In this document: piece by piece, positions 1 to 64,000 of the stretch
Layout of the letters: every line of letters starts with the position of its first letter
Numbering within the stretch: position 1 is the stretch's first letter
Source: Frigoribacterium sp. Leaf263
Lineage (GTDB): Bacteria; Actinomycetota; Actinomycetes; Actinomycetales; Microbacteriaceae
NCBI RefSeq assembly: GCF_001422285.1
Contig: NZ_LMMO01000004.1
Coordinates: 436,983-500,982 of the forward strand
Direction of reading: 5' to 3'
Length of the DNA stretch: 64,000 nt
The notes under the pieces: generated by a model
What the model saw: the letters and a program-made list of their open reading frames with translations, nothing else
Told to the model about the DNA's origin: nothing
The model's database searches: none
Made by a program: the position numbers and the translations under genes

Positions 1-51
1 CGCGGCGCCCTGCTGCGGGCCGCGCTGGCCTCCGTCGGCGCGCTCCACTAG
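1..51 (+). CDS. 3' end of a protein-coding gene cut by the window edge
   Basis: Frame 1 is open from the first base and ends at TAG (49-51), giving a tail of 16 residues rich in Ala and Leu ending SVGALH. The codons are G+C-rich in the third position as in neighbouring genes, and a strong hairpin follows 48 bases later. Too little is left to name a family. It could also be a chance open frame. Confidence 0.4.
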   Translation, partial: RGALLRAALASVGALH

Positions 52-98
52 CCGCCGCCGCGCCGCCGCGCCGGCGCGCCGGCGCTCGTTCGCTGCGA

Positions 99-156
99 CA
101 CCTCGAAAGCCGCGCTACACCCGCATTGATCGGGGTGTAGCGCGGCTTTCGGGGTG
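99..156 (+). terminator. Long hairpin, member of the 19-base-period hairpin family
   Basis: Arms of about 24 bases (99-123 and 131-156) pair with one mismatch and one unpaired base around a 7-base loop. Within the left arm CACCTCG and CACCCG are direct repeats 19 bases apart. It follows the end of the truncated gene at 51 and precedes the gene starting near 209, so termination is the natural role. No U-tract follows. Arm sequence is close to the hairpin at 27123-27182. Confidence 0.6.
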
Positions 157-208
157 CTGGGCCGATCATCCACAGCCGAGGAGGCGCGGGTGGCGTCGTG
201 CGGATCAC

Positions 209-1141
209 ATGCGTCATGCTCGACCCGTGCTCGAAATGCTGATCCGCCGTGCCTCCGTCATCCGAGCGGGCGGCGGCAGCTCGGCGATCGAGCGCGACGC
301 CCGGCGAGGGCTCCTGCAGCGGGTCGCACCCGGCGCCTACGTGCCCGCTCCTGTCTGGCAGGCGCTCACGGCCGTCGAACGCCATGTGATCCGGGTGCAT
401 GCCGTCGTGCCGCGGTTCGGCGACGAGGTCGTCGTCTCGCACGAGTCGGCGCTGGCGCTCCGCGGCTTCCCGCTGCTGGGGGACTGGCCCGAGCGCGTGC
501 ACGTCATCGACCCCCGGCGTGATCGCGACAAGGTCGGCCCCTGGGCGCATCAGCACGCGGGGCCGTTCGTCGTCGATGAGGTCGATGTCGTCGACGGTCT
601 GCGCGTCGCGGTGTCTCGTCAGGCCGCCGTCGACGCTGTGAGGCGACACGATCTCGCGGGCGGGGCCGTGATCCTCGACCACGGTCTGCGCACCGGTGCT
701 TTCTCGCGGTCGGAGCTCGAGGCGGTGGCGGCGCTGCGTCCCGGCGTTCCGGGCAGTCGACGCGCCACGGCCGCGATCGCCTTCGCCGACGCTCGCGCCG
801 ACTCGCCGGGCGAGTCCCTGAGTCGCGCTGTCATCCACCTCGCGGGGCTCTCGAGGCCCGAGCTGCAGATCCGGTTCCCGCGCGAGGGATCGCTCGTGGG
901 GATCGTCGACTTCTGGTGGCCCGAATGCGGAGTCATCGGCGAGTTCGACGGCGAGGTGAAGTACCGCGATGCGGGTCCGAGGCGGGGACGCACGCCCGAG
1001 CAGGTCGTCATCGACGAGAAGCGCCGAGAGGACGCCCTGCGCTCGCTGCCCGGCGTGAAGGCCGTCGTGAGGTGGAGCTGGGCCGACGCCCTCCGGGGCG
1101 ACCCGCTCGTCTCTGCGCTCCGCCGCGCCGGCGTGCGCTGA
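209..1141 (+). CDS. AbiEi-like / DUF559-like protein, function unproven
   Basis: A 310-residue soluble protein. The first 60 residues look like the winged-helix start of AbiEi-type antitoxin-domain proteins common in actinobacteria (a basic helix followed by an LQRVAPGAYV stretch). The C-terminal third has a DFWWPE...GEFDG...KY pattern, like the DUF559/Vsr-like nuclease fold often fused to such domains. No toxin partner gene is adjacent, so it is a solitary copy rather than a recognisable toxin-antitoxin pair. Start: ATG at 209 gives the longest frame; GTG 227 or ATG 236 are possible, as no clear ribosome site is visible. A GAGGAGGCGCGGGTG repeat (178-192) lies just upstream. Family assignment is by residue pattern only. 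Confidence 0.6.
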   Translation: MRHARPVLEMLIRRASVIRAGGGSSAIERDARRGLLQRVAPGAYVPAPVWQALTAVERHVIRVHAVVPRFGDEVVVSHESALALRGFPLLGDWPERVHVIDPRRDRDKVGPWAHQHAGPFVVDEVDVVDGLRVAVSRQAAVDAVRRHDLAGGAVILDHGLRTGAFSRSELEAVAALRPGVPGSRRATAAIAFADARADSPGESLSRAVIHLAGLSRPELQIRFPREGSLVGIVDFWWPECGVIGEFDGEVKYRDAGPRRGRTPEQVVIDEKRREDALRSLPGVKAVVRWSWADALRGDPLVSALRRAGVR

Positions 1142-1167
1142 CGCGCTGCGCGGCGGTGCAACGCGCA

Positions 1168-1227
1168 ACACCCCGTTCTCGGCGCGACACCCCGATGAAT
1201 GCGGGTGTTGCGCTGAGAACGGGGTGT
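1168..1227. terminator. Bidirectional hairpin terminator, 19-base-period family
   Basis: Arms 1168-1194 and 1202-1227 pair almost fully (three mismatches). ACACCCCG occurs at 1168 and again at 1187, 19 bases apart, and both copies recur inverted in the right arm. It sits between convergent genes ending at 1141 and 1257, as expected for a shared terminator. No U-tract. Confidence 0.7.
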
Positions 1228-1256
1228 CAGGCGGGTCGCGGCGTCAGGCGCGGGGG

Positions 1257-3149
1257 TCAGCGACCGCTGCGCTGGCCGCCGCCGGTGCGGGCCTTGCCGC
1301 CGACGAGGCCGCCGACCTTGAGCGAGCCGGGGCGACCGCCCTCCGAGGAGGCGCGGCGTCCGCCGGAGCGCTGCCCGCCTTCGCGGGGGCCGCCCTGCGA
1401 TGCGGCGAAGTCGGCCTGGTCGTTGCGCACGGCGTTGGTGCGGCTCTGACCGCCGTCGCTCTGGGCACGGCGACCGGTCTGGCGGGTGCCACGCGTCTCG
1501 TCACGGCCGGCGTCGCGCCCGGCGTCACGGCCGCCCTCGCGGACGGGCGTCACCGCGCCGCGCCCGGACTCCGTCGAGTAGAACGTCGAGGCTCCGCCAC
1601 GGGGGGCGGCGTCGCGGCGCGCACCGCCGTCGCGGCCGGCACCCTGGCGTCCGCCGTCACGCGAGCCACCCGAGCGAGCGGCACCGTCGCGACCGCGACC
1701 GGCGTCGGATGAGCGACCCGCGCCTCCTTGGCGTCCGTCGCGCGAGCCGCCGGCCGAGGCCGCGGGGCGACCCGAGCGGTCCTGGCGGGCGATGGGGTTG
1801 CCCTGCGAGTCCTGACGGGCGGCGCGCTTGCGCTGCGCGTTGGCGCCCTGCGAGCGACCGCCGCCGCCCTGCTGCTGCTGGACGGCCGCGCGGGGGGCCG
1901 GCTTCACGTAGGCGGCGACCTCGCCGACCAGCGCGGCGACCTCGGGCGAGGACGGCACGACGGCGGTGATGGTCGGACGGATGTCGGCCTTCTTCATCAG
2001 CTGGGCGACGTCGCGCTTCTGGCTGGGGATGACGAGGGTGACGACGTCGCCCTCGGCTCCGGCGCGGGCGGTGCGGCCCGAGCGGTGCAGGTACGCCTTG
2101 TGCTCGGTGGGCGGGTCGACGTGGATGACGAGCTCGATGTCGTCGACGTGCACGCCACGGGCGGCGACGTCGGTGGCGACGAGCACGCGGGCCGAGCCGT
2201 CCTGGAAGGCGGCGAGGTTGCGGTCGCGCTGAGGCTGCGAGAGGTTGCCGTGAAGGTCGACGGCGGGGATGCCGGCGTCGGTCAGCTTCTTGGCGAGCTT
2301 CTTGGCGTGGTGCTTGGTGCGCATGAAGAGGATGCGGCGCCCCTTGCCGCCGGCGAGCGTCTGCACGAGGGCGTTCTTGCTGTCGACGTCGGGCGTCTCG
2401 AACACGTGGTGGGTCATCTTGGCGACGGGCGAGTTGGCCTCGTCGACCGAGTGCAGCACCTCGTTGTGGAGGAACTGCTTGACCAGCTTGTCCACGCCGT
2501 TGTCGAGGGTGGCGCTGAAGAGGAGGCGCTGGCCGTCGTTCGGGGTGGCCTTCAGGATGCGCGTGACGCCGGGCAGGAACCCCAGGTCGGCCATGTGGTC
2601 GGCCTCGTCGAGCACGGTGATCTCGATGGCGTCGAGCTTCACGAAGCCCTGCTTCATGAGGTCCTCGAGGCGACCGGGGCAGGCGATGATGATGTCGACG
2701 CCGGCTTTGAGGGCCTGCACCTGACGGTTCTGCGAGACGCCGCCGAAGATGGTGGTGGTGCGCATGCCGTAGGCCGCGGCGAGCGGGGCCAGGACGGCGT
2801 CGATCTGCGTGGCGAGCTCGCGGGTGGGGGCGAGCACCAGACCGAGGGGGCGACCGGCGCGACGCTGGCCGCCGGCGAGCTTGCCGCCGAGACGGGCCGC
2901 CATGGGGATGGAGAACGCGAGGGTCTTGCCCGAGCCGGTCTTGCCGCGACCGAGCACGTCGCGCCCGGCGAGCGTGTCGGGGAGGGTGTCGACCTGGATC
3001 GGGAAGGCGTTGGTCTTGCCCTCTGCCGCGAGCGACTTGACGATCGGGGCGGGGACGCCGAGCGAGCTGAAGGTGACGGTGTCGGTCGTCTCGTCGACGG
3101 TCGAGCCGTCGGGGGTGGTGTTCTCGGTGTCGAGTGTGGTGGTTGACAT
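1257..3149 (-). CDS. DEAD-box ATP-dependent RNA helicase with RG-rich tail
   Basis: A 630-residue helicase of the DeaD/RhlE group that remodels structured RNA in the cytoplasm. In order: Q-motif region (FSSLGVPAPIVKSL), motif I GKTGSGKT, Ia PTRELATQ, motif II DEAD, motif III SAT, then the second RecA fold with VATDVAARG and HRSGRTARAG (motif VI). After about residue 430 comes a disordered tail of Arg, Gly, Ser and Asp, typical of actinobacterial homologues and probably RNA-binding. ATG 3149 is chosen because AAAGGTG precedes it; the frame stays open upstream but without helicase homology. A long untranslated stretch precedes it, as often seen for cold-induced helicases (inference). The repeat word occurs at 1715-1727 inside the tail, and a variant runs over the stop codon. 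Confidence 0.92.
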   Translation of the reverse strand: MSTTTLDTENTTPDGSTVDETTDTVTFSSLGVPAPIVKSLAAEGKTNAFPIQVDTLPDTLAGRDVLGRGKTGSGKTLAFSIPMAARLGGKLAGGQRRAGRPLGLVLAPTRELATQIDAVLAPLAAAYGMRTTTIFGGVSQNRQVQALKAGVDIIIACPGRLEDLMKQGFVKLDAIEITVLDEADHMADLGFLPGVTRILKATPNDGQRLLFSATLDNGVDKLVKQFLHNEVLHSVDEANSPVAKMTHHVFETPDVDSKNALVQTLAGGKGRRILFMRTKHHAKKLAKKLTDAGIPAVDLHGNLSQPQRDRNLAAFQDGSARVLVATDVAARGVHVDDIELVIHVDPPTEHKAYLHRSGRTARAGAEGDVVTLVIPSQKRDVAQLMKKADIRPTITAVVPSSPEVAALVGEVAAYVKPAPRAAVQQQQGGGGRSQGANAQRKRAARQDSQGNPIARQDRSGRPAASAGGSRDGRQGGAGRSSDAGRGRDGAARSGGSRDGGRQGAGRDGGARRDAAPRGGASTFYSTESGRGAVTPVREGGRDAGRDAGRDETRGTRQTGRRAQSDGGQSRTNAVRNDQADFAASQGGPREGGQRSGGRRASSEGGRPGSLKVGGLVGGKARTGGGQRSGR

Positions 3150-3596
3150 GTGGTGCACCTTTCGGGGCATCGGTGTCGAGCCGGGCCAGGCTGCGTGACC
3201 ACCGTGACGGGCGACGACGTCGTGCTGACGTGTTCGCGCGAGGGCGGGGCAGAGCCGGGAGAACGGCTGTCGTAGCCGGGCTCGAGATGTGGCGACGGTG
3301 CAGGTGTGCACGATCGTTTCGCCGCAGAGTGAGCTTCGCGCGCCTGCTGGCTGCCTGGGTGTGTGCCAGGACGGGAGAGGCGGGGAGGGGCGTGCTACGA
3401 CGCAGGGAGCCGGTCAGGCCGACTCGCAAGTGATCCCAGCTTAGCGGAGGTGCACGGAAAGCGCGACGGGGGTGCCCGAGGAGGCGCGGGTCCTCTACGA
3501 GTGGGGGCTAGCGGGCCCCTCCGGGGATGACGTTCTTCACCCCTCAGCGTCAGCCAGGCGACTTCGAAAGCATCAAGCCCCCGTTCGAACGACGCC
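3150..3596. other. 447-bp intergenic region between two minus-strand genes
   Basis: No convincing gene. It should contain the promoter and leader of the helicase on the minus strand; I see no clear -35/-10 pair. A perfect GAGGAGGCGCGGGTC repeat sits at 3478-3492. No strong hairpin is obvious after the DUF1684 start side. Confidence 0.5.
3478..3492 (+). repeat. Intergenic copy of the 15-base GAGGAGGCGCGGGTC repeat
   Basis: Perfect copy of the longest form of the repeat, in non-coding DNA far from any start codon, so it is not acting here as a ribosome-binding site. Confidence 0.8.
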
Positions 3597-4316
3597 TCAG
3601 CGCACCGTCCCGTACCGCTCGCCCACCGGGATCTCCACGGCGACCGTGTTGCCCGGCTGGGCGAGGGGGCAGGCCCAGGCGGGGTCGTAGGCGCAGCTCG
3701 GGTTGTAGGCGAAGTTGAAGTCGAGCACGATCGTGCCGGGCTCGGTGCCCGCGCCGAGGTCGGCGCCCTTGACCGAGTCGATCAGGTAGCGGCCGCCGCC
3801 GTACGTGCCACCGGGCCTGCCTGCCAGGGCGTCCTTCACGGGCACGAACAGGCCCCCGCCGTACTGCACCAGCTTCCACACGTCGAGCCGCCCGACGCCG
3901 GGCACGCTCGCCACCCCGACGAGGTCGAACTGCACATCGCCGTCGGTGCCCGTCTCGACGACCATGCGTCGCGTCTCGACCGGCTCGACGACGACCTCGA
4001 ACCGCCAGGCCGGGTCGTACGGAGTCGTCGGAAGCCCGGTGAACCCGGGGCGGTCCTCGGGCAGCAGAGGCGTCGACGGGTGGGTGGTGAAGAGCTCGTC
4101 GCGGGTGCGCCGCCAGAGGTCGTGCGCCTCGACCAGATCGGCCGACTCGCGTACATCGCGGTAGAGGCGGTGGATCGTCCGACGCCACGACGCGATGTCG
4201 AGCGCCCCCTGCGCCGCACTCGGCCTCGCCGGGGCGAGCACGTCGACGGCCACGGCCTCGCCGGGCGTCGTGAGGTCGGAGGCGGAAGCTGAGGAGGCGC
4301 GGGTCGGGTCGGTCAC
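3597..4316 (-). CDS. DUF1684 domain protein
   Basis: About 239 residues, cytoplasmic, no signal or membrane segment. The C-terminal part holds the DUF1684 hallmark NPSCAYDPAWACPLAQPGN, preceded by a YLIDS segment and followed by VAVEIPVGER. The N-terminal part (SWRRTIHRLYRDVR) matches the usual start of this family. Biochemical role is unknown. I place the start at GTG 4316 because TACGGT (minus strand) lies 7 bases ahead, the leaderless arrangement common here; GTG 4325 is the in-frame alternative. The N-terminus contains the repeat word (4293-4305), translated TRASS. Confidence 0.85.
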   Translation of the reverse strand: MTDPTRASSASASDLTTPGEAVAVDVLAPARPSAAQGALDIASWRRTIHRLYRDVRESADLVEAHDLWRRTRDELFTTHPSTPLLPEDRPGFTGLPTTPYDPAWRFEVVVEPVETRRMVVETGTDGDVQFDLVGVASVPGVGRLDVWKLVQYGGGLFVPVKDALAGRPGGTYGGGRYLIDSVKGADLGAGTEPGTIVLDFNFAYNPSCAYDPAWACPLAQPGNTVAVEIPVGERYGTVR

Positions 4317-4403
4317 GTCACCCACCGTACGCAGCGCCTCCGACAGTGCTCGCGCCTCCTTCTCAGGTCCGCGACGCGGCCGCCCACGGCCTCGGAACGC
4401 CCT

Positions 4404-4892
4404 CTAGGCGTGCTTCGGGTGCGTCGGCGCCCCGCGCCAGGTCGGCGCGAGCGCCTTCATCCGGAACGCGCGCCACTGCCAGGTCGCCCAGAGCCCGGGC
4501 CAGAGCAGCAGGCCGAGGGCCCCGGCGTGGAACTCCATCCGGTCGCGCAGCAGCGTCTCGCCGGTGCCGATGGGCGAGACGGCCATGCGGTGGTTGATGC
4601 GCATCCGGGCGAACTGGCCGCTCGTGCCCGTGCCGGTGTCGCGCTGGATCCAGGCGCCGTCGCGCTCGTGCCAGTCGAGGTCGACGTGCGTGCTGCCGAG
4701 GGGCAGGACCCCGAGGATGCTCGCCGAGACCGGGTGCGCCTCCTCGGTCCAGCGCTCGGGGAAGCCCTCGGGTGCATCCGAGCGGTACTTCACGAGGGGC
4801 GTGGTCACGGCGACCATCACGCGCGGGTCGCGCAGGGCGTCCGTCGCGATGTCGACGGGGCAGGCGAGGCGGATCTTGAGCTGCACGTGCAT
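4404..4892 (-). CDS. SRPBCC-fold lipid/ligand-binding protein
   Basis: A 162-residue protein with the alternation of a START/SRPBCC cup: an opening strand (MHVQLKIRL), a central run of ligand-cup strands (THVDLDWHERDGAW), and a long terminal helix containing the Trp-rich GLWATWQWRAFRMKALAP. Probably binds a hydrophobic ligand; the ligand is unknown. ATG 4892 is chosen for its GCAGGAG ribosome site 10 bases upstream; an in-frame ATG at 4973 has none and would translate through a repeat copy (4944-4958). Confidence 0.7.
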   Translation of the reverse strand: MHVQLKIRLACPVDIATDALRDPRVMVAVTTPLVKYRSDAPEGFPERWTEEAHPVSASILGVLPLGSTHVDLDWHERDGAWIQRDTGTGTSGQFARMRINHRMAVSPIGTGETLLRDRMEFHAGALGLLLWPGLWATWQWRAFRMKALAPTWRGAPTHPKHA

Positions 4893-4943
4893 GCGTCGAT
4901 CCAACTCCTGCGGCCTGTGGAGGGGGCCGCCTGTGGAGGGGCC

Positions 4944-4958
4944 GAGGAGGCGCGGGTC
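4944..4958 (+). repeat. Intergenic copy of the 15-base repeat
   Basis: Perfect GAGGAGGCGCGGGTC between the divergent SRPBCC (minus) and ComB-like (plus) genes. Confidence 0.8.
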
Positions 4959-5023
4959 GCGGCGGTCCGTCATCGCGCGTCATGCTCGGCCACCGCTCCG
5001 CTCGTCCGACCTACTGTGGAGGG

Positions 5024-5620
5024 ATGAACACGCACGGCCAGCAGAAGTACCAGGTCAGGCTCGACCACGGCATCGCCGGAGCCGGCCGCATCGCACCCGG
5101 CGCCCACCTCGTCGTGGTCGTCGACGCCCTCGACGGGCACGGGCTGCTCTCGACCGACGAGACGGTCGCCGCCGTGCTCGACGCCGTCGCGGAGGCGTCC
5201 GAAGGGGCTGACCGGAGCGAGGGCGCCGATGCCACCGAGCGCGGCGACGGGCCCGTGCACGCCGAGACCGTCGAGGTGCTGCTCGTGACGACCCCCGCCG
5301 ACGCCGACGGCGTCGCCCGCCGCGTGCTCGAGCGGCAGGCCGACCGGGGCGACCGCGCCGTCGTCGCGATCGTCGCCGCCGGCGCCGTCGAGCCCGACGG
5401 CTTCCGCCCTGCGGTCGAGGACCAGCTCGCCGCCGGAGCCGTCGTCGACGCGCTCGCCGCGGTCGGCATCGACTCGTCGTCGCCCGAGGCGGCCGTCGCC
5501 TGCGCCGCCGCGGTGTCGCTCCGGCGGGCGACGTCGCACCTGCTCACGGCGTCGGCCTCGGCGGGAGAGCTCGTCGCGACCGGCCGGGCCGACCTCGTGT
5601 CGGCCACCCGCGCCTCCTGA
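5024..5620 (+). CDS. ComB-like (2-phosphosulfolactate phosphatase family) protein
   Basis: A 198-residue protein that opens like ComB family members: a GIAGAGRIAP turn followed by a hydrophobic strand HLVVVVDAL, then an Ala-rich region with a VAIVAAGAVE strand. It lacks the clear catalytic signature I would expect of a true ComB, so enzyme activity is uncertain. ATG 5024 follows TACTGT by 6 bases, suggesting a leaderless mRNA. Its last codons and stop are written by the repeat: ACCCGCGCCTCCTGA ends the gene as TRAS-stop. An array of degenerate copies follows directly. Confidence 0.5.
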   Translation: MNTHGQQKYQVRLDHGIAGAGRIAPGAHLVVVVDALDGHGLLSTDETVAAVLDAVAEASEGADRSEGADATERGDGPVHAETVEVLLVTTPADADGVARRVLERQADRGDRAVVAIVAAGAVEPDGFRPAVEDQLAAGAVVDALAAVGIDSSSPEAAVACAAAVSLRRATSHLLTASASAGELVATGRADLVSATRAS

Positions 5621-5722
5621 GCTGCGCCGCGCCTCCTGAGTCGCGCCGGTGCCTCCTAGCCCGGCCCGCGCCTCCTGAACCGGCCCGCGCCTCCTGAGAC
5701 GCGCCGCGCCTCCTGAGCCGCG
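5604..5722 (-). repeat. Tandem array of the repeat, 19-base period, minus orientation
   Basis: Six consecutive units of 17-20 bases, each ending CGCGCCTCCTGA or a one/two-base variant (GGTGCCTCCTA), followed by a decayed seventh. The first unit includes the stop codon of the ComB-like gene. No ORF explains it. The core CGCGCCTCCT is the reverse complement of the dispersed AGGAGGCGCG repeat. Confidence 0.85.
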
Positions 5723-5800
5723 CCGGTGCCCACTGTCGGGGGCGCGGCGTAGCCTGTGCCGCATCGCGACCACCCCGTCGCCCGAACCGCTGGAGGAACC

Positions 5801-6106
5801 ATGAAGGCAGTGCTCACCGACGGAACCGTCGTCGCCGAGGCCCCGAAAGATGAGCTCGTCTCGATCGAGGGCAACTGGTACTTCCCGCCGTCGAGCGTCG
5901 ACGAGAGCCTGCTCGAGAAGAGCCCCACCCAGTACCACTGCCCGTGGAAGGGCGACACGCAGTACTTCAGCGTCAAGTCGGGCGACACCCTCCTGCAGGA
6001 TCGCGCCTGGAGCTACCCCGAGCCGATCCCCGCCTCGTTCGAGCGCGTCGGCTCGGACTACTCGGGCTACGTCGCGTTCTGGAAGGACGTCTCGGTCGTC
6101 GACTGA
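5801..6106 (+). CDS. DUF427 family protein
   Basis: A 101-residue single-domain protein. The family pattern is clear: an N-terminal GTVVAEAPKDELVSIEGNWYF with the conserved Trp-Tyr-Phe, the CPWKGDTQYFSV core containing the near-invariant Cys-Pro-Trp-Lys-Gly, and a closing GYVAFWKDVSVVD strand. DUF427 proteins form a small beta-barrel of unknown role. ATG 5801 has GGAGGAACC directly upstream. A TAGCCT box at 5750 may be the -10. A perfect copy of the repeat begins 4 bases after the stop codon. Confidence 0.9.
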   Translation: MKAVLTDGTVVAEAPKDELVSIEGNWYFPPSSVDESLLEKSPTQYHCPWKGDTQYFSVKSGDTLLQDRAWSYPEPIPASFERVGSDYSGYVAFWKDVSVVD

Positions 6107-6109
6107 CCC

Positions 6110-6124
6110 GAGGAGGCGCGGGTC
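6110..6124 (+). repeat. 15-base repeat directly after a stop codon
   Basis: Perfect GAGGAGGCGCGGGTC between the DUF427 stop codon and the terminator hairpin. TGACCC precedes it, so TGACCCG and CGGGTCG form a short inverted pair. Confidence 0.75.
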
Positions 6125-6163
6125 GACTGGCGCAGGCCGCCTCGCCGCCACGCTGCGGTCACG

Positions 6164-6223
6164 ACGCCAGGTCGTGGACACGACGCCAGGGGTGGAGCCG
6201 GCGTCGTGTCCACGACCTGGCGT
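6164..6223. terminator. Perfect 24-bp hairpin between convergent genes, 19-base-period family
   Basis: Arms 6164-6187 and 6200-6223 are perfectly complementary with a 12-base loop. ACGACGCCAGG occurs at 6161 and 6180, a 19-base period, as in the hairpins at 99, 1168, 18568 and 27123 but with a different repeated word. Lies between genes ending at 6106 (plus) and 6256 (minus). Confidence 0.75.
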
Positions 6224-6255
6224 TCTGCACGCGCGGCGTCGGCGTGCGCCCCGGG

Positions 6256-6900
6256 TCAGCGCGCGGCGGTGCGCTGGCGGTGCGCTCGCACCTTCGCGCG
6301 GTTGCCGCAGCGCTGCATCGAGCACCAGCGGCGACTGCCCGCCCGCGACTCGTCGAAGAACACGAGTCCGCACGCCTCGTTCGAGCAGCGGCGCAGGCGC
6401 GAGTCCGAGCCGCCGACGAACCCGACCGTCGTGAACAGCGCCACGGCGTCACGCGCGACCGACGCCATGGCCTGCCCGAGGCGGAGTCGACCGGCGCCGG
6501 CCTGGCGACGTCCGCCCGCGAGCGAGGGCGGCACGTCGGGCAGCGCGGCGAAGAGGTTGAGCGTGTCGACGTCCTGAGGATCGGTCGACGTGCCGTCGGC
6601 GGAGGCCACGGCCAGACGCGCGATCGCATCGCGGAGGCCCCGCGCGTCGGCCAGCTCGCGGTCGCCCGCGGATCCGGCGACGCCCTCGAAGCGCTCGCCG
6701 ATCCAGTCGTCGAGATCGGCGGGCAGCAGCAGGCCGTCCCACGGGGTCGACCCGTCGGCCGGCAGGTCGAGACCGGACTCGGGGCCGAAGCGCGATCCGG
6801 CCCGGAACCCGCCGAGATAGGCGAAGTCGAGCCCGAGCGACCCCGAGTCGAAGAACCACCGGGTGTCGGTGTCGGATCTGAGCCACTGTCCGGTCTGCAC
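6256..6900 (-). CDS. CGNR zinc-finger domain protein (ABATE type)
   Basis: A 214-residue protein with an N-terminal alpha-helical ABATE region and a C-terminal CGNR zinc ribbon: CSNEACGLVFFD, then RRWCSMQRCGNRAKVRAH, giving four Cys for one zinc and the family name motif CGNR. Such proteins are presumed DNA-binding regulators in actinobacteria; targets are unknown. The start is GTG 6900, preceded by TAGACT on the minus strand six bases away, so probably leaderless. Convergent with DUF427, sharing the hairpin at 6164-6223. SprT begins upstream on the same strand, with only 9 bases between them. Confidence 0.88.
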   Translation of the reverse strand: MQTGQWLRSDTDTRWFFDSGSLGLDFAYLGGFRAGSRFGPESGLDLPADGSTPWDGLLLPADLDDWIGERFEGVAGSAGDRELADARGLRDAIARLAVASADGTSTDPQDVDTLNLFAALPDVPPSLAGGRRQAGAGRLRLGQAMASVARDAVALFTTVGFVGGSDSRLRRCSNEACGLVFFDESRAGSRRWCSMQRCGNRAKVRAHRQRTAAR

Positions 6901-6909
6901 CGAACCAGT

Positions 6910-7368
6910 CTAAGCGGTTACGCGCTTCGTCCAGGTGATCAGGTGCTCGGGGTCGTAGCGGCGCGAGCAGCGACCGCACGACAGCGGCCGTCTCGGCTCG
7001 CGGTAGCGGTAGTGCTCGTGACCCTCCGAGCAGACACCGACCCAGGGGGCGAGATCGGACGCGATGGCGCCGTCGTGCAGGCGGTCGCCGACGTAGCCGA
7101 GATCGCCGGCGACGGACCTCCAGCGGGGTCCGTGCCCCGCCTTCGACCCCGCGAGGGCGTGGGCGACCTCGTGCAGCAGCACCTGGTGGATCTCGTCGTC
7201 GTCGTAGCGCTCCGCCAGATGCCGCGACACGGTGATCCGCTTCTTCGTGTAGTCGCACAGCCCGGCACGGGTCTTCGCGTTGTCGAAGCCGAAGGTCCAC
7301 ACCGTCGGGTCGAGATGCAGGGCGATGAGGGCGTCGGCCCAGCGCCTCACGCGCTCGAGATCGGCCAC
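6910..7368 (-). CDS. SprT-like zinc metallopeptidase
   Basis: A 152-residue SprT family protein. It carries HEVAHALAG (HExxH zinc-binding and catalytic motif) at about residues 67-75 and a C-terminal zinc ribbon with Cys pairs (VGVCSEGHEH and SCGRCSRRYDP). The family resembles the protease core of SPRTN, which acts on DNA-protein crosslinks in eukaryotes; the bacterial role is not established. The start GTG 7368 gives the usual family N-terminus (LERVRRWADALIALHL). Likely co-transcribed with the CGNR gene 9 bases downstream. Confidence 0.85.
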   Translation of the reverse strand: MADLERVRRWADALIALHLDPTVWTFGFDNAKTRAGLCDYTKKRITVSRHLAERYDDDEIHQVLLHEVAHALAGSKAGHGPRWRSVAGDLGYVGDRLHDGAIASDLAPWVGVCSEGHEHYRYREPRRPLSCGRCSRRYDPEHLITWTKRVTA

Positions 7369-7425
7369 GGCGACGTCAGGACTCGCGGGGAGGGCAGGAG
7401 GTGCGGGTGCGGTGGGAGGCGCGGG

Positions 7426-8544
7426 TCACCGCGACGGGAACGGCCAGGTCGTCGGCCGGTCGTCGTCGGGCAGACCCTCGACGACCCCGGTGACGCCCGT
7501 GGCGCCCGGGCGGGTCGTGTCGTCGTCGTGGTCGGAGTCCGTGCCGCGGCCGCCGCGAGGGGCGGAGTCGCGGAAGCGGTCGCCCTCTCGGTGCCCGGCG
7601 GCGTTCGCGGCGAGGCTCGAGATCTTGCCCCAGAGGCTGGTGTCGGCGCGGACGGGACGGTCGGACTCGGCCGCCGCTCGCTCGGCGGCCCGTTCGTCAC
7701 GACGGGTCGCGCGGTCGTGCGAGTCGTCCGTCCGCGTGGCGGCCGCCCGGGCGGCTGCGGCGGGGTCGACGGCCACCGGCTCGGCGACGGGGTCGACGGC
7801 CGCGGGGTCGGACAGCGCCGTCGAGGGCAGGCCCGCGGTGGGGTTCGTGTCGCCGGGGCGGGGGGCGTCGAGAGGGGCGTCGGAGACGTGCGCCGCGCCT
7901 CCTTCGCTGATGTCGGCGGGTGCGGCCGGCGCGTCGTCGGGCGCGAGATACGCCCGGAGGACGTCGTCGAACGCGTTCTGCAGATCGGTGACGCGGTCGC
8001 GCGGAGCCCCGGTGGCCGCGTAGGCGGTCAGGGACTGCGCCAGGTTCTCGCGGGCCTCGTCGTGCCGCTCGAGCTCGAGCAGCGTGTAGCCCTCGAGCTC
8101 GGCGGCGGCGGCCTCGAGCTCGCGCCATTCTTCGGTGGCGGCCGTGATGCGGCTCGTGTGCAGATCGTTCAGGGCGCGATCGAGCTTGCCCTGCTCGCGG
8201 AAGATGTGAGCGCGGCGGATGCGCGCGGCCGTCGAGTCGGCCCGGTCGCCTGTGAAGTGCGCGAGCCGGAAGGCCTCTTCGGCGATGGCCAGGGCCTCGT
8301 CGAGTCGACCCAGCAGACGCAGCAGATCGGCGCGCTCGCCGAGGGCCGAGGTGCTGCGGCTCTGGCCGAGAGCGGCCAGACGGGCTTCGGCCGAGGGGAC
8401 GTCGACCGCCGTGCGCAGGCTGATCGGCTCGAAGCCGCCGGCCCCACCGAGACGCGTGCCCGTGGGCGCGGCGAGACCCGGCGGCACGCTGTGGGGACGG
8501 GCGCTGCCGGGTGCGGTTCCGAGGTGGGGGTCGTGCTCGCTCAT
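7426..8544 (-). CDS. TPR-like helical-repeat protein with disordered tail
   Basis: A 372-residue protein, no known enzyme motif. Residues about 50-170 form paired helices of TPR type (LGERADLLRLLGRLDEALAIA, AFRLAHFTGDRADS, GYTLLELERHDEARENL), suited to protein binding. The rest is Ala, Asp, Arg and Pro-rich and likely unstructured. ATG 8544 (MSEHDPHLG) is chosen over an upstream in-frame ATG because the extra residues are low-complexity. Its stop codon is embedded in the repeat (7415-7427 reads TGACCCGCGCC on the coding strand). Confidence 0.65.
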   Translation of the reverse strand: MSEHDPHLGTAPGSARPHSVPPGLAAPTGTRLGGAGGFEPISLRTAVDVPSAEARLAALGQSRSTSALGERADLLRLLGRLDEALAIAEEAFRLAHFTGDRADSTAARIRRAHIFREQGKLDRALNDLHTSRITAATEEWRELEAAAAELEGYTLLELERHDEARENLAQSLTAYAATGAPRDRVTDLQNAFDDVLRAYLAPDDAPAAPADISEGGAAHVSDAPLDAPRPGDTNPTAGLPSTALSDPAAVDPVAEPVAVDPAAAARAAATRTDDSHDRATRRDERAAERAAAESDRPVRADTSLWGKISSLAANAAGHREGDRFRDSAPRGGRGTDSDHDDDTTRPGATGVTGVVEGLPDDDRPTTWPFPSR

Positions 8545-8610
8545 CGTGTCACAGGGTAACCCGCCCGCCCCCCGAAGGGACCGCACGGCGCGCAGGGGGC
8601 CTCCCCTCGA

Positions 8611-8627
8611 CGGCACGGATCGTGCCG
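8611..8627 (-). terminator. Short perfect hairpin after the sugar dehydrogenase gene
   Basis: CGGCACG and CGTGCCG flank GAT, a 7-bp stem with a three-base loop, located between the end of the dehydrogenase gene and the start of the TPR-like gene on the same strand. Confidence 0.45.
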
Positions 8628-8628
8628 C

Positions 8629-8716
8629 GGGAGGCGCTGGTCGGGAGGCGCGGAGCAGGGGCCCGGCGCGGAACGCGAGGCGCGGGTCGGGAGGCGCGGG
8701 TCAGGGTGCGCGGGTC
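8629..8716 (+). repeat. Tandem array of the repeat, 14-base period
   Basis: Five 14-base units in the same phase: GGGAGGCGCTGGTC, GGGAGGCGCGGAGC, an 18-base interruption, GCGAGGCGCGGGTC, GGGAGGCGCGGGTC, AGGGTGCGCGGGTC. The last two overlap the stop codon and final codons of the minus-strand dehydrogenase gene. The rest is intergenic. Confidence 0.85.
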
Positions 8717-9936
8717 AGCGGCACCGACACGATGCGATCGTCGTCGTCGCCGGGCGACCCCCGGCCGTCGGTGTTGCCCGTGACGAGCCAGAGGGTGCCG
8801 TCGGGCCCGGGCAGCACGTCGCGGATCCGCCCCAGCGACTCGTCGCCCGTGAAGCGCTCGGTGGCCACGGCCTCGGAGGTCTCGGGCACCTGGATCTCGA
8901 AGAGCCGCTCGCCGCCCAGCCCCGCCAGGAACAGGGTCGAGCCGACCGCCGTCAGACCGCTCGGGCTGGCCTCGTCGGTCGACCACTGCAGCACGGGGTT
9001 CAGGAACTCGCCGTCGTCGCCGCGCCCCTCGACCTCGGGCCAGCCGTAGTTCGAGCCGGGCGACAGCGAGTTGAGCTCGTCGTAGGTGTCCTGCCCGAAC
9101 TCCGCGGCCCAGAGCGACCCGAAGGCGTCCCACGCGATGCCCTGCGGGTTGCGGTGACCCAGGGTGTACACGGGCGAGCCGGGCATCGGGTTGCTTGTCG
9201 GCACGGCGCCGGTCGGCGACAGGCGCAGCACCTTGCCGCCGAGCGAGTCGGGGTCTTGAGAGGCGGTCGGGTCGGAGGCGTCGCCCGTCGTCGCGTAGAG
9301 CATGCCGTCGGGTCCGAACGCGAGTCGGCCGCCGTCGTGGTTCGACGCCTTCGGGATCCCGGTGAGCACCTCTTCGAGGCCGCCCAGGCCGTACGACCCG
9401 GCGGCGCCGGTGATCGGGGCCCGCACGATGCGGTTGTCGTCGGCGGTGGTGAGGTAGGCGTAGAGGTACGACGGCGCTCCGCCGAGCACGGCGAGACCGA
9501 GCAGCCCGCCCTCGCCCTCGTGCACGACGCCCTCGATCCGGGCGACGTCGCGCAGCTCGCCCGAGGGCGTGAGCTCGACCACGCGGCCGCTGTCGCGGAG
9601 GCTGATGAGCGCCGACCCGCTGTCGAGGCGGACGACCGACCAGGGGGCCTCGAGGCCGGTGACGACGTCGGTGGTCGCGGCGTCGTCGGCGACGGTGACG
9701 CCGCCGGTGCCGGTCGTGGGCGCCACCGGCGAGGGGCCCGCCGTGGTCGGCACGTCGGCGCGGCTCGACGACGACGCGTCGGACAGGGCGGGGCCGGCGG
9801 TGGGCACGTCGGCGGTGCAGCCGACGAGCAGCAGCCCGGTGCTCAGCGCGACGCCGCTCGCGACGGCCCGCGCCCGGGCGGCGAGCCGTCGGGGGGTGGT
9901 CGTCCGTGCCTCGTGCATCACCCCATGAGACAGCAT
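8701..9936 (-). CDS. PQQ-type glucose/sorbosone dehydrogenase lipoprotein
   Basis: A 411-residue exported beta-propeller of the soluble aldose sugar dehydrogenase family. A basic start is followed by a hydrophobic stretch ending LLLVGC, a lipobox, so it should be anchored to the outer face of the membrane; a Thr/Ser/Asp linker follows. Family motifs: GLEAPWSVV, HEGEGGLLGLAV, NHDGGRLAFGPDG, HRNPQGIAWD (active-site His) and NYGWPEVEG. These enzymes use PQQ to oxidise sugars; whether this host makes PQQ is unknown. Alternative start ATG 9918 also leaves a complete signal peptide. The 3' end lies inside the 14-base repeat array. Confidence 0.85.
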   Translation of the reverse strand: MLSHGVMHEARTTTPRRLAARARAVASGVALSTGLLLVGCTADVPTAGPALSDASSSSRADVPTTAGPSPVAPTTGTGGVTVADDAATTDVVTGLEAPWSVVRLDSGSALISLRDSGRVVELTPSGELRDVARIEGVVHEGEGGLLGLAVLGGAPSYLYAYLTTADDNRIVRAPITGAAGSYGLGGLEEVLTGIPKASNHDGGRLAFGPDGMLYATTGDASDPTASQDPDSLGGKVLRLSPTGAVPTSNPMPGSPVYTLGHRNPQGIAWDAFGSLWAAEFGQDTYDELNSLSPGSNYGWPEVEGRGDDGEFLNPVLQWSTDEASPSGLTAVGSTLFLAGLGGERLFEIQVPETSEAVATERFTGDESLGRIRDVLPGPDGTLWLVTGNTDGRGSPGDDDDRIVSVPLTRAP

Positions 9937-9987
9937 CGGGCCGGCACGTCAGACCCGGATCGGGTCATCGTTGTCGGACCGTGACGC

Positions 9988-10013
9988 GGGTGTCGGCACT
10001 CTGGAGGACACCC
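9988..10013. terminator. Hairpin downstream of fliW
   Basis: GGGTGTC (9988-9994) pairs with GACACCC (10007-10013) across a 12-base loop. It sits 59 bases beyond the fliW stop codon, the end of the flgN-flgK-flgL-fliW transcript, and before the divergently reading dehydrogenase start. Confidence 0.5.
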
Positions 10014-10071
10014 CTCGGCGTGTCGCAGGCCCCGGTCGGCGGACGGTCGCCTGGCCGGCGCCCGAGAGTCG

Positions 10072-10464
10072 TCAGCGGGGGTCGAGCTCGGCCCGGAGCG
10101 GCCAGTCCTGCCCCTCGAGGATCAGCTGCGCGCCGGCCCCGGTCAGGCGGTTGACGACGATGGGCGCCAGCAGGTTCACGGTCATCCCCGAGGAGGCGGG
10201 GGTCGCCACGACGAGGAGCATCGCGTCGTCCGCGTCGGTCAGCCCGAGCAGCGTCGTCTGCTCGTCGGTCACGACGGGCGAGTAGTCCGGGAGGTGCACG
10301 GCCGCATCGAGGACGAAGAGGCGGACGTCGTCGTCGGCGTCCGCGCTCCGCAGCGCGTAGAGCCCCGTGGCCCCGACGATCTCGTCGAGGACGAACTCGA
10401 CCCGCGGTTCGAGACCGAACGGCGAGCCGACGAAGCTGACCTGCGACTGCATCGTGCCGCTCAT
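10072..10464 (-). CDS. fliW: Flagellar assembly factor FliW
   Basis: A 130-residue FliW: opening strands VSFVGSPFGLEPRVEFVLDE, a central LFVLDAAVHLPDYSP segment and a C-terminal MTVNLLAPIVVNRLTGAGAQLIL block, which is the best conserved part of the family. In Bacillus subtilis FliW binds free flagellin or, when flagellin has been exported, sequesters CsrA and relieves repression of the flagellin mRNA. The presence here of csrA (50468) and CsrA-like sites before fliC supports the same circuit. Last gene of the minus-strand operon, overlapping flgL by 4 bases. A one-base variant of the repeat lies at 10190-10204 within it. Confidence 0.93.
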   Translation of the reverse strand: MSGTMQSQVSFVGSPFGLEPRVEFVLDEIVGATGLYALRSADADDDVRLFVLDAAVHLPDYSPVVTDEQTTLLGLTDADDAMLLVVATPASSGMTVNLLAPIVVNRLTGAGAQLILEGQDWPLRAELDPR

Positions 10465-11345
10465 CGGAGGAAGTCCATCAGCGAGGTCTGGATGACCTTG
10501 GCGGTGACGGCCAGAGCCGCCTGGTAGCTGTTCTCCTGCAGCTTGAGGTCGAGCACGGCCTGGCCGAGATCGAGGTCCTCCAGCTGGGACCGCTGGGTCT
10601 CGAGACTCACGGTGGTGTCCATCAGGGTGTCCTCGGCTCTCAGAAGCTGGGCGTGGCGGGCGCCGACGTCGGACTGCACGGCCCGCAGCGCGGTGACCCG
10701 CGTGTCGATCTCGGCGAGGCGGGTGCCGACGTCGGCGCCGCTCCTCAGGTCGGCGACGATCGAGTCGACGAGCCGGAAGACCGAGTCGTCGCCGACGCCG
10801 AAGGCCGTGGCCCCGTCGGCGTCGACGCGGATGCTCGTCTCGGGACCGACCCGACGGGTGACGGACGAGACGGCGGCGCCCGTGTACTCGTAGTCGTCCG
10901 TCCAGGCGACTCCCGCGTCGGAGGTGCCCGCGAAGACGCTGCGACCGTTGTAGCTCGCGTTGGCGGTGCCCAGCAGGTCGTCCTTCAGACCGGCGATCTC
11001 GATCGCGATCGCATCACGCGCCTCCTGCGAGACGGCGCCGGTGTTGGCGCCCTGCAGGGTGAGCTGACGGATCTTCGCCATCAGCGAGTCGGTGGCCGAC
11101 AGCGCGGAGTCGGCGGTCGACAACCAGCCGTCGCCGTCGTCGACGTTGCGGGAGTGCTGGGCGGCCTGCGCCTGGAGGCTCTTCACCCGCATGGCCTCGG
11201 CGGCGGCGGTCGGATCGTCGGACGGCTTGCCGATCTTCTGCAGGCTCGAGGCGCGGTCCTGGCTCTCGGCGACCCGGGTCTTGCTCGACATCAGGTGCTG
11301 CTGGGCCCGGAGGCTGTTCATCTGGTCGGTCACGCGACTGATCAT
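10461..11345 (-). CDS. flgL: Flagellar hook-filament junction protein FlgL (HAP3)
   Basis: A 294-residue junction protein with flagellin-like ends. The N-terminal helix region (MISRVTDQMNSLRAQQHLMSS then LQKIGKPSDDPTAAAEAM) is the HAP3 signature, and the C-terminal helix (LDLGQAVLDLKLQENSYQAAL) packs against it. The short middle domain is usual for Gram-positive FlgL. It is exported through the flagellar channel and joins hook to filament with FlgK. Six bases separate it from flgK. Confidence 0.94.
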   Translation of the reverse strand: MISRVTDQMNSLRAQQHLMSSKTRVAESQDRASSLQKIGKPSDDPTAAAEAMRVKSLQAQAAQHSRNVDDGDGWLSTADSALSATDSLMAKIRQLTLQGANTGAVSQEARDAIAIEIAGLKDDLLGTANASYNGRSVFAGTSDAGVAWTDDYEYTGAAVSSVTRRVGPETSIRVDADGATAFGVGDDSVFRLVDSIVADLRSGADVGTRLAEIDTRVTALRAVQSDVGARHAQLLRAEDTLMDTTVSLETQRSQLEDLDLGQAVLDLKLQENSYQAALAVTAKVIQTSLMDFLR

Positions 11346-11351
11346 GGTCCG

Positions 11352-12770
11352 CTACCTCCCGACCCGGCCCATGCCGTTGATGAGCGTGTCGAGCATCTCG
11401 TCGATGGCTGTCATGACTCGGGCCGCTCCCTGATAGGCGTGCTGGTACGAGAGGAGGTTCACATTCTCCTCGTCGAGGCTGACCCCGGCGCCCGAGAGCT
11501 GACGGTTCTTCGCCGAGTTCGCGGCGAGGTCGGTGAGGGTCGCCTGCTGCGATTCGCTCTTCGCGGTCGCCCCGATGCCGGCGACGATGGTCGACCAGGC
11601 GCGATCGGGTGAGCCGGGGCCGACGCCGAGCTGCGCGATGGCGAGGGCGATCGTGTTGTCGTGCGCGCCTCCCACGCCGTCGCCGGTGGCGATCCCCGCT
11701 GCTCCGGCGACCTGAACGGTGAGGCTGCGGGCGGCCGACAGGCCGGGCGTGACCGAGAAGAAGTCGCCCCCGGCGTCGCCACCCGTCGTGACTCCGGTGC
11801 GGTGCACGGCGTTGACCTGCGTGGCCAGCTGCGTCGCGAGGGCGTCGTACGATGCCGCGGCCTCCGCGAGCGTGCCGCCGGCGCCGCCCGCGGCGGGCTG
11901 CAGCAGCGACACGGTGCCGGCGAGGCTGCCGCCGGTGAGCGGGATGGGCTGCCCGGGGCGGTCGGCCCATTCGACCGAGACGCCGCCCCCTGAAGCGAGG
12001 GCGTAGTCGCCGGCCACGGTGACGGTGCGGGCCGAGGTGCCGCTGACCAGGGCGTTCCCGCCGATCAGCACATCGACGGTGCCGTCGCCCGCGTCGCGGA
12101 CGGTACCGCCTGCGATCGCCGCGATGCGCTCGGTGAGCACCGAGCGGGCGTCGATCAGCTCGTTCGAGCCGACGCCGAGCTGCGTGTTCGTGCGGATGCG
12201 GTCGTTGAGGTCGGCGACCTGCGTCGCCGCGCTGTTCAGCTCGGATGCGAGACCGTCGGCCTGCAGTCGGAGTCCGGTCCACTGCTCGTCGACGGCACGG
12301 TGCCCGGCCGAGAGCGCGGCGGCCAGCGAGGTGGCCTGGCCGATCAGCACGGCAGCGGGGCCGGAGTCGCCCGGGTTGTTCGCGACGTCGCCCCAGGCCG
12401 ACCAGAACGCGTTCAGCTGACTCGCGATGCCGTTCGTCGACGGCTCGCCGAGCGACGCCTCGAGGGTGGCGATCGCGGAGGCGCGGGTCGACTGGTACCC
12501 GGCGGTCGAGGCCGCGCTCCGCACCTGACCGTCGACGACCTGGTTGCCGAGCCGTGCGATGGCGTCGACCGAGACGCCCTGGCCGGGCACGACGCCGGCG
12601 CTGAAGATCCCGGCACGGGCGGGCGACTCGATCGACGAGGTCGCGACGCGCTGGCGGGTGTAGCCGTCGGTGTTGACGTTGGCGATGTTCTGCCCCGTGA
12701 CGTCGATGCCCGCACGAGCGGCGGCGAGGCCGGAGTAGGCGGTGTTCAGCCCACCGAAGGTGCTGCCCAT
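11352..12770 (-). CDS. flgK: Flagellar hook-associated protein FlgK (HAP1)
   Basis: A 472-residue protein. The N-terminus (GLNTAYSGLAAARAGIDVTGQNIANVNTDGYTRQ in family order) has the rod/hook/HAP motif, and the C-terminus (VSLDEENVNLLSYQHAYQGAARVM) is the D0 helix with the usual EE-N-L-YQ pattern. The central domain is compact. ATG 12770 is set by the family N-terminus; the frame stays open upstream. It lies 2 bases after flgN in the same operon. Repeat word at 12477-12489, translated TRAS, in a non-conserved stretch. Confidence 0.95.
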   Translation of the reverse strand: MGSTFGGLNTAYSGLAAARAGIDVTGQNIANVNTDGYTRQRVATSSIESPARAGIFSAGVVPGQGVSVDAIARLGNQVVDGQVRSAASTAGYQSTRASAIATLEASLGEPSTNGIASQLNAFWSAWGDVANNPGDSGPAAVLIGQATSLAAALSAGHRAVDEQWTGLRLQADGLASELNSAATQVADLNDRIRTNTQLGVGSNELIDARSVLTERIAAIAGGTVRDAGDGTVDVLIGGNALVSGTSARTVTVAGDYALASGGGVSVEWADRPGQPIPLTGGSLAGTVSLLQPAAGGAGGTLAEAAASYDALATQLATQVNAVHRTGVTTGGDAGGDFFSVTPGLSAARSLTVQVAGAAGIATGDGVGGAHDNTIALAIAQLGVGPGSPDRAWSTIVAGIGATAKSESQQATLTDLAANSAKNRQLSGAGVSLDEENVNLLSYQHAYQGAARVMTAIDEMLDTLINGMGRVGR

Positions 12771-12772
12771 GG

Positions 12773-13306
12773 TCAGAGTCTCCCGTCGAAGAGATGCCCG
12801 CTCGAGGCGGGGCCGGTGGTGCCGACCCGGCGACCGGCGGTCGTCGCCGCGGTGGAGCCCGTGGCGTCGTAGATGGCGCCGGCGGCGGCGCCCGCGTCGG
12901 TGGTCGTCGTCGCGAGCGTCTCCTGCGTGGCGCGGGCCGCCGCGCGGAGGAACCGCTCGTTCTCGTCGCGCAGCTGCGCGATGCGGGCCGTGAGCTCGGT
13001 CATGGCCGCGAGGTGGGCGGTGAAGATCTCGCCCCAGGGGCCTGCGGGAGCCGCGGCGATGATCTCGCGGAGGGGCGCCTCCTCGTCCGTGCCCCACTCC
13101 TGGGCGACCGACGACACCTCGACGCTGCGGTCGAGGCCGGCGGACCGGAGCCGGTCGAGCACCTGCTCGACCTCCCGCGTGGCGTGATCGATCCACCGGG
13201 TGCGGCCGGCGGTGAGCAGCAGCTGCTCCTCCTCGAGCTTGAACGTGAGCAGTTCGAGCAGCTCGCGTTCACGCCAGAGCAGCGCGGACAGTTCGTTCGC
13301 GCCCAT
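12773..13306 (-). CDS. flgN: FlgN-like flagellar export chaperone
   Basis: A 177-residue, mostly helical protein, with LWRERELLELLTFKLEEEQLLL at the start and an Asp/Ser/Thr/Gly tail. Position immediately before flgK and flgL, size and helical heptads are those of FlgN, which holds FlgK and FlgL unfolded for export; sequence identity to FlgN is always weak, so the call leans on context. ATG 13306 is preceded by GAGGAGACC. It is the first gene after a sigma-28 promoter at 13367-13394. Confidence 0.72.
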   Translation of the reverse strand: MGANELSALLWRERELLELLTFKLEEEQLLLTAGRTRWIDHATREVEQVLDRLRSAGLDRSVEVSSVAQEWGTDEEAPLREIIAAAPAGPWGEIFTAHLAAMTELTARIAQLRDENERFLRAAARATQETLATTTTDAGAAAGAIYDATGSTAATTAGRRVGTTGPASSGHLFDGRL

Positions 13307-13813
13307 GGGGTCTCCTCGATCGGTGATGGTCTCGGCGGGGGAGCGGTGATGTCCCCTACGAGGAGGACTATCGGCGCGACCCGGCTCGGCGTTAGGCGAC
13401 GGGCCGCGGTGATCGTCGGGACACGCCCCTAGCGGGTCGACGACGTCCGTCGGAAGGTGCCGGTGCGCCCCACTGCGGGGGTAGGGGTACAGGCCGCGTC
13501 CTCCACAGATGCGACACCCGTTCCCCCTGACTGGGGTCACCCAGGCCCCCTTCAGGCTGTGTGGACGCCGATAGCGTTGGCGATGCCGGGAGGGTCGCAG
13601 ACCCACCCGGAGCTCCTCCCGAATCCACCCGACCTCGGGACGAGTCACCCGTTCACGACCCGACGCACCGTGCGTCGCCGACGCACCGCAACCACTCGTC
13701 GCTTACCCGCAGATCCGTTCGCACCGGTTCGACATCGCCCTGGTCAGAGGGCTGTTCGTCGCGCCCGCGATCCATTCACCGTCCGTCCGGACGCCTCTTG
13801 CTGGGAGCAAGCG
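13307..13813. other. 507-bp divergent region between flgN and fliA
   Basis: Contains the flgN promoter described separately. Towards fliA I see no standard promoter: GCCGATAGC at 13567-13575 has the sigma-28 -10 sequence but the 7 bases at the right spacing (CCCTTCA) do not match the -35. A GACTGGGGTCACCC stretch near 13528-13541 can fold weakly. No gene supported. Confidence 0.5.
13367..13394 (-). promoter_or_regulatory. Sigma-28 (FliA) promoter of flgN-flgK-flgL-fliW
   Basis: On the minus strand: TAACGCC, 12 bases, GCCGATAGT. Leader to the flgN ATG is about 55 bases. Confidence 0.8.
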
Positions 13814-14635
13814 ATGAACCGCACCGAACGCAACGCCCTCGTGGTCGAGAACCTGCCGCTGGTCGGCTACCTCGTCTCCGAGGTCTGCGCCCGCGCGACG
13901 CACCTGTCGCGCGACGACCTCGCCGGGGTCGGCGCCGTCGCCCTCGTCCAGGCCGCCGACGCCTTCGACCCCACCCTCGGCATCCCGTTCGGCGCCTACG
14001 CCCGAACCCGCATCGTCGGCGCGTTCGCCGACGACATGCGCTCGGGCGACTGGGCCAGCCGCGGCACCCGCAAGCGCATCAAGGAGACCCTCGCCGTCCA
14101 GGAGGCGCTCACCGCGTCCCTGGGACGTCGTCCGTCGGTCGACGAGGTCGCCTCGGCCCTCGGGGTCGACCGTCAGACGGCTCAGTCCGCGTTGAGCGAC
14201 GCCGGCCGCACCGTCTCGACGCTCGACGACACCGTCGCCGACCACCTCGCGAGCGACCTGCCGCTGCCGGGCGACGACCTCCTCGTCGACGAGCGCAGCC
14301 GCTACCTGCGGGCCGCCGTCGAGGCGCTGCCCGAGCGCATGCGCCTCATCGTCGAGGGCGTCTACTTCGGCGACCGCACCGTCACCGAGATCGCCGACGA
14401 GCTCGGCATCACCCACAGCGCCGTCTCGCAGCAGCGCACCGAGGCCGTCCGCCTGCTGCGCGACGGGCTCGCCGCGCACTACGCCGACGACTCCGACGCC
14501 GCGTTCGAGCCGGTCTCGAAGACGGCGCCCGCCCGACGCAGCGCCTATCTGTCGCGCGTCGCGACCAACGCGGCCGTGGGCATCGCGCGCGCGCTGCGCG
14601 ACCCCGAGCCGCAGGGCTTCAGCACGGCGGTCTGA
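13814..14635 (+). CDS. fliA: RNA polymerase sigma factor FliA (sigma-28)
   Basis: A 273-residue sigma-70 family factor for flagellar genes. Region 2: PLVGYLVSEVCARA, DLAGVGAVALVQAADAF and the promoter-melting segment GAYARTRIVGAFADDMRSGDW; region 3: RKRIKETLAVQEALTASLGR; region 4: LPERMRLIVEGVYF then TEIADELGITHSAVSQQRTEAV, the helix-turn-helix reading the -35. The C-terminal 45 residues extend past region 4. ATG 13814 (MNRTERNALVVENLP) is set by AGCAAG spacing and family start. Six matching promoters in this window are its likely targets. No anti-sigma FlgM gene is visible. Confidence 0.93.
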   Translation: MNRTERNALVVENLPLVGYLVSEVCARATHLSRDDLAGVGAVALVQAADAFDPTLGIPFGAYARTRIVGAFADDMRSGDWASRGTRKRIKETLAVQEALTASLGRRPSVDEVASALGVDRQTAQSALSDAGRTVSTLDDTVADHLASDLPLPGDDLLVDERSRYLRAAVEALPERMRLIVEGVYFGDRTVTEIADELGITHSAVSQQRTEAVRLLRDGLAAHYADDSDAAFEPVSKTAPARRSAYLSRVATNAAVGIARALRDPEPQGFSTAV

Positions 14636-14663
14636 ACCGCCTCGGAAACTTTCGACGTCGCAC

Positions 14664-14691
14664 TAACGCGCGTCGTGAGCCGGTCGACAGT
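14664..14691 (+). promoter_or_regulatory. Sigma-28 promoter of the flagellin gene
   Basis: TAACGCG, 12 bases, GTCGACAGT; seven of nine -10 bases match the GCCGATAGT form of the flgN and flbD promoters. About 55 bases of leader precede fliC. Confidence 0.8.
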
Positions 14692-14702
14692 AGCCGGTGT
14701 CA

Positions 14703-14744
14703 GCCCACGGATGGGCCGACGAACACCACCCAGTCACGGAGGAG
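14703..14744 (+). promoter_or_regulatory. Two putative CsrA-binding sites in the flagellin leader
   Basis: GCCC-ACGGAT-GGGC (14703-14716) is a 4-bp hairpin exposing ACGGAT in a six-base loop. A second ACGGA (14736-14740) overlaps the ribosome site GGAGGAG (14738-14744). One hairpin site plus one site on the ribosome-binding sequence is the arrangement of the B. subtilis hag leader. Confidence 0.65.
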
Positions 14745-14750
14745 AACACC

Positions 14751-15941
14751 ATGGGTATGCAGATCAACACCAACCTCGCGGCCAACAACACGTACCGCAA
14801 CCTGAACGCCACGCAGAACGACCTCTCGAAGAGCCTCGAGAAGCTCTCGTCCGGTCTCCGCATCAACCGTGCCGCTGACGACGCGGCCGGCCTCTCGATC
14901 TCCGAGGGCCTGCGTTCGCAGGTCGGCGGACTGACGGTCGCCGCACGCAACGCCCAGGACGGCATCTCCGTCGTGCAGACCGCTGAAGGTGGGCTCACCG
15001 AGACCCACTCCATCCTCCAGCGCATGCGCGACCTGGCCGTCCAGGCCGGCAACGACTCGAACAACGCCGACTCGCGCAAGGCCATCACCACCGAGGTCGA
15101 CGCGCTGCAGAAGGAGCTCTCGCGCATCTCGGCGTCGACGAACTTCAACGGCACCAACCTGCTCGACGGCAGCAAGAGCTCGCTGAAGTTCCAGGTCGGC
15201 GCCAACAGCGGTTCGGACAGCCAGATCACCGTCGACCTGTCGAAGGCGAACGTCTCGGCGATCGCCACCAACATCAGCGGCGGCGACCTCGCCACGGCCG
15301 GCACCAAGTTCGCGATCGACGACCTCACGGCCCTCGGCACGACGGCCTCGTTCACCTCGAGCAAGGACGGCGTCAGCACGACGGTCACGACCGCCACGCT
15401 GTCGTCGACCGCCGACGGCTCCGCCACCGGCTTCCAGAGCGTAGACGAGTTCGCCACGGCCCTGAAGTCGGACGCCGCGTTCAGCGCCAACTTCAGCGTC
15501 AGCGTCGACAAGGACGCCAACGGCGCCGGCGTCGGCATCACGGTGACGGCGCTCAACGGCGGCACGCTGGCCGACGGCGACAACGACGATGCCGGCGACG
15601 GCCTCGGCGCCGGCGCGGCCGCCACGGCCCTGACCGGTGGTGTGCAGTTCGACACCGCCGAGAAGGCCCAGGCCTCGATCAAGCTGATCGACGAGCAGAT
15701 CAAGACGGTCTCGACCGCCCGCTCGGAGCTCGGTGCCGTGCAGAACCGGTTCGAGCACGCGATCAACGTGACGAACGTCGCCAAGGAGAACCTCACGGCG
15801 GCCGAGTCGCGCATCCGCGACACCGACATGGCGGAGGAGATGGTCAAGTACACGCGCTCGAACATCCTCAGCCAGGCCGGCACCGCGATGCTCGCGCAGG
15901 CGAACCAGAGCACCCAGGGCGTCCTGTCGCTCCTCCGCTAG
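14751..15941 (+). CDS. fliC: Flagellin, the filament subunit
   Basis: A 396-residue flagellin. N-terminal D0/D1: INTNLAANNTYRNLNATQND, then LSSGLRINRAADDAAGLSIS (the region recognised as flg22 in plants) and LQRMRDLAVQAGNDS; C-terminal D1/D0: TDMAEEMVKYTRSNILSQAG and ANQSTQGVLSLLR. The middle about 180 residues are a Thr/Ser/Asp/Ala-rich variable domain. ATG 14751 has GGAGGAG seven bases upstream. Transcribed alone from its own sigma-28 promoter and closed by a strong hairpin; translation is likely under CsrA control. Confidence 0.97.
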   Translation: MGMQINTNLAANNTYRNLNATQNDLSKSLEKLSSGLRINRAADDAAGLSISEGLRSQVGGLTVAARNAQDGISVVQTAEGGLTETHSILQRMRDLAVQAGNDSNNADSRKAITTEVDALQKELSRISASTNFNGTNLLDGSKSSLKFQVGANSGSDSQITVDLSKANVSAIATNISGGDLATAGTKFAIDDLTALGTTASFTSSKDGVSTTVTTATLSSTADGSATGFQSVDEFATALKSDAAFSANFSVSVDKDANGAGVGITVTALNGGTLADGDNDDAGDGLGAGAAATALTGGVQFDTAEKAQASIKLIDEQIKTVSTARSELGAVQNRFEHAINVTNVAKENLTAAESRIRDTDMAEEMVKYTRSNILSQAGTAMLAQANQSTQGVLSLLR

Positions 15942-15990
15942 TCGGAGGTCGACCCGGCGTCAGCTCCCAGCAGACGCCGCGCGACACCAG

Positions 15991-16073
15991 GGCCTGACGA
16001 GTGACCGGCCCGCACCGAGACGAGAGCTGACCCTCTCGCTCACCGCGGGCCGGTCGCCCGTCGCTCGTCAGCC
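15991..16073 (+). terminator. Long hairpin terminator after flagellin
   Basis: GACCGGCCCGC (16003-16013) pairs perfectly with GCGGGCCGGTC (16045-16055), and the outer TGACGAG (15995-16001) with CTCGTCA (16064-16070); GAGAG/CTCTC can form inside. It begins 50 bases beyond the flagellin stop codon. Confidence 0.75.
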
Positions 16074-16080
16074 ACCCAAA

Positions 16081-16130
16081 CGACCCGTGCCACCCGCACG
16101 ACCCGTGCCACCCGCACGACCCGCCCCGCC
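16081..16130 (+). repeat. Short tandem repeat upstream of fliD
   Basis: An 18-base unit beginning CGACCCGTGCCACCCGCA occurs twice in full (16081-16098, 16099-16116) and once in part, in the leader of fliD. No function can be assigned. Confidence 0.7.
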
Positions 16131-16156
16131 ACCCGAGAACGCGACAGGAGCCCGCC

Positions 16157-17557
16157 ATGGCCAACATCGGCATCGACGGTCTCGCCAGCGGGCTCGACAC
16201 CACCACCCTGATCAACAACCTGATCTCGATCGAGGGCACGCCGCAGACGCTGCTCAAGAACAAGGTCTCGGCCGCGACCGGCTTCATCACGTCGATGCAG
16301 ACGCTGAACGCCCAGATCTCGGCCCTCGCCACGACCGCGGCCACCGCCGCGAAGCCCGCGTCGCTGCAGGCGTACTCCGCCACGAGCAGCTCGACCGCGG
16401 CCACCGTCATGGCCTCGGCGACCGCCGCCGCCGGCTCGCTCGACCTCGTCGTCGGAGCGACCGCCCAGGCCAAGACGGCCGTCACGGCGGCCCTCACCGC
16501 CTGGCCCGACTCGCCCGCCGTCCTGACCTTCACCTCGGCCGCCGGGAAGACGGTCGAGGTGACCGCCGCCTCCTCCTCGCTCGACGACGTCGTCACCGCC
16601 GTCAACGCGTCGGGCGCCGGCGTGAGCGCCCTCAAGGTCGCCTCCGGCACCGACGCCGCGGGGGCCGTGCAGTACCGCCTCCAGCTGACGTCGAAGACGA
16701 CCGGTGCCACCGGCGACTTCGCCGTGCACCGCGGCACGGCCGCCGAGGTCACCGCCGGCACCGCGCCCGATCTGCTGGCCGAGCCGGGCGCCGCCGTCGT
16801 CAAGTCGGCCCGCGACGCGTCCATCACCCTCTACGCGGGGTCACCCGCCGAGCAGGTGGTGACCAGCGCCTCCAACACCTTCGCCGATCTGCTGCCCGGC
16901 GTCTCGGTCACGGTCACCGCCGTCTCGGCAGCCGCTGACAAGCCGATCACCATCTCCGTCTCGCGCGACACCGCCACGGCAGGCAAGGTCGCGTCGGGGC
17001 TCGTCTCGAGTCTCAACGCCGTGCTCGGCGCCATCACGAGCGGGCAGGCCACCACGAGCAGCACGAGCGCGACGGGCAACACGACCGTCAAGGGCGGTGC
17101 CTACACGGGGCAGTCGTCGGTCCGAGCGGCCCAGATCGCCCTGCAGTCGGCGGCCTCGATCCCCGTCGACGGCCGCTCACCCGCGACCATCGGCATCAGC
17201 ATCGGACGCGACGGCTCGTTCGCCTTCGACGCCGACAAGTTCCAGGCGGCGCTCGCCGCCGACCCCGCCGCGACCCAGTCGATGCTCAGCGGGATCGCCG
17301 AGCGCGTCGCCGCGGCTGCCACCGGCGCCTCGGACAAGACGACCGGCACCCTGACCGCCGTCATCACCGGCCAGCAGTCGGTCGTGAAGGACCTCGGCGT
17401 CCGCATCGCCGACTGGGACCTCCGTCTCGTCGCGCGTCGCGCGACCCTCCAGACCACCTACAACAACCTCGAGGTGAAGCTGCAGGCGCTCCAGTCGCAG
17501 TCCACCTGGCTCAGCAGCCAGATCTCCTCCCTGACCTCCTCGACGAGCGGCTCATGA
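16157..17557 (+). CDS. fliD: Flagellar filament cap protein FliD (HAP2)
   Basis: A 466-residue cap protein. The N-terminal segment (IDGLASGLDTTTLINNLISI) is the diagnostic FliD start; the C-terminal helix region (IADWDLRLVARRATLQTTYNNLEVKLQAL in family order) matches the FliD_C coiled coil. The middle is Ala/Thr/Val-rich beta structure. FliD sits at the filament tip and folds exported flagellin. ATG 16157 follows ACAGGAGCC. Overlaps fliS by 4 bases. No sigma-28 box is visible between the flagellin terminator and this gene. Confidence 0.95.
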   Translation: MANIGIDGLASGLDTTTLINNLISIEGTPQTLLKNKVSAATGFITSMQTLNAQISALATTAATAAKPASLQAYSATSSSTAATVMASATAAAGSLDLVVGATAQAKTAVTAALTAWPDSPAVLTFTSAAGKTVEVTAASSSLDDVVTAVNASGAGVSALKVASGTDAAGAVQYRLQLTSKTTGATGDFAVHRGTAAEVTAGTAPDLLAEPGAAVVKSARDASITLYAGSPAEQVVTSASNTFADLLPGVSVTVTAVSAAADKPITISVSRDTATAGKVASGLVSSLNAVLGAITSGQATTSSTSATGNTTVKGGAYTGQSSVRAAQIALQSAASIPVDGRSPATIGISIGRDGSFAFDADKFQAALAADPAATQSMLSGIAERVAAAATGASDKTTGTLTAVITGQQSVVKDLGVRIADWDLRLVARRATLQTTYNNLEVKLQALQSQSTWLSSQISSLTSSTSGS

Positions 17558-18054
17558 TGAACGCACAAGGATTCGCGGCCTTCGCCGCCGCATCGGCGGG
17601 ACCCTCCGCCGCCGAGAGGCGCCAGCGCGCCCAGTACACGTCGGAGGCCGTGCTCTCGGCCACCCCCGTGCAGCTCGTCACGATGCTCTACGACCGGCTC
17701 ATGCTCGACCTCTCACGCGCCGAGGCCGCCCAGGTGAGCGGATCGTGGCTCGTCGCCTCCGAGCAGCTGCAGCACGCGCAGGCGATCGTCGCCGAGCTGT
17801 CGTCGTCGCTGCGCATCGACGTCTGGGACGGCGGCGAGGGTCTGCTCGCCCTCTACGGCTACGCGTCGACGGCGCTCGTCAACGCCAACGTGCACCGCGA
17901 CGTCGCCCTCACGCGCGAGGTCGTCGGCCTGCTCGAGCCGCTCCGGCAGGCCTGGCGCGAGGCCGGCTCCTCGCTGCAGGCCGCCGAGGCCGCCGCCCGA
18001 CCCGCCGCCACCGCGACGAGCGGTCTGCCGGGAGGCGCGCTCGGTGTCGCCTGA
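17554..18054 (+). CDS. fliS: Flagellin export chaperone FliS
   Basis: A 166-residue helical chaperone. It has the FliS core ATPVQLVTMLYDRLMLDLSRAE (in family order QLVxMLYDxxL), then the helix with LQHAQAIVAELSSSLRID and a final LLEPLRQAWREA helix. FliS binds the flagellin C-terminus and prevents cytoplasmic polymerisation. The N-terminus carries about 30 extra residues (Ala/Ser-rich) before the core. Translationally coupled to fliD and to the next gene (overlap 11 bases). Confidence 0.93.
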   Translation: MMNAQGFAAFAAASAGPSAAERRQRAQYTSEAVLSATPVQLVTMLYDRLMLDLSRAEAAQVSGSWLVASEQLQHAQAIVAELSSSLRIDVWDGGEGLLALYGYASTALVNANVHRDVALTREVVGLLEPLRQAWREAGSSLQAAEAAARPAATATSGLPGGALGVA

Positions 18055-18517
18055 CGCCCCCGGTGCCGGGACGGCGCCCGAGTCCGTCGCCGCGCCTCGC
18101 GTCGCGGCGCCTCGCGTCGCCGCGCCTCGCGTCGCCGCGCCTCGCGTCGCGGTGCCGCACGACGCGGCGTCGCACGATGCGGCGTCGCACGACGCGGTGT
18201 CGCGCGTCGCGGCCTGGTCCGTCGTGCTCGACGACCTCGAGGCCCGTGTCACCCGCCTCGAACGCGACGGACGTCCCGGTGTCACGGGGCGCGCCGACGC
18301 CGACGGGACGGACCCCGCCTGGACGGCGCCCACGGGGCTCGGACCGGTGCCGTCCGTGCTGACGACCCGCGCCTCCTCGGTGCTGGCCCGTCAGCGTGCG
18401 GTGCTCCGCTCGCTGGTCGACGACCGGGCCGAGGTCGTGCAGCAACTCGGCGCCGTCCGCCGGGTCGAGGCGTCGCACGAGCCCGGTCGGCCCGTGTACC
18501 TCGACGCCCTGGGCTGA
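18044..18517 (+). CDS. FliT-position protein of unknown family with repeat tract
   Basis: A 157-residue protein starting at GTG 18044, with GGGAGG 8 bases upstream, overlapping fliS. Gene order (fliD-fliS-x) is that of fliT, the FliD chaperone, and residues 60-157 look helical (DDLEARVTRLERD, SVLARQRAVLRSLVDDRAEVVQQL), but I see no direct FliT signature. Residues 16-56 are encoded by two sets of 15-base tandem repeats, giving four APRVA units and three HDAAS-like units, probably a flexible spacer of variable length. The repeat word at 18364-18376 is translated TRASS. Confidence 0.55.
   Translation: MSPDAPGAGTAPESVAAPRVAAPRVAAPRVAAPRVAVPHDAASHDAASHDAVSRVAAWSVVLDDLEARVTRLERDGRPGVTGRADADGTDPAWTAPTGLGPVPSVLTTRASSVLARQRAVLRSLVDDRAEVVQQLGAVRRVEASHEPGRPVYLDALG
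18091..18201 (+). repeat. Two adjacent 15-base tandem repeat sets inside a coding region
   Basis: Four near-identical 15-base units (CGCGCCTCGCGTCGC, 18091-18150) then three units (GCACGACGCGGCGTC-like, 18157-18201). Each unit is five codons, so copy-number change keeps the frame. Confidence 0.85.
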
Positions 18518-18567
18518 CGCGTCGCTGCGCGGCGTGCCGTGGGCGGCGGGGGAGGCCGGCGGCCCTG

Positions 18568-18627
18568 CCGCCACGTTCTCGACACGCCGCCACGTGATCC
18601 GGTGGCGGGGTGTGGAGTCGGTGGCGG
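18568..18627. terminator. Hairpin between convergent genes, 19-base-period family
   Basis: CCGCCACG at 18568 and again at 18587 (19 bases apart), with inverted partners GTGGCGG at 18602 and 18621. Lies between the FliT-position gene and citMHS. Confidence 0.65.
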
Positions 18628-18682
18628 CGTGCGCGGGCTCGGCGTCGTGGGTGGCGGCTCGCGCGGGGTCAGGAGGCGCGGG

Positions 18683-20239
<1,557 letters not shown>

Positions 20240-20324
20240 CCGAACTCCTTCGTCCGTGAGCGGCACCGTGGGGGAGCCGAGCGTGTCCGGGCACGCTAGC
20301 CGCGCCTCCTCGGCCCTGTCGCGC

Positions 20325-20372
20325 TTCTGCGCATTCGCCGACTATCGCGCGTTCGCCACGTTCTGCGCATTC
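20325..20372. promoter_or_regulatory. Direct repeats in the citMHS / sensor kinase divergent region
   Basis: TTCTGCGCATTC occurs at 20325-20336 and again, identically, at 20361-20372, with a related TCGCGCGTTCGCC between. The 36-base spacing and intergenic position between transporter and two-component genes suggest operator sites for the response regulator. Confidence 0.5.
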
Positions 20373-20437
20373 TGCTCACCCCCGCGGTGACCCGCCGCGG
20401 CCCGTGGGTGAGGGCCGAGGGCACGGCCCACGGACCG

Positions 20438-20452
20438 CAGGAGGCGCGGGTC
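20438..20452 (+). repeat. Intergenic copy of the repeat upstream of the sensor kinase
   Basis: CAGGAGGCGCGGGTC, 31 bases before the kinase GTG start, in the divergent region. Confidence 0.7.
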
Positions 20453-20482
20453 GGCCCGACCGCGCCCGGTACCCTGGCCCAC

Positions 20483-22333
20483 GTGACCGACGACAGCTCA
20501 CGCCCGCGCCCGCGCAAGCGCCGGTTCGCCACCGAGGTGCTGCTGCTGCAGCTCGCCGTCGTCACCGTGATCGTCGTGCTCACCAGCGCGGTCTTCGCCG
20601 CCATCGCGGTGCAGCGCCTCGCCCGCGAGGCCGAGTCGACGGCGCTCGCCGTGGCGCAGAGCGTCGCGTCCGACACCGACGTCCGGGCCGAGGTCGCGGC
20701 CCTCAGCATCGACGGAACCCCGCTCGACGAGGAGGCGCTGGCCGGCGGCGACCTGCAGCGCACGGCCGTCGCGGCGCAGCTGCGGACCGGGGCGCTCTTC
20801 GTCGTCATCACCGACGACCGCGGCGTCCGCCTGGCCCACCCCGACGCGGAGCGCATCGGCGAGCGGGTCAGCACGAGCCCCGACGCCGCCCTCCGCGGCG
20901 AGGAGGTCGTCTCGTGGGAGCGCGGCACCCTCGGCGAGTCCGCCCGCGCCAAGGTGCCGATCGTCACGCCGACGGCCGACGACCCGCGGGCCGGCTCAGG
21001 AGGCGCGGCTGCGGCGGCGCCGTCCGCGGGCGACTCGGAGGCGGTGCGGGTGGCCGACGCCGCCGACGTGGTGGGCGAGGTCAGCGTCGGCTACGCGCCC
21101 GCCCGGGTGTACGAGACGCTCGCGCGCGACAGCCTGCCCGTGATCGGCATGGCACTGCTGGCCCTCGCCGTCGGGGTCGTGGCCTCGGTGCTCATCCGCC
21201 GACGCCTCGACCGGCTGACCCTCGGACTCCAGCCGGAGGAGCTCTCGGCCCTCGTGCAGAACCAGCAGGCGGTGCTCGGCGGCGTCGCCGAGGGCGTGCT
21301 CGCGGTGTCGCGCGACGGGGTGGTGACGGTCTGCAACGATCTGGCGCCGCGCCTCCTCGGCCTCGACCCCGGCCCGATCGTCGGTCGCCCCGTCGACGGG
21401 CTGGGGCTTCCGGGCGTGCTCGTCGACCTGCTGATCGGACCGCCGCCCGCGAGCCCGGGAGGCGCGGGTGCGGTCGGTCGCACCGCCGACGGACCGCACG
21501 ACACCACCCTCGTCGTCGGGCCCCACGTGCTGCTCGTCGACGTGCGCGGCGTCTCGCGCGACGGGGTCGACCTGGGTCGCGTCGCCGTCATGCGCGACCG
21601 CACCGCCGTCGAGGCCCTCACCCGCCGGCTCGACGCGGTCGGCGCGATGACCACCGCGCTCCGGGCCCAGCGGCACGAGTTCGCCAACCGCCTGCACGCC
21701 GTGTCGGGGATGCTCGAGCTCGGGCGCACCGAGCAGGCGCGCAGCTACCTCGCCGACGTGCTCGACCACGGTCCGCTGCGCTACCCCGTCGCCCACGCGG
21801 ATCGGCTGACCGAGCCCTACCTGCAGGCGTTCCTCGGCGCGAAGGGGGTCGAGGCCGCCGAACGGGGCGTGCTGCTGAAGCTCGGCCCCGAGACGCTCGT
21901 GTCGGGCGTGGTGGTCGAGCCCGGCGACGTCACGACGGTGCTCGGCAATCTCGTCGACAACGCCGTGCGGGCCGCCGTCGCCGGTCGGGTCAGCCCGGCG
22001 TGGATCGAGGTCGAGGTGCTCGACGGCGGCACCGACCTGCACCTCTCGGTGATGGACTCGGGGCAGGGGGTCGACGAGGTCGACACCCTCTTCGAGCGGC
22101 TGCGCACCGACGACGACGACCCCTCGCGGGTGCACGGGCTCGGCTTCGGCCTGCCCCTGTCGCGCGAGATCGCCCGGCGGCGCGGGGGCGACGTCTGGCT
22201 CGGCTCCTCCGGGGGCGACGACCACGGCGCCGTGTTCTGCGCCCGACTCGTCGGCGCGGTGCAGCCGCCGGCACCGTCCGCCCCGCCCGCCCCGCCCGCC
22301 CCGCCCGCCCCGCCTGAGAGGATCGAGCCGTGA
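20483..22333 (+). CDS. CitA/DcuS-type sensor histidine kinase
   Basis: About 616 residues. One membrane helix near residues 18-40, an extracytoplasmic sensor domain (TGALFVVITDDRGVRLAHPD, then SVGYAPARVYE), a second helix, a PAS domain (AVLGGVAEGVLAVSRDG), the phosphoacceptor region RHEFANRLHAVSGMLELG (His in a Spo0B-like HEFxNRLH motif) and an HATPase domain with NLVDNAVRA and GLGFGLPLSREIA. Kinases of this family sense citrate or C4-dicarboxylates. GTG 20483 is chosen because ACCCT lies about 8 bases before it (leaderless pattern). The tail is a short run of Ala-Pro-Pro repeats. Overlaps the response regulator by 4 bases. Confidence 0.88.
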   Translation: MTDDSSRPRPRKRRFATEVLLLQLAVVTVIVVLTSAVFAAIAVQRLAREAESTALAVAQSVASDTDVRAEVAALSIDGTPLDEEALAGGDLQRTAVAAQLRTGALFVVITDDRGVRLAHPDAERIGERVSTSPDAALRGEEVVSWERGTLGESARAKVPIVTPTADDPRAGSGGAAAAAPSAGDSEAVRVADAADVVGEVSVGYAPARVYETLARDSLPVIGMALLALAVGVVASVLIRRRLDRLTLGLQPEELSALVQNQQAVLGGVAEGVLAVSRDGVVTVCNDLAPRLLGLDPGPIVGRPVDGLGLPGVLVDLLIGPPPASPGGAGAVGRTADGPHDTTLVVGPHVLLVDVRGVSRDGVDLGRVAVMRDRTAVEALTRRLDAVGAMTTALRAQRHEFANRLHAVSGMLELGRTEQARSYLADVLDHGPLRYPVAHADRLTEPYLQAFLGAKGVEAAERGVLLKLGPETLVSGVVVEPGDVTTVLGNLVDNAVRAAVAGRVSPAWIEVEVLDGGTDLHLSVMDSGQGVDEVDTLFERLRTDDDDPSRVHGLGFGLPLSREIARRRGGDVWLGSSGGDDHGAVFCARLVGAVQPPAPSAPPAPPAPPAPPERIEP

Positions 22334-23055
22334 CGTCACCCGACCTGACCGTGCTCGTCGTCGACGACGACTTCTACGTCGCCGAGCTGCACCGCCGGCA
22401 GGTCGACGAGGTGCCCGGGTTCCGCGCGCTCGAACCGGTGGGCACGGCCGCCGAGATGCGCCGGACTCTCGCCGAGACGCCCGTCGACCTGCTGCTGCTC
22501 GACGTGCACCTGCCCGACGGCAGCGGTCTCGACCTGCTGCGCGAGGTCGACGTCGACGCGTTCGTGCTCAGCGCGGCGTCCGACGGCGAGACCGTGCGCC
22601 GGGCGCTGCGCCGCGGGGTCGTCGGCTACCTCATCAAGCCGTTCGCCTCGGGGGTGCTGAGCGACCGGCTGCGGGCCTATCAGCGCTACCGCAACGTGCT
22701 CGACGACCGCGGCTCCGTCGACCAGGAGGCCCTCGAGCGGGCCCTGCGCATCCTCCATTCCGGCGACGCGGCGAAGGCGGCGTCGCCGTCGCGCTCGGCC
22801 ACCGAGCAGGCGGTGCTCGAGCAGTTCGACCACGCCGACGCGGCGGCCGCCGCCGGTGCGGAGGGAGCCGCCGGCGAGGAGGGAGACGCCGGCACCCCGG
22901 TCGAGCTCTCGGCCGCGGACGTGGCGACGAGGGTCGGCGTCTCGCGGGCGACCGCGCAGCGGTACCTCGCGGCGCTCGCGGCCGACGGTCTCGTGACGAT
23001 GAAGCTCAGCTACGGCACGACCGGCCGCCCCGAGCACCGCTACTCCCGAGGCTGA
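22330..23055 (+). CDS. CitB/DcuR-type response regulator
   Basis: A 241-residue regulator. Receiver domain: VLVVDDDFYVAELHRR (acid pair), LLLDVHLPDGSGLDLL (phosphorylated Asp), SAASDGETV and YLIKPF (Lys). After an Ala/Glu/Gly linker there is a winged HTH, ADVATRVGVSRATAQRYLAA then GLVTMKLSYGTTGRPEHRYS, typical of CitB/DcuR regulators. GTG start overlapping the kinase stop. Likely regulates citMHS across the divergent region. The flagellar flgB promoter follows 69 bases after its stop, so the pair is an insertion within the flagellar locus. Confidence 0.9.
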   Translation: MTSPDLTVLVVDDDFYVAELHRRQVDEVPGFRALEPVGTAAEMRRTLAETPVDLLLLDVHLPDGSGLDLLREVDVDAFVLSAASDGETVRRALRRGVVGYLIKPFASGVLSDRLRAYQRYRNVLDDRGSVDQEALERALRILHSGDAAKAASPSRSATEQAVLEQFDHADAAAAAGAEGAAGEEGDAGTPVELSAADVATRVGVSRATAQRYLAALAADGLVTMKLSYGTTGRPEHRYSRG

Positions 23056-23123
23056 CCCGCCCCGCGCCTCCTCGGCTCGATCCTCTCCGCGCCCCCACTA
23101 CGGGGCGGCCCGCGCCGGGCGGC

Positions 23124-23151
23124 TTACGCCGACCCCGACCCCGCCGATAGA
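23124..23151 (+). promoter_or_regulatory. Sigma-28 promoter of the flgB-fliG operon
   Basis: TTACGCC, 12 bases, GCCGATAGA. Confidence 0.8.
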
Positions 23152-23158
23152 GCGACGT

Positions 23159-23196
23159 GAGCACGGATCGCTCGCACACCCGGCCATGGATCGGCC
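23159..23196 (+). promoter_or_regulatory. Tandem CsrA-like hairpins in the flgB leader
   Basis: GAGC-ACGGATC-GCTC (23159-23173) and GGCC-ATGGATC-GGCC (23182-23196): two small stems each exposing a GGA in a seven-base loop. Nearly the same pair occurs before fliH. They begin about 8 bases after the -10. Confidence 0.6.
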
Positions 23197-23239
23197 CCCG
23201 CCCGACGCAGGGCACCCCAGACACCTCACCGGGACAGGC

Positions 23240-23587
23240 ATGCCACTCGAATCCGTGACGCAAGCGGCGCTGCAGAGCGCCCTCGACGGTCTCTCGCTGC
23301 GCCAGAAGACCATCGCGAACAACATCGCCAACGTGAACACGCCCGGCTACCAGGCCAAGCGCGTGCAGTTCGAGGAGGCGCTCGGCCGGTCGGTCGCGGA
23401 CGGCGGCGGGGCGATCCAGGCGACCACGGCGCGCTCCCTCGAGCCCACCCGCACCGACGGCAGCAACGTGAACCTCGACACCGAGACGCTCTCGAACGTC
23501 GACACCGTGCTGCGGTACCAGTTCGCGACGCAGGCGATGAACTCCGAGCTGACGGCCGTCCGCGCCGCCTTCAGGACGAACTCGTGA
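23240..23587 (+). CDS. flgB: Flagellar basal-body rod protein FlgB
   Basis: A 115-residue proximal rod protein. It has the rod motif LSLRQKTIANNIANVNTPGY near the start and the C-terminal VNLDTETLSNVDTVLRYQF helix of FlgB. Rod proteins are exported and assemble above the MS ring. ATG 23240 with GGGACAGGC upstream. Opens an operon flgB-flgC-fliE-fliF-fliG with overlapping stop/start codons. The first codons (LESV) and the leader resemble those of fliH. Confidence 0.95.
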   Translation: MPLESVTQAALQSALDGLSLRQKTIANNIANVNTPGYQAKRVQFEEALGRSVADGGGAIQATTARSLEPTRTDGSNVNLDTETLSNVDTVLRYQFATQAMNSELTAVRAAFRTNS

Positions 23588-23979
23588 CCGCCTTCGACGC
23601 GATCGGCATCGCGAGCACCGGCCTGACCGTGCACCGCAAGTGGCTCGACGCGGTCTCGGACAACATCGCCAACGCGAACACCGTCAAGTCGATGGACGAC
23701 ACGGCGTTCCAGGCGCGCTACGTCGAGGTGCAGGAGGGCGACGGCACCTCGGGCGTCTTCGTCCGCGCCGACCGCTACGGCAGCGAGGCGGGCCGGGTCA
23801 CGTACTCGCCCGACCACCCGCTCGCCGACGCCGAGGGCTACGTGCGCATGCCCGACATCGACCTCGGCGCCCAGATGGGCGACCTGATCATGGCGCAGCG
23901 CGGCTACCAGGCCAACGCCGCTGTCGTCGACCGTGCCAAGACGGCCTACGAGGCCGCACTCCAGATCGGACGTGGCTGA
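23584..23979 (+). CDS. flgC: Flagellar basal-body rod protein FlgC
   Basis: A 131-residue proximal rod protein, GTG start overlapping flgB. Motifs: LTVHRKWLDAVSDNIANANT near the N-terminus, the FlgC-typical VFVRADRYGSEAGRVTYSPD..PLADAEGYVRMPDID central block, and the C-terminal MAQRGYQANAAVVDRAKTAYEAAL helix. Size is usual. Confidence 0.95.
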   Translation: MTAFDAIGIASTGLTVHRKWLDAVSDNIANANTVKSMDDTAFQARYVEVQEGDGTSGVFVRADRYGSEAGRVTYSPDHPLADAEGYVRMPDIDLGAQMGDLIMAQRGYQANAAVVDRAKTAYEAALQIGRG

Positions 23980-24344
23980 TGCCCCTCTCGGCGATCCAGG
24001 CTCTCGGAGCCGTCCAGCAGTCCGGCTACGCCGACGCCGCCTCGCTGCTGCAGGGCGCGGGCGCGGTCGGAGGTCCCGGTGCGCCCGACGCGACGGGCCG
24101 AGGAGGCGCGACCAGCGCCTCCGGGGCGACCTTCGGGGCGTCGATGGCCGGTGCCGTCGAGGGACTGCAGCAGCTGCAGGGCGAGGCGAAGACCCTCGCC
24201 GTCAAGGCCGTGACCGGTGATCTCACCGACATCCACGACGCGACCATCGCCGCGACGCGCGCGCAGGTCACGCTCGAGCTCGTCAGCGCCGTCCGCAACA
24301 AGGGCGTCGACGCCTTCAACGAGATCATGAGGATGCAGGCCTGA
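23979..24344 (+). CDS. fliE: Flagellar hook-basal body protein FliE
   Basis: A 121-residue protein that joins the MS ring to the rod. The conserved part is C-terminal: DLTDIHDATIAATRAQVTLE followed by LVSAVRNKGVDAFNEIMRMQ. The N-terminal 50 residues are Gly/Ala-rich. Start and stop overlap flgC and fliF by one base each. A near copy of the repeat (GAGGAGGCGCGACC) lies at 24100. Confidence 0.93.
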   Translation: MPLSAIQALGAVQQSGYADAASLLQGAGAVGGPGAPDATGRGGATSASGATFGASMAGAVEGLQQLQGEAKTLAVKAVTGDLTDIHDATIAATRAQVTLELVSAVRNKGVDAFNEIMRMQA

Positions 24345-26023
24345 TGCCCACCGCCGTCAAGAACTCGCTCGACCGGATGCGCGCGACCCTCGCGGGCTTC
24401 TCGATCGCCCAGCGGACGATCGCGGTCATCCTCCTCGCCGCCCTCGTGCTCGGCGTCGTGGCCCTCACCAGCTGGCTGACGAAGCCGACGTACACGCCGC
24501 TGTTCAGCGGCGTCGACCCGGCCGACGCCAGCGCCATCGTCGAGCAGCTGCAGGCCGACGGGGTGCCTTACCAGCTGACCGCGGGCGGCAACACGATCCT
24601 CGTGCCCGAGGAGCACGTCTACCAGGAGCGCCTCACCGCCGCGGCCGCCGGCCTGCCCTCGACCGCCGGCACCGGCGGCTACACGCTGCTCGACACGATG
24701 GGCGTCACCTCGTCGGAGTTCCAGCAGGACGTCACCTACAAGCGCGCCATCGAGGGCGAGCTCGCCAACACGATCAAGGCGATGGACGGCGTGAAGAACG
24801 CCACCGTGCAGCTCGCCATCCCCGAGCAGACCGTGTTCGTCGCCGAGCAGCGCGACCCGACGGCCTCGGTGTTCGTCGAGACGCAGGCGGGGGTGTCGCT
24901 GACCACCGAGCAGGTGCAGGCCATCGTCAACCTGACCAGCGCCTCCGTCGAGGGCATGACCCCCACCGGCGTCGCCGTCACCGACTCGACCGGCACGGTG
25001 CTGTCGCAGGTCGGCACCGGGGCGACCGGAGGAGGCGCGGGCGAGGCCGGCGAGTACGAGTCGAAGGTGCAGACGGCCGTCCAGACCATGCTCGACAAGG
25101 TCGTCGGCGTCGGCAACTCGTCGGTCGTGGTCGCGGCGCAGCTCGACTCGAACTCGGGAACGCGCGTCACCGAGCGGTTCACCGAGCCCGAGAGCGGCCC
25201 GCTGGCCCTGAACGAGTCGACCACGACCGAGCAGTACGGTGCGGGCGGGGCCGGCGACGGCACCGGGCGGACCGGCGTGCTCGGACCGGACAACATCGCC
25301 GTGCCCACCGGCGCCGACGGCGAGGCCGCCGGTGCGGACGGGGCGGCCGGCGACGGCTACGTCAACGAGTCGGCGACGAAGAACAACGCCGTCGACAAGG
25401 TCACCGAGACGATGAGCGTGCCCTCGGGCACCGTCGCCCGGCAGACCGTGTCCGTCGCTCTGAACGCGACGGCCGCGCAGGGCGTCAACATGCAGAGCAT
25501 CCGCGACCTGGTCGACAGCGCGGCCGGCATCGACGGCGCCCGGGGCGACACCGTCGACGTCGCGATGGTCGACTTCGACACGACCGCGGCGACCGCCGCT
25601 CAGGAGGCGCTGGCCGCCGCGGACGCCGCCGCCGCGACCGAGGCCATGTGGTCGACGATCCGCACGGCCAGCATCGTCGGCGTCATCGCCCTGGCCGCCG
25701 TCATCGCGCTCATCGTCTTCGCTCGACGCAGCCGCCGCCAGGCCCGTGAGGACGTCGATCTCGGCGAGCTCGCCGCCGCCAACGCCGCCCAGACCTGGGA
25801 CGCCACCATGCGACTCGACCTCGACGCCGCCTCCGGCCGGTCGATGCTCGGCGGCGACGACTCCGCGACGCAGATGCTGCCCGTCGTCGAGGCGCCCGAG
25901 CCGTCGCCCGAGGCCGTCTCGGCCGAACGCCGCCGCGCCGAGGTCGACGCCCTGGCCGAGCGCGACCCGGCCAAGACCGCGGAGCTGCTGCGCGGTCTGA
26001 TGGACCAGCGGAGCGGGCTGTGA
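24344..26023 (+). CDS. fliF: Flagellar MS-ring protein FliF
   Basis: A 559-residue membrane protein forming the MS ring. Membrane helix near residues 22-46, ring-building motif (TPLFSGVDPADASAIVEQL; LPSTAGTGGYTLLDTMGVTSS), a long periplasmic part with GAGGAG-type linker, a second membrane helix (ASIVGVIALAAVIALIVFARR) and a cytoplasmic tail for FliG binding ending AKTAELLRGLMDQRSG, the usual FliF C-terminus. Overlaps fliG by 4 bases. Confidence 0.95.
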   Translation: MPTAVKNSLDRMRATLAGFSIAQRTIAVILLAALVLGVVALTSWLTKPTYTPLFSGVDPADASAIVEQLQADGVPYQLTAGGNTILVPEEHVYQERLTAAAAGLPSTAGTGGYTLLDTMGVTSSEFQQDVTYKRAIEGELANTIKAMDGVKNATVQLAIPEQTVFVAEQRDPTASVFVETQAGVSLTTEQVQAIVNLTSASVEGMTPTGVAVTDSTGTVLSQVGTGATGGGAGEAGEYESKVQTAVQTMLDKVVGVGNSSVVVAAQLDSNSGTRVTERFTEPESGPLALNESTTTEQYGAGGAGDGTGRTGVLGPDNIAVPTGADGEAAGADGAAGDGYVNESATKNNAVDKVTETMSVPSGTVARQTVSVALNATAAQGVNMQSIRDLVDSAAGIDGARGDTVDVAMVDFDTTAATAAQEALAAADAAAATEAMWSTIRTASIVGVIALAAVIALIVFARRSRRQAREDVDLGELAAANAAQTWDATMRLDLDAASGRSMLGGDDSATQMLPVVEAPEPSPEAVSAERRRAEVDALAERDPAKTAELLRGLMDQRSGL

Positions 26024-27069
26024 CCGACGTCGCCGTGCCCTTCGGCTCGGCCACCGCCCCTCCTGCCGTCCTCACCGGCCCGCAGAAGGTCGCCGTCGTG
26101 CTCATGCAGATGGAGCAGAGCCGCGCCGCGAGCGTCATGCAGCAGTTCAGCGAGGAGGAGGCCGCCGAGATCACCGCCGAGATCGTCCGCCTCCGTCGCG
26201 TCGATCCGGCGGTCGCCGAGTCCGCGGTCGCCGAGTTCCACGAGCTGTCGGTGTCGGGCCGCTATCAGCGCCGCGGCGGGCACGACGTCGCCGTCGGACT
26301 GCTCGAGGCCTCGTTCGGCTCGGAGCGCGCGGCGGGCGTCATGGAGCGCCTCGCGTCGAACATGGCGGGCAAGTCGTTCGAGTTCCTCGACGAGGCCGAG
26401 CCCGGTCAGGTCGTCGCGCTGCTCGACGGCGAGCTGCCGCAGACCATCGCGCTCGTGCTCGCCCACGTGCGGCCCCAGCAGGCCTCGGCCGTGCTGGCGG
26501 GGCTCGACCTCGACGTGCGCACCGACGTCGCCCAGGCCATCGCCACGATGGGCACCGCGACCCCCGAGGCGGTCGCCATCGTCGCGGCCACCCTCAAGGT
26601 CCGCGCCGGCGCCGTCGTGTCGCCGCGCGACCAGGTCGAGGTCGTCGGCGGCATCCAGCCCCTCGTCGAGATCATCAACCGCAGCGACAGCGCCACCGAG
26701 CGCGCCCTGCTCGACGGCCTCGACGCCCGCGACCCGGCACTCGCCGAGGAGGTGCGCTCGCGGATGCTCACCTTCGAGGACATCGTCAAGCTCGAGGCGC
26801 GTGACATCCAGCAGGTGCTGCGCGGCATCGACGCGGCCGTGCTCGCCACGGCCATGAAGGGCGCCGCCGCGGCCGTCACCGACGTGATCCGCGGCAACGT
26901 CTCGGCGCGCAACGCCGAGCTGCTCGACGACGAGATCCAGTCGATGGGCCCCGTGCGCAAGTCGCAGGTCGAGGAGGCGCGGGCCGAGGTCGTCCGCTCC
27001 ATCCGCGAGCTCGAGGCGCAGGGCGCCATCACCGTGCACCGCGCCGACGAGGACGCCCTGGTCGACTGA
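26020..27069 (+). CDS. fliG: Flagellar motor switch protein FliG
   Basis: A 349-residue rotor protein, GTG start. N-terminal GPQKVAVVLMQMEQSRAASV and FLDEAEPGQVVALLDGELPQ (the EHPQ-like region here is ELPQ), middle ARM domain, and C-terminal torque domain MLTFEDIVKLEARDIQQVLR followed by the charged helix with RNAELLDDEIQSMGPVRKSQ, which faces MotA. Last gene of the flgB operon; a strong hairpin follows. A near copy of the repeat at 26971 encodes EEARAE inside the C-terminal helix. Confidence 0.95.
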   Translation: MTDVAVPFGSATAPPAVLTGPQKVAVVLMQMEQSRAASVMQQFSEEEAAEITAEIVRLRRVDPAVAESAVAEFHELSVSGRYQRRGGHDVAVGLLEASFGSERAAGVMERLASNMAGKSFEFLDEAEPGQVVALLDGELPQTIALVLAHVRPQQASAVLAGLDLDVRTDVAQAIATMGTATPEAVAIVAATLKVRAGAVVSPRDQVEVVGGIQPLVEIINRSDSATERALLDGLDARDPALAEEVRSRMLTFEDIVKLEARDIQQVLRGIDAAVLATAMKGAAAAVTDVIRGNVSARNAELLDDEIQSMGPVRKSQVEEARAEVVRSIRELEAQGAITVHRADEDALVD

Positions 27070-27122
27070 CCGCGCCGCGCCGCCCGTGCCGCCCGCGCGG
27101 CGCCCCGCGCCGAACTCGCGCG

Positions 27123-27182
27123 ACACCCCGGAAGCCGCGCTGCACCCCGATCTCTCGGGGTGGAGCGCGGCTTCCGGGGTGT
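27123..27182 (+). terminator. Hairpin terminator between fliG and fliH, 19-base-period family
   Basis: Arms 27123-27150 and 27155-27182 pair with one or two mismatches. CACCCCG recurs at 27124 and 27143 (19 bases). The stem shares its AAGCCGCGCT core with the hairpin at 99-156. It separates the flgB operon from the fliH promoter. Confidence 0.7.
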
Positions 27183-27226
27183 TCGGCGGCGCGAGCGCCC
27201 GCGCGGCCCCCCTTCGGGGCGGGCGC

Positions 27227-27254
27227 TAACGCGGCGGGGGCGCCGGTCGAGAGT
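27227..27254 (+). promoter_or_regulatory. Sigma-28 promoter of the fliH operon
   Basis: TAACGCG, 12 bases, GTCGAGAGT. Confidence 0.75.
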
Positions 27255-27260
27255 CGCAGT

Positions 27261-27301
27261 CGAGCACGGATCGCTCGCTTCCCCCTGGCCACGGATCGGC
27301 C
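27261..27301 (+). promoter_or_regulatory. Tandem CsrA-like hairpins in the fliH leader
   Basis: CGAGC-ACGGATC-GCTCG (27261-27277) and GGCC-ACGGATC-GGCC (27287-27301). Same pair, order and near-identical sequence as before flgB. Confidence 0.6.
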
Positions 27302-27330
27302 GTCGTCCTCGAATCGCCGAACGGCTCGTG

Positions 27331-28173
27331 ATGCTCGAATCCGTGATGAACGCCCCGGCCACCGCGCCGGGTTCCGTCGCGCGCGTCGTGTACCCGTCGC
27401 TCGTCGGCCCCGGTTCCGACCGCGCGGCCGCCCGCGAGGCCGACGACGTCCGTGCCGAGGCCCGAGGTCATGCCGCCGGGTACGCCGCGGGGCTCCGCGC
27501 CGCCGAGCTCGAGCTGACCGCCCGCCGGGCCGTGCTCGAGGCCGAGCACTCCGATCTCGTGCAGCGGCTCCAGGCCCATGCGCTGGCCGCCGCGGACGCG
27601 CTGGGCGCCGCAGCACGCGCTCTCGACGCCTGCGTGGTGCGGACGGTCGCCGACGCCGAGGAGGCGCTGGTCGCCTCCGCCTTCGAGCTCGCCGAGGCCG
27701 TGGTCGGCTACGAACTGCGCGCCTCCGAGCCCGAGTCGAGCCCGGCCGCGCCCGCCGCCGCCGAGGCCCCCGCCACCGTTGCCGCCGGCGCCGCCGATGC
27801 CGCGCCCGCCGGTCCCGCCGCCGCCGACGGCGCTGCACGCGGGACCGACGCCCCGGCCGTCGCGCCCGCCGAGCCCGGCGCCGACCCTCGTGTCGGACGC
27901 ACCGCCCGGGCCGCCGTCGCGCGTGCCCTCGACGGGGCGGCCGGAGGCGTCGTGACGACGATCCGGATGCACCCGCTCGACCTGGCGCTCCTCGACGAGT
28001 CGACCCGCGCCTCCTCGGCTCCCCGTGCGGTGTTCGCGCCCGACGCGTCGCTGGCGCGGGGCGACGCCGAGGCCGATCTGCCGGCCGGGCTGATCGATGC
28101 GCGTCTGGGCACCGCGCTCGACCGCGCCCGCCGCGCCCTGCTGGGCCCCGCCTCGACGGGAGCGGCGTCGTGA
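27331..28173 (+). CDS. fliH: Flagellar export apparatus protein FliH
   Basis: A 280-residue regulator of the export ATPase. It has the FliH layout: a helical Ala/Glu-rich N-terminal half (ARGHAAGYAAGLRAAELELTAR) and a C-terminal domain with VRTVADAEEALVASAFELAEAVVGYE and TIRMHPLDLALLDE, followed by GLIDARLGTALDRARRALL. A Pro/Ala-rich insert (about residues 130-180) splits the C-terminal domain. ATG 27331 is chosen because its context (CTCGAATCCGTGA) matches flgB's start; ATG 27346 is possible. Repeat word at 28002-28014, translated TRASS, lies in a loop. Confidence 0.82.
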   Translation: MLESVMNAPATAPGSVARVVYPSLVGPGSDRAAAREADDVRAEARGHAAGYAAGLRAAELELTARRAVLEAEHSDLVQRLQAHALAAADALGAAARALDACVVRTVADAEEALVASAFELAEAVVGYELRASEPESSPAAPAAAEAPATVAAGAADAAPAGPAAADGAARGTDAPAVAPAEPGADPRVGRTARAAVARALDGAAGGVVTTIRMHPLDLALLDESTRASSAPRAVFAPDASLARGDAEADLPAGLIDARLGTALDRARRALLGPASTGAAS

Positions 28174-29573
28174 TCGGCACGCTCGCACCCCGGGCCGTCG
28201 CCGCGCGCCCGGTCGGTGCCTCCGACGAGAGCTCCGCCGAGAGCTCCGTCGCGCTCCGTCTCGCGGCCGCCCGCTCCGCCGCCCGCCCCCAGCGGGTCGG
28301 TCGGGTCAGCGCCGCCGTCGGTCTCGGCATCACCGTGATCGGGCTCGACGCCGCCGTCGGCGACGTGGTCAGCGTGGGCGAGGCGACCGACGGGTCGAAC
28401 CTCGCCGAGGTCGTCGCGACGACGCCCGACGGCGTCCGCTGCATGCCGCTCGGGCGGTTGGCCGGGATCACCTCGGGCACGCCGGCCCGCTCGACGGGGC
28501 GGCCGCTGCTCGTCCCGACGGGTGCGGGGCTGTTCGGGCGGGTGCTCGACGGTCTGGGGCGTCCGATCGACGGCCGGGGCCCGCTGGTCGGCGTCGACGG
28601 TCGACCGGCCGATCTGGTGCCGCTCGACCACGAGACCCCGTCGGCGATGCACCGTGCCCGCATCGACACCCCGCTGCAGCTCGGCGTCCGCGTCCTCGAC
28701 ACCCTGACGACCGTCGGCAAGGGCCAGCGCGTCGGCCTGTTCGCCGGCTCGGGCGTCGGCAAGTCGTCGCTGCTGTCGATGATCGCCCGCGGCTCCGACG
28801 CCGAGGTGAGCGTGATCGCCCTCGTCGGCGAGCGCGGCCGGGAGGTGCGGGAGTTCCTCGAGGACGACCTCGGCGCCGAGGGCCTCGCCCGCTCGATCGT
28901 CGTCGTGTCGACAAGCGACGAGCCGGCGCTGATGCGTCTGCGGGCGGCGTTCGTCGCGACGCGCATCGCGGAGTCGTTCCGCGACGCGGGCGCCGACGTG
29001 ATGCTGATGATGGACTCGCTGACCCGCGTCGCCATGGCGCAGCGCGAGATCGGCCTGTCGGTGGGGGAGCCCCCGGCGACCCGCGGCTACCCGCCGTCGA
29101 CGTTCTCGGTGCTGGCCGGGCTGCTCGAGCGCGCCGGGACCGACCGCGTCGGCTCGGTGACGGGCATGTACACGGTCCTGGTCGACGGCGACGACCACAA
29201 CGAGCCGATCGCCGACGCGGCGCGGAGCATCCTCGACGGTCACGTCGTGCTCGATCGCAAGCTGGCCGTGACCGGGCACTTCCCGTCGGTCGACGCGCTC
29301 GGCTCGGTGTCGCGCGTGGCCTCGAAGGTGACGACGCCGCCGCAGCGCACCGCCGCGACGACGCTCCGCCGGGTGATGGCCGCCCGCCGGGCCGCGCAGG
29401 ACCTCCTCGACGTCGGCGCCTACCAGCGCGGGGCGAACCCGCTGGTCGACGCGGCGGTCGACAACCAGGCGGCCATCGACGCGTTCCTGCAGCAGGGCAT
29501 GGACGAGCAGTCGTCGTCGGCCGAGTCGTGGGATCGCCTGGCCCGTCTCACCCAGCGGCTCGGGGGCGTGTGA
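28170..29573 (+). CDS. fliI: Flagellum-specific ATPase FliI
   Basis: A 467-residue F1-type ATPase that powers unfolding and release of export substrates. Walker A GLFAGSGVGKSSLL, Walker B VMLMMDSLTRVAMAQREIGL, GYPPSTFSVLAGLLERAG, and the arginine-containing FPSVDALGSVSRV. The first 35 residues are Ala/Ser-rich. GTG start overlaps the fliH stop. Length is usual. Confidence 0.96.
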   Translation: MIGTLAPRAVAARPVGASDESSAESSVALRLAAARSAARPQRVGRVSAAVGLGITVIGLDAAVGDVVSVGEATDGSNLAEVVATTPDGVRCMPLGRLAGITSGTPARSTGRPLLVPTGAGLFGRVLDGLGRPIDGRGPLVGVDGRPADLVPLDHETPSAMHRARIDTPLQLGVRVLDTLTTVGKGQRVGLFAGSGVGKSSLLSMIARGSDAEVSVIALVGERGREVREFLEDDLGAEGLARSIVVVSTSDEPALMRLRAAFVATRIAESFRDAGADVMLMMDSLTRVAMAQREIGLSVGEPPATRGYPPSTFSVLAGLLERAGTDRVGSVTGMYTVLVDGDDHNEPIADAARSILDGHVVLDRKLAVTGHFPSVDALGSVSRVASKVTTPPQRTAATTLRRVMAARRAAQDLLDVGAYQRGANPLVDAAVDNQAAIDAFLQQGMDEQSSSAESWDRLARLTQRLGGV

Positions 29574-29992
29574 TGGCGCGCGCGTTCTCGCTCCTCGGGC
29601 TCCTCCGTCTCCGTCACGCTCAGCAGGGGCAGGCGGCGGCGACGCTGGCCGACGCGAACGAGCGGCTGCGCGAGGCGTCCGATCGGCGGATGGCGGCCCG
29701 GCGCACGCTGGACGACGGCCCGGTCGAGGTGTCCGACGCGGCGATGCTCAGTGCGATCGCGGCGGCGCGGGCGTCGACCCGCGGCATGCTGACCGAGCTC
29801 GACGCCGTGGCCGAGCGCCGCCGGGTCGAGGCCGACGAGGCGCAGCGCGCGTACAGCGAGGCCCGCCGGGCGGCCCTGTCGCTCGAGAAGCTCGAAGAGC
29901 AGCACGCCGCCACGACCGCGGCCGACGACCTGCGGGCCGAGCAGACCGTGCTCGACGAGATCGCATCGCAGAGCCGAGGAGGCGCGTCATGA
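29573..29992 (+). CDS. fliJ: Flagellar export chaperone FliJ
   Basis: A 139-residue protein that is almost entirely coiled coil: an opening FSLLGLLRLRHAQQGQAA, then long heptads (RRVEADEAQRAYSEARRAAL) and EKLEEQHAATTAADDLRAEQ near the end, as in FliJ. It sits directly between the ATPase FliI and the hydrolase gene, with 1- and 4-base overlaps. Assignment rests on coiled-coil pattern plus position. Confidence 0.85.
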   Translation: MARAFSLLGLLRLRHAQQGQAAATLADANERLREASDRRMAARRTLDDGPVEVSDAAMLSAIAAARASTRGMLTELDAVAERRRVEADEAQRAYSEARRAALSLEKLEEQHAATTAADDLRAEQTVLDEIASQSRGGAS

Positions 29993-30824
29993 GTCCCGTG
30001 AGCGAGGTCCTGTCGAGGATCGACGACATCCGATCGCAGATGGAGCAGATCCGGGCCGGTGTCACCGGTCGTGCCGCGGCGGCGTCCGCGGCGTCGGGCG
30101 CCTCGGGGTCGGCCGCGTCGGGCGGGTCCGCGTCGGCGTTCGCATCGGCCCTGTCGGCGACCGGCAACACGCTCGGCTCGGCGGGGTCCGCCGCCGCGGC
30201 GGCTGCGGCGCTCGGGCTGCCGGGTGCCGCGGGTGCTGCGGGCACGGCGGGTGCCGCGGGCGCGGGTGCCGCCTCCGGCGCCGGTCTCGCCGGTGCAGCC
30301 TCGGGGGTCCCGTCGACATCGGTCGATGCGGTGAAGGGTGCGATCGCGTCCGGCAGCGGAGCCGTCGGGTCGGACGTGGTGGCGGGGGCAGAGAAGTACC
30401 TCGGCGTGCCGTACGTGTTCGGGGGAGAGGACCGCACCGGCATGGACTGCTCCGGTCTCGTGCAGACGGTGTTCAAGGATCTCGGGGTGGCGATGCCGCG
30501 CGTCGTGCCCGACCAGGCCCGGATGGGCGCCGAGGTCGCCTCACTCGCCGACGCGCGCCCCGGGGACCTCATCGTGCCCAAGGGCGAGGGGCACATCGTG
30601 ATCTACGTCGGGGACGGCAAGGTCCTGCACGCGCCCCGTCCCGGCAAGGACGTCCAGATCGTGAACAACTGGTACAGCGACGCCGACCTGTCGACCATCC
30701 GCCGGGTGGTCCCGGCGACCGCGGCGGCGAGCGCCGGTGTCGCGAGCGTCGGGTCGGCGGCCTTCGCGGGCACCGACATGACGACCGCGGCGTTGCAGCA
30801 GCTGATGCGGGCGGGGGCGGTCTC

Positions 30825-30828
<4 letters not shown>
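29989..30828 (+). CDS. NlpC/P60 peptidoglycan hydrolase of the flagellar operon
   Basis: A 279-residue protein with an Ala/Gly/Ser-rich first half and an NlpC/P60 domain from about residue 125: EKYLGVPYVFGGEDR, catalytic Cys in MDCSGLVQTVF, PGDLI, and catalytic His in GHIVIYVGDGKVLHAPRPG. Such enzymes cut the stem peptide of peptidoglycan. Within a flagellar operon it probably opens the wall for rod and hook passage, the job done by FlgJ in proteobacteria. No signal peptide is seen, consistent with export by the flagellar apparatus (inference). ATG 29989 is preceded by GAGGAGG, provided by a variant of the repeat. Confidence 0.88.
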
Positions 30829-33074
<2,246 letters not shown>

Positions 33075-33086
33075 ACGGACCCCGAC

Positions 33087-33527
33087 ATGCCCTCCATCGA
33101 CCAGATCAGCGGAAGCGTCGACCCCGCGAGCGTGGCCTCGGCGCTCGCGAACTCCTCGATCCGCACCCCGAAGCAGAACATGGACAGCGAGATGTTCATG
33201 CAGCTGCTCGTCTCGCAGCTCAAGAACCAGGATCCGTCGTCGCCGATGGACACCAACGCCATGATCGGTCAGACGACCCAGCTGGCGATGATGGAGCAGA
33301 TCACCAACCAGACCACCACGGCGACCGAGGGCTTCTCGCTGCAGATGCGGATCGCCGCGTCGAGCATGGTCGGTCGCGAGGTCAGCTACCTCGGTGCCGA
33401 CGGCAAGCCCGTCACCGGCACGGCCACCAGCGTCTCGTTCGCCGACGCCGTCCCCACGGTCACCGTCGCCGGGAAGGAGGTCGCGTTGGATCTCATCTCC
33501 GGCATCTCCGCGTCGACCTCCTCCTGA
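33087..33527 (+). CDS. flgD: Flagellar hook assembly protein FlgD
   Basis: A 146-residue hook cap protein. The diagnostic N-terminal half is intact: MDSEMFMQLLVSQLKNQDPS and MDTNAMIGQTTQLAMMEQIT. The C-terminal tail (MVGREVSYLGADGKPVTGTA) is short; the Ig-like domains of larger FlgDs are absent, as in other Gram-positive types. It lies 12 bases after fliK. Confidence 0.93.
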   Translation: MPSIDQISGSVDPASVASALANSSIRTPKQNMDSEMFMQLLVSQLKNQDPSSPMDTNAMIGQTTQLAMMEQITNQTTTATEGFSLQMRIAASSMVGREVSYLGADGKPVTGTATSVSFADAVPTVTVAGKEVALDLISGISASTSS

Positions 33528-33577
33528 TCCCCCTCACGCTCTCGTCCCCCTCCTTCTTCCTCCGAAAGGCAGCACTC

Positions 33578-34753
33578 ATGCTCCGCTCGCTCTACTCCGG
33601 CATCTCCGGCCTCCGCTCGCACCAGACCATGCTCGACGTCACGGGCAACAACATCGCCAACGTCAACACCGCCGGTTTCAAGGGGTCGACGACGCAGTTC
33701 CAGGACACCCTGTCGCAGATGACCCAGGGCGCCGGCGGCCCGCAGACCGGTCTCGGCGGCACGAACCCGGCGCAGGTCGGTCTCGGCGTGCAGGTCGCGG
33801 GCATCTCGACCAACTTCGCGCAGGGCTCCGCTCAGGCGACGGGCAAGGCCACCGACCTCATGATCTCGGGCGATGGCTTCTTCGTGACCCGCCTCGGCAA
33901 CGACACCGTGTTCACCCGCGCCGGAGCGTTCGACTTCGACGCCCAGGGGCGACTCACCTCGGCCGACGGCAAGATCGTCCAGGGGTACTCGGCCACGAAC
34001 GGGGTCGTCAACGACGGCGGCGCCATGGGCGACATCACGCTGCCCCTCGACGGCGCCGCCCCCGCCCGGCAGACCACCGAGGCCACGCTGAGCGGAAACC
34101 TGCCCTCGGACACCGCGGTCGGGGGCACGGTCGTCCGCGACACCAAGGTCTACGACGCCACCGGCAACGAGCGCACGCTCGAGCTGACCTTCACCCGCAC
34201 GGCGCAGGGCTGGACCGTCCGCAGCGGCGAGGGGGCCGGCGCGCCCGCGACGGCGCTCACCTTCGGCGCCGACGGCCGGCAGCCCAACGCCAACGCCGCC
34301 CTGACCGTCGGCGGGGTCACGGTCGACCTCGGTGGCATCACCGGCTTCGCGACGCTCAACACCGTCGCCGTCACCGGTCAGAACGGCCGCGAGGCCGGCA
34401 CCCTGCAGGGCTTCTCGCTCTCGAAGGACGGCACCCTCGTCGGCCAGTTCAGCAACGGCGAGTCGCTGGCCGTCGGCCGCATCGCGCTCGCCACCTTCGC
34501 CAACGCGGGCGGTCTCGAGAAGGCCGGCTCGTCGGGCTACCGCGCGACCGCCAACTCGGGCGACCCGCAGGTCGGCGTCCCCGGCTCGCCCGGCGTCGGC
34601 TCGCTGACGAGCGGCACGCTCGAGATGAGCAACGTCGACCTGTCGCAGGAGTTCACCAACCTGATCGTCGCCCAGCGCGGCTTCCAGGCGAACGCCCGCA
34701 TCATCACCACCTCCGACGAGGTGCTGCAGGAGCTCACGAACCTGAAGCGCTGA
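33578..34753 (+). CDS. flgE: Flagellar hook protein FlgE
   Basis: A 391-residue hook protein. N-terminal MLRSLYSGISGLRSHQTMLD and NNIANVNTAGFKGSTTQFQD; central FlgE motif SGDGFFVTR and TRAGAFDFDAQGRLTSADG; C-terminal MSNVDLSQEFTNLIVAQRGF and NARIITTSDEVLQELTNLKR. This is the only hook/distal-rod type protein in the window: no separate flgF or flgG is seen. ATG 33578 follows GAAAGGCAG. Confidence 0.95.
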   Translation: MLRSLYSGISGLRSHQTMLDVTGNNIANVNTAGFKGSTTQFQDTLSQMTQGAGGPQTGLGGTNPAQVGLGVQVAGISTNFAQGSAQATGKATDLMISGDGFFVTRLGNDTVFTRAGAFDFDAQGRLTSADGKIVQGYSATNGVVNDGGAMGDITLPLDGAAPARQTTEATLSGNLPSDTAVGGTVVRDTKVYDATGNERTLELTFTRTAQGWTVRSGEGAGAPATALTFGADGRQPNANAALTVGGVTVDLGGITGFATLNTVAVTGQNGREAGTLQGFSLSKDGTLVGQFSNGESLAVGRIALATFANAGGLEKAGSSGYRATANSGDPQVGVPGSPGVGSLTSGTLEMSNVDLSQEFTNLIVAQRGFQANARIITTSDEVLQELTNLKR

Positions 34754-34927
34754 CGGCCAGCGGGTTCGCGGAGGGGACGACTCGTTCGTCGGACGGATGT
34801 GAGGTTCGTCCGGGGGACAAGCCGTCCCCTTCGGGGTTCACGGTCGGCCCCAATCAGGGTGACAACGAGTCGATCCGACTCGTTAGGGGGGTGCCCGGTC
34901 CTCCTTTGCGGGGACACCGTGAACCCC
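34754..34927 (+). promoter_or_regulatory. Structured leader with mutually exclusive pairings before the glycosyltransferase
   Basis: CGACTCGTT occurs at 34778-34786 and 34876-34884; AACGAGTCG at 34864-34872 can pair with either, so two folds compete. An independent hairpin GGGGAC/GTCCCC lies at 34813-34829. GGGGTTCACGGT (34833-34844) pairs perfectly with ACCGTGAACCCC (34916-34927), which abuts the ATG at 34928, enclosing the switch helix. It could act on termination, translation start, or both. The ligand, if any, is unknown. Confidence 0.55.
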
Positions 34928-36790
34928 ATGACCCTCGACCCGACCCGTCTGACGACCGGCGACGCCGACTACACCGACCTCCTCCTGGCCTCCGGCGTCG
35001 CCACCGAGCCGCAGATCGAGGAGGCGCTGCTCGCGGCCGCCCGCACGGGCAGCGGTCTCGACGAGATGCTGGTCCAGCTCGGCGTGGTCGACGCCCGCGA
35101 CCTGCAGCGTCTCGTCGCCCGCTCGTGGGGCCTCGACATCGTCGACACCGAGACCGCCCGGTTCGACGTCGAGCTCGTCCGGTCGGGGTCGGGACAGCGC
35201 TACATCGCCGAGGACTGGATGCCCGTGCACCGCCGCCGCGACGGCACCGTCGTCGTCGCCTCGGCGAGACGCCCCAGCCCCGACTGGCAGGCCGACCTCG
35301 AGCGCGAGCTCGGCGCCCCGGTGGAGTTCCGGGTGGCGTCGACCTGGGGCATCAAGAACGCCACCCTCCGCGTCTTCGACGAGATCGTCGCCGACAGCGC
35401 GGCGAACGACCTGTACCGGGCCAACCCGGCGCTCTCGGCGCGGGTGGTGTTCTCGCGCGGGCAGAAGGCGGGCGGCGTCGTCCTCGCGCTGGTCGGGCTC
35501 GTGACCGGCGTCCTGTGGCCGGCCGCTCTCGCCAGCACCCTGATCGCCGTCGTCAGCGTCGTGTTCCTGCTGGGCACCGGGTTCAAGTTCGTCGTCGCCA
35601 TGCGGGGCGCCCGGTTCGACGTCGTCGAGCGGATCAGCGACGCCGAGGTCGCGGCGATCGACGACGCCGACCTGCCCCGGTACACGGTCCTCGTACCCGT
35701 GTTCCGCGAGGCGAACATCGTCGCGCAGCTGATCGACAACCTGGGCGGGCTCGACTACCCGCTCGAGAAGCTCGAGGTCCTCATCCTCATCGAGGAGGAG
35801 GACGACGCGACGCGAGACGCCATCGCCGCCGCCGACCCTCCGGCGCACTTCCACGTCGTCACGGTGCCGAAGGGCCACCCGCAGACGAAGCCGCGGGCCT
35901 GCAACGTCGGTCTCTACCTGGCGTCGGGCGACTTCCTGGTGATCTACGACGCCGAGGACACCCCCGACCCCGATCAGCTCAAGAAGGCCGTCATCGCCTT
36001 CGAGCGTGGCGGCGAGCGCACCGTCTGCGTCCAGGCGGCCCTGAACTACTTCAACGCGACCGAGAACGCGCTGACCCGCATGTTCACCCTCGAGTACAGC
36101 TACTGGTTCGACTACATGCTCGCCGGGCTCGACCACGCCGATCTGCCCATCCCGCTCGGCGGCACGTCGAACCACTTCCGCACCGAGGCGCTCATCGGGC
36201 TCGGCGGCTGGGATCCCTACAACGTCACCGAGGACGCCGATCTCGGCATCCGCGCGAGCGCCCTCGGCTACCGGGTCGGCGTCATCAACTCGACGACGAT
36301 GGAGGAGGCCAACACCTCGATCCCGAACTTCGTCCGCCAGCGCAGCCGCTGGATCAAGGGCTACATGCAGACGACGCTGGTGCACGCGCGCCGACCGCTG
36401 CAGCTGATCCGGCAGATCGGGGTGGTCCGCTTCGCCTCGTTCGCCCTGCTGATCGGGGGGACTCCGGCGACGTTCCTCGGCGTGCTGCCGTCGTACCTCG
36501 GCACGATCGTCGCCCTGCTGCTGCCCTCCGCCTGGCTCTCGGCGCTGTTCCCGGCGTGGGTGCTCTGGATCTGCCTGTTCAACTTCGTGATCGGCAACGG
36601 GATCATGGTCTACCTCTCGATGATGGGGCCGTACAAGCGCGGCACGTTCCACCTCATCCACTGGGCGCTCCTCAACCCCGTCTACTGGATCCTCCACTCC
36701 GTCGCCGCCTACAAGGCGCTCGCTCAACTGCTGACCCGTCCGCACTACTGGGAGAAGACCGAGCATGGCCTCACCGCTCACACGTCCTGA
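34928..36790 (+). CDS. Family 2 glycosyltransferase with N-terminal MshEN-like domain
   Basis: A 620-residue membrane glycosyltransferase. Residues 1-150 match the MshEN / GSPII_E_N fold: DYTDLLLASGVATEPQIEEA, LDEMLVQLGVVDARDLQRLV, LDIVDTETARFDVEL; such domains bind c-di-GMP in MshE and NfrB. Two membrane helices follow, then the GT2 catalytic core with VLVPVFREANIV, YDAEDTPDPDQL (DxD-like), PLGGTSNHFRTEAL, TEDADLGIRA and QRSRWIKGYMQT (QxxRW), then four membrane helices. The core resembles cellulose-synthase-like and NfrB-like synthases of extracellular polysaccharide. ATG 34928 lies at the foot of a stable stem; in-frame GTG 34919 is inside it. Overlaps the next gene by 26 bases. Confidence 0.82.
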   Translation: MTLDPTRLTTGDADYTDLLLASGVATEPQIEEALLAAARTGSGLDEMLVQLGVVDARDLQRLVARSWGLDIVDTETARFDVELVRSGSGQRYIAEDWMPVHRRRDGTVVVASARRPSPDWQADLERELGAPVEFRVASTWGIKNATLRVFDEIVADSAANDLYRANPALSARVVFSRGQKAGGVVLALVGLVTGVLWPAALASTLIAVVSVVFLLGTGFKFVVAMRGARFDVVERISDAEVAAIDDADLPRYTVLVPVFREANIVAQLIDNLGGLDYPLEKLEVLILIEEEDDATRDAIAAADPPAHFHVVTVPKGHPQTKPRACNVGLYLASGDFLVIYDAEDTPDPDQLKKAVIAFERGGERTVCVQAALNYFNATENALTRMFTLEYSYWFDYMLAGLDHADLPIPLGGTSNHFRTEALIGLGGWDPYNVTEDADLGIRASALGYRVGVINSTTMEEANTSIPNFVRQRSRWIKGYMQTTLVHARRPLQLIRQIGVVRFASFALLIGGTPATFLGVLPSYLGTIVALLLPSAWLSALFPAWVLWICLFNFVIGNGIMVYLSMMGPYKRGTFHLIHWALLNPVYWILHSVAAYKALAQLLTRPHYWEKTEHGLTAHTS

Positions 36791-38174
36791 GACCGCGGAG
36801 GTCGCGACGATCCCGGCAGGAGGCGCGGTGCCGGCTCCGGTCCCCGCCCGCGTCGACGAGGCGGTCGCCCCGGTGCTCCCGACCCGCGCCTCCTCGGTCG
36901 GCGTCGATCTGACCATCCCGCTCCTCCGGCGACCGACGAGGATGCGTCGACCCGCGCCTCCCGAGCCTCCTGAGGCCCCGTCGCGGCGACCGCGGGGCAC
37001 CGCGCGCGCCCGGGCGCTGCGGGCCCTCGTCGAGGAGCGCCGGTACGCCTCGGTGCTGGCGGGCATGACGCACGAGTCGTTCCCCGGCACGCTGGCCGGG
37101 CGGACCGCCCTGCGGCTGCTGCTCGCCGTCCCGTTCGTGGTCGTGGCGATCCTGCTCGAGGTCGGCGGGGTGCCGGCGGCGATCTCGGCGAACACCCTGC
37201 TCGACGTGCGCGCCGCGACCGTCGACTGGACGGGGTCGGGGGCGGCCTGGCTCGGCGACACGTTCCCGCCGATCAGCGGCGCGCTCGCCGCGGTCGTCCC
37301 CGGAGGCGCGTTCGGCCTGTCGCTCGTGGGCGCCCTCTGCGCGGGCGTCGTCGTGCACGCCATGATCGAGCTGATGGTGCAGCGGGGCTTCCACGCGTCG
37401 ACCGTCACGGCCCTGACGCTGGCCCTCGTCGCGAACCCGCTGTTCTTCTTCCTGGCGACGGAGAACCTGCCCGCGTTCCTCGGGATCGCGTTCTTCGGTC
37501 TCGCGATGACCGACGTGGTGCGTTTCGTGACGTTCCGCAACACGCAGTCGGGCTTCCGGGCCGGGATCCTGCTCATGCTCGCGACGCTCACCGACCCCAA
37601 CGGGCTGCTCTATGCGACGGCCGCCGTGCTGACCGTGCCGTTCCTGACGCACGGTCGGCATCAGGTGGGCGTGCATCGGGCGCATGCGCTGGTGCTGGTG
37701 TTCCCCACGCTGTCGGCGCTCGCCGCCCTCGTGTTCGTGCAGTGGAGCTTCGGCGGCGATCCCCTCGGGGCGTTCCGCAGCGCCCTCGACTACGACGGCT
37801 CGCGCTGGTCGATCTTCTCGTCGCTCTTCACGACGCCCTTCGGGCTGCTGCTGCTCGCGCCGGTGGCGAGCGCGTGGCTGATGACCGCGGTCGTCCGCCG
37901 TCTGGCCGGCGGGGTCATCGCGACGCTGCTGCTGGCGTCGGTCCTGATCGGGTTCGTCATCGGCACCGTGCCGATGAACTCGGCCGGCAACACGTTCGTG
38001 CTCGTGACCCTGGCAGCGATCGCGCTCGTGCCGCCGTCGACGGCGCTGCGGCGGATCGCCCTGGCCAACGTGATGGCGCTGCTGCAGCTGGTGATCGCCA
38101 TCGTCGCGGCGCTGCAGCGCGATGTCGTCGTCACGTGGCTGACCGCTGTGCTGAGGTCGCTGGGGCTCGTCTGA
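36765..38174 (+). CDS. Multi-pass membrane protein, partner of the glycosyltransferase
   Basis: A 469-residue protein, family not recognised. Residues 1-90 are Pro/Arg/Ala-rich and cytoplasmic; from residue 115 there are about nine to ten hydrophobic segments (LRLLLAVPFVVVAILLEV, FGLSLVGALCAGVVVHAMI, FLGIAFFGLAMTDVV and others), a pattern like GT-C transferases or polymerases, but no conserved acidic loop motif is obvious. Translational overlap with the glycosyltransferase suggests a shared job in surface polysaccharide. Two exact copies of the repeat (36881, 36949) lie in the disordered N-terminal region. Confidence 0.6.
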   Translation: MASPLTRPETAEVATIPAGGAVPAPVPARVDEAVAPVLPTRASSVGVDLTIPLLRRPTRMRRPAPPEPPEAPSRRPRGTARARALRALVEERRYASVLAGMTHESFPGTLAGRTALRLLLAVPFVVVAILLEVGGVPAAISANTLLDVRAATVDWTGSGAAWLGDTFPPISGALAAVVPGGAFGLSLVGALCAGVVVHAMIELMVQRGFHASTVTALTLALVANPLFFFLATENLPAFLGIAFFGLAMTDVVRFVTFRNTQSGFRAGILLMLATLTDPNGLLYATAAVLTVPFLTHGRHQVGVHRAHALVLVFPTLSALAALVFVQWSFGGDPLGAFRSALDYDGSRWSIFSSLFTTPFGLLLLAPVASAWLMTAVVRRLAGGVIATLLLASVLIGFVIGTVPMNSAGNTFVLVTLAAIALVPPSTALRRIALANVMALLQLVIAIVAALQRDVVVTWLTAVLRSLGLV

Positions 38175-38232
38175 GCCCGGTCGCGGGCCGGTCCGGGCGG
38201 GGCCGGTCCGGTCCGGCCGCGCCCGCCGTCCG

Positions 38233-39066
38233 TCAGGTGCGGCCCAGGTACCGCCCCTGCTTGTGGTTCAGCGCGAGCACGAGGTTCAGCACGACGGCGC
38301 CGGCGGCCGAGAGCAGCACGACCCAGGGCGACGCGACGGTGAGTGAGAGCGCGACGATGACGACGTCGACGGCCATCTGGACGTAGCCGGCGCGCCAGCC
38401 GAGCTTCTCCTGCAGCACGAGGGCGAGGATGTTGATGCCGCCGAGGCTCGCCCCGTGGCGGAACAGGATGAGCAGGCCGACGCCGACGATGAGGTTGCCG
38501 CCGAGGGTGCCGTAGACGGGGTTGAGGCCGTCGATGTCGATCGCGAGCGGGTGCAGGTACGAGAACGCCGAGACGAGGGCGACGGTCAGCGTCGTGCGGA
38601 GGGTGAAGCCGAGGCCCTTCTTCCACAGGGCGAGGGCGAAGAACGGGATGTTGACCGCGAAGAACAGCACGCCGAACGAGATGTGCGTGGCGTAGCTCAG
38701 CAGCAGGGCGATGCCCGCCGTGCCGCCCGAGACCGATCCGCTCTCCTTGAGCAGGTAGAGGCCGAACGAGGCCAGGAACACCCCGGTCACGACGCCCATG
38801 ACGTTCTCGACGAGGGTGTGGCGGTTGGCGTCGACGGTCGCGATGTTCTCGGTCAGGGCCGGGTCGTCGACCAGCGGCGTCGCCGTGTCGGGCGACAGTG
38901 CGGCGTCCAGCCCGGTCGAGTCGGGCGTCGAGTACGTCGAGCCGGTCGGGCTGGTCGGGCCTGCTGGTCCGGTCGGGCCCGTCGCGGGGGAGGCGGTCGT
39001 GGGGGAGGAGGGCCGGGCGACAGGGGTGGCGTCGCGCGTGCCGTCGTTCGCGGGGGTATCGGTCAC
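38233..39066 (-). CDS. YitT family membrane protein
   Basis: A 277-residue protein. After a Thr/Pro/Ser/Gly-rich N-terminal tail of about 90 residues come five membrane helices of the YitT/DUF161 fold: NVMGVVTGVFLASFGLYLL, SVSGGTAGIALLLSY, IPFFALALWKKGLG and the NLIVGVGLLILFRHGASLGG stretch, then ALNHKQGRY at the end. Function of the family is unknown; transport is presumed. The GTG start (39066) gives VTDTPAND. It is transcribed against the flagellar genes. Confidence 0.82.
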   Translation of the reverse strand: MTDTPANDGTRDATPVARPSSPTTASPATGPTGPAGPTSPTGSTYSTPDSTGLDAALSPDTATPLVDDPALTENIATVDANRHTLVENVMGVVTGVFLASFGLYLLKESGSVSGGTAGIALLLSYATHISFGVLFFAVNIPFFALALWKKGLGFTLRTTLTVALVSAFSYLHPLAIDIDGLNPVYGTLGGNLIVGVGLLILFRHGASLGGINILALVLQEKLGWRAGYVQMAVDVVIVALSLTVASPWVVLLSAAGAVVLNLVLALNHKQGRYLGRT

Positions 39067-39157
39067 CGCAGCATCCTGCCAGCCCGGTGTTACACGCTCG
39101 TGTCGCCTCAGCCGTCGACGCGTCACGCCGAGCCGCCCATCTCCCCGCCGCTCAGGA

Positions 39158-39215
39158 TCGACTGGTCGGTTCTTGTCCTTCGTGGTGTGCGGAAGGACAA
39201 GAACCGACCACTCGA
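39158..39215. repeat. Near-perfect 23-bp inverted repeat in a divergent intergenic region
   Basis: TGGTCGGTTCTTGTCCTTC (39163-39181) and its exact complement (39192-39210), plus four outer pairs beyond a C-C mismatch. It lies between yitT (starts at 39066, minus) and the flbD promoter (39240), where no gene ends, so a terminator role is not evident. Operator or mobile palindrome are alternatives. Confidence 0.8.
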
Positions 39216-39239
39216 CGCCGCCACCCGGCGCCATGCACC

Positions 39240-39267
39240 TAACGCCCGCCCGCCCCCTGCCGATAGT
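39240..39267 (+). promoter_or_regulatory. Sigma-28 promoter of flbD-motA-motB
   Basis: TAACGCC, 12 bases, GCCGATAGT; both boxes identical to those of flgN. Confidence 0.85.
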
Positions 39268-39299
39268 CCCCTCTAGCCACCCAGGACGGGAGGCCACCC

Positions 39300-39340
39300 C
39301 GCCCCCACGGATGGAGGCGGAGAACACAGACCTAGGACGG
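39300..39340 (+). promoter_or_regulatory. Putative CsrA site in the flbD leader
   Basis: CGCCCCC-ACGGAT-GGAGGCG (39300-39319) forms a stem with one mismatch exposing ACGGAT. The ribosome site TAGGACGG (39333-39340) holds a second GGA, repeating the two-site layout of fliC. Confidence 0.55.
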
Positions 39341-39344
39341 GCCG

Positions 39345-39716
39345 ATGATCGTCGTCACGCGACTCAACGACAGCAGATTCGCTGTCAATCCAGACCTCAT
39401 CGAGCGCATCCACGAGACGCCCGACACGACGCTGATCATGGTCGACGGGGCGAAGTACATCGTGACCGAGCCGATGTCCGAGGTCATCGAGATGATCGCC
39501 CGCTATCGGGCTCGCATCGTCTCGATCGCCTACGACGAGCCGCATGCGACGTCGCCCTCCGCGCAGCCGCTCGGCACGCGCACCGGCACCGGTCCGCAGC
39601 GCGGGCTCGTCCGAGGCTCAGGAGGCGCGGGTCGGGTCAGCGACCTCCGTCCGGCCTCCGCAGACGAGCCGACCCCGGCCGCCACCGCCGCCACCCCGGC
39701 CGACGCAGGGCGCTGA
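39345..39716 (+). CDS. flbD: FlbD family flagellar protein
   Basis: A 123-residue protein. Residues 1-65 are the short FlbD fold: MIVVTRLNDSRFAVNPDLIE, IHETPDTTLIMVDGAKYIV and SEVIEMIARYRARIV. Members lie just before motA in many Gram-positive and spirochaete loci; exact role unclear (distinct from the Caulobacter regulator of the same name). The 55-residue tail is Arg/Pro/Ala/Thr-rich and contains an exact repeat word (39621-39633), which here is read in the frame GGAGR. First gene after a sigma-28 promoter. Confidence 0.9.
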   Translation: MIVVTRLNDSRFAVNPDLIERIHETPDTTLIMVDGAKYIVTEPMSEVIEMIARYRARIVSIAYDEPHATSPSAQPLGTRTGTGPQRGLVRGSGGAGRVSDLRPASADEPTPAATAATPADAGR

Positions 39717-39718
39717 CC

Positions 39719-40513
39719 GTGGATCCCGCGACCATAATCGGCATCGTCCTCGCCTTCGGGGCGCTGTTCGGCATGATCCAGCTCGAGGGCGTGAACCTCA
39801 TGGGTCTGCTGCTGCCCGCGCCGATCATCCTCGTCTTCGGGGCGACGATCGGCGTCGGCATCGCCGGTACGACGATCAAGGACGCCCTGCTCAGCTTCAC
39901 GAAGATCCCCCGCGCCTTCACGGGCAAGGTGGTGCCGCCGCAGTCCGTGATCGACGGCGTCGTGGCGCTCGCCGAGAAGGCGCGCAGCGAGGGGCTGCTG
40001 TCGCTCGAGGCGGAGGCCGAGAAGACCGACGATCCGTTCATGAAGGGCGCGCTGCAGAACATCGCCGACGGCACCGACGGCGAGGAGCTCCGCATCCTGC
40101 TCGAGGACGAGATGGAGTCGCGTCTCGCGGCCGATCGCACGGCGTCGAAGTTCTTCATGAGCCTCGGCGGCTACGCGCCGACCGTCGGCATCGTCGGCAC
40201 GGTCGTCAGCCTCACGCACGTGCTCGAGAACCTCGCCGAACCCGACGAGCTCGGTCACATGATCGCGGCCGCGTTCGTGGCGACGCTGTGGGGCCTGCTC
40301 ACCGCGAACTTCCTCTGGCTGCCGATCGGTGCGCGTCTGCGGAAGCTCGCCGATCTCGACGAGGCCCGCATGACGCTGCTGCTCGAAGGGGTGCTGGCGG
40401 TGCAGGCCGGGAGCCAGCCGCGCCTCCTCGGCGAACGCCTCAAGGCGATGGTGCCGTCGCACTCGCTCGAGTCCGGCAAGAAGGCGAAGAGCGAGCAGGA
40501 GCTCGCAGCATGA
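39719..40513 (+). CDS. motA: Flagellar motor stator protein MotA
   Basis: A 264-residue proton-channel subunit. Membrane segments near both ends: ATIIGIVLAFGALFGMIQ, NLMGLLLPAPIILVFGATIG, then GGYAPTVGIVGTVVSLTHVL and AAFVATLWGLLTANFLWLPI. The cytoplasmic loop bears the charged residues that contact FliG (EAEAEKTDDPFMKGALQ). GTG start two bases after flbD; overlaps motB by 4. A near copy of the repeat is at 40420. Confidence 0.95.
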   Translation: MDPATIIGIVLAFGALFGMIQLEGVNLMGLLLPAPIILVFGATIGVGIAGTTIKDALLSFTKIPRAFTGKVVPPQSVIDGVVALAEKARSEGLLSLEAEAEKTDDPFMKGALQNIADGTDGEELRILLEDEMESRLAADRTASKFFMSLGGYAPTVGIVGTVVSLTHVLENLAEPDELGHMIAAAFVATLWGLLTANFLWLPIGARLRKLADLDEARMTLLLEGVLAVQAGSQPRLLGERLKAMVPSHSLESGKKAKSEQELAA

Positions 40514-41544
40514 GCGGCTCGCGCGGCGGGCGGAAGAAGAAGGCGCACGCCGAGGACGAGCACCCCGACGAGCGCTGGATGGCCTCGTACATGGACATGA
40601 TCACGGTGCTCATGTGCATGTTCATCGTGCTCTACGCGATGTCGACGGTCGATCAGGACAAGTACGTCGCCCTCCGCAACTCCCTCGCGACCGGTTTCGG
40701 TCAGACCGAGGTCGGGGCGATCGACTCGGCGTCGGGCACCGTCGTGCCGGTGGATCAGGTGACGCCCGAGGGCGACGGCTACTCGGTGGGCGACGAGAGC
40801 GACATGGCCGAGGCGGCGGCGTCGGGCGAGGCCGAGACGGGCGAGGGGACCGAGACGTCCGAGGCGCTGGCGAAGAGCGAGCTGGACGACCTGACGGCGA
40901 TCAAGGCGGCCATCGCGGCGAACCTCGAGGGGTCCGGGCTGAGCGCCGACGTGCAGTTCGCGACGGACGCGCGCGGTCTGACCGTGCGCCTGGTCGGCTC
41001 CGAGACCTTCTTCGGAACGAACAGCGCCGATCTCAGCGGCGAGGCGACGCGGGTGATGAACGCGATCGCCCCGGTGCTCCGCACGGCGCAGCACGACGTG
41101 TCGGTCGAGGGACACGCCGACCAGCGCAGCTCGACGGCTCCGTTCGCGACGAACTGGGAGCTCTCGTCGGCGCGTGCCACGCAGGTGCTGCGCGATCTGG
41201 TCGAGCGCGGCGGCATGCCGGTCGAGCACATCCAGGCCGTCGGCTTCGGGTCGTCGCGGCCGCTCGCCGCCGGTGGCTCCGCAGCGGATCTCGCCGCGAA
41301 CCGCCGCGTCGACATCGTCGTCCTCTCGAACCAGTCCGACGACGTCAGCGCCCTGCTGCCCGAGCTGCAGAAGGCGGCCGAGGGGGCGGGAGGCGCGGTG
41401 ACCGCCGGTCGGAACGACGTCGCCGCCGAGACCGCCGCGATCGCGGAGGCGCCGGCCGAGGCGCCCTCCGACGAGTCGGCCGACGAGCCCGCCGAGGCCG
41501 AGAAGGCCCACGACGACGAGGGGGCCCAGTCCGGGGGGCACTGA
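40510..41544 (+). CDS. motB: Flagellar motor stator protein MotB
   Basis: A 344-residue stator anchor. N-terminal membrane helix with the proton-carrying Asp in SYMDMITVLMCMFIVLYAM; OmpA-type peptidoglycan-binding domain with VEGHADQRSSTAPFATNWEL, SSARATQVLRDLVERGG and FGSSRPLA..NRRVDIVVL. The last 70 residues are an Ala/Glu/Asp-rich tail beyond the OmpA fold. No fliL follows; fliM has its own promoter next. Confidence 0.95.
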   Translation: MSGSRGGRKKKAHAEDEHPDERWMASYMDMITVLMCMFIVLYAMSTVDQDKYVALRNSLATGFGQTEVGAIDSASGTVVPVDQVTPEGDGYSVGDESDMAEAAASGEAETGEGTETSEALAKSELDDLTAIKAAIAANLEGSGLSADVQFATDARGLTVRLVGSETFFGTNSADLSGEATRVMNAIAPVLRTAQHDVSVEGHADQRSSTAPFATNWELSSARATQVLRDLVERGGMPVEHIQAVGFGSSRPLAAGGSAADLAANRRVDIVVLSNQSDDVSALLPELQKAAEGAGGAVTAGRNDVAAETAAIAEAPAEAPSDESADEPAEAEKAHDDEGAQSGGH

Positions 41545-41555
41545 TCACCGTTCTC

Positions 41556-41583
41556 TAACGCCCGGGAGGCGCGGGTCGATAGG
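41556..41583 (+). promoter_or_regulatory. Sigma-28 promoter of the fliM export operon, overlapping a repeat copy
   Basis: TAACGCC, 12 bases, GTCGATAGG. The exact repeat word (41565-41577) fills the spacer and forms the first bases of the -10. The GTG start of fliM is only 8 bases downstream, so the transcript should be leaderless or nearly so. Confidence 0.78.
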
Positions 41584-41590
41584 TCCGTCC

Positions 41591-42526
41591 GTGACCCTCC
41601 TCGACGCTCCCGCACCGGCTCCGACCGCCGGCTCGTCGGCGCGCCCGCCGAAGACGGTCGAGGTCTACGACTTCCGCCGCCCGACGACGCTGGCGCGCGA
41701 GCACTCGCGGGCGCTCGAGCTGGCGTTCGAGACGTTCGCCCGTCAGTGGGGCACGCAGCTGACCGCGAAGGTCCGCGTGCTGTCGCAGGTCACCTGCGAG
41801 AGCGTCCAGATGCTGACCTACGACGAGTACGCGGCGTCGCTGCCGGCGACGACGGCCATGGTGCTCTGCCCTCTCGAGGGCGTCGGGCCGAAGGCCGTCG
41901 TGCAGTTCCCGGCGTCGGCCGCGTTGGCCTGGGTCGGTCACATGCTGGGCGCGGCGAAGCCCCCGGTCACCCCCGAGCGCACTTTCACGCCCATCGAGCA
42001 GGCCCTCGTGCGTCGTCTCATCGAAGACGCCCTCGACGATCTCCGCTACTCGTTCGGCGGCATGCTCGTCGATCAGATCGGCGTGGGCGGCTTCCAGTAC
42101 AACTCGCAGTTCGCGCAGGCGGCGCAGAAGTCCGACCTGATGATCGTCGCGATCTTCACCATCCGGGTGGGCGACCGACCGTCGACGGCCACGGTCGCGC
42201 TCCCCGCCGAGGTGCTGCTGCCGCAGCTGGGCGATGCGACCCCCGCGGTCGGCGCGGCCGAGGCCCGTCGTCTGCTCGGCGCGCAGCTCGCCTCCGTCCC
42301 GGTGGGCGTCTCGCTGCAGTTCGCGCCGGCCGCGGTGCTGCCGAGCGTCGTGCTGGGTCTCGCCGTCGGCGACGTGCTGCCCCTGCCGCACCCGCAGTCC
42401 CGCCCCCTCGAGATCCGCGTCGACGGTCAGCCCGTCGGCCGGGCGGCCGTGGGCGCGAACGGCTCGCGTCTGGCCGGAATCGTCGTCTCCACCTCCCTCA
42501 CCGGCACCGAAGAAGGAACCTCATGA
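41591..42526 (+). CDS. fliM: Flagellar motor switch protein FliM
   Basis: A 311-residue rotor protein. The middle domain is recognisable: YDFRRPTTLAREHSRALELA, FETFARQWGTQLTAK, TYDEYAASLPATTAMVLCPL, and ERTFTPIEQALVRRLIEDAL; the C-terminal SpoA domain ends the protein (PLEIRVDGQPVGRAAVGANG). The N-terminal CheY-binding helix (LSQ-E-DALL type) is absent; instead there is an Ala/Pro leader of about 20 residues. GTG 41591 is the only sensible start. First gene of fliM-fliN-fliO-fliP-fliQ-fliR-flhB-flhA. Confidence 0.9.
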   Translation: MTLLDAPAPAPTAGSSARPPKTVEVYDFRRPTTLAREHSRALELAFETFARQWGTQLTAKVRVLSQVTCESVQMLTYDEYAASLPATTAMVLCPLEGVGPKAVVQFPASAALAWVGHMLGAAKPPVTPERTFTPIEQALVRRLIEDALDDLRYSFGGMLVDQIGVGGFQYNSQFAQAAQKSDLMIVAIFTIRVGDRPSTATVALPAEVLLPQLGDATPAVGAAEARRLLGAQLASVPVGVSLQFAPAAVLPSVVLGLAVGDVLPLPHPQSRPLEIRVDGQPVGRAAVGANGSRLAGIVVSTSLTGTEEGTS

Positions 42527-43254
42527 CCGCCACGACCATCACCCTGCACACCGCGGCGGCCGAGGCCCTGGTCGCGAAGCTGCCGACGCCCACGCCGCTG
42601 CGGGCCGTCCTCCTCGACACCGCGCTGGCCTCCGAGAACCGGACCGCCGCCTCCACGGTCGTCGTCACCTCGTTCGTCGGCGGGGTGTCGGCCGACACGG
42701 CGCTCGTGCTCGTCGACATGGACCGGCTCGGCGCGGCCGCCGGCACCGACAACCCCCTGGTCTCGATCACCGACGTGCTGCGCCCCGCGCTCGAGGCGGC
42801 GACGTCGGTGCTCGGCGCCGGCGTCCTCGGCGAGAGCCGTCGCGAGCCGGCCGAGGCGCTCCTCGCCGACCCCGACACCGTGGTCTTCGATCTCACGGCC
42901 GCGGGAGCGCCCGCCGGCTGGTTCGCGATCCGCCTCCGCGAGAACGGAACGGTCGGAGGCTCGGCGCCGGTCGACCGCGCCGCTCCCCTCTTCTCGTCGA
43001 TCGCGGGCAACCTCGGTCGCATCAACAACGTCGAGATGGCCCTCACGGTCGAGATCGGCCGCACCCGCATGTCGGTGCGCGACGTCCTCGGTCTCGAGCC
43101 CGGCGCGGTCGTCGAGCTCGACCGCTCGGCCGGCGCGCCCGCCGACGTCCTGCTCAACGGCCGGCTCATCGCCCACGGCGAGGTCGTCGTGGTCGACCAG
43201 GACTACGCGGTCCGCATCACGACCATCCTCGACGTCGCCGACGGCGTCCTCTGA
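42523..43254 (+). CDS. fliN: Flagellar motor switch protein FliN (FliY-like)
   Basis: A 243-residue protein. The last 80 residues are the SpoA/FliN domain: INNVEMALTVEIGRTRMSVR, DVLGLEPGAVVELDRSAG and VNGRLIAHGEVVVVDQDYAV-like ending with RITTIL. The first 160 residues form an extra domain of alternating strands and helices, reminiscent of the CheC-like part of FliY, but without a clear phosphatase motif. ATG 42523 overlaps the fliM stop and has GAAGGAACC upstream. Confidence 0.9.
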   Translation: MTATTITLHTAAAEALVAKLPTPTPLRAVLLDTALASENRTAASTVVVTSFVGGVSADTALVLVDMDRLGAAAGTDNPLVSITDVLRPALEAATSVLGAGVLGESRREPAEALLADPDTVVFDLTAAGAPAGWFAIRLRENGTVGGSAPVDRAAPLFSSIAGNLGRINNVEMALTVEIGRTRMSVRDVLGLEPGAVVELDRSAGAPADVLLNGRLIAHGEVVVVDQDYAVRITTILDVADGVL

Positions 43255-43256
43255 TC

Positions 43257-43883
43257 GTGGACGCGGTCTTCGTCGGGCTCCGTGTCGTCCTGTCGCTCGG
43301 GGTCGTGCTCGCCCTGCTCTACGTCCTGCAGAAGCGCATCGTCACGGGCGGCCGCTCCGGTCGTCAGACGTCTCAGGTGACGGTCGTCGCGCGCCAGGGC
43401 ATCGGCGCGAAGGCCAGCGTCGTCGTGGTCGACGTCGAGGGCGAGCGGCTCGTGCTCGGCGTCACCGACGCGTCCGTCACCGTGCTGGCGGCCGCCGACC
43501 GGCCGGTCGAACCGGTCGCCCTCGAGCTCGTGGCCGGTTCGAGCGACGCGCCTCCGGCGGCTCAGGAGGCGCGGGTCACCCCGATCGCGCCCCTCCCGTC
43601 GTCCGCCGCCTCCTCGGCCCCCGCCTTCGCCGCCGTCCTCTCCGCCCACGCCGCCCCCAGCGCCGCACCGGTCGCCGAGCCCGCCCGCGCATCGGCCGCC
43701 GACGCGCCGATGCTCCGACCGCGGGGTGCGGCCCGCCGCGCCACGGTCGTCCGCGAGCGCGCCCCCCGCGACGTCGCGGCCCGTCGCCGCGGTCGCACCG
43801 CCGAGGCGCTCGACGGCTCGATCCTCTCGCCCGGCACCTGGCGTCAGGCGGCGGCCGCCCTCCGCAGCGGGCGAGCCGGATGA
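43257..43883 (+). CDS. fliO: Flagellar export protein FliO
   Basis: A 208-residue protein starting at GTG 43257. One membrane helix (LRVVLSLGVVLALLYVLQKRI) then the FliO core VTVVARQGIGAKASVVVVDV and ERLVLGVTDASVTVL; FliO helps FliP assemble. The remaining 120 residues are Ala/Pro/Arg-rich and disordered. Exact repeat word at 43565-43577, read in frame as EARV. Confidence 0.85.
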   Translation: MDAVFVGLRVVLSLGVVLALLYVLQKRIVTGGRSGRQTSQVTVVARQGIGAKASVVVVDVEGERLVLGVTDASVTVLAAADRPVEPVALELVAGSSDAPPAAQEARVTPIAPLPSSAASSAPAFAAVLSAHAAPSAAPVAEPARASAADAPMLRPRGAARRATVVRERAPRDVAARRRGRTAEALDGSILSPGTWRQAAAALRSGRAG

Positions 43884-44995
43884 CCCTCCGCGCCCCGTCC
43901 GCCCGGACGACCCGCGCCTCCTTCGTCACCGCCGTCGCCCGTCTCGTCGGCCCCACGGTCCGTGACGGCCTGCGCGGTCGTGCGCCGGTCGCCCGTCACG
44001 CCGCCGTCCGGGTGGCCCCGCTCGCCGACCGGCGCCGTCTCGCCCGCCACGCCCTCGGCGCCGCGCCCGTCGGCGCCGCCCCGCTGCGCTTCGCCGACAC
44101 CCGCCTCGCGCGCACCGTCGTCGTCGCCCTGCTCGCGATGATCGTCGCGTCGGGTCTCATCATGCTGATCGGTCAGACGGCCCTCGCCGCGCCCGTCGAG
44201 CCCACCGCTCCCACCGCGCCCGTCGATCCCGGCACCGACGCCCCGGGCACCGAGGGCTCCACCGGCACGACGCCGACCGACTTCACCGACGACGATCAGA
44301 CCCAGCCCGACGGCGGCGGCACGGGCGGTCTGAACATCGACATCAACGGCCCCGACGGCGCCCCGAGCACGGCGGTCGTCACGCTGCTCGGCATCACGCT
44401 GCTCAGCGTCGCGCCGGCGCTGCTGCTGATGATGACGTCGTTCACGAAGATCTTCGTGGTGCTGGCGATGACCCGCAACGCGCTCGCGCTGCCGTCGATC
44501 CCGCCGAACCAGGTGCTGGCCGGGCTCGCGCTGTTCCTCAGCCTGTTCATCATGGCTCCGATCCTCGAGCACATCAACGTCGACGCGGTGCAGCCCTACC
44601 TCGACGGGACGATCGACTTCCCAGCCGCCGTCGACGCCGGCAGCGCACCGCTCCGCGAGTTCATGCTCGCCCACACCCGCCAGGAGGACCTGGCGCTGAT
44701 GACGCGCTCGGCGGACCAGCCGAACCCCGACAGCCAGGCCGACGTGCCCATGCTGACGCTCATCCCGTCGTTCATGATCAGCGAGCTGCGCGCCGCATTC
44801 ATCATCGGCTTCGTCATCTTCATCCCGTTCCTCGTCATCGACCTCGTCGTCAGCGCCGCCCTCATGTCGATGGGCATGATGATGCTCCCGCCGGTGATGA
44901 TCTCGCTGCCGTTCAAGATCCTGCTGTTCGTGCTGGTCGACGGCTGGGGGCTCATCATCACGAGTCTCATCGAGAGCTATCAGGTGACCGCCTGA
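43880..44995 (+). CDS. fliP: Flagellar export channel protein FliP, long N-terminal extension
   Basis: A 371-residue protein; typical FliP is about 245. The conserved part starts near residue 160: LLSVAPALLLMMTSFTKIFV, RNALALPSIPPNQVLAGLAL, FLSLFIMAPILEHIN, then LTLIPSFMISELRAAFIIGF and the final hydrophobic FKILLFVLVDGWGLI. The first 110 residues are Arg/Ala-rich with a hydrophobic stretch (VVVALLAMIVASGLIMLIGQ) that may be a cleaved signal, followed by a Pro/Thr/Asp linker. A repeat word (43909-43921) falls in the extension (TRASF). Overlaps fliO by 4 and fliQ by 1. Confidence 0.94.
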   Translation: MTLRAPSARTTRASFVTAVARLVGPTVRDGLRGRAPVARHAAVRVAPLADRRRLARHALGAAPVGAAPLRFADTRLARTVVVALLAMIVASGLIMLIGQTALAAPVEPTAPTAPVDPGTDAPGTEGSTGTTPTDFTDDDQTQPDGGGTGGLNIDINGPDGAPSTAVVTLLGITLLSVAPALLLMMTSFTKIFVVLAMTRNALALPSIPPNQVLAGLALFLSLFIMAPILEHINVDAVQPYLDGTIDFPAAVDAGSAPLREFMLAHTRQEDLALMTRSADQPNPDSQADVPMLTLIPSFMISELRAAFIIGFVIFIPFLVIDLVVSAALMSMGMMMLPPVMISLPFKILLFVLVDGWGLIITSLIESYQVTA

Positions 44996-45270
44996 TGGAC
45001 TCCAACGCCGTCCTCGACATCTCGATGCAGGCCCTCGTCATCACCGCGAAGCTCGCCGCGCCGGTGCTCATCACCTCGCTCGTCGTCGGCTTCGCGATCT
45101 CTCTGCTGCAGTCGATCACGCAGATCCAGGAGGTCACGCTCTCGTTCGTGCCGAAGGCCGTCGCCGTCGGCATCGCGCTCCTCGTCTGCGGGCACTGGAT
45201 GATCAGCGAGATGGTGACGTTCACCCATGCGGTGTTCGACCGCATCCCGCAGCTGCTCTCGGGCGGCTGA
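44995..45270 (+). CDS. fliQ: Flagellar export channel protein FliQ
   Basis: A 91-residue two-helix membrane protein of the FliPQR export gate: ALVITAKLAAPVLITSLVVG and FAISLLQSITQIQEVTLSFV, then LLVCGHWMISEMVTF. Size and motifs are standard. Confidence 0.95.
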   Translation: MDSNAVLDISMQALVITAKLAAPVLITSLVVGFAISLLQSITQIQEVTLSFVPKAVAVGIALLVCGHWMISEMVTFTHAVFDRIPQLLSGG

Positions 45271-45278
45271 GCGCGCCC

Positions 45279-46037
45279 ATGGACCTCGACCTCGACCTCA
45301 GCGGCCTCGAAGCGACGCTGCTCGCCGCCGTGCGGATGACCGCCTTCATCGTCATCGCGCCGCCGTTCTCGTACCGGGCCTTCCCCGGTCGCGTGAAGGC
45401 GATGCTGGCGCTGGGGCTCGCGCTCGCCGTCGCGCCGCGGGTCTCGCCCGGCTACGAGTCGCTCGCCACCGGGCCGTTCGTCGTCGCCCTCGTGCTCGAG
45501 ATCGTGGTCGGCGCCGTGCTGGGGTTCCTCGTCTTCCTGGTGTTCTCGGCGGTGCAGGCGGCGGGCAGCCTGATCGACCTGTTCGGCGGGTTCACCCTGG
45601 CGCAGGCGTTCGACCCGCAGTCGATGATCAACGGCGCGCAGTTCACGCGGCTCTTCCAGATGACCGCTCTGGCGCTGCTGTTCGCGACGGGCGGGTACCA
45701 GCTGATCATCGGCGGCCTGACCCGGTCGTTCGACGCCGTGCCGCTCGGTCTCGGCATCGACCTGACCGACCCGGTGGGGCTCATGGCCGACGGCGTCACG
45801 CAGATGTTCCTCGCGACCCTGCAGATCGCCGGTCCACTCTGCGTCGTCCTGTTCCTGGCCGATGTGGGGCTCGGCCTGCTCAGCAGGGTCGCGCCCGCGC
45901 TGAACGCCTACGCGATGGGCTTCCCGCTGAAGATCCTCATGACGGTCATGCTGGCCGGCGGGGTCTTCCTGGCGCTGCCGAGCGTCGTGCAGAACCTGTC
46001 CGGCGACGCCGCCGATCTGCTCACGGGGGTGAGGTAG
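45279..46037 (+). CDS. fliR: Flagellar export channel protein FliR
   Basis: A 252-residue polytopic protein of the export gate. Motifs include MTAFIVIAPPFSYRAFPGRV, FSAVQAAGSLIDLFGGFTLA, LFQMTALALLFATGGYQLII and ADVGLGLLSRVAPALNAYAM, the last being highly conserved. Length is usual; separate from fliQ by 8 bases and from flhB by 2. Confidence 0.95.
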   Translation: MDLDLDLSGLEATLLAAVRMTAFIVIAPPFSYRAFPGRVKAMLALGLALAVAPRVSPGYESLATGPFVVALVLEIVVGAVLGFLVFLVFSAVQAAGSLIDLFGGFTLAQAFDPQSMINGAQFTRLFQMTALALLFATGGYQLIIGGLTRSFDAVPLGLGIDLTDPVGLMADGVTQMFLATLQIAGPLCVVLFLADVGLGLLSRVAPALNAYAMGFPLKILMTVMLAGGVFLALPSVVQNLSGDAADLLTGVR

Positions 46038-46039
46038 GC

Positions 46040-47299
46040 ATGGCCGACGACTCCGGCGAGCGGTCCGAGGACGCGACGCAGAAGCGGATGAAGGAGGTCC
46101 ACTCCAAGGGCCAGCTCTCGCGCTCGCAGGACCTCAGCGCCTGGCTCGGCGTCGGCGCCGCGGCCGTCATGATCCCGACGACGATCGAGCGCGGCGCCGA
46201 GGCCGGCACCGATCAGCTCCTCTCGATCGGTCAGGCCATCCGGCACCCCGACGCGCAGACCGTCGTGACCCTGCTCGGCGACGGCGTCGGCTCGATGGCG
46301 GCGACGATCGGCCCGATGCTCGCCGTCGTCGGCGTCGTGGTGCTCCTCACCGCGATCGTGCAGGGCGGCGTCCACATCAAGCGGATGACGGGCAACTACG
46401 AGCAGTTCAACCTGATCAACGGTCTGAAGACGACGTTCGGCGGGCAGGCGCTGTGGAACGGCGCGAAGGCCCTGATCAAGACCGCCGTCGTCGGGCTCGT
46501 GCTGTGGATGGCCATCCAGGGGCTCATGCCGGTGCTGATGAGCGGCGGCGGGCTGAGCGTCTCGGCGCTGCTCGACGAGGCGACCTCGGGCACGGCGATC
46601 CTCCTCCAGGCCGCCGTCGTCGCCGGTCTCGTGCTCGCCGCGGCCGACGTCTTCGTCGTCATGCGCCGCAACCGCAAGAAGACCCGCATGACCAAGAAGG
46701 AGGTGCGCGACGAGAACAAGAGCACCGACGGCGATCCCCTGGTCAAGTCGCAGCGCCGTTCGCGGCAGCTCGCCATGAGCCGCAACCGCATGATGGCCTC
46801 CATCGCCGACGCCGACGTGGTGATGGTCAACCCGACCGACTACGCCGTGGCGATCCGGTACGAGCCGGGTCGCTCCGCCCCGCGCGTCGTGGCGAAGGGC
46901 GCGGGCGCGACCGCCGCCCGCATCCGCGAGAAGGCCGCGGCCGACGGCGTCCCCCTCGTCGAGGACGTCCCGCTGACCCGGGCCCTGCACGCGAACTGCG
47001 GTCTCGGCGACGAGATCCCCGTCGACCTCTACACCCCGGTCGCCCGGGTGCTGACCTTCGTCATGGCCCTCCGGGCGCGCGGCGCGTCGGCGGTCGCGGG
47101 CACGCACGCGAACCCCCGTCCGACCACGCCCGACGAGGTCGCCGCCGTGCTCACCCCCGGGTCGCTCGCGGCCGAGGCGGTGCCGCAGCGTCTGCGGATC
47201 GCGCGCGACTCGTCCGCCGCACCCGCGCCTCCGGGGCCCGCCGCCCTTCGCACCGCCCGCCCCGCTCCCCGCCCGTCCGCCTCCGGAGGAACCGCCTGA
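46040..47299 (+). CDS. flhB: Flagellar export switch protein FlhB with NPTD cleavage site
   Basis: A 419-residue protein. N-terminal GERSEDATQKRMKEVHSKGQ, four membrane helices, KKTRMTKKEVRDENKSTDGD linker, then the C-terminal domain with MVNPTDYAVAIRYEPGRSAP. The auto-cleavage motif, normally NPTH, reads NPTD. Cleavage switches export from hook to filament proteins. After the usual end (VARVLTFVMALRARG) there is an extra tail of about 75 Pro/Ala/Arg-rich residues. Confidence 0.94.
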   Translation: MADDSGERSEDATQKRMKEVHSKGQLSRSQDLSAWLGVGAAAVMIPTTIERGAEAGTDQLLSIGQAIRHPDAQTVVTLLGDGVGSMAATIGPMLAVVGVVVLLTAIVQGGVHIKRMTGNYEQFNLINGLKTTFGGQALWNGAKALIKTAVVGLVLWMAIQGLMPVLMSGGGLSVSALLDEATSGTAILLQAAVVAGLVLAAADVFVVMRRNRKKTRMTKKEVRDENKSTDGDPLVKSQRRSRQLAMSRNRMMASIADADVVMVNPTDYAVAIRYEPGRSAPRVVAKGAGATAARIREKAAADGVPLVEDVPLTRALHANCGLGDEIPVDLYTPVARVLTFVMALRARGASAVAGTHANPRPTTPDEVAAVLTPGSLAAEAVPQRLRIARDSSAAPAPPGPAALRTARPAPRPSASGGTA

Positions 47300-49350
47300 T
47301 GAAGAAGACACTCCCCAAGCTCGCCGTCCCGGTGGGCATCGTCGGGATCGTCCTGCTGCTCGTGGTGCCGGTGCCGGCCCCGATGCTCGACGTGCTGATC
47401 ATCCTCAACATCCTGCTGGCGCTCGTGATCCTGCTGACGACCCTCTTCGTGAAGAAGCCGCTCGACTTCTCGGTGTTCCCGTCGCTGCTGCTCGTGGCGA
47501 CGCTGTTCCGCCTCGGGCTCAACGTCGCGTCGACCCGTCTCGTGCTCGGCGAGGGATTCGCCGGCCAGGTCATCGAGGCCTTCGGGCACGTGGCGGTCAG
47601 CGGGTCGATCATCATCGGCTCGGTGATCTTCCTGATCCTCGTGGTCATCCAGTTCGTCGTCGTGACGAAGGGCGCCGAGCGCGTGGCCGAGGTCGGGGCG
47701 CGCTTCACGCTCGATGCGATGCCGGGCAAGCAGATGGCGATCGACGCCGATCTGAACGCCGGGCTGATCACCGACGAGGTCGCGAAGCAGCGCCGCGCCG
47801 ACGTCAGCGCCGAGGCCGACTTCTACGGCGCGATGGACGGCGCGTCGAAGTTCGTCAAGGGCGACGCGATCGCCGGCATCATCATCATCATCATCAACCT
47901 GGTCGGAGGCGTCGCGATCGGCGCCCTGCAGAACGGCATGGCGATCGGCGAGGCCCTGAACCACTACGGGCTGCTGACCATCGGCGACGGTCTGGTCACC
48001 CAGATCCCCGCGCTGCTCATGGCCGTCTCGACCGGCATGATCGTCACCCGATCGGGCGCCGACAGCGACATGGGCTCGCAGGCCGCGACGCAGCTCGGCC
48101 AGTCGCGCATCGCGATCGGGATCGCCGGGGTCGCCGCGATCGGCATGGGGTTCATCCCGGGCATGCCCATCGCCGCGTTCCTCGTGGTGGGCGTCACGCT
48201 GCTGATCGTCGCCCAGCGGCTCGCGGCGAAGGCGAAGGCCGAGGAGGCGCGCGCGGCTCTCGAGAGCCGGCGCGCCGAGGTCGTCGCCCCCACCGACACC
48301 ACCGACGACCTGCTCGAGCAGATGCGGGTGCACGCGCTCGAGATCCTGCTGGCGCCCGACCTCGTCGACATGGTCGGCGGGTCGTCCGACGACCTGCTCG
48401 GACGGGTCAAGGCGCTGCGGCGCAAGATCGCCGTCGACCTCGGCATCGTCGTGCCGCCGGTGCGCACCCGGGACAGCGTCGACCTGCCGCCCTCGACGTA
48501 CTCGATCCGCATCGCGGGGGTCGAGGCCGGTCGCGGCCAGGCCCCGGCCCGCTCGGTCCTGGCCCTCGGCGAGGGCCTCGACGGCCTGCCGGGCACGGCG
48601 ACCGTCGAGCCGGTGTTCGGCCTCGCGGGCAAGTGGGTGCCCGCCGAGATGCGGCACAGCGCGGAGATGACCGGCGCGACCGTGATCGACCGGGTCTCGG
48701 TGCTCGTCACCCACCTCTCGTCGATCATCGCCGACAACGCCGCGCGGCTGCTCAGCCGCGAGGACGTCCGGGTGCTGACCGATGGCGTCAAGCAGGTCAA
48801 CCCCTCGGCGATCGACGACCTCGTGCCCGGCATGCTGTCGCTCGCCGAGCTGCAGCGCGTGCTGCAGGGGCTGCTGGCCGAGCGGGTGCCGATCAACGAC
48901 CTCGGTCGGATCTGCGAGGGGCTGACCCTGCGCGCCAAGGTGTCGACGGACCCCGAGGGACTCGTCGAGGCGGCCCGCGCCTCCCTCGGTCCCGCCCTGT
49001 CGGCCCGTCACCTCGACGGCGCCGTGCTGCGCGTCATCATGATCGACCCGGGTCTCGAGCAGTCGATGCTCGAGGGGCTGCGGCCGTCGGATCAGGGCAC
49101 GCAGATCCTGCTCGACGGGCACCGGGTCGAGCAGGTGCTCGGTTCGCTGCGCGACTCCGTGGCGGCGGTCGAGTCGCAGGGGCTCAGCGCCGTGCTCGTC
49201 TGCGCGCCGGCGCTCCGGCCCGCGATCCACCGACTCGTCTCGGCGCAGCAGAACGGCCTGCCGGTCCTGTCGTACCAGGAGGCGACGGCGGCCGGGTCGA
49301 CCATCGAGACCGTCGGCGTCGTGCGCGCCAGCGACGCGATCGTGGCCTGA
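47299..49350 (+). CDS. flhA: Flagellar export gate protein FlhA
   Basis: A 683-residue protein: eight membrane helices with LVATLFRLGLNVASTRLVL, the FHIPEP-region equivalent MPGKQMAIDADLNAGLITDE, FYGAMDGASKFVKGDAIAGI and IPALLMAVSTGMIVTR, then the cytoplasmic ring domain that docks chaperones (RALTDGVKQVNPSAIDDLVPG-like, LLAERVPINDLGRI). ATG 47299 overlaps the flhB stop. Length is usual. Confidence 0.96.
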   Translation: MKKTLPKLAVPVGIVGIVLLLVVPVPAPMLDVLIILNILLALVILLTTLFVKKPLDFSVFPSLLLVATLFRLGLNVASTRLVLGEGFAGQVIEAFGHVAVSGSIIIGSVIFLILVVIQFVVVTKGAERVAEVGARFTLDAMPGKQMAIDADLNAGLITDEVAKQRRADVSAEADFYGAMDGASKFVKGDAIAGIIIIIINLVGGVAIGALQNGMAIGEALNHYGLLTIGDGLVTQIPALLMAVSTGMIVTRSGADSDMGSQAATQLGQSRIAIGIAGVAAIGMGFIPGMPIAAFLVVGVTLLIVAQRLAAKAKAEEARAALESRRAEVVAPTDTTDDLLEQMRVHALEILLAPDLVDMVGGSSDDLLGRVKALRRKIAVDLGIVVPPVRTRDSVDLPPSTYSIRIAGVEAGRGQAPARSVLALGEGLDGLPGTATVEPVFGLAGKWVPAEMRHSAEMTGATVIDRVSVLVTHLSSIIADNAARLLSREDVRVLTDGVKQVNPSAIDDLVPGMLSLAELQRVLQGLLAERVPINDLGRICEGLTLRAKVSTDPEGLVEAARASLGPALSARHLDGAVLRVIMIDPGLEQSMLEGLRPSDQGTQILLDGHRVEQVLGSLRDSVAAVESQGLSAVLVCAPALRPAIHRLVSAQQNGLPVLSYQEATAAGSTIETVGVVRASDAIVA

Positions 49351-49351
49351 G

Positions 49352-50431
49352 ATGGCGCCCACACGGGTGGTCGTCACGGGCGACTCCCTCGACGAGCTGC
49401 GGCGGCGCGTGCGCGAGGCCCACGGCCCGGGCGCGCGGATCGTCGCGGCCCAGCGGGTGACCGTCGGGGGAGTGGGCGGGCTCTTCGCCCGCAAGCACTA
49501 CGAGGCGACGGTCGACGTGCCCGACCCGACGACCGACCAGCCGTCGGCGCGCGTCACCATCACCGCTCCAGCGTCGCGGGCGGGCATCGCCGCGCTGCTG
49601 GCCGACGCCGACGCCGCCGACGGGTTCACCCCCGCGTCGGAGGCCCCGGCCGCGGCGTCCTCTCCCGCGGCGTCCGCTCCCGCGGATCCGTTCGATCGGG
49701 TCCTCGCCGGGGGTCGCCCGGCTGCCGACAGCCCCCGTCGCGCCGCGCGCGCCGCGGCGGACGCGGCGTCCGCGGCCTCGGCGCCCGCTGCCGCTCCGTC
49801 GCCCGCGACGCCCCAGCCGGCGACCCGGGGCGACGCCTTCGCCGAGATCATGGACGACCTCACCTTCAACGGCATCGCTCCCGCCCCCGCCGTGGCGGCC
49901 GCCGCGGTCGAGGAGGTGCGACCGGGCCCCCTGACGAACGCCGCGGAGTTCCTCGCCGCAGCCGCCGTCGCCTCGTCCCCCGCACCCGTCGCGCGGTCCG
50001 GCGACGACGTGCCCGCGCCTCCCGCGCTCCTGACCGGTCCCGGCGACCTCGTCGTCGTCGTGGGCCGCCCGGGCGACGCGTTCCGGGTGGCGGCGCAGAT
50101 GGCGGCGACGTTCGGGCTGCGGTCGGTCGACGTCGCCGATCGGCGCAGCGCGATCCTGGCGCGGGCCGAGGGGGTCAACGGCGGCACGGCCGTGGTCACC
50201 GCGCTCGCCTGGGACGCCGCGGCCGGCGACGCCCTGCGGTCGATGGCCGCCGACCAGGTGTGGGTCGCCGTCGACGTGGGGCGCAAGCACGACGACACGG
50301 CCCGCTGGGTCGAGGAGGTGCGGGTCGTCTCGTCCGTGGCCGCCGCGGCGGTCGTGGGCGAGGCCGACACCGCGACGCCGGGCACGGTGCACCTGCTGGG
50401 CGTGCCGGTCGGGTGGCGGGAGTCCCTCTAG
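49352..50431 (+). CDS. FlhF-like protein without a P-loop
   Basis: A 359-residue protein in the position of flhF. The N-terminal 60 residues match FlhF (SLDELRRRVREAHGPGARIV, then GGVGGLFARKHYEATVDVP). A long Ala/Pro-rich linker follows, then a C-terminal segment where the GTPase should be: it begins DLVVVVGRPGDAFRVAAQMA, lacking the GxxGxGKT loop, and continues with strands LRSVDVADRRSAILARAE and QVWVAVDVGRKHDDTARW but no TAGR or TKxD motifs. It is therefore probably not an active SRP-type GTPase. FlhF normally sets flagellar placement. No flhG/minD-like gene follows. Confidence 0.6.
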   Translation: MAPTRVVVTGDSLDELRRRVREAHGPGARIVAAQRVTVGGVGGLFARKHYEATVDVPDPTTDQPSARVTITAPASRAGIAALLADADAADGFTPASEAPAAASSPAASAPADPFDRVLAGGRPAADSPRRAARAAADAASAASAPAAAPSPATPQPATRGDAFAEIMDDLTFNGIAPAPAVAAAAVEEVRPGPLTNAAEFLAAAAVASSPAPVARSGDDVPAPPALLTGPGDLVVVVGRPGDAFRVAAQMAATFGLRSVDVADRRSAILARAEGVNGGTAVVTALAWDAAAGDALRSMAADQVWVAVDVGRKHDDTARWVEEVRVVSSVAAAAVVGEADTATPGTVHLLGVPVGWRESL

Positions 50432-50463
50432 ACCGGTCGTGCGCGTCAGCCTGGGTAAGGTGG

Positions 50464-50470
50464 ACGGATG
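50464..50470 (+). promoter_or_regulatory. Possible CsrA site on the csrA start codon
   Basis: ACGGATG, ending in the csrA ATG and following AAGGTGG. Matches the loop sequence of the flagellar leader hairpins. TAAGGT at 50455-50460 looks like a -10, so the mRNA may start very close to the ATG. Confidence 0.4.
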
Positions 50471-50707
50471 CTGGTGTTGACGCGCAAGGTCGGGGAGCGG
50501 ATCCTCATCGGTGACGACATCGTCATCACCGTGCTCGACTCGCGCGGCGACGGCGTGCGGATCGGCATCGACGCCCCGCGCGGCGTGAAGATCCAGCGCG
50601 AAGAGGTCGTCAAGGCCGTCGCCGAGGCCAACGCCGAGGCCGCCGCCGCGCCCGATGACGCCGAGGCCCGCCTCCGCGCCGCCCTCGGCGGCCCCGCCCC
50701 CCGCTGA
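50468..50707 (+). CDS. csrA: Carbon storage regulator CsrA
   Basis: A 79-residue RNA-binding protein. MLVLTRKVGERILIGDDIVI, VLDSRGDGVRIGIDAPRGVK and IQREEVVKAVAEAN are the full CsrA fold, including the RNA-contacting first strand (LTR) and the R-E-E strand near residue 44. The tail is Ala-rich. CsrA binds GGA-containing hairpins and blocks translation; FliW (10072) is its expected antagonist. Last gene of the flagellar locus. Confidence 0.96.
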   Translation: MLVLTRKVGERILIGDDIVITVLDSRGDGVRIGIDAPRGVKIQREEVVKAVAEANAEAAAAPDDAEARLRAALGGPAPR

Positions 50708-50853
50708 CCCGCGCGAGCAGACGCCCGGCGACGACGGAGCGCCCTCCGATCGCGACGAACGAAGGTCGTTTCGGTCGGAAGAAGCCGAAGAAGCTGACGG
50801 AGCTCCTCGAGAGATCGAGGTCTCCGGTGGAGCGGCTCCGAGTCGACTCGCCG

Positions 50854-51711
50854 CTACCGCGCCCCGAAGACGCTCCGCGACGGCTCGGGCGACGGCACGG
50901 CGGTGGCGTCGGTGACGACCGGCGCTCCGGCGATGAAGTCGCGCAGCTCGCGGCCGTGCACGACCTTGGCCGGCAGCGGGTCCGACGAGTACAGGCGCGG
51001 CATGCGGTCGGTGGGCAGCGGCGACGGCGACCCGATCAGGACGACGTTGCCGAACCTCCTGCCCTTCAGGGTGGCGGGGTCGGCGACGGCCGCGACGTGC
51101 TCGAAGACCGTCGCCAATGTCGAGGCCTGACCTCGGGCGAAGGCGAGTCCGGCGCCGTCGGCGGAGTTGACGATGAGCATGCCGGTCGGCGAGAGGAACT
51201 CCGCGGCCGCCGAGTAGAACTCGAGCGACGTGACGTGGGCGGGGATCTGCGACCCGCCGAACACGTCGACCACGAGCAGGTCGACGGTGCCGCGCAGCCC
51301 GGCCGGCAGCTTCACCATGACCTCGCGGGCGTCGCCGTAGCGGACCCGGATGGAGGCGCCCCGCGGGAAGGGCAGCCGCTCCCGCACCAGCGCGACGAGG
51401 TCCGCCTCGAGCTCGATGACCTGCTGGCGCGAGCCGGGTCTCGTGGCCTCGACGTAGCGGGGGAGGGTCAGTGCGCCGGCGCCGAGGTGCAGTGCCGTGA
51501 CGGGCCCCTCGGGCAGCAGGTCGATGGCGTGTCCGATGCGGTGCACGTACTCGAACGCCAGGTGGGTGGGGTCGTCGAGGTCGACGTGCGACTGCGGCGT
51601 GCCGTCGACGACGAGCGTGAACGCCCCGGGGCGGTGCCGGTCCTCGTCGATGCGGGCGAGCCCCGCGCCGAGCGGGATCTCGACAGGGGGGTCCTCGTGC
51701 TGTGCGGCCAT
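50854..51711 (-). CDS. Spermidine-synthase-like methyltransferase-fold protein
   Basis: A 285-residue Rossmann-fold protein of the spermidine synthase family: AIDLLPEGPVTALHLGAGAL (the GxGxL nucleotide loop reads HLGAGALTLP), QVIELEADLVALVRERLPF and VDLLVVDVFGGSQIPAHVTS. The active-site Asp of true aminopropyltransferases is replaced by the VDVFGGSQIP segment seen in the actinobacterial 'fused MFS/spermidine synthase' group, so polyamine synthesis is unlikely. ATG 51711. Transcribed from a clear promoter (51818-51846) back to back with that of rpoB. Confidence 0.82.
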   Translation of the reverse strand: MAAQHEDPPVEIPLGAGLARIDEDRHRPGAFTLVVDGTPQSHVDLDDPTHLAFEYVHRIGHAIDLLPEGPVTALHLGAGALTLPRYVEATRPGSRQQVIELEADLVALVRERLPFPRGASIRVRYGDAREVMVKLPAGLRGTVDLLVVDVFGGSQIPAHVTSLEFYSAAAEFLSPTGMLIVNSADGAGLAFARGQASTLATVFEHVAAVADPATLKGRRFGNVVLIGSPSPLPTDRMPRLYSSDPLPAKVVHGRELRDFIAGAPVVTDATAVPSPEPSRSVFGAR

Positions 51712-51817
51712 GGGGTCAACCCTGGCACGCCGACGCGGGGGGCGGAGGCGACGACGCGCATCGGCCGAGGAGGCGCGCGAGGCCTCCGATCCCGGGGAAT
51801 ACCTGGGCATCGCCCGG

Positions 51818-51846
51818 GTTATACCGAATCTCGCACAGAAGGTCAA
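51818..51846 (-). promoter_or_regulatory. Sigma-A type promoter for the spermidine-synthase-like gene
   Basis: Minus strand: TTGACC, 17 bases, TATAAC. Both boxes and spacing are near consensus. Confidence 0.75.
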
Positions 51847-51855
51847 CGACAGGGC

Positions 51856-51885
51856 TTGCCAGGCGTGTCCTCGTCGACCTAGTAT
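51856..51885 (+). promoter_or_regulatory. Sigma-A type promoter of rpoB-rpoC
   Basis: TTGCCA, 18 bases, TAGTAT, giving a leader of about 200 bases. Its -35 is 9 bases from that of the divergent promoter. The leader contains ACTGTC-C-GACAGT (52048-52060) and a GGAGGT ribosome site (52084-52089). No other gene lies in the 381-base gap. Confidence 0.7.
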
Positions 51886-52092
51886 TGACCTTTGCGCTCC
51901 CCGTGCGTCGACTCGTCATATTCCGGTCGGCGACGCACCCCCGAGACCAGGCCCCCGAATATCGCGGCGGGGGCGTTCTCGGCTTCGATCCCCGGCCTTC
52001 CGCCGTGGGGCCGACGTCCCCGGGAGGGCCGTTCACCACTCACCATACTGTCCGACAGTGATGACCCGACGGGGTCCACGGAGGTAACTTCC

Positions 52093-55584
<3,492 letters not shown>

Positions 55585-55630
55585 GCCCTCCCCAGACGAC
55601 GTCGACACTTTTTTCACAAAGGGATAAACA

Positions 55631-59512
<3,882 letters not shown>

Positions 59513-59517
59513 TCCGC

Positions 59518-59554
59518 GGAGGTGCGGTGAGGGTCAGTCCCGCACCGCGCCTCC
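59518..59554 (+). terminator. First hairpin after rpoC, built from an inverted pair of repeat-like sequences
   Basis: GGAGGTGCGGTG (59518-59529) pairs with CACCGCGCCTCC (59543-59554), with one G-U. The right arm is a variant of the dispersed repeat, the left its imperfect inverse. Confidence 0.55.
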
Positions 59555-59566
59555 TCGAATCGACAC

Positions 59567-59604
59567 AGGGCCCCGGCCCACGCCTCGTGCGTGGCCGGGG
59601 CCCT
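59567..59604 (+). terminator. Strong terminator hairpin of the rpoBC operon
   Basis: AGGGCCCCGGCCCACGC (59567-59583) pairs with GCGTGGCCGGGGCCCT (59589-59604) with one bulged C and a five-base loop. Confidence 0.8.
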
Positions 59605-59618
59605 CCGTCGTCCCCGCC

Positions 59619-59963
59619 TCACTCCGGCGAGCGACCGCCGCCGATCCGCTCCAGCCGACGGTCGTCGAAGAGCAGCCCGACGTAGTCGGCCTCGACCTCG
59701 TGGTGGATCCGCCCGTCGGTCGGCTCGTGGCGCACGACGTACCGACCCGCGAACAGCAGCAGCACGGGGGCCTCGGGCCGCCACAGCTCGGCGACGACGA
59801 CGGCCGCCCGCCCGGTGATGCCCACCCGGTACACGGTCGAGCCCCGAGGAGGCTCGCCGAACTCGTCGTCTGTGCAAGTCACCTCGACGGAGACGTAGGC
59901 GGGGTCGTCCAGCACGACCCTTCCGCACGCCGTCACGGCTCCTTCGCGAATGATGTGTCCCAC
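59619..59963 (-). CDS. Small OB-fold-like (SSB-like) protein
   Basis: About 114 residues from GTG 59963 (GAGGGAG 9 bases upstream); an in-frame ATG at 60056 exists but has no ribosome site. The strand pattern resembles single-stranded DNA-binding proteins: EGAVTACGRVVLDDPAYVSV, then VVVAELWRPEAPVLLLFAGR and VRHEPTDGRIHHEVEADYVG, comparable with the G-R-L...V-V-EVEA-VG end of the SSB OB fold. No acidic SSB tail is present. Function and even family are tentative. The GNAT gene is divergent. Confidence 0.5.
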   Translation of the reverse strand: MGHIIREGAVTACGRVVLDDPAYVSVEVTCTDDEFGEPPRGSTVYRVGITGRAAVVVAELWRPEAPVLLLFAGRYVVRHEPTDGRIHHEVEADYVGLLFDDRRLERIGGGRSPE

Positions 59964-60078
59964 GCCGTCGACTCCCTCTGCATTGCGACCGTGATGTGAA
60001 GCATCGAACAGGTTCCCACGACGCGGTCGACGCGTCCAGCCGAGGCGTCGCCCCATGGTCGGCGATAGGGTCGGCGGC

Positions 60079-60624
60079 GTGCGCTATGAACGGCAGCTGT
60101 CCGACACGGTCGTCCTGAGGGAGGCGCGGGTCGCCGATGCCGCGTCGCTCGCCGCCGCCTACGACCGCAATCGCGATCACCTCGCCCCGTGGGACCCTGC
60201 GCGCCCGCCGTCGTTCTTCACGGAGCACGGTCAGCGGTCCATGCTGACCCAGAGGCTGGCGACCTCGGCGGCGGGGGAGGGGCAGTCGTTCCTCCTCGTC
60301 GAGGGCGCCGAGGTCGTCGGCGGCATCTCGCTCAATCAGATCGTGCGAGGCCCAGCCCAGCGGGCGACGGTCGGCTACTGGCTCGACCACGAGCACGTCG
60401 GTCGGGGTCTCGCGACGGCAGCGGTCGGTGCCGTCGTCGACTTCGCGACCGAGACCCTCCGTCTGCACCGCCTCGAGGCCGGCGCTCTGCCGCGCAACGC
60501 AGCCTCTCGGGCCGTGCTGTCCCGGTCGGGCTTCGTCGAGTACGGCTATGCGGCGAGCTACCTTCGCATCGCGGGCGCGTGGGAGGACCACGTGCTGTAC
60601 CACCGCCTCCTCGGCCCGGCGTAG
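60079..60624 (+). CDS. GNAT family N-acetyltransferase (RimJ-like)
   Basis: A 181-residue acetyltransferase. Opening strand VVLREARVADAASLAAAYDR, central FLLVEGAEVVGGISLNQI, acetyl-CoA loop HVGRGLATAAVGAVVDFA, and RLEAGALPRNAASRAVLSRSGF, the RimJ/RimL-type pattern for acetylation of protein N-termini or small amines. GTG 60079 is chosen because TAGGGT ends 7 bases before it, a leaderless start. The repeat word at 60120-60132 encodes REARV in a natural part of the fold. Confidence 0.85.
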   Translation: MRYERQLSDTVVLREARVADAASLAAAYDRNRDHLAPWDPARPPSFFTEHGQRSMLTQRLATSAAGEGQSFLLVEGAEVVGGISLNQIVRGPAQRATVGYWLDHEHVGRGLATAAVGAVVDFATETLRLHRLEAGALPRNAASRAVLSRSGFVEYGYAASYLRIAGAWEDHVLYHRLLGPA

Positions 60625-60634
60625 CCTCGACGAC

Positions 60635-61180
60635 ATGAATCGCGCCGTCTACGCGGTGATGGGCACCGTGCTGTTCGCGGCGCTGATCATCACCACCGCC
60701 GCGTTCGAGAGCGTGCTCCTCGACCGCGACGTCATCTCCGAGCCCGATGCGGGGACGCTGCTCGGCCCCGCGATGTTCGCCGCCGCCGTGCTGATCGTCC
60801 TGCTGGCGCTGCTGCGGTCGGCCGCCGTGGCCGACGCGGTGGAGGGCGGTGCTCCCGTCATGCGCGGGGCCTTCCCGGCTCAGCCCGCCGACGATCCGGC
60901 CCGGCGGGCCGGCGCCCGCCCGTCGCTCGACCCGGACGACGAGTTCCGCCCGGGGCACGCCCCGCTGCTGCCGACGGCCCTCGCGACCACCGTGCTGGTG
61001 TACCTCGGCATGCTCCTCGTCGGTTCGGTCTGGTACGGCCTGGTCCGAGACGAGCTCGTGTCGACGGCCCTCTTCGCCGGGCGCTACGCCCTGTCGCCCC
61101 TCGTCCTCGGCTCGGCGCTCTGGGCGGGCCTCGTGGTGGCTGGGACGATCGCGATCTCCCGGGTCGAACCGCGCACCTGA
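60635..61180 (+). CDS. Four-helix membrane protein of unknown function
   Basis: A 181-residue protein. Four hydrophobic helices in two pairs: [57 protein letters not shown] and [18 protein letters not shown], split by a polar Asp/Pro/Arg loop (about residues 75-115). ATG 60635 follows TAGCCT by 8 bases, so probably leaderless. I recognise no family with certainty. Ends 261 bases before rpsL. Confidence 0.65.
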
Positions 61181-61224
61181 CGCCGCGCGTCCGCCTCCGG
61201 CGTCCCCGATGGGCCCACCGACAT

Positions 61225-61254
61225 TTGATTAACCCCGCGGGTCGAAGCTATGCT
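61225..61254 (+). promoter_or_regulatory. Promoter of the rpsL-rpsG-fusA operon
   Basis: TTGATT, 18 bases, TATGCT. The leader to rpsL is about 180 bases. Confidence 0.72.
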
Positions 61255-61325
61255 CTAGCGGGTGTGCGCTTAACTGCGCGCCCGAAAAATCCCCCTCGGC
61301 GTCAGCGCCGGGTCGGGTACCGACC

Positions 61326-61365
61326 GTCTCGGCCACCGAGACGAGGATGCCGGCGGATCCGCCGG
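61326..61365 (+). promoter_or_regulatory. Structured leader of the rpsL operon
   Basis: GTCTCGG-CCA-CCGAGAC (61326-61342) and the perfect 16-base palindrome CCGGCGGATCCGCCGG (61350-61365) follow each other. Possible ribosomal protein or attenuation control; no binding motif recognised. Confidence 0.5.
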
Positions 61366-61441
61366 ACAGAGCAGAGCGATGCGAGAGCAACGCGACTCGA
61401 CGTGGTCGTCAGACCGGGTCGAGATCGAACGAGGAGAACCA

Positions 61442-61816
61442 GTGCCAACTATTCAGCAGCTGGTCCGCAAGGGACGCACGCCGAAGGTCGTCAAGACCAA
61501 GGCCCCCGCCCTGCGGTCCAACCCCCAGCAGCGTGGCGTGTGCACCCGTGTGTACACCACCACCCCCAAGAAGCCGAACTCCGCGCTCCGCAAGGTCGCT
61601 CGTGTGAAGCTCTCGAACGGCACCGAGGTCACCGCCTACATCCCCGGCGAGGGCCACAACCTGCAGGAGCACTCGATGGTGCTCGTGCGCGGCGGTCGTG
61701 TCAAAGACCTCCCCGGTGTGCGCTACAAGATCGTCCGTGGCGCCCTCGACACCCAGGCCGTGAAGAACCGCAAGCAGGCTCGCAGCCTCTACGGTGCGAA
61801 GAAGGACAAGAAGTAA
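61442..61816 (+). CDS. rpsL: 30S ribosomal protein S12
   Basis: A 124-residue S12, GTG start with GAGGAGAAC upstream. [20 protein letters not shown] contains wild-type Lys at the first streptomycin position, and [19 protein letters not shown] the second. Overlaps rpsG by one base. Confidence 0.98.
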
Positions 61817-62286
61817 TGCCTCGTAAAGGACCCGCGCCCAAGCGCCCTGTCGTCGCCGACCCGGTCTACGGTGCGCCGATCGTCAGCCAGCTCGTCAACA
61901 AGATCCTCCTCGACGGCAAGAAGGGGCTCGCCGAGCGCATCGTCTACGGTGCTCTCGCCGGCGTCTCCGCCAAGAACGACCAGGATGCGGTCGCCACGCT
62001 GAAGAAGGCGCTCGACAACGTGCGCCCGACTCTCGAGGTCCGCTCGCGCCGCGTCGGCGGTTCGACCTACCAGGTCCCCGTCGAGGTCAAGCCCCACCGC
62101 GCCAACACCCTGGCTCTCCGCTGGCTCACCAGCTACGCCAAGGCTCGTCGCGAGAAGACCATGACCGAGCGTCTCATGAACGAGATCCTCGACGCTTCGA
62201 ACGGTCTGGGCGCCGCTGTCAAGCGTCGCGAGGACACGCACAAGATGGCCGAGTCGAACAAGGCCTTCGCGCACTACCGCTGGTAA
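61816..62286 (+). CDS. rpsG: 30S ribosomal protein S7
   Basis: A 156-residue S7 with [40 protein letters not shown]-like core and C-terminal [20 protein letters not shown]. Standard length. Binds 16S rRNA and nucleates the head of the small subunit. Confidence 0.98.
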
Positions 62287-62292
62287 CCGGCC

Positions 62293-62333
62293 GAGGAGGC
62301 GCGGTGTGCGCACGACGCGCACCGCACCTTCTC
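62293..62333 (+). repeat. Hairpin between rpsG and fusA containing a repeat variant
   Basis: GCGGT-GT-GCGC (62301-62311) pairs with GCGCACCGC (62317-62325), flanked by GAGGAGG and CCTTCTC. The left side starts GAGGAGGCGCGGTG, a variant of the dispersed repeat. It may attenuate transcription into fusA. Confidence 0.45.
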
Positions 62334-62372
62334 GTCCCCCCAACTTCCCCACCTACCCCTTCGGAGGAACCC

Positions 62373-64000
62373 GTGGCACAGGACGTGCTCACCGACCTGA
62401 ACAAGGTCCGCAACATCGGCATCATGGCTCACATCGATGCTGGCAAGACGACGACCACCGAGCGCATCCTGTACTACACGGGCATCACCCACAAGATCGG
62501 TGAGGTCCACGACGGTGCGGCCACGATGGACTGGATGGCGCAGGAGCAGGAGCGCGGCATCACCATCACCTCGGCTGCGACGACGTGCTTCTGGAACAAG
62601 AACCAGATCAACATCATCGACACCCCGGGCCACGTCGACTTCACGGTCGAGGTCGAGCGTTCGCTCCGCGTGCTCGACGGCGCGGTCGCCGTCTTCGACG
62701 GCAAGGAGGGCGTCGAGCCCCAGTCCGAGACCGTCTGGCGTCAGGCCGACAAGTACGACGTCCCCCGCATCTGCTTCGTCAACAAGATGGACAAGCTGGG
62801 CGCCGACTTCTACTTCACGGTCGACACGATCATCAACCGCCTCGGTGCGAAGCCCCTGGTCATGCAGCTCCCCATCGGAGCCGAGAGCTCCTTCGAGGGC
62901 GTCGTCGACCTGGTCGAGATGCGTGCCCTCACGTGGCGCGGCGACGCCAAGGGTGACGTCGAGCTGGGTGCGAAGTACGAGATCGAGGAGATCCCGGAAG
63001 ACCTCAAGGAGAAGGCCGCGGAGTACCGCGCCAAGCTCCTCGAGACGGTCGCCGAGTCCGACGACGTGCTGCTCGAGAAGTACTTCGGCGGCGAAGAGCT
63101 GACGATCGCCGAGATCAAGGCGGCCGTCCGCAAGATGACGGTCAACTCCGAGCTCTACCCGATCTTCTGCGGTTCGGCCTTCAAGAACCGCGGTGTGCAG
63201 CCGATGCTCGACGCGGTCATCGACTACCTCCCCTCGCCGCTCGACGTGCCTCCCATGGAGGGTCACGACGTCCGCGACGCCGAGAAGATCATCATCCGCA
63301 AGCCCGAGTCGTCGGAGCCCTTCTCGGCTCTGGCCTTCAAGGTCGCGGTGCACCCCTTCTTCGGTCGACTGACCTACGTGCGCGTCTACTCGGGATCCAT
63401 CGAGTCCGGCGCCCAGGTCATCAACTCGACCAAAGACAAGAAGGAGCGCATCGGCAAGATCTTCCAGATGCACTCCAACAAGGAGAACCCGGTCGACAGC
63501 GTCACCGCCGGGCACATCTACGCGGTCATCGGTCTGAAGTTCACGACGACCGGCGACACCCTGTGCGACCCCTCCGAGCAGATCGTCCTCGAGTCGATGA
63601 CCTTCCCGGAGCCCGTCATCGAGGTCGCCATCGAGCCGAAGACGAAGGCCGACCAGGAGAAGCTCTCCCTGGCCATCCAGAAGCTCGCCGAAGAGGACCC
63701 GACGTTCCGCGTCGAGCTCAACGCCGAGACCGGTCAGACGGTCATCAAGGGCATGGGCGAGCTGCACCTCGACATCCTCGTCGACCGCATGAAGCGCGAG
63801 TTCAACGTCGAGGCCAACGTCGGCAAGCCCCAGGTGGCCTACCGCGAGACGCTCAAGAAGGGCATCGAGCGCTACGACTACACCCACAAGAAGCAGACCG
63901 GTGGGTCGGGTCAGTTCGCCAAGGTCCAGATCGCGCTCGAGCCCTTCGAGGTCACGGCGGAGTCGACCTACGAGTTCGTCAACAAGGTCACGGGTGGTCG
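62373..64000 (+). CDS. fusA: Elongation factor G, 3' end beyond the window
   Basis: The first 542 codons of EF-G. GTG 62373 with GGAGGAAC upstream. G1 [16 protein letters not shown]2 [12 protein letters not shown]3 [18 protein letters not shown]4 VNKMDK, then domain II ([20 protein letters not shown]) and domain III/IV start ([20 protein letters not shown]). The frame is open to the last base; about 160 residues are missing. Confidence 0.97.

Follow-up and report, generated by a model that had tools for sequence, protein, structure and literature searches.

The window analysed here is a 64-kb stretch of DNA from the 3.24-Mb genome of Frigoribacterium sp. Leaf263, in which a 13-base word recurs both inside and outside genes. 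An earlier note had listed 22 exact copies, 14 on the plus and 8 on the minus strand, and all of them were found at the positions and on the strands given there, against a chance level of 0.03 on average and 1 at most (100 dinucleotide shuffles). When up to one mismatch was allowed, the count rose to 39 (1.36 expected). The exact word is the most frequent version of a wider motif whose core is GGAGGCGCGG; the window holds 47 core copies, including the 22 full words:

1715..1727 (-): exact word GGAGGCGCGGGTC, inside CDS 1257-3170 (-), sense
3480..3492 (+): exact word, outside called genes
4293..4305 (+): exact word, inside CDS 3597-4325 (-), antisense
4946..4958 (+): exact word, outside called genes
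6112..6124 (+): exact word, intergenic, 5 bases past the end of 5801-6106 (+)
7415..7427 (+): exact word, overlaps 3' edge of gene 7426-8544 (-)
8690..8702 (+): exact word, overlaps 3' edge of gene 8701-9918 (-)
12477..12489 (+): exact word, inside CDS 11352-12770 (-), antisense
18364..18376 (-): exact word, inside CDS 18152-18517 (+), antisense
18672..18684 (+): exact word, overlaps 3' edge of gene 18683-20239 (-)
20440..20452 (+): exact word, inside CDS 20387-22333 (+), sense
28002..28014 (-): exact word, inside CDS 27331-28173 (+), antisense
32420..32432 (-): exact word, outside called genes
32820..32832 (+): exact word, inside CDS 32529-33074 (+) (FliK-like), sense
33029..33041 (-): exact word, inside CDS 32529-33074 (+), antisense
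36881..36893 (-): exact word, inside CDS 36828-38174 (+), antisense
36949..36961 (-): exact word, inside CDS 36828-38174 (+), antisense
39621..39633 (+): exact word, inside CDS 39345-39716 (+), sense
41565..41577 (+): exact word, intergenic, 20 bases past the end of 40510-41544 (+)
43565..43577 (+): exact word, inside CDS 43257-43883 (+), sense; unchanged in genomes G004, G015, G007 and G006
43909..43921 (-): exact word, inside CDS 43880-44995 (+), antisense
60120..60132 (+): exact word, inside CDS 60055-60624 (+), sense; unchanged in genomes G002, G007 and G006

The remaining core copies carry other tails:

180..189 (+): core GGAGGCGCGG, other tail
1347..1356 (+): core, other tail
5608..5617 (-): core, other tail, first in a same-strand run of five
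5627..5636 (-): core, other tail, run of five
5666..5675 (-): core, other tail, run of five
5685..5694 (-): core, other tail, run of five
5704..5713 (-): core, other tail, run of five
7893..7902 (-): core, other tail
8644..8653 (+): core, other tail
20300..20309 (-): core, other tail
20999..21008 (+): core, other tail
21347..21356 (-): core, other tail
21458..21467 (+): core, other tail
23062..23071 (-): core, other tail
25031..25040 (+): core, other tail
26973..26982 (+): core, other tail
32554..32563 (-): core, other tail
36819..36828 (+): core, tail TGC, with an opposite-strand core at 36884
40418..40427 (-): core, other tail
41389..41398 (+): core, other tail
47223..47232 (-): core, other tail
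48975..48984 (-): core, other tail
50013..50022 (-): core, other tail
59545..59554 (-): core, tail TGC
62295..62304 (+): core, other tail

The first eight bases of the core are nearly rigid and the last two looser, with CCGA preferred upstream and GTC, followed by TGC, CGC and GCC, downstream. No longer element is common to the copies and no common flank extends beyond about 20 bases; information outside positions -4 to +16 amounts to 0.00-0.23 bits, on which ground a dispersed element of the REP or MITE kind was rejected. In the genome sample described below, perfect copies of the 10-base core numbered 387 (36 expected) and single-mismatch copies 605 (493 expected), an excess of 351 versus 112, while the 13-mer gave 125 perfect and 133 single-mismatch copies (18 expected for the latter).

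Across the whole genome, 475 exact words were counted (232 forward, 243 reverse) beside a single copy of the reversed-word control, and the core occurs 1,421 times, about once per 2.3 kb. In the sample used for gene-level tests (848.6 kb, 26% of the genome), 70 exact words lie within genes, compared with 2.95 under a synonymous shuffle and 0.43 under a codon-order shuffle. The word is thus neither limited to the window nor present at the level of codon-preserving random sequence, the two outcomes that the earlier note had named as speaking against it. From the difference between these nulls it would seem that protein sequence, too, has been bent. As that note had proposed, genic copies are read in more than one frame, but the usage is uneven, with 55 of the 70 falling into two frames, EARV in sense (21) and TRAS in antisense (34). 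The exact word is absent, as also claimed, from rpoB, rpoC, rpsL, rpsG and as much of fusA as the window contains (gene calls, with Pfam on stretches of these five genes).

Placement is far from even. The sample's 125 exact words comprise 70 genic, 44 intergenic and 11 gene-edge copies, so that 55 fall in or at the edge of non-coding DNA, which makes up about 16% of bases; likewise, 163 of the 387 cores do not lie inside genes. Among these 163, 112 overlap a stop codon or sit within 60 bases after one (such bases form 20% of intergenic DNA), whereas divergent intergenic regions, with 22% of intergenic bases, hold only 3 of the 44 intergenic words. An inverted partner (at least 11 of 13 bases, within 60 bases) accompanies 34% of the intergenic words, versus 0.9% with shuffled flanks and 2.7% at random places, 4% of genic words (3/70) and none of the 11 edge words. 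The earlier note's inverted pairs in terminators would fit roughly one in three of the sample's intergenic copies. Exact pairs in the window do not show them: there, exact words on opposite strands never come within 80 bases of each other, and the nearest opposite cores are at 36819 (plus) and 36884 (minus). The bias towards stop codons, the inverted partners and the scarcity in divergent regions are what would be expected of a transcription-termination or RNA-processing element in which the word supplies one arm of a preferred hairpin where genes end, the copies in coding sequence being mere spill-over. This reading is quite unlikely, given that more than half of the exact words (70/125) are genic, on both strands and nearly all unpaired, that two thirds of the intergenic words are unpaired as well, and that termination does not demand one exact primary sequence; at single sites, moreover, unpaired genic words appear to be conserved as DNA.

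The two strands are used almost equally, with 74 and 77 copies in one contiguous stretch of 360 kb and 77 and 96 in another of 344 kb, and cores within genes are 103 sense and 121 antisense. Spacing is no more regular than random (coefficients of variation of 1.04 and 1.21, versus 0.95 and 0.94 under the null). Chi, recognised by RecBCD, and KOPS, recognised by FtsK, are short, polar, over-represented words known for strand skew; KOPS is oriented along the replichore, Chi has lineage-specific variants, and RecC is the Chi-reading subunit. The likeness to such sites drawn in the earlier note found no support: the present word is longer and without strand polarity in the stretches read, and RecC (PF04257) was found in none of the 13 Frigoribacterium genomes tested. 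RecBCD-Chi is disfavoured by the absence of RecC and of skew in both stretches, and KOPS by the lack of orientation in the same stretches, read without reference to ori and ter; an apparent polarity in the genome-wide list of copies proved to be an artefact. A broader role in DNA repair or chromosome handling, as a Chi-like site for a helicase-nuclease other than RecBCD (e.g. AdnAB) or as the site of a nucleoid or segregation protein, would suit a polar, non-palindromic motif of this density that is conserved as DNA, and lineage-specific variants would be familiar from Chi. It is nonetheless rather unlikely, since the strands are balanced, RecC is missing, and neither the inverted pairs nor the preference for gene ends would have a role.

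Low-GC blocks are less enriched, with an observed/expected ratio of 17 (10 blocks) versus 35 elsewhere (39 blocks), and block C6:1-20000 has no copy at all. Some of the low blocks contain conserved genes. This deficit, and the density of the word on both strands, would agree with a mark of self that protects the chromosome against a nuclease or against spacer acquisition. We consider such a defence mark very unlikely, however, as it predicts neither gene-end preference nor inverted pairs, the same deficit is expected of any genus-specific word in imported DNA, and the presence of conserved genes in low blocks tells against it.

We then compared orthologous sites. Relative to neighbouring 13-mers, the word had stayed unchanged more often in all 15 clade comparisons, by a factor of 1.8 to about 35. 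Between genomes G000 and G002 it was unchanged in 29 of 39 aligned comparisons (control 13-mers 71/286; Fisher P 2e-9), from clade A to clade B in 47 of 104 (control 50/828; P 1e-23) and from B to A in 43 of 61 (control 35/446; P 1e-26), with the qualification that these P values come from related genomes within clades and the comparisons are not independent. The word is kept while its flanks diverge between relatives. Sites that lack it in relatives are gapped in 88 of 298 cases (30%), compared with 1,373 of 4,372 control sites (31%), and so bear no insertion signature; among the 15 clade pairs, gaps outnumbered substitutions in four, namely A to D (8 versus 7), C to B (7 versus 4), D to B (6 versus 4) and D to C (4 versus 2). 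The small spreading element that the earlier note had offered as an alternative, or a functionless mutational by-product, could call on the very high copy number, on the local run of five cores at 5608-5713, and on another genus, g53, where 40 kb of sequence contains 11 core copies, 8 of them not within called genes and several with longer common flanks. It has become highly improbable: flanks in Frigoribacterium have almost no common sequence, gap rates match those of control sites, and the contrast in conservation largely refutes it. Taken with the excess over codon nulls, the conservation at orthologous sites supports the view that the word is favoured as DNA, by selection or drive on DNA and not on a peptide, in keeping with what had been claimed.

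Exact words number 141-553 in each of the 16 Frigoribacterium genomes searched and 0-5 in the 44 other genomes. The core ranges from 842 to 1,725 in the same 16 genomes, four of which have fewer than 1,000; 88 of 108 family genomes from other genera are at or below control, and one further genus reaches about 680.

These traits are largely the anatomy of the DNA uptake sequence (DUS) of Neisseria and the uptake signal sequence (USS) of Haemophilus, the tags by which these bacteria select free DNA for uptake, and the word is probably a self-DNA recognition signal that works in the same manner, with uptake putative. The copy number, taxon restriction, excess over codon nulls, orthologous conservation, lack of insertion signs, lack of polarity in the stretches read, and pilus and com genes were all observed here. 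The comparison with uptake sequences made in the earlier note fits most testable points of the feature list in the accessible part of PMC1626085, the exception being spacing. According to this model, a Tad/Flp pilus together with ComEA and ComEC would make Frigoribacterium naturally transformable, now or until recently, and some DNA-binding component of this machinery, at the surface or in the periplasm, would prefer double-stranded DNA containing CCGA-GGAGGCGCGG-GTCG. Fragments bearing the word would enter the cell more often than others and displace homologous alleles without it, so that it would accumulate by point mutation and biased recombination, on both strands, where genes tolerate it (gene ends, intergenic DNA and variable protein segments). 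The inverted pairs after stop codons may represent a secondary use as hairpin terminators.

ComEA and ComEC are present in this genome, as is a pilus cluster with T2SSE (TadA), T2SSF (TadB), DUF4244, which we take to be the Flp pilin, and a TadE/G-like match just under the cut-off. A T2SSE match of the Tad-cluster kind was found in all 16 Frigoribacterium genomes. A type IVa pilus (N-methyl pilins, strong PilB/PilT-type matches) was not found in the word-rich genomes G000, G002 and G005, and any receptor must therefore sit elsewhere. Since ComEC occurs in 43 of the 45 genomes searched, the machinery fails to explain the restriction of the word to some genera. Micrococcus luteus belongs to the Micrococcales, the same order as Frigoribacterium. 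Its tad genes are needed for transformation and comEA/comEC are present (PMC4322843, PMC6370729, accessible portions), a likeness to the gene set seen here; the term ‘uptake sequence’ does not appear in the main text of the M. luteus transformation paper. A literature search found no natural transformation experiment for Frigoribacterium.

As far as the accessible text of PMC3630211 goes, the DUS of Neisseriaceae resembles the Frigoribacterium word in its core of about ten bases with weaker flanks, a copy number on the order of a thousand per genome or above, occurrence on either strand, use of genic sites that tolerate it, inverted pairing where genes end, and clade-specific dialects with a common core. 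The USS of Pasteurellaceae resembles it in abundance, lack of orientation bias, non-coding preference and lack of insertion signs, although spacing, reported as regular for DUS and USS, is not regular here (PMC1626085, in part). The word is unrelated to the DUS in sequence, its host is a high-GC Gram-positive with a putative uptake preference, and the DUS has a ComP-type minor pilin, whereas type IVa pilins were not found in this clade. From the USS it differs in sequence, host lineage and machinery, and its core is longer than the 9-base USS (PMC12616744, in part). Its loose 3' tail is a point against the uptake reading, as is the larger number of single-mismatch than of perfect 10-mers, the smaller excess of the former over expectation notwithstanding. 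According to the accessible part of a 2025 paper, Neisseriaceae and Pasteurellaceae are the only groups in which uptake is known to involve specific binding of short, enriched motifs (PMC12616744). Both families are Gram-negative. If uptake is confirmed, this would be the first such self-tag system in a Gram-positive group, and uptake tags would be independent of an outer membrane or a type IVa pilus. Why uptake words evolve, by choice of own DNA or by molecular drive, is debated and would become testable in a new lineage; the word may also offer a practical handle for transforming Frigoribacterium and relatives.

Other genera have a second word, CGGATGCCGC, which reaches high abundance in 40 of 110 family genomes and, in the single genome examined for this, also surpasses the codon nulls, which suggests dialects. 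It is conceivable, if somewhat short of probable, that tagged DNA uptake is widespread among Microbacteriaceae and comes in dialects (many genera with CGGATGCCGC, Frigoribacterium with CCGA-GGAGGCGCGG-GTC, and g53 with GGCCT preceding the same core), as a third independently evolved lineage and the first Gram-positive one, with the tag read by the Tad pilus or ComEA and not by a type IVa minor pilin. Words from dozens of genera could then be compared with one another. The non-coding preference of CGGATGCCGC is slight, with 5 of 36 copies in non-coding DNA in G016 (10% of bases) and 3 of 14 in 20 kb of G139 (12% of bases).

The 22 exact copies of the 13-base word that the earlier note had placed in the window are confirmed at their positions, against 0.03 expected under dinucleotide shuffling. 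Counting across the genome and among relatives, as that note had proposed, extends the excess to the whole of the window's genome, G000 (3.24 Mb in 10 contigs; Frigoribacterium, family Microbacteriaceae), where we found 475 exact words, evenly divided between the strands, and a single copy of the reversed word used as control. All 16 Frigoribacterium genomes searched carry 141-553 exact words each; the 44 genomes searched from elsewhere in the family and order have 0-5. De novo word counting over 848.6 kb of G000 ranked the motif first at every length from 8 to 13. Its 10-base core, GGAGGCGCGG, reaches 842-1,725 copies per Frigoribacterium genome; in 88 of 108 genomes from other genera of the family it does not exceed its control, the remainder lying mostly just above it, and it occurs 0-2 times per sample in DNA from 19 other genera (20 kb from each of 18, 8 kb from the other). 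The core is raised in genus g76 (399 copies against a control of 142 in genome G092, a 20-kb sample of which held none) and high in genus g53 (688 and 673 copies, controls 107 and 118). In g53, the core is mostly preceded by CCT rather than CGA and, of 11 copies, 8 fall outside any called gene, some of them 300-775 bases from a stop codon and perhaps within uncalled genes, so that these copies may represent a different, terminator-type repeat. An 18-base form of the word, scanned against contigs, matched at least 106 loci; among the matches listed, 79 were from Frigoribacterium and 27 were singles scattered across unrelated organisms.

Within the core, bases 1-8 (GGAGGCGC) are almost invariant, the chief exception being a C-to-T change at the sixth base, and the last two bases are somewhat looser. 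The tails GTC, TGC, CGC and GCC are favoured after the core, as are the heads CGA, GCA and TCA before it. Since the flanks hold just 0.00-0.23 bits of information beyond positions -4 to +16, the sequence behaves as a word and not as part of a longer repeat. In genome G006 the preference for A before the core is weak (29%, against 65-80% in the other genomes), and the variants GGAGTCGCGGGTC and GGAGGCGGTGGTC occur; in clade C, a group of four Frigoribacterium genomes (G001, G007, G011 and G012), full words are scarcer and GCC is among the most frequent tails. As separate observations, five cores on one strand form a local run at 5608-5713 of the window, spaced 19 or 39 bases apart, and the sampled stretches of G000 contain TGACCCGCGCCTC 20 times (0.47 expected) and a CTGGTGCTGGTGC-type repeat with about 22 counts.

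Codon usage does not account for this abundance. The codon-preserving comparison suggested in the earlier note gave 70 words in 755 genes of the G000 sample, called with our own simple codon-model script rather than a published program, against a mean of 2.95 under within-gene synonymous shuffling (single-strand maxima of 5 and 4 in 40 runs) and 0.43 when codon order was shuffled in the same genes. The intergenic enrichment that it had thought worth checking is also present: these 70 genic words (28 sense, 42 antisense) belong to a sample of 125, of which 44 are intergenic and 11 cross a gene edge, and the non-coding share of the sampled bases is 16%. Non-genic cores favour gene ends, 112 of 163 overlapping a stop codon or lying no more than 60 bases after it, as 20% of intergenic bases do. 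An inverted partner matching at 11 or more of the 13 bases was found within 60 bases of 34% of the 44 intergenic words (20% had a perfect partner) and of 4% of the genic words.

The strands are balanced in two contiguous stretches of G000, of 360 and 344 kb, which speaks against the KOPS-like polarity entertained in the earlier note. Among the matches listed, places past about 460 kb on contig C1 were all on the plus strand, as such polarity would have it, but the 460-660 kb interval of C1 has 12 minus-strand copies, and we rejected this candidate.

We then compared orthologous sites by aligning the window region of G000 with ten relatives, taking as controls 13-mers 30-60 bases away. Between G000 and its relative G002 the word is intact in 29 of 39 aligned comparisons (controls 71/286; 2 of 41 places unaligned and excluded), from clade A to clade B in 47 of 104 (50/828; 60 of 164 excluded) and from B to A in 43 of 61 (35/446; 43 of 104 excluded). 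Across 15 clade comparisons the ratio of word to control was lowest within B, at 1.8, and highest from C to B, at 35, although genomes of one clade are related and the P values are therefore not independent. At several sites, for instance 1715, 43565 and 60120, the word is kept while its flanks change. Words of clade C also occur in A in 14 of 16 aligned comparisons, whereas those of A occur in C in 14 of 65, so that many were either gained by A or lost by C. A small spreading element, the alternative raised in the earlier note, would leave gaps where the word is not shared; these sites are gapped in 88 of 298 cases, the same rate as at control sites (1,373 of 4,372), and the signature of insertion is thus absent.

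Word density correlates with GC content across blocks (rho 0.71), and we considered whether low-GC blocks were imported as islands. Of ten proteins taken from four blocks poor in the word, none belonged to a phage or transposon family; they represent ordinary families of metabolism, regulation, transport and tRNA synthetases, and we set this idea aside. Since one such block includes a long gap in the gene calls and a second resembles a ribosomal-protein region, the correlation mixes causes and is given little weight.

By analogy, it is fairly probable that the Frigoribacterium word works like an uptake sequence, as a candidate rather than a proven member of that class, which is defined by preferential uptake. 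Compared with the features of Neisseria and Haemophilus uptake sequences (DUS/USS) listed in an excerpt of PMC1626085, the word is alike in copy number, strand distribution, placement, inverted pairs, genus-wide occurrence and non-insertion, but it lacks their regular spacing; the likeness proposed in the earlier note thus holds in most respects. As for the ratio of perfect to mismatched copies, the G000 sample has 387 perfect cores (36 expected) and 605 with a single mismatch (493 expected), and for the 13-mer 125 perfect and 133 single-mismatch copies (18 expected). Among the published papers listed, titles and abstract openings yielded no claim of an uptake sequence in Actinobacteria, and a passage of PMC10526031 states that none have been reported for mycobacteria.

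As for uptake machinery, G000 encodes ComEA, with helix-hairpin-helix and SLBB domains, and after it ComEC. A group of T2SSE, T2SSF and DUF4244 proteins, which also includes a small protein that matches no Pfam family and a TadE/G-like match slightly under the cut-off, is read here as a putative Tad/Flp cluster. T2SSE matches of this type occur in all 16 Frigoribacterium genomes. N-methyl pilins are found in 13 of the 16. The three genomes without them, G000, G002 and G005, are also the only ones that lack the far stronger matches to type IVa pilus ATPases; all three are nonetheless word-rich, and a type IVa pilus was rejected as a requirement. RecC was found in none of 13 Frigoribacterium genomes tested. 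Transformation of Micrococcus luteus requires comEA and comEC. It also requires tad genes, as stated in part of PMC4322843, and a passage of PMC6370729 records both comEA and comEC in this species. Just past the window (L041:2255-4153, about 503237-505135 on contig C4 of G000) lie genes for a bacterial topoisomerase IB and for a DarT-domain protein (ssDNA ADP-ribosyltransferase family), roughly where relatives have type IVa pilins (some 14 kb past the rpoB start in genome G015).

Words of this kind, differing in sequence, are found in many genera of the family. TCGCGGCATCCG, found in genome G016, has 198 copies there (control 1), 64 in G021 and 27 in G017. Of 110 family genomes, 40 (from 35 of 85 genera) carry its core, CGGATGCCGC, in 150 copies or more and at no less than five times the control; the highest count is 1,702, and the strand sums are 11,255 and 11,271. 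Both Frigoribacterium genomes of this set are at or below control for this core. Genomes G016, G139, G100, G063, G067 and G097 each hold more than a thousand copies. Within 60 kb of G016, genes contain CGGATGCCGC 31 times, where synonymous shuffling gives 3.5 and codon-order shuffling 0.74; there are 36 perfect copies, and the 30 single-mismatch forms combined also reach 36 (28 expected). Since 5 of the 36 perfect copies are non-coding, as are 10% of the bases, a preference for gene ends is not clear in G016. Mutual exclusion of the two words across the family is suggestive but not significant, because GGAGGCGCGG is clearly high in two genera only. GGATGCCGCG resembles GGAGGCGCGG (common pattern GGA-GC-GCG), perhaps by chance. 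CCTCGGCCGCCT is over-represented in 20 kb sampled from G031 but was dropped, having just 32 copies genome-wide against 12 for its control. Repeated words were also seen in samples of G021, G023, G030, G034 and G036; in a stretch of G023 (L202), GGTTGAGGAG and GTCTCGAAACCC occur 5-7 times in 20 kb, perhaps as a REP-like element, and in G002 (stretches L157-L160) a repeat with CCAAAACGTTGCT has five copies in 74 kb.
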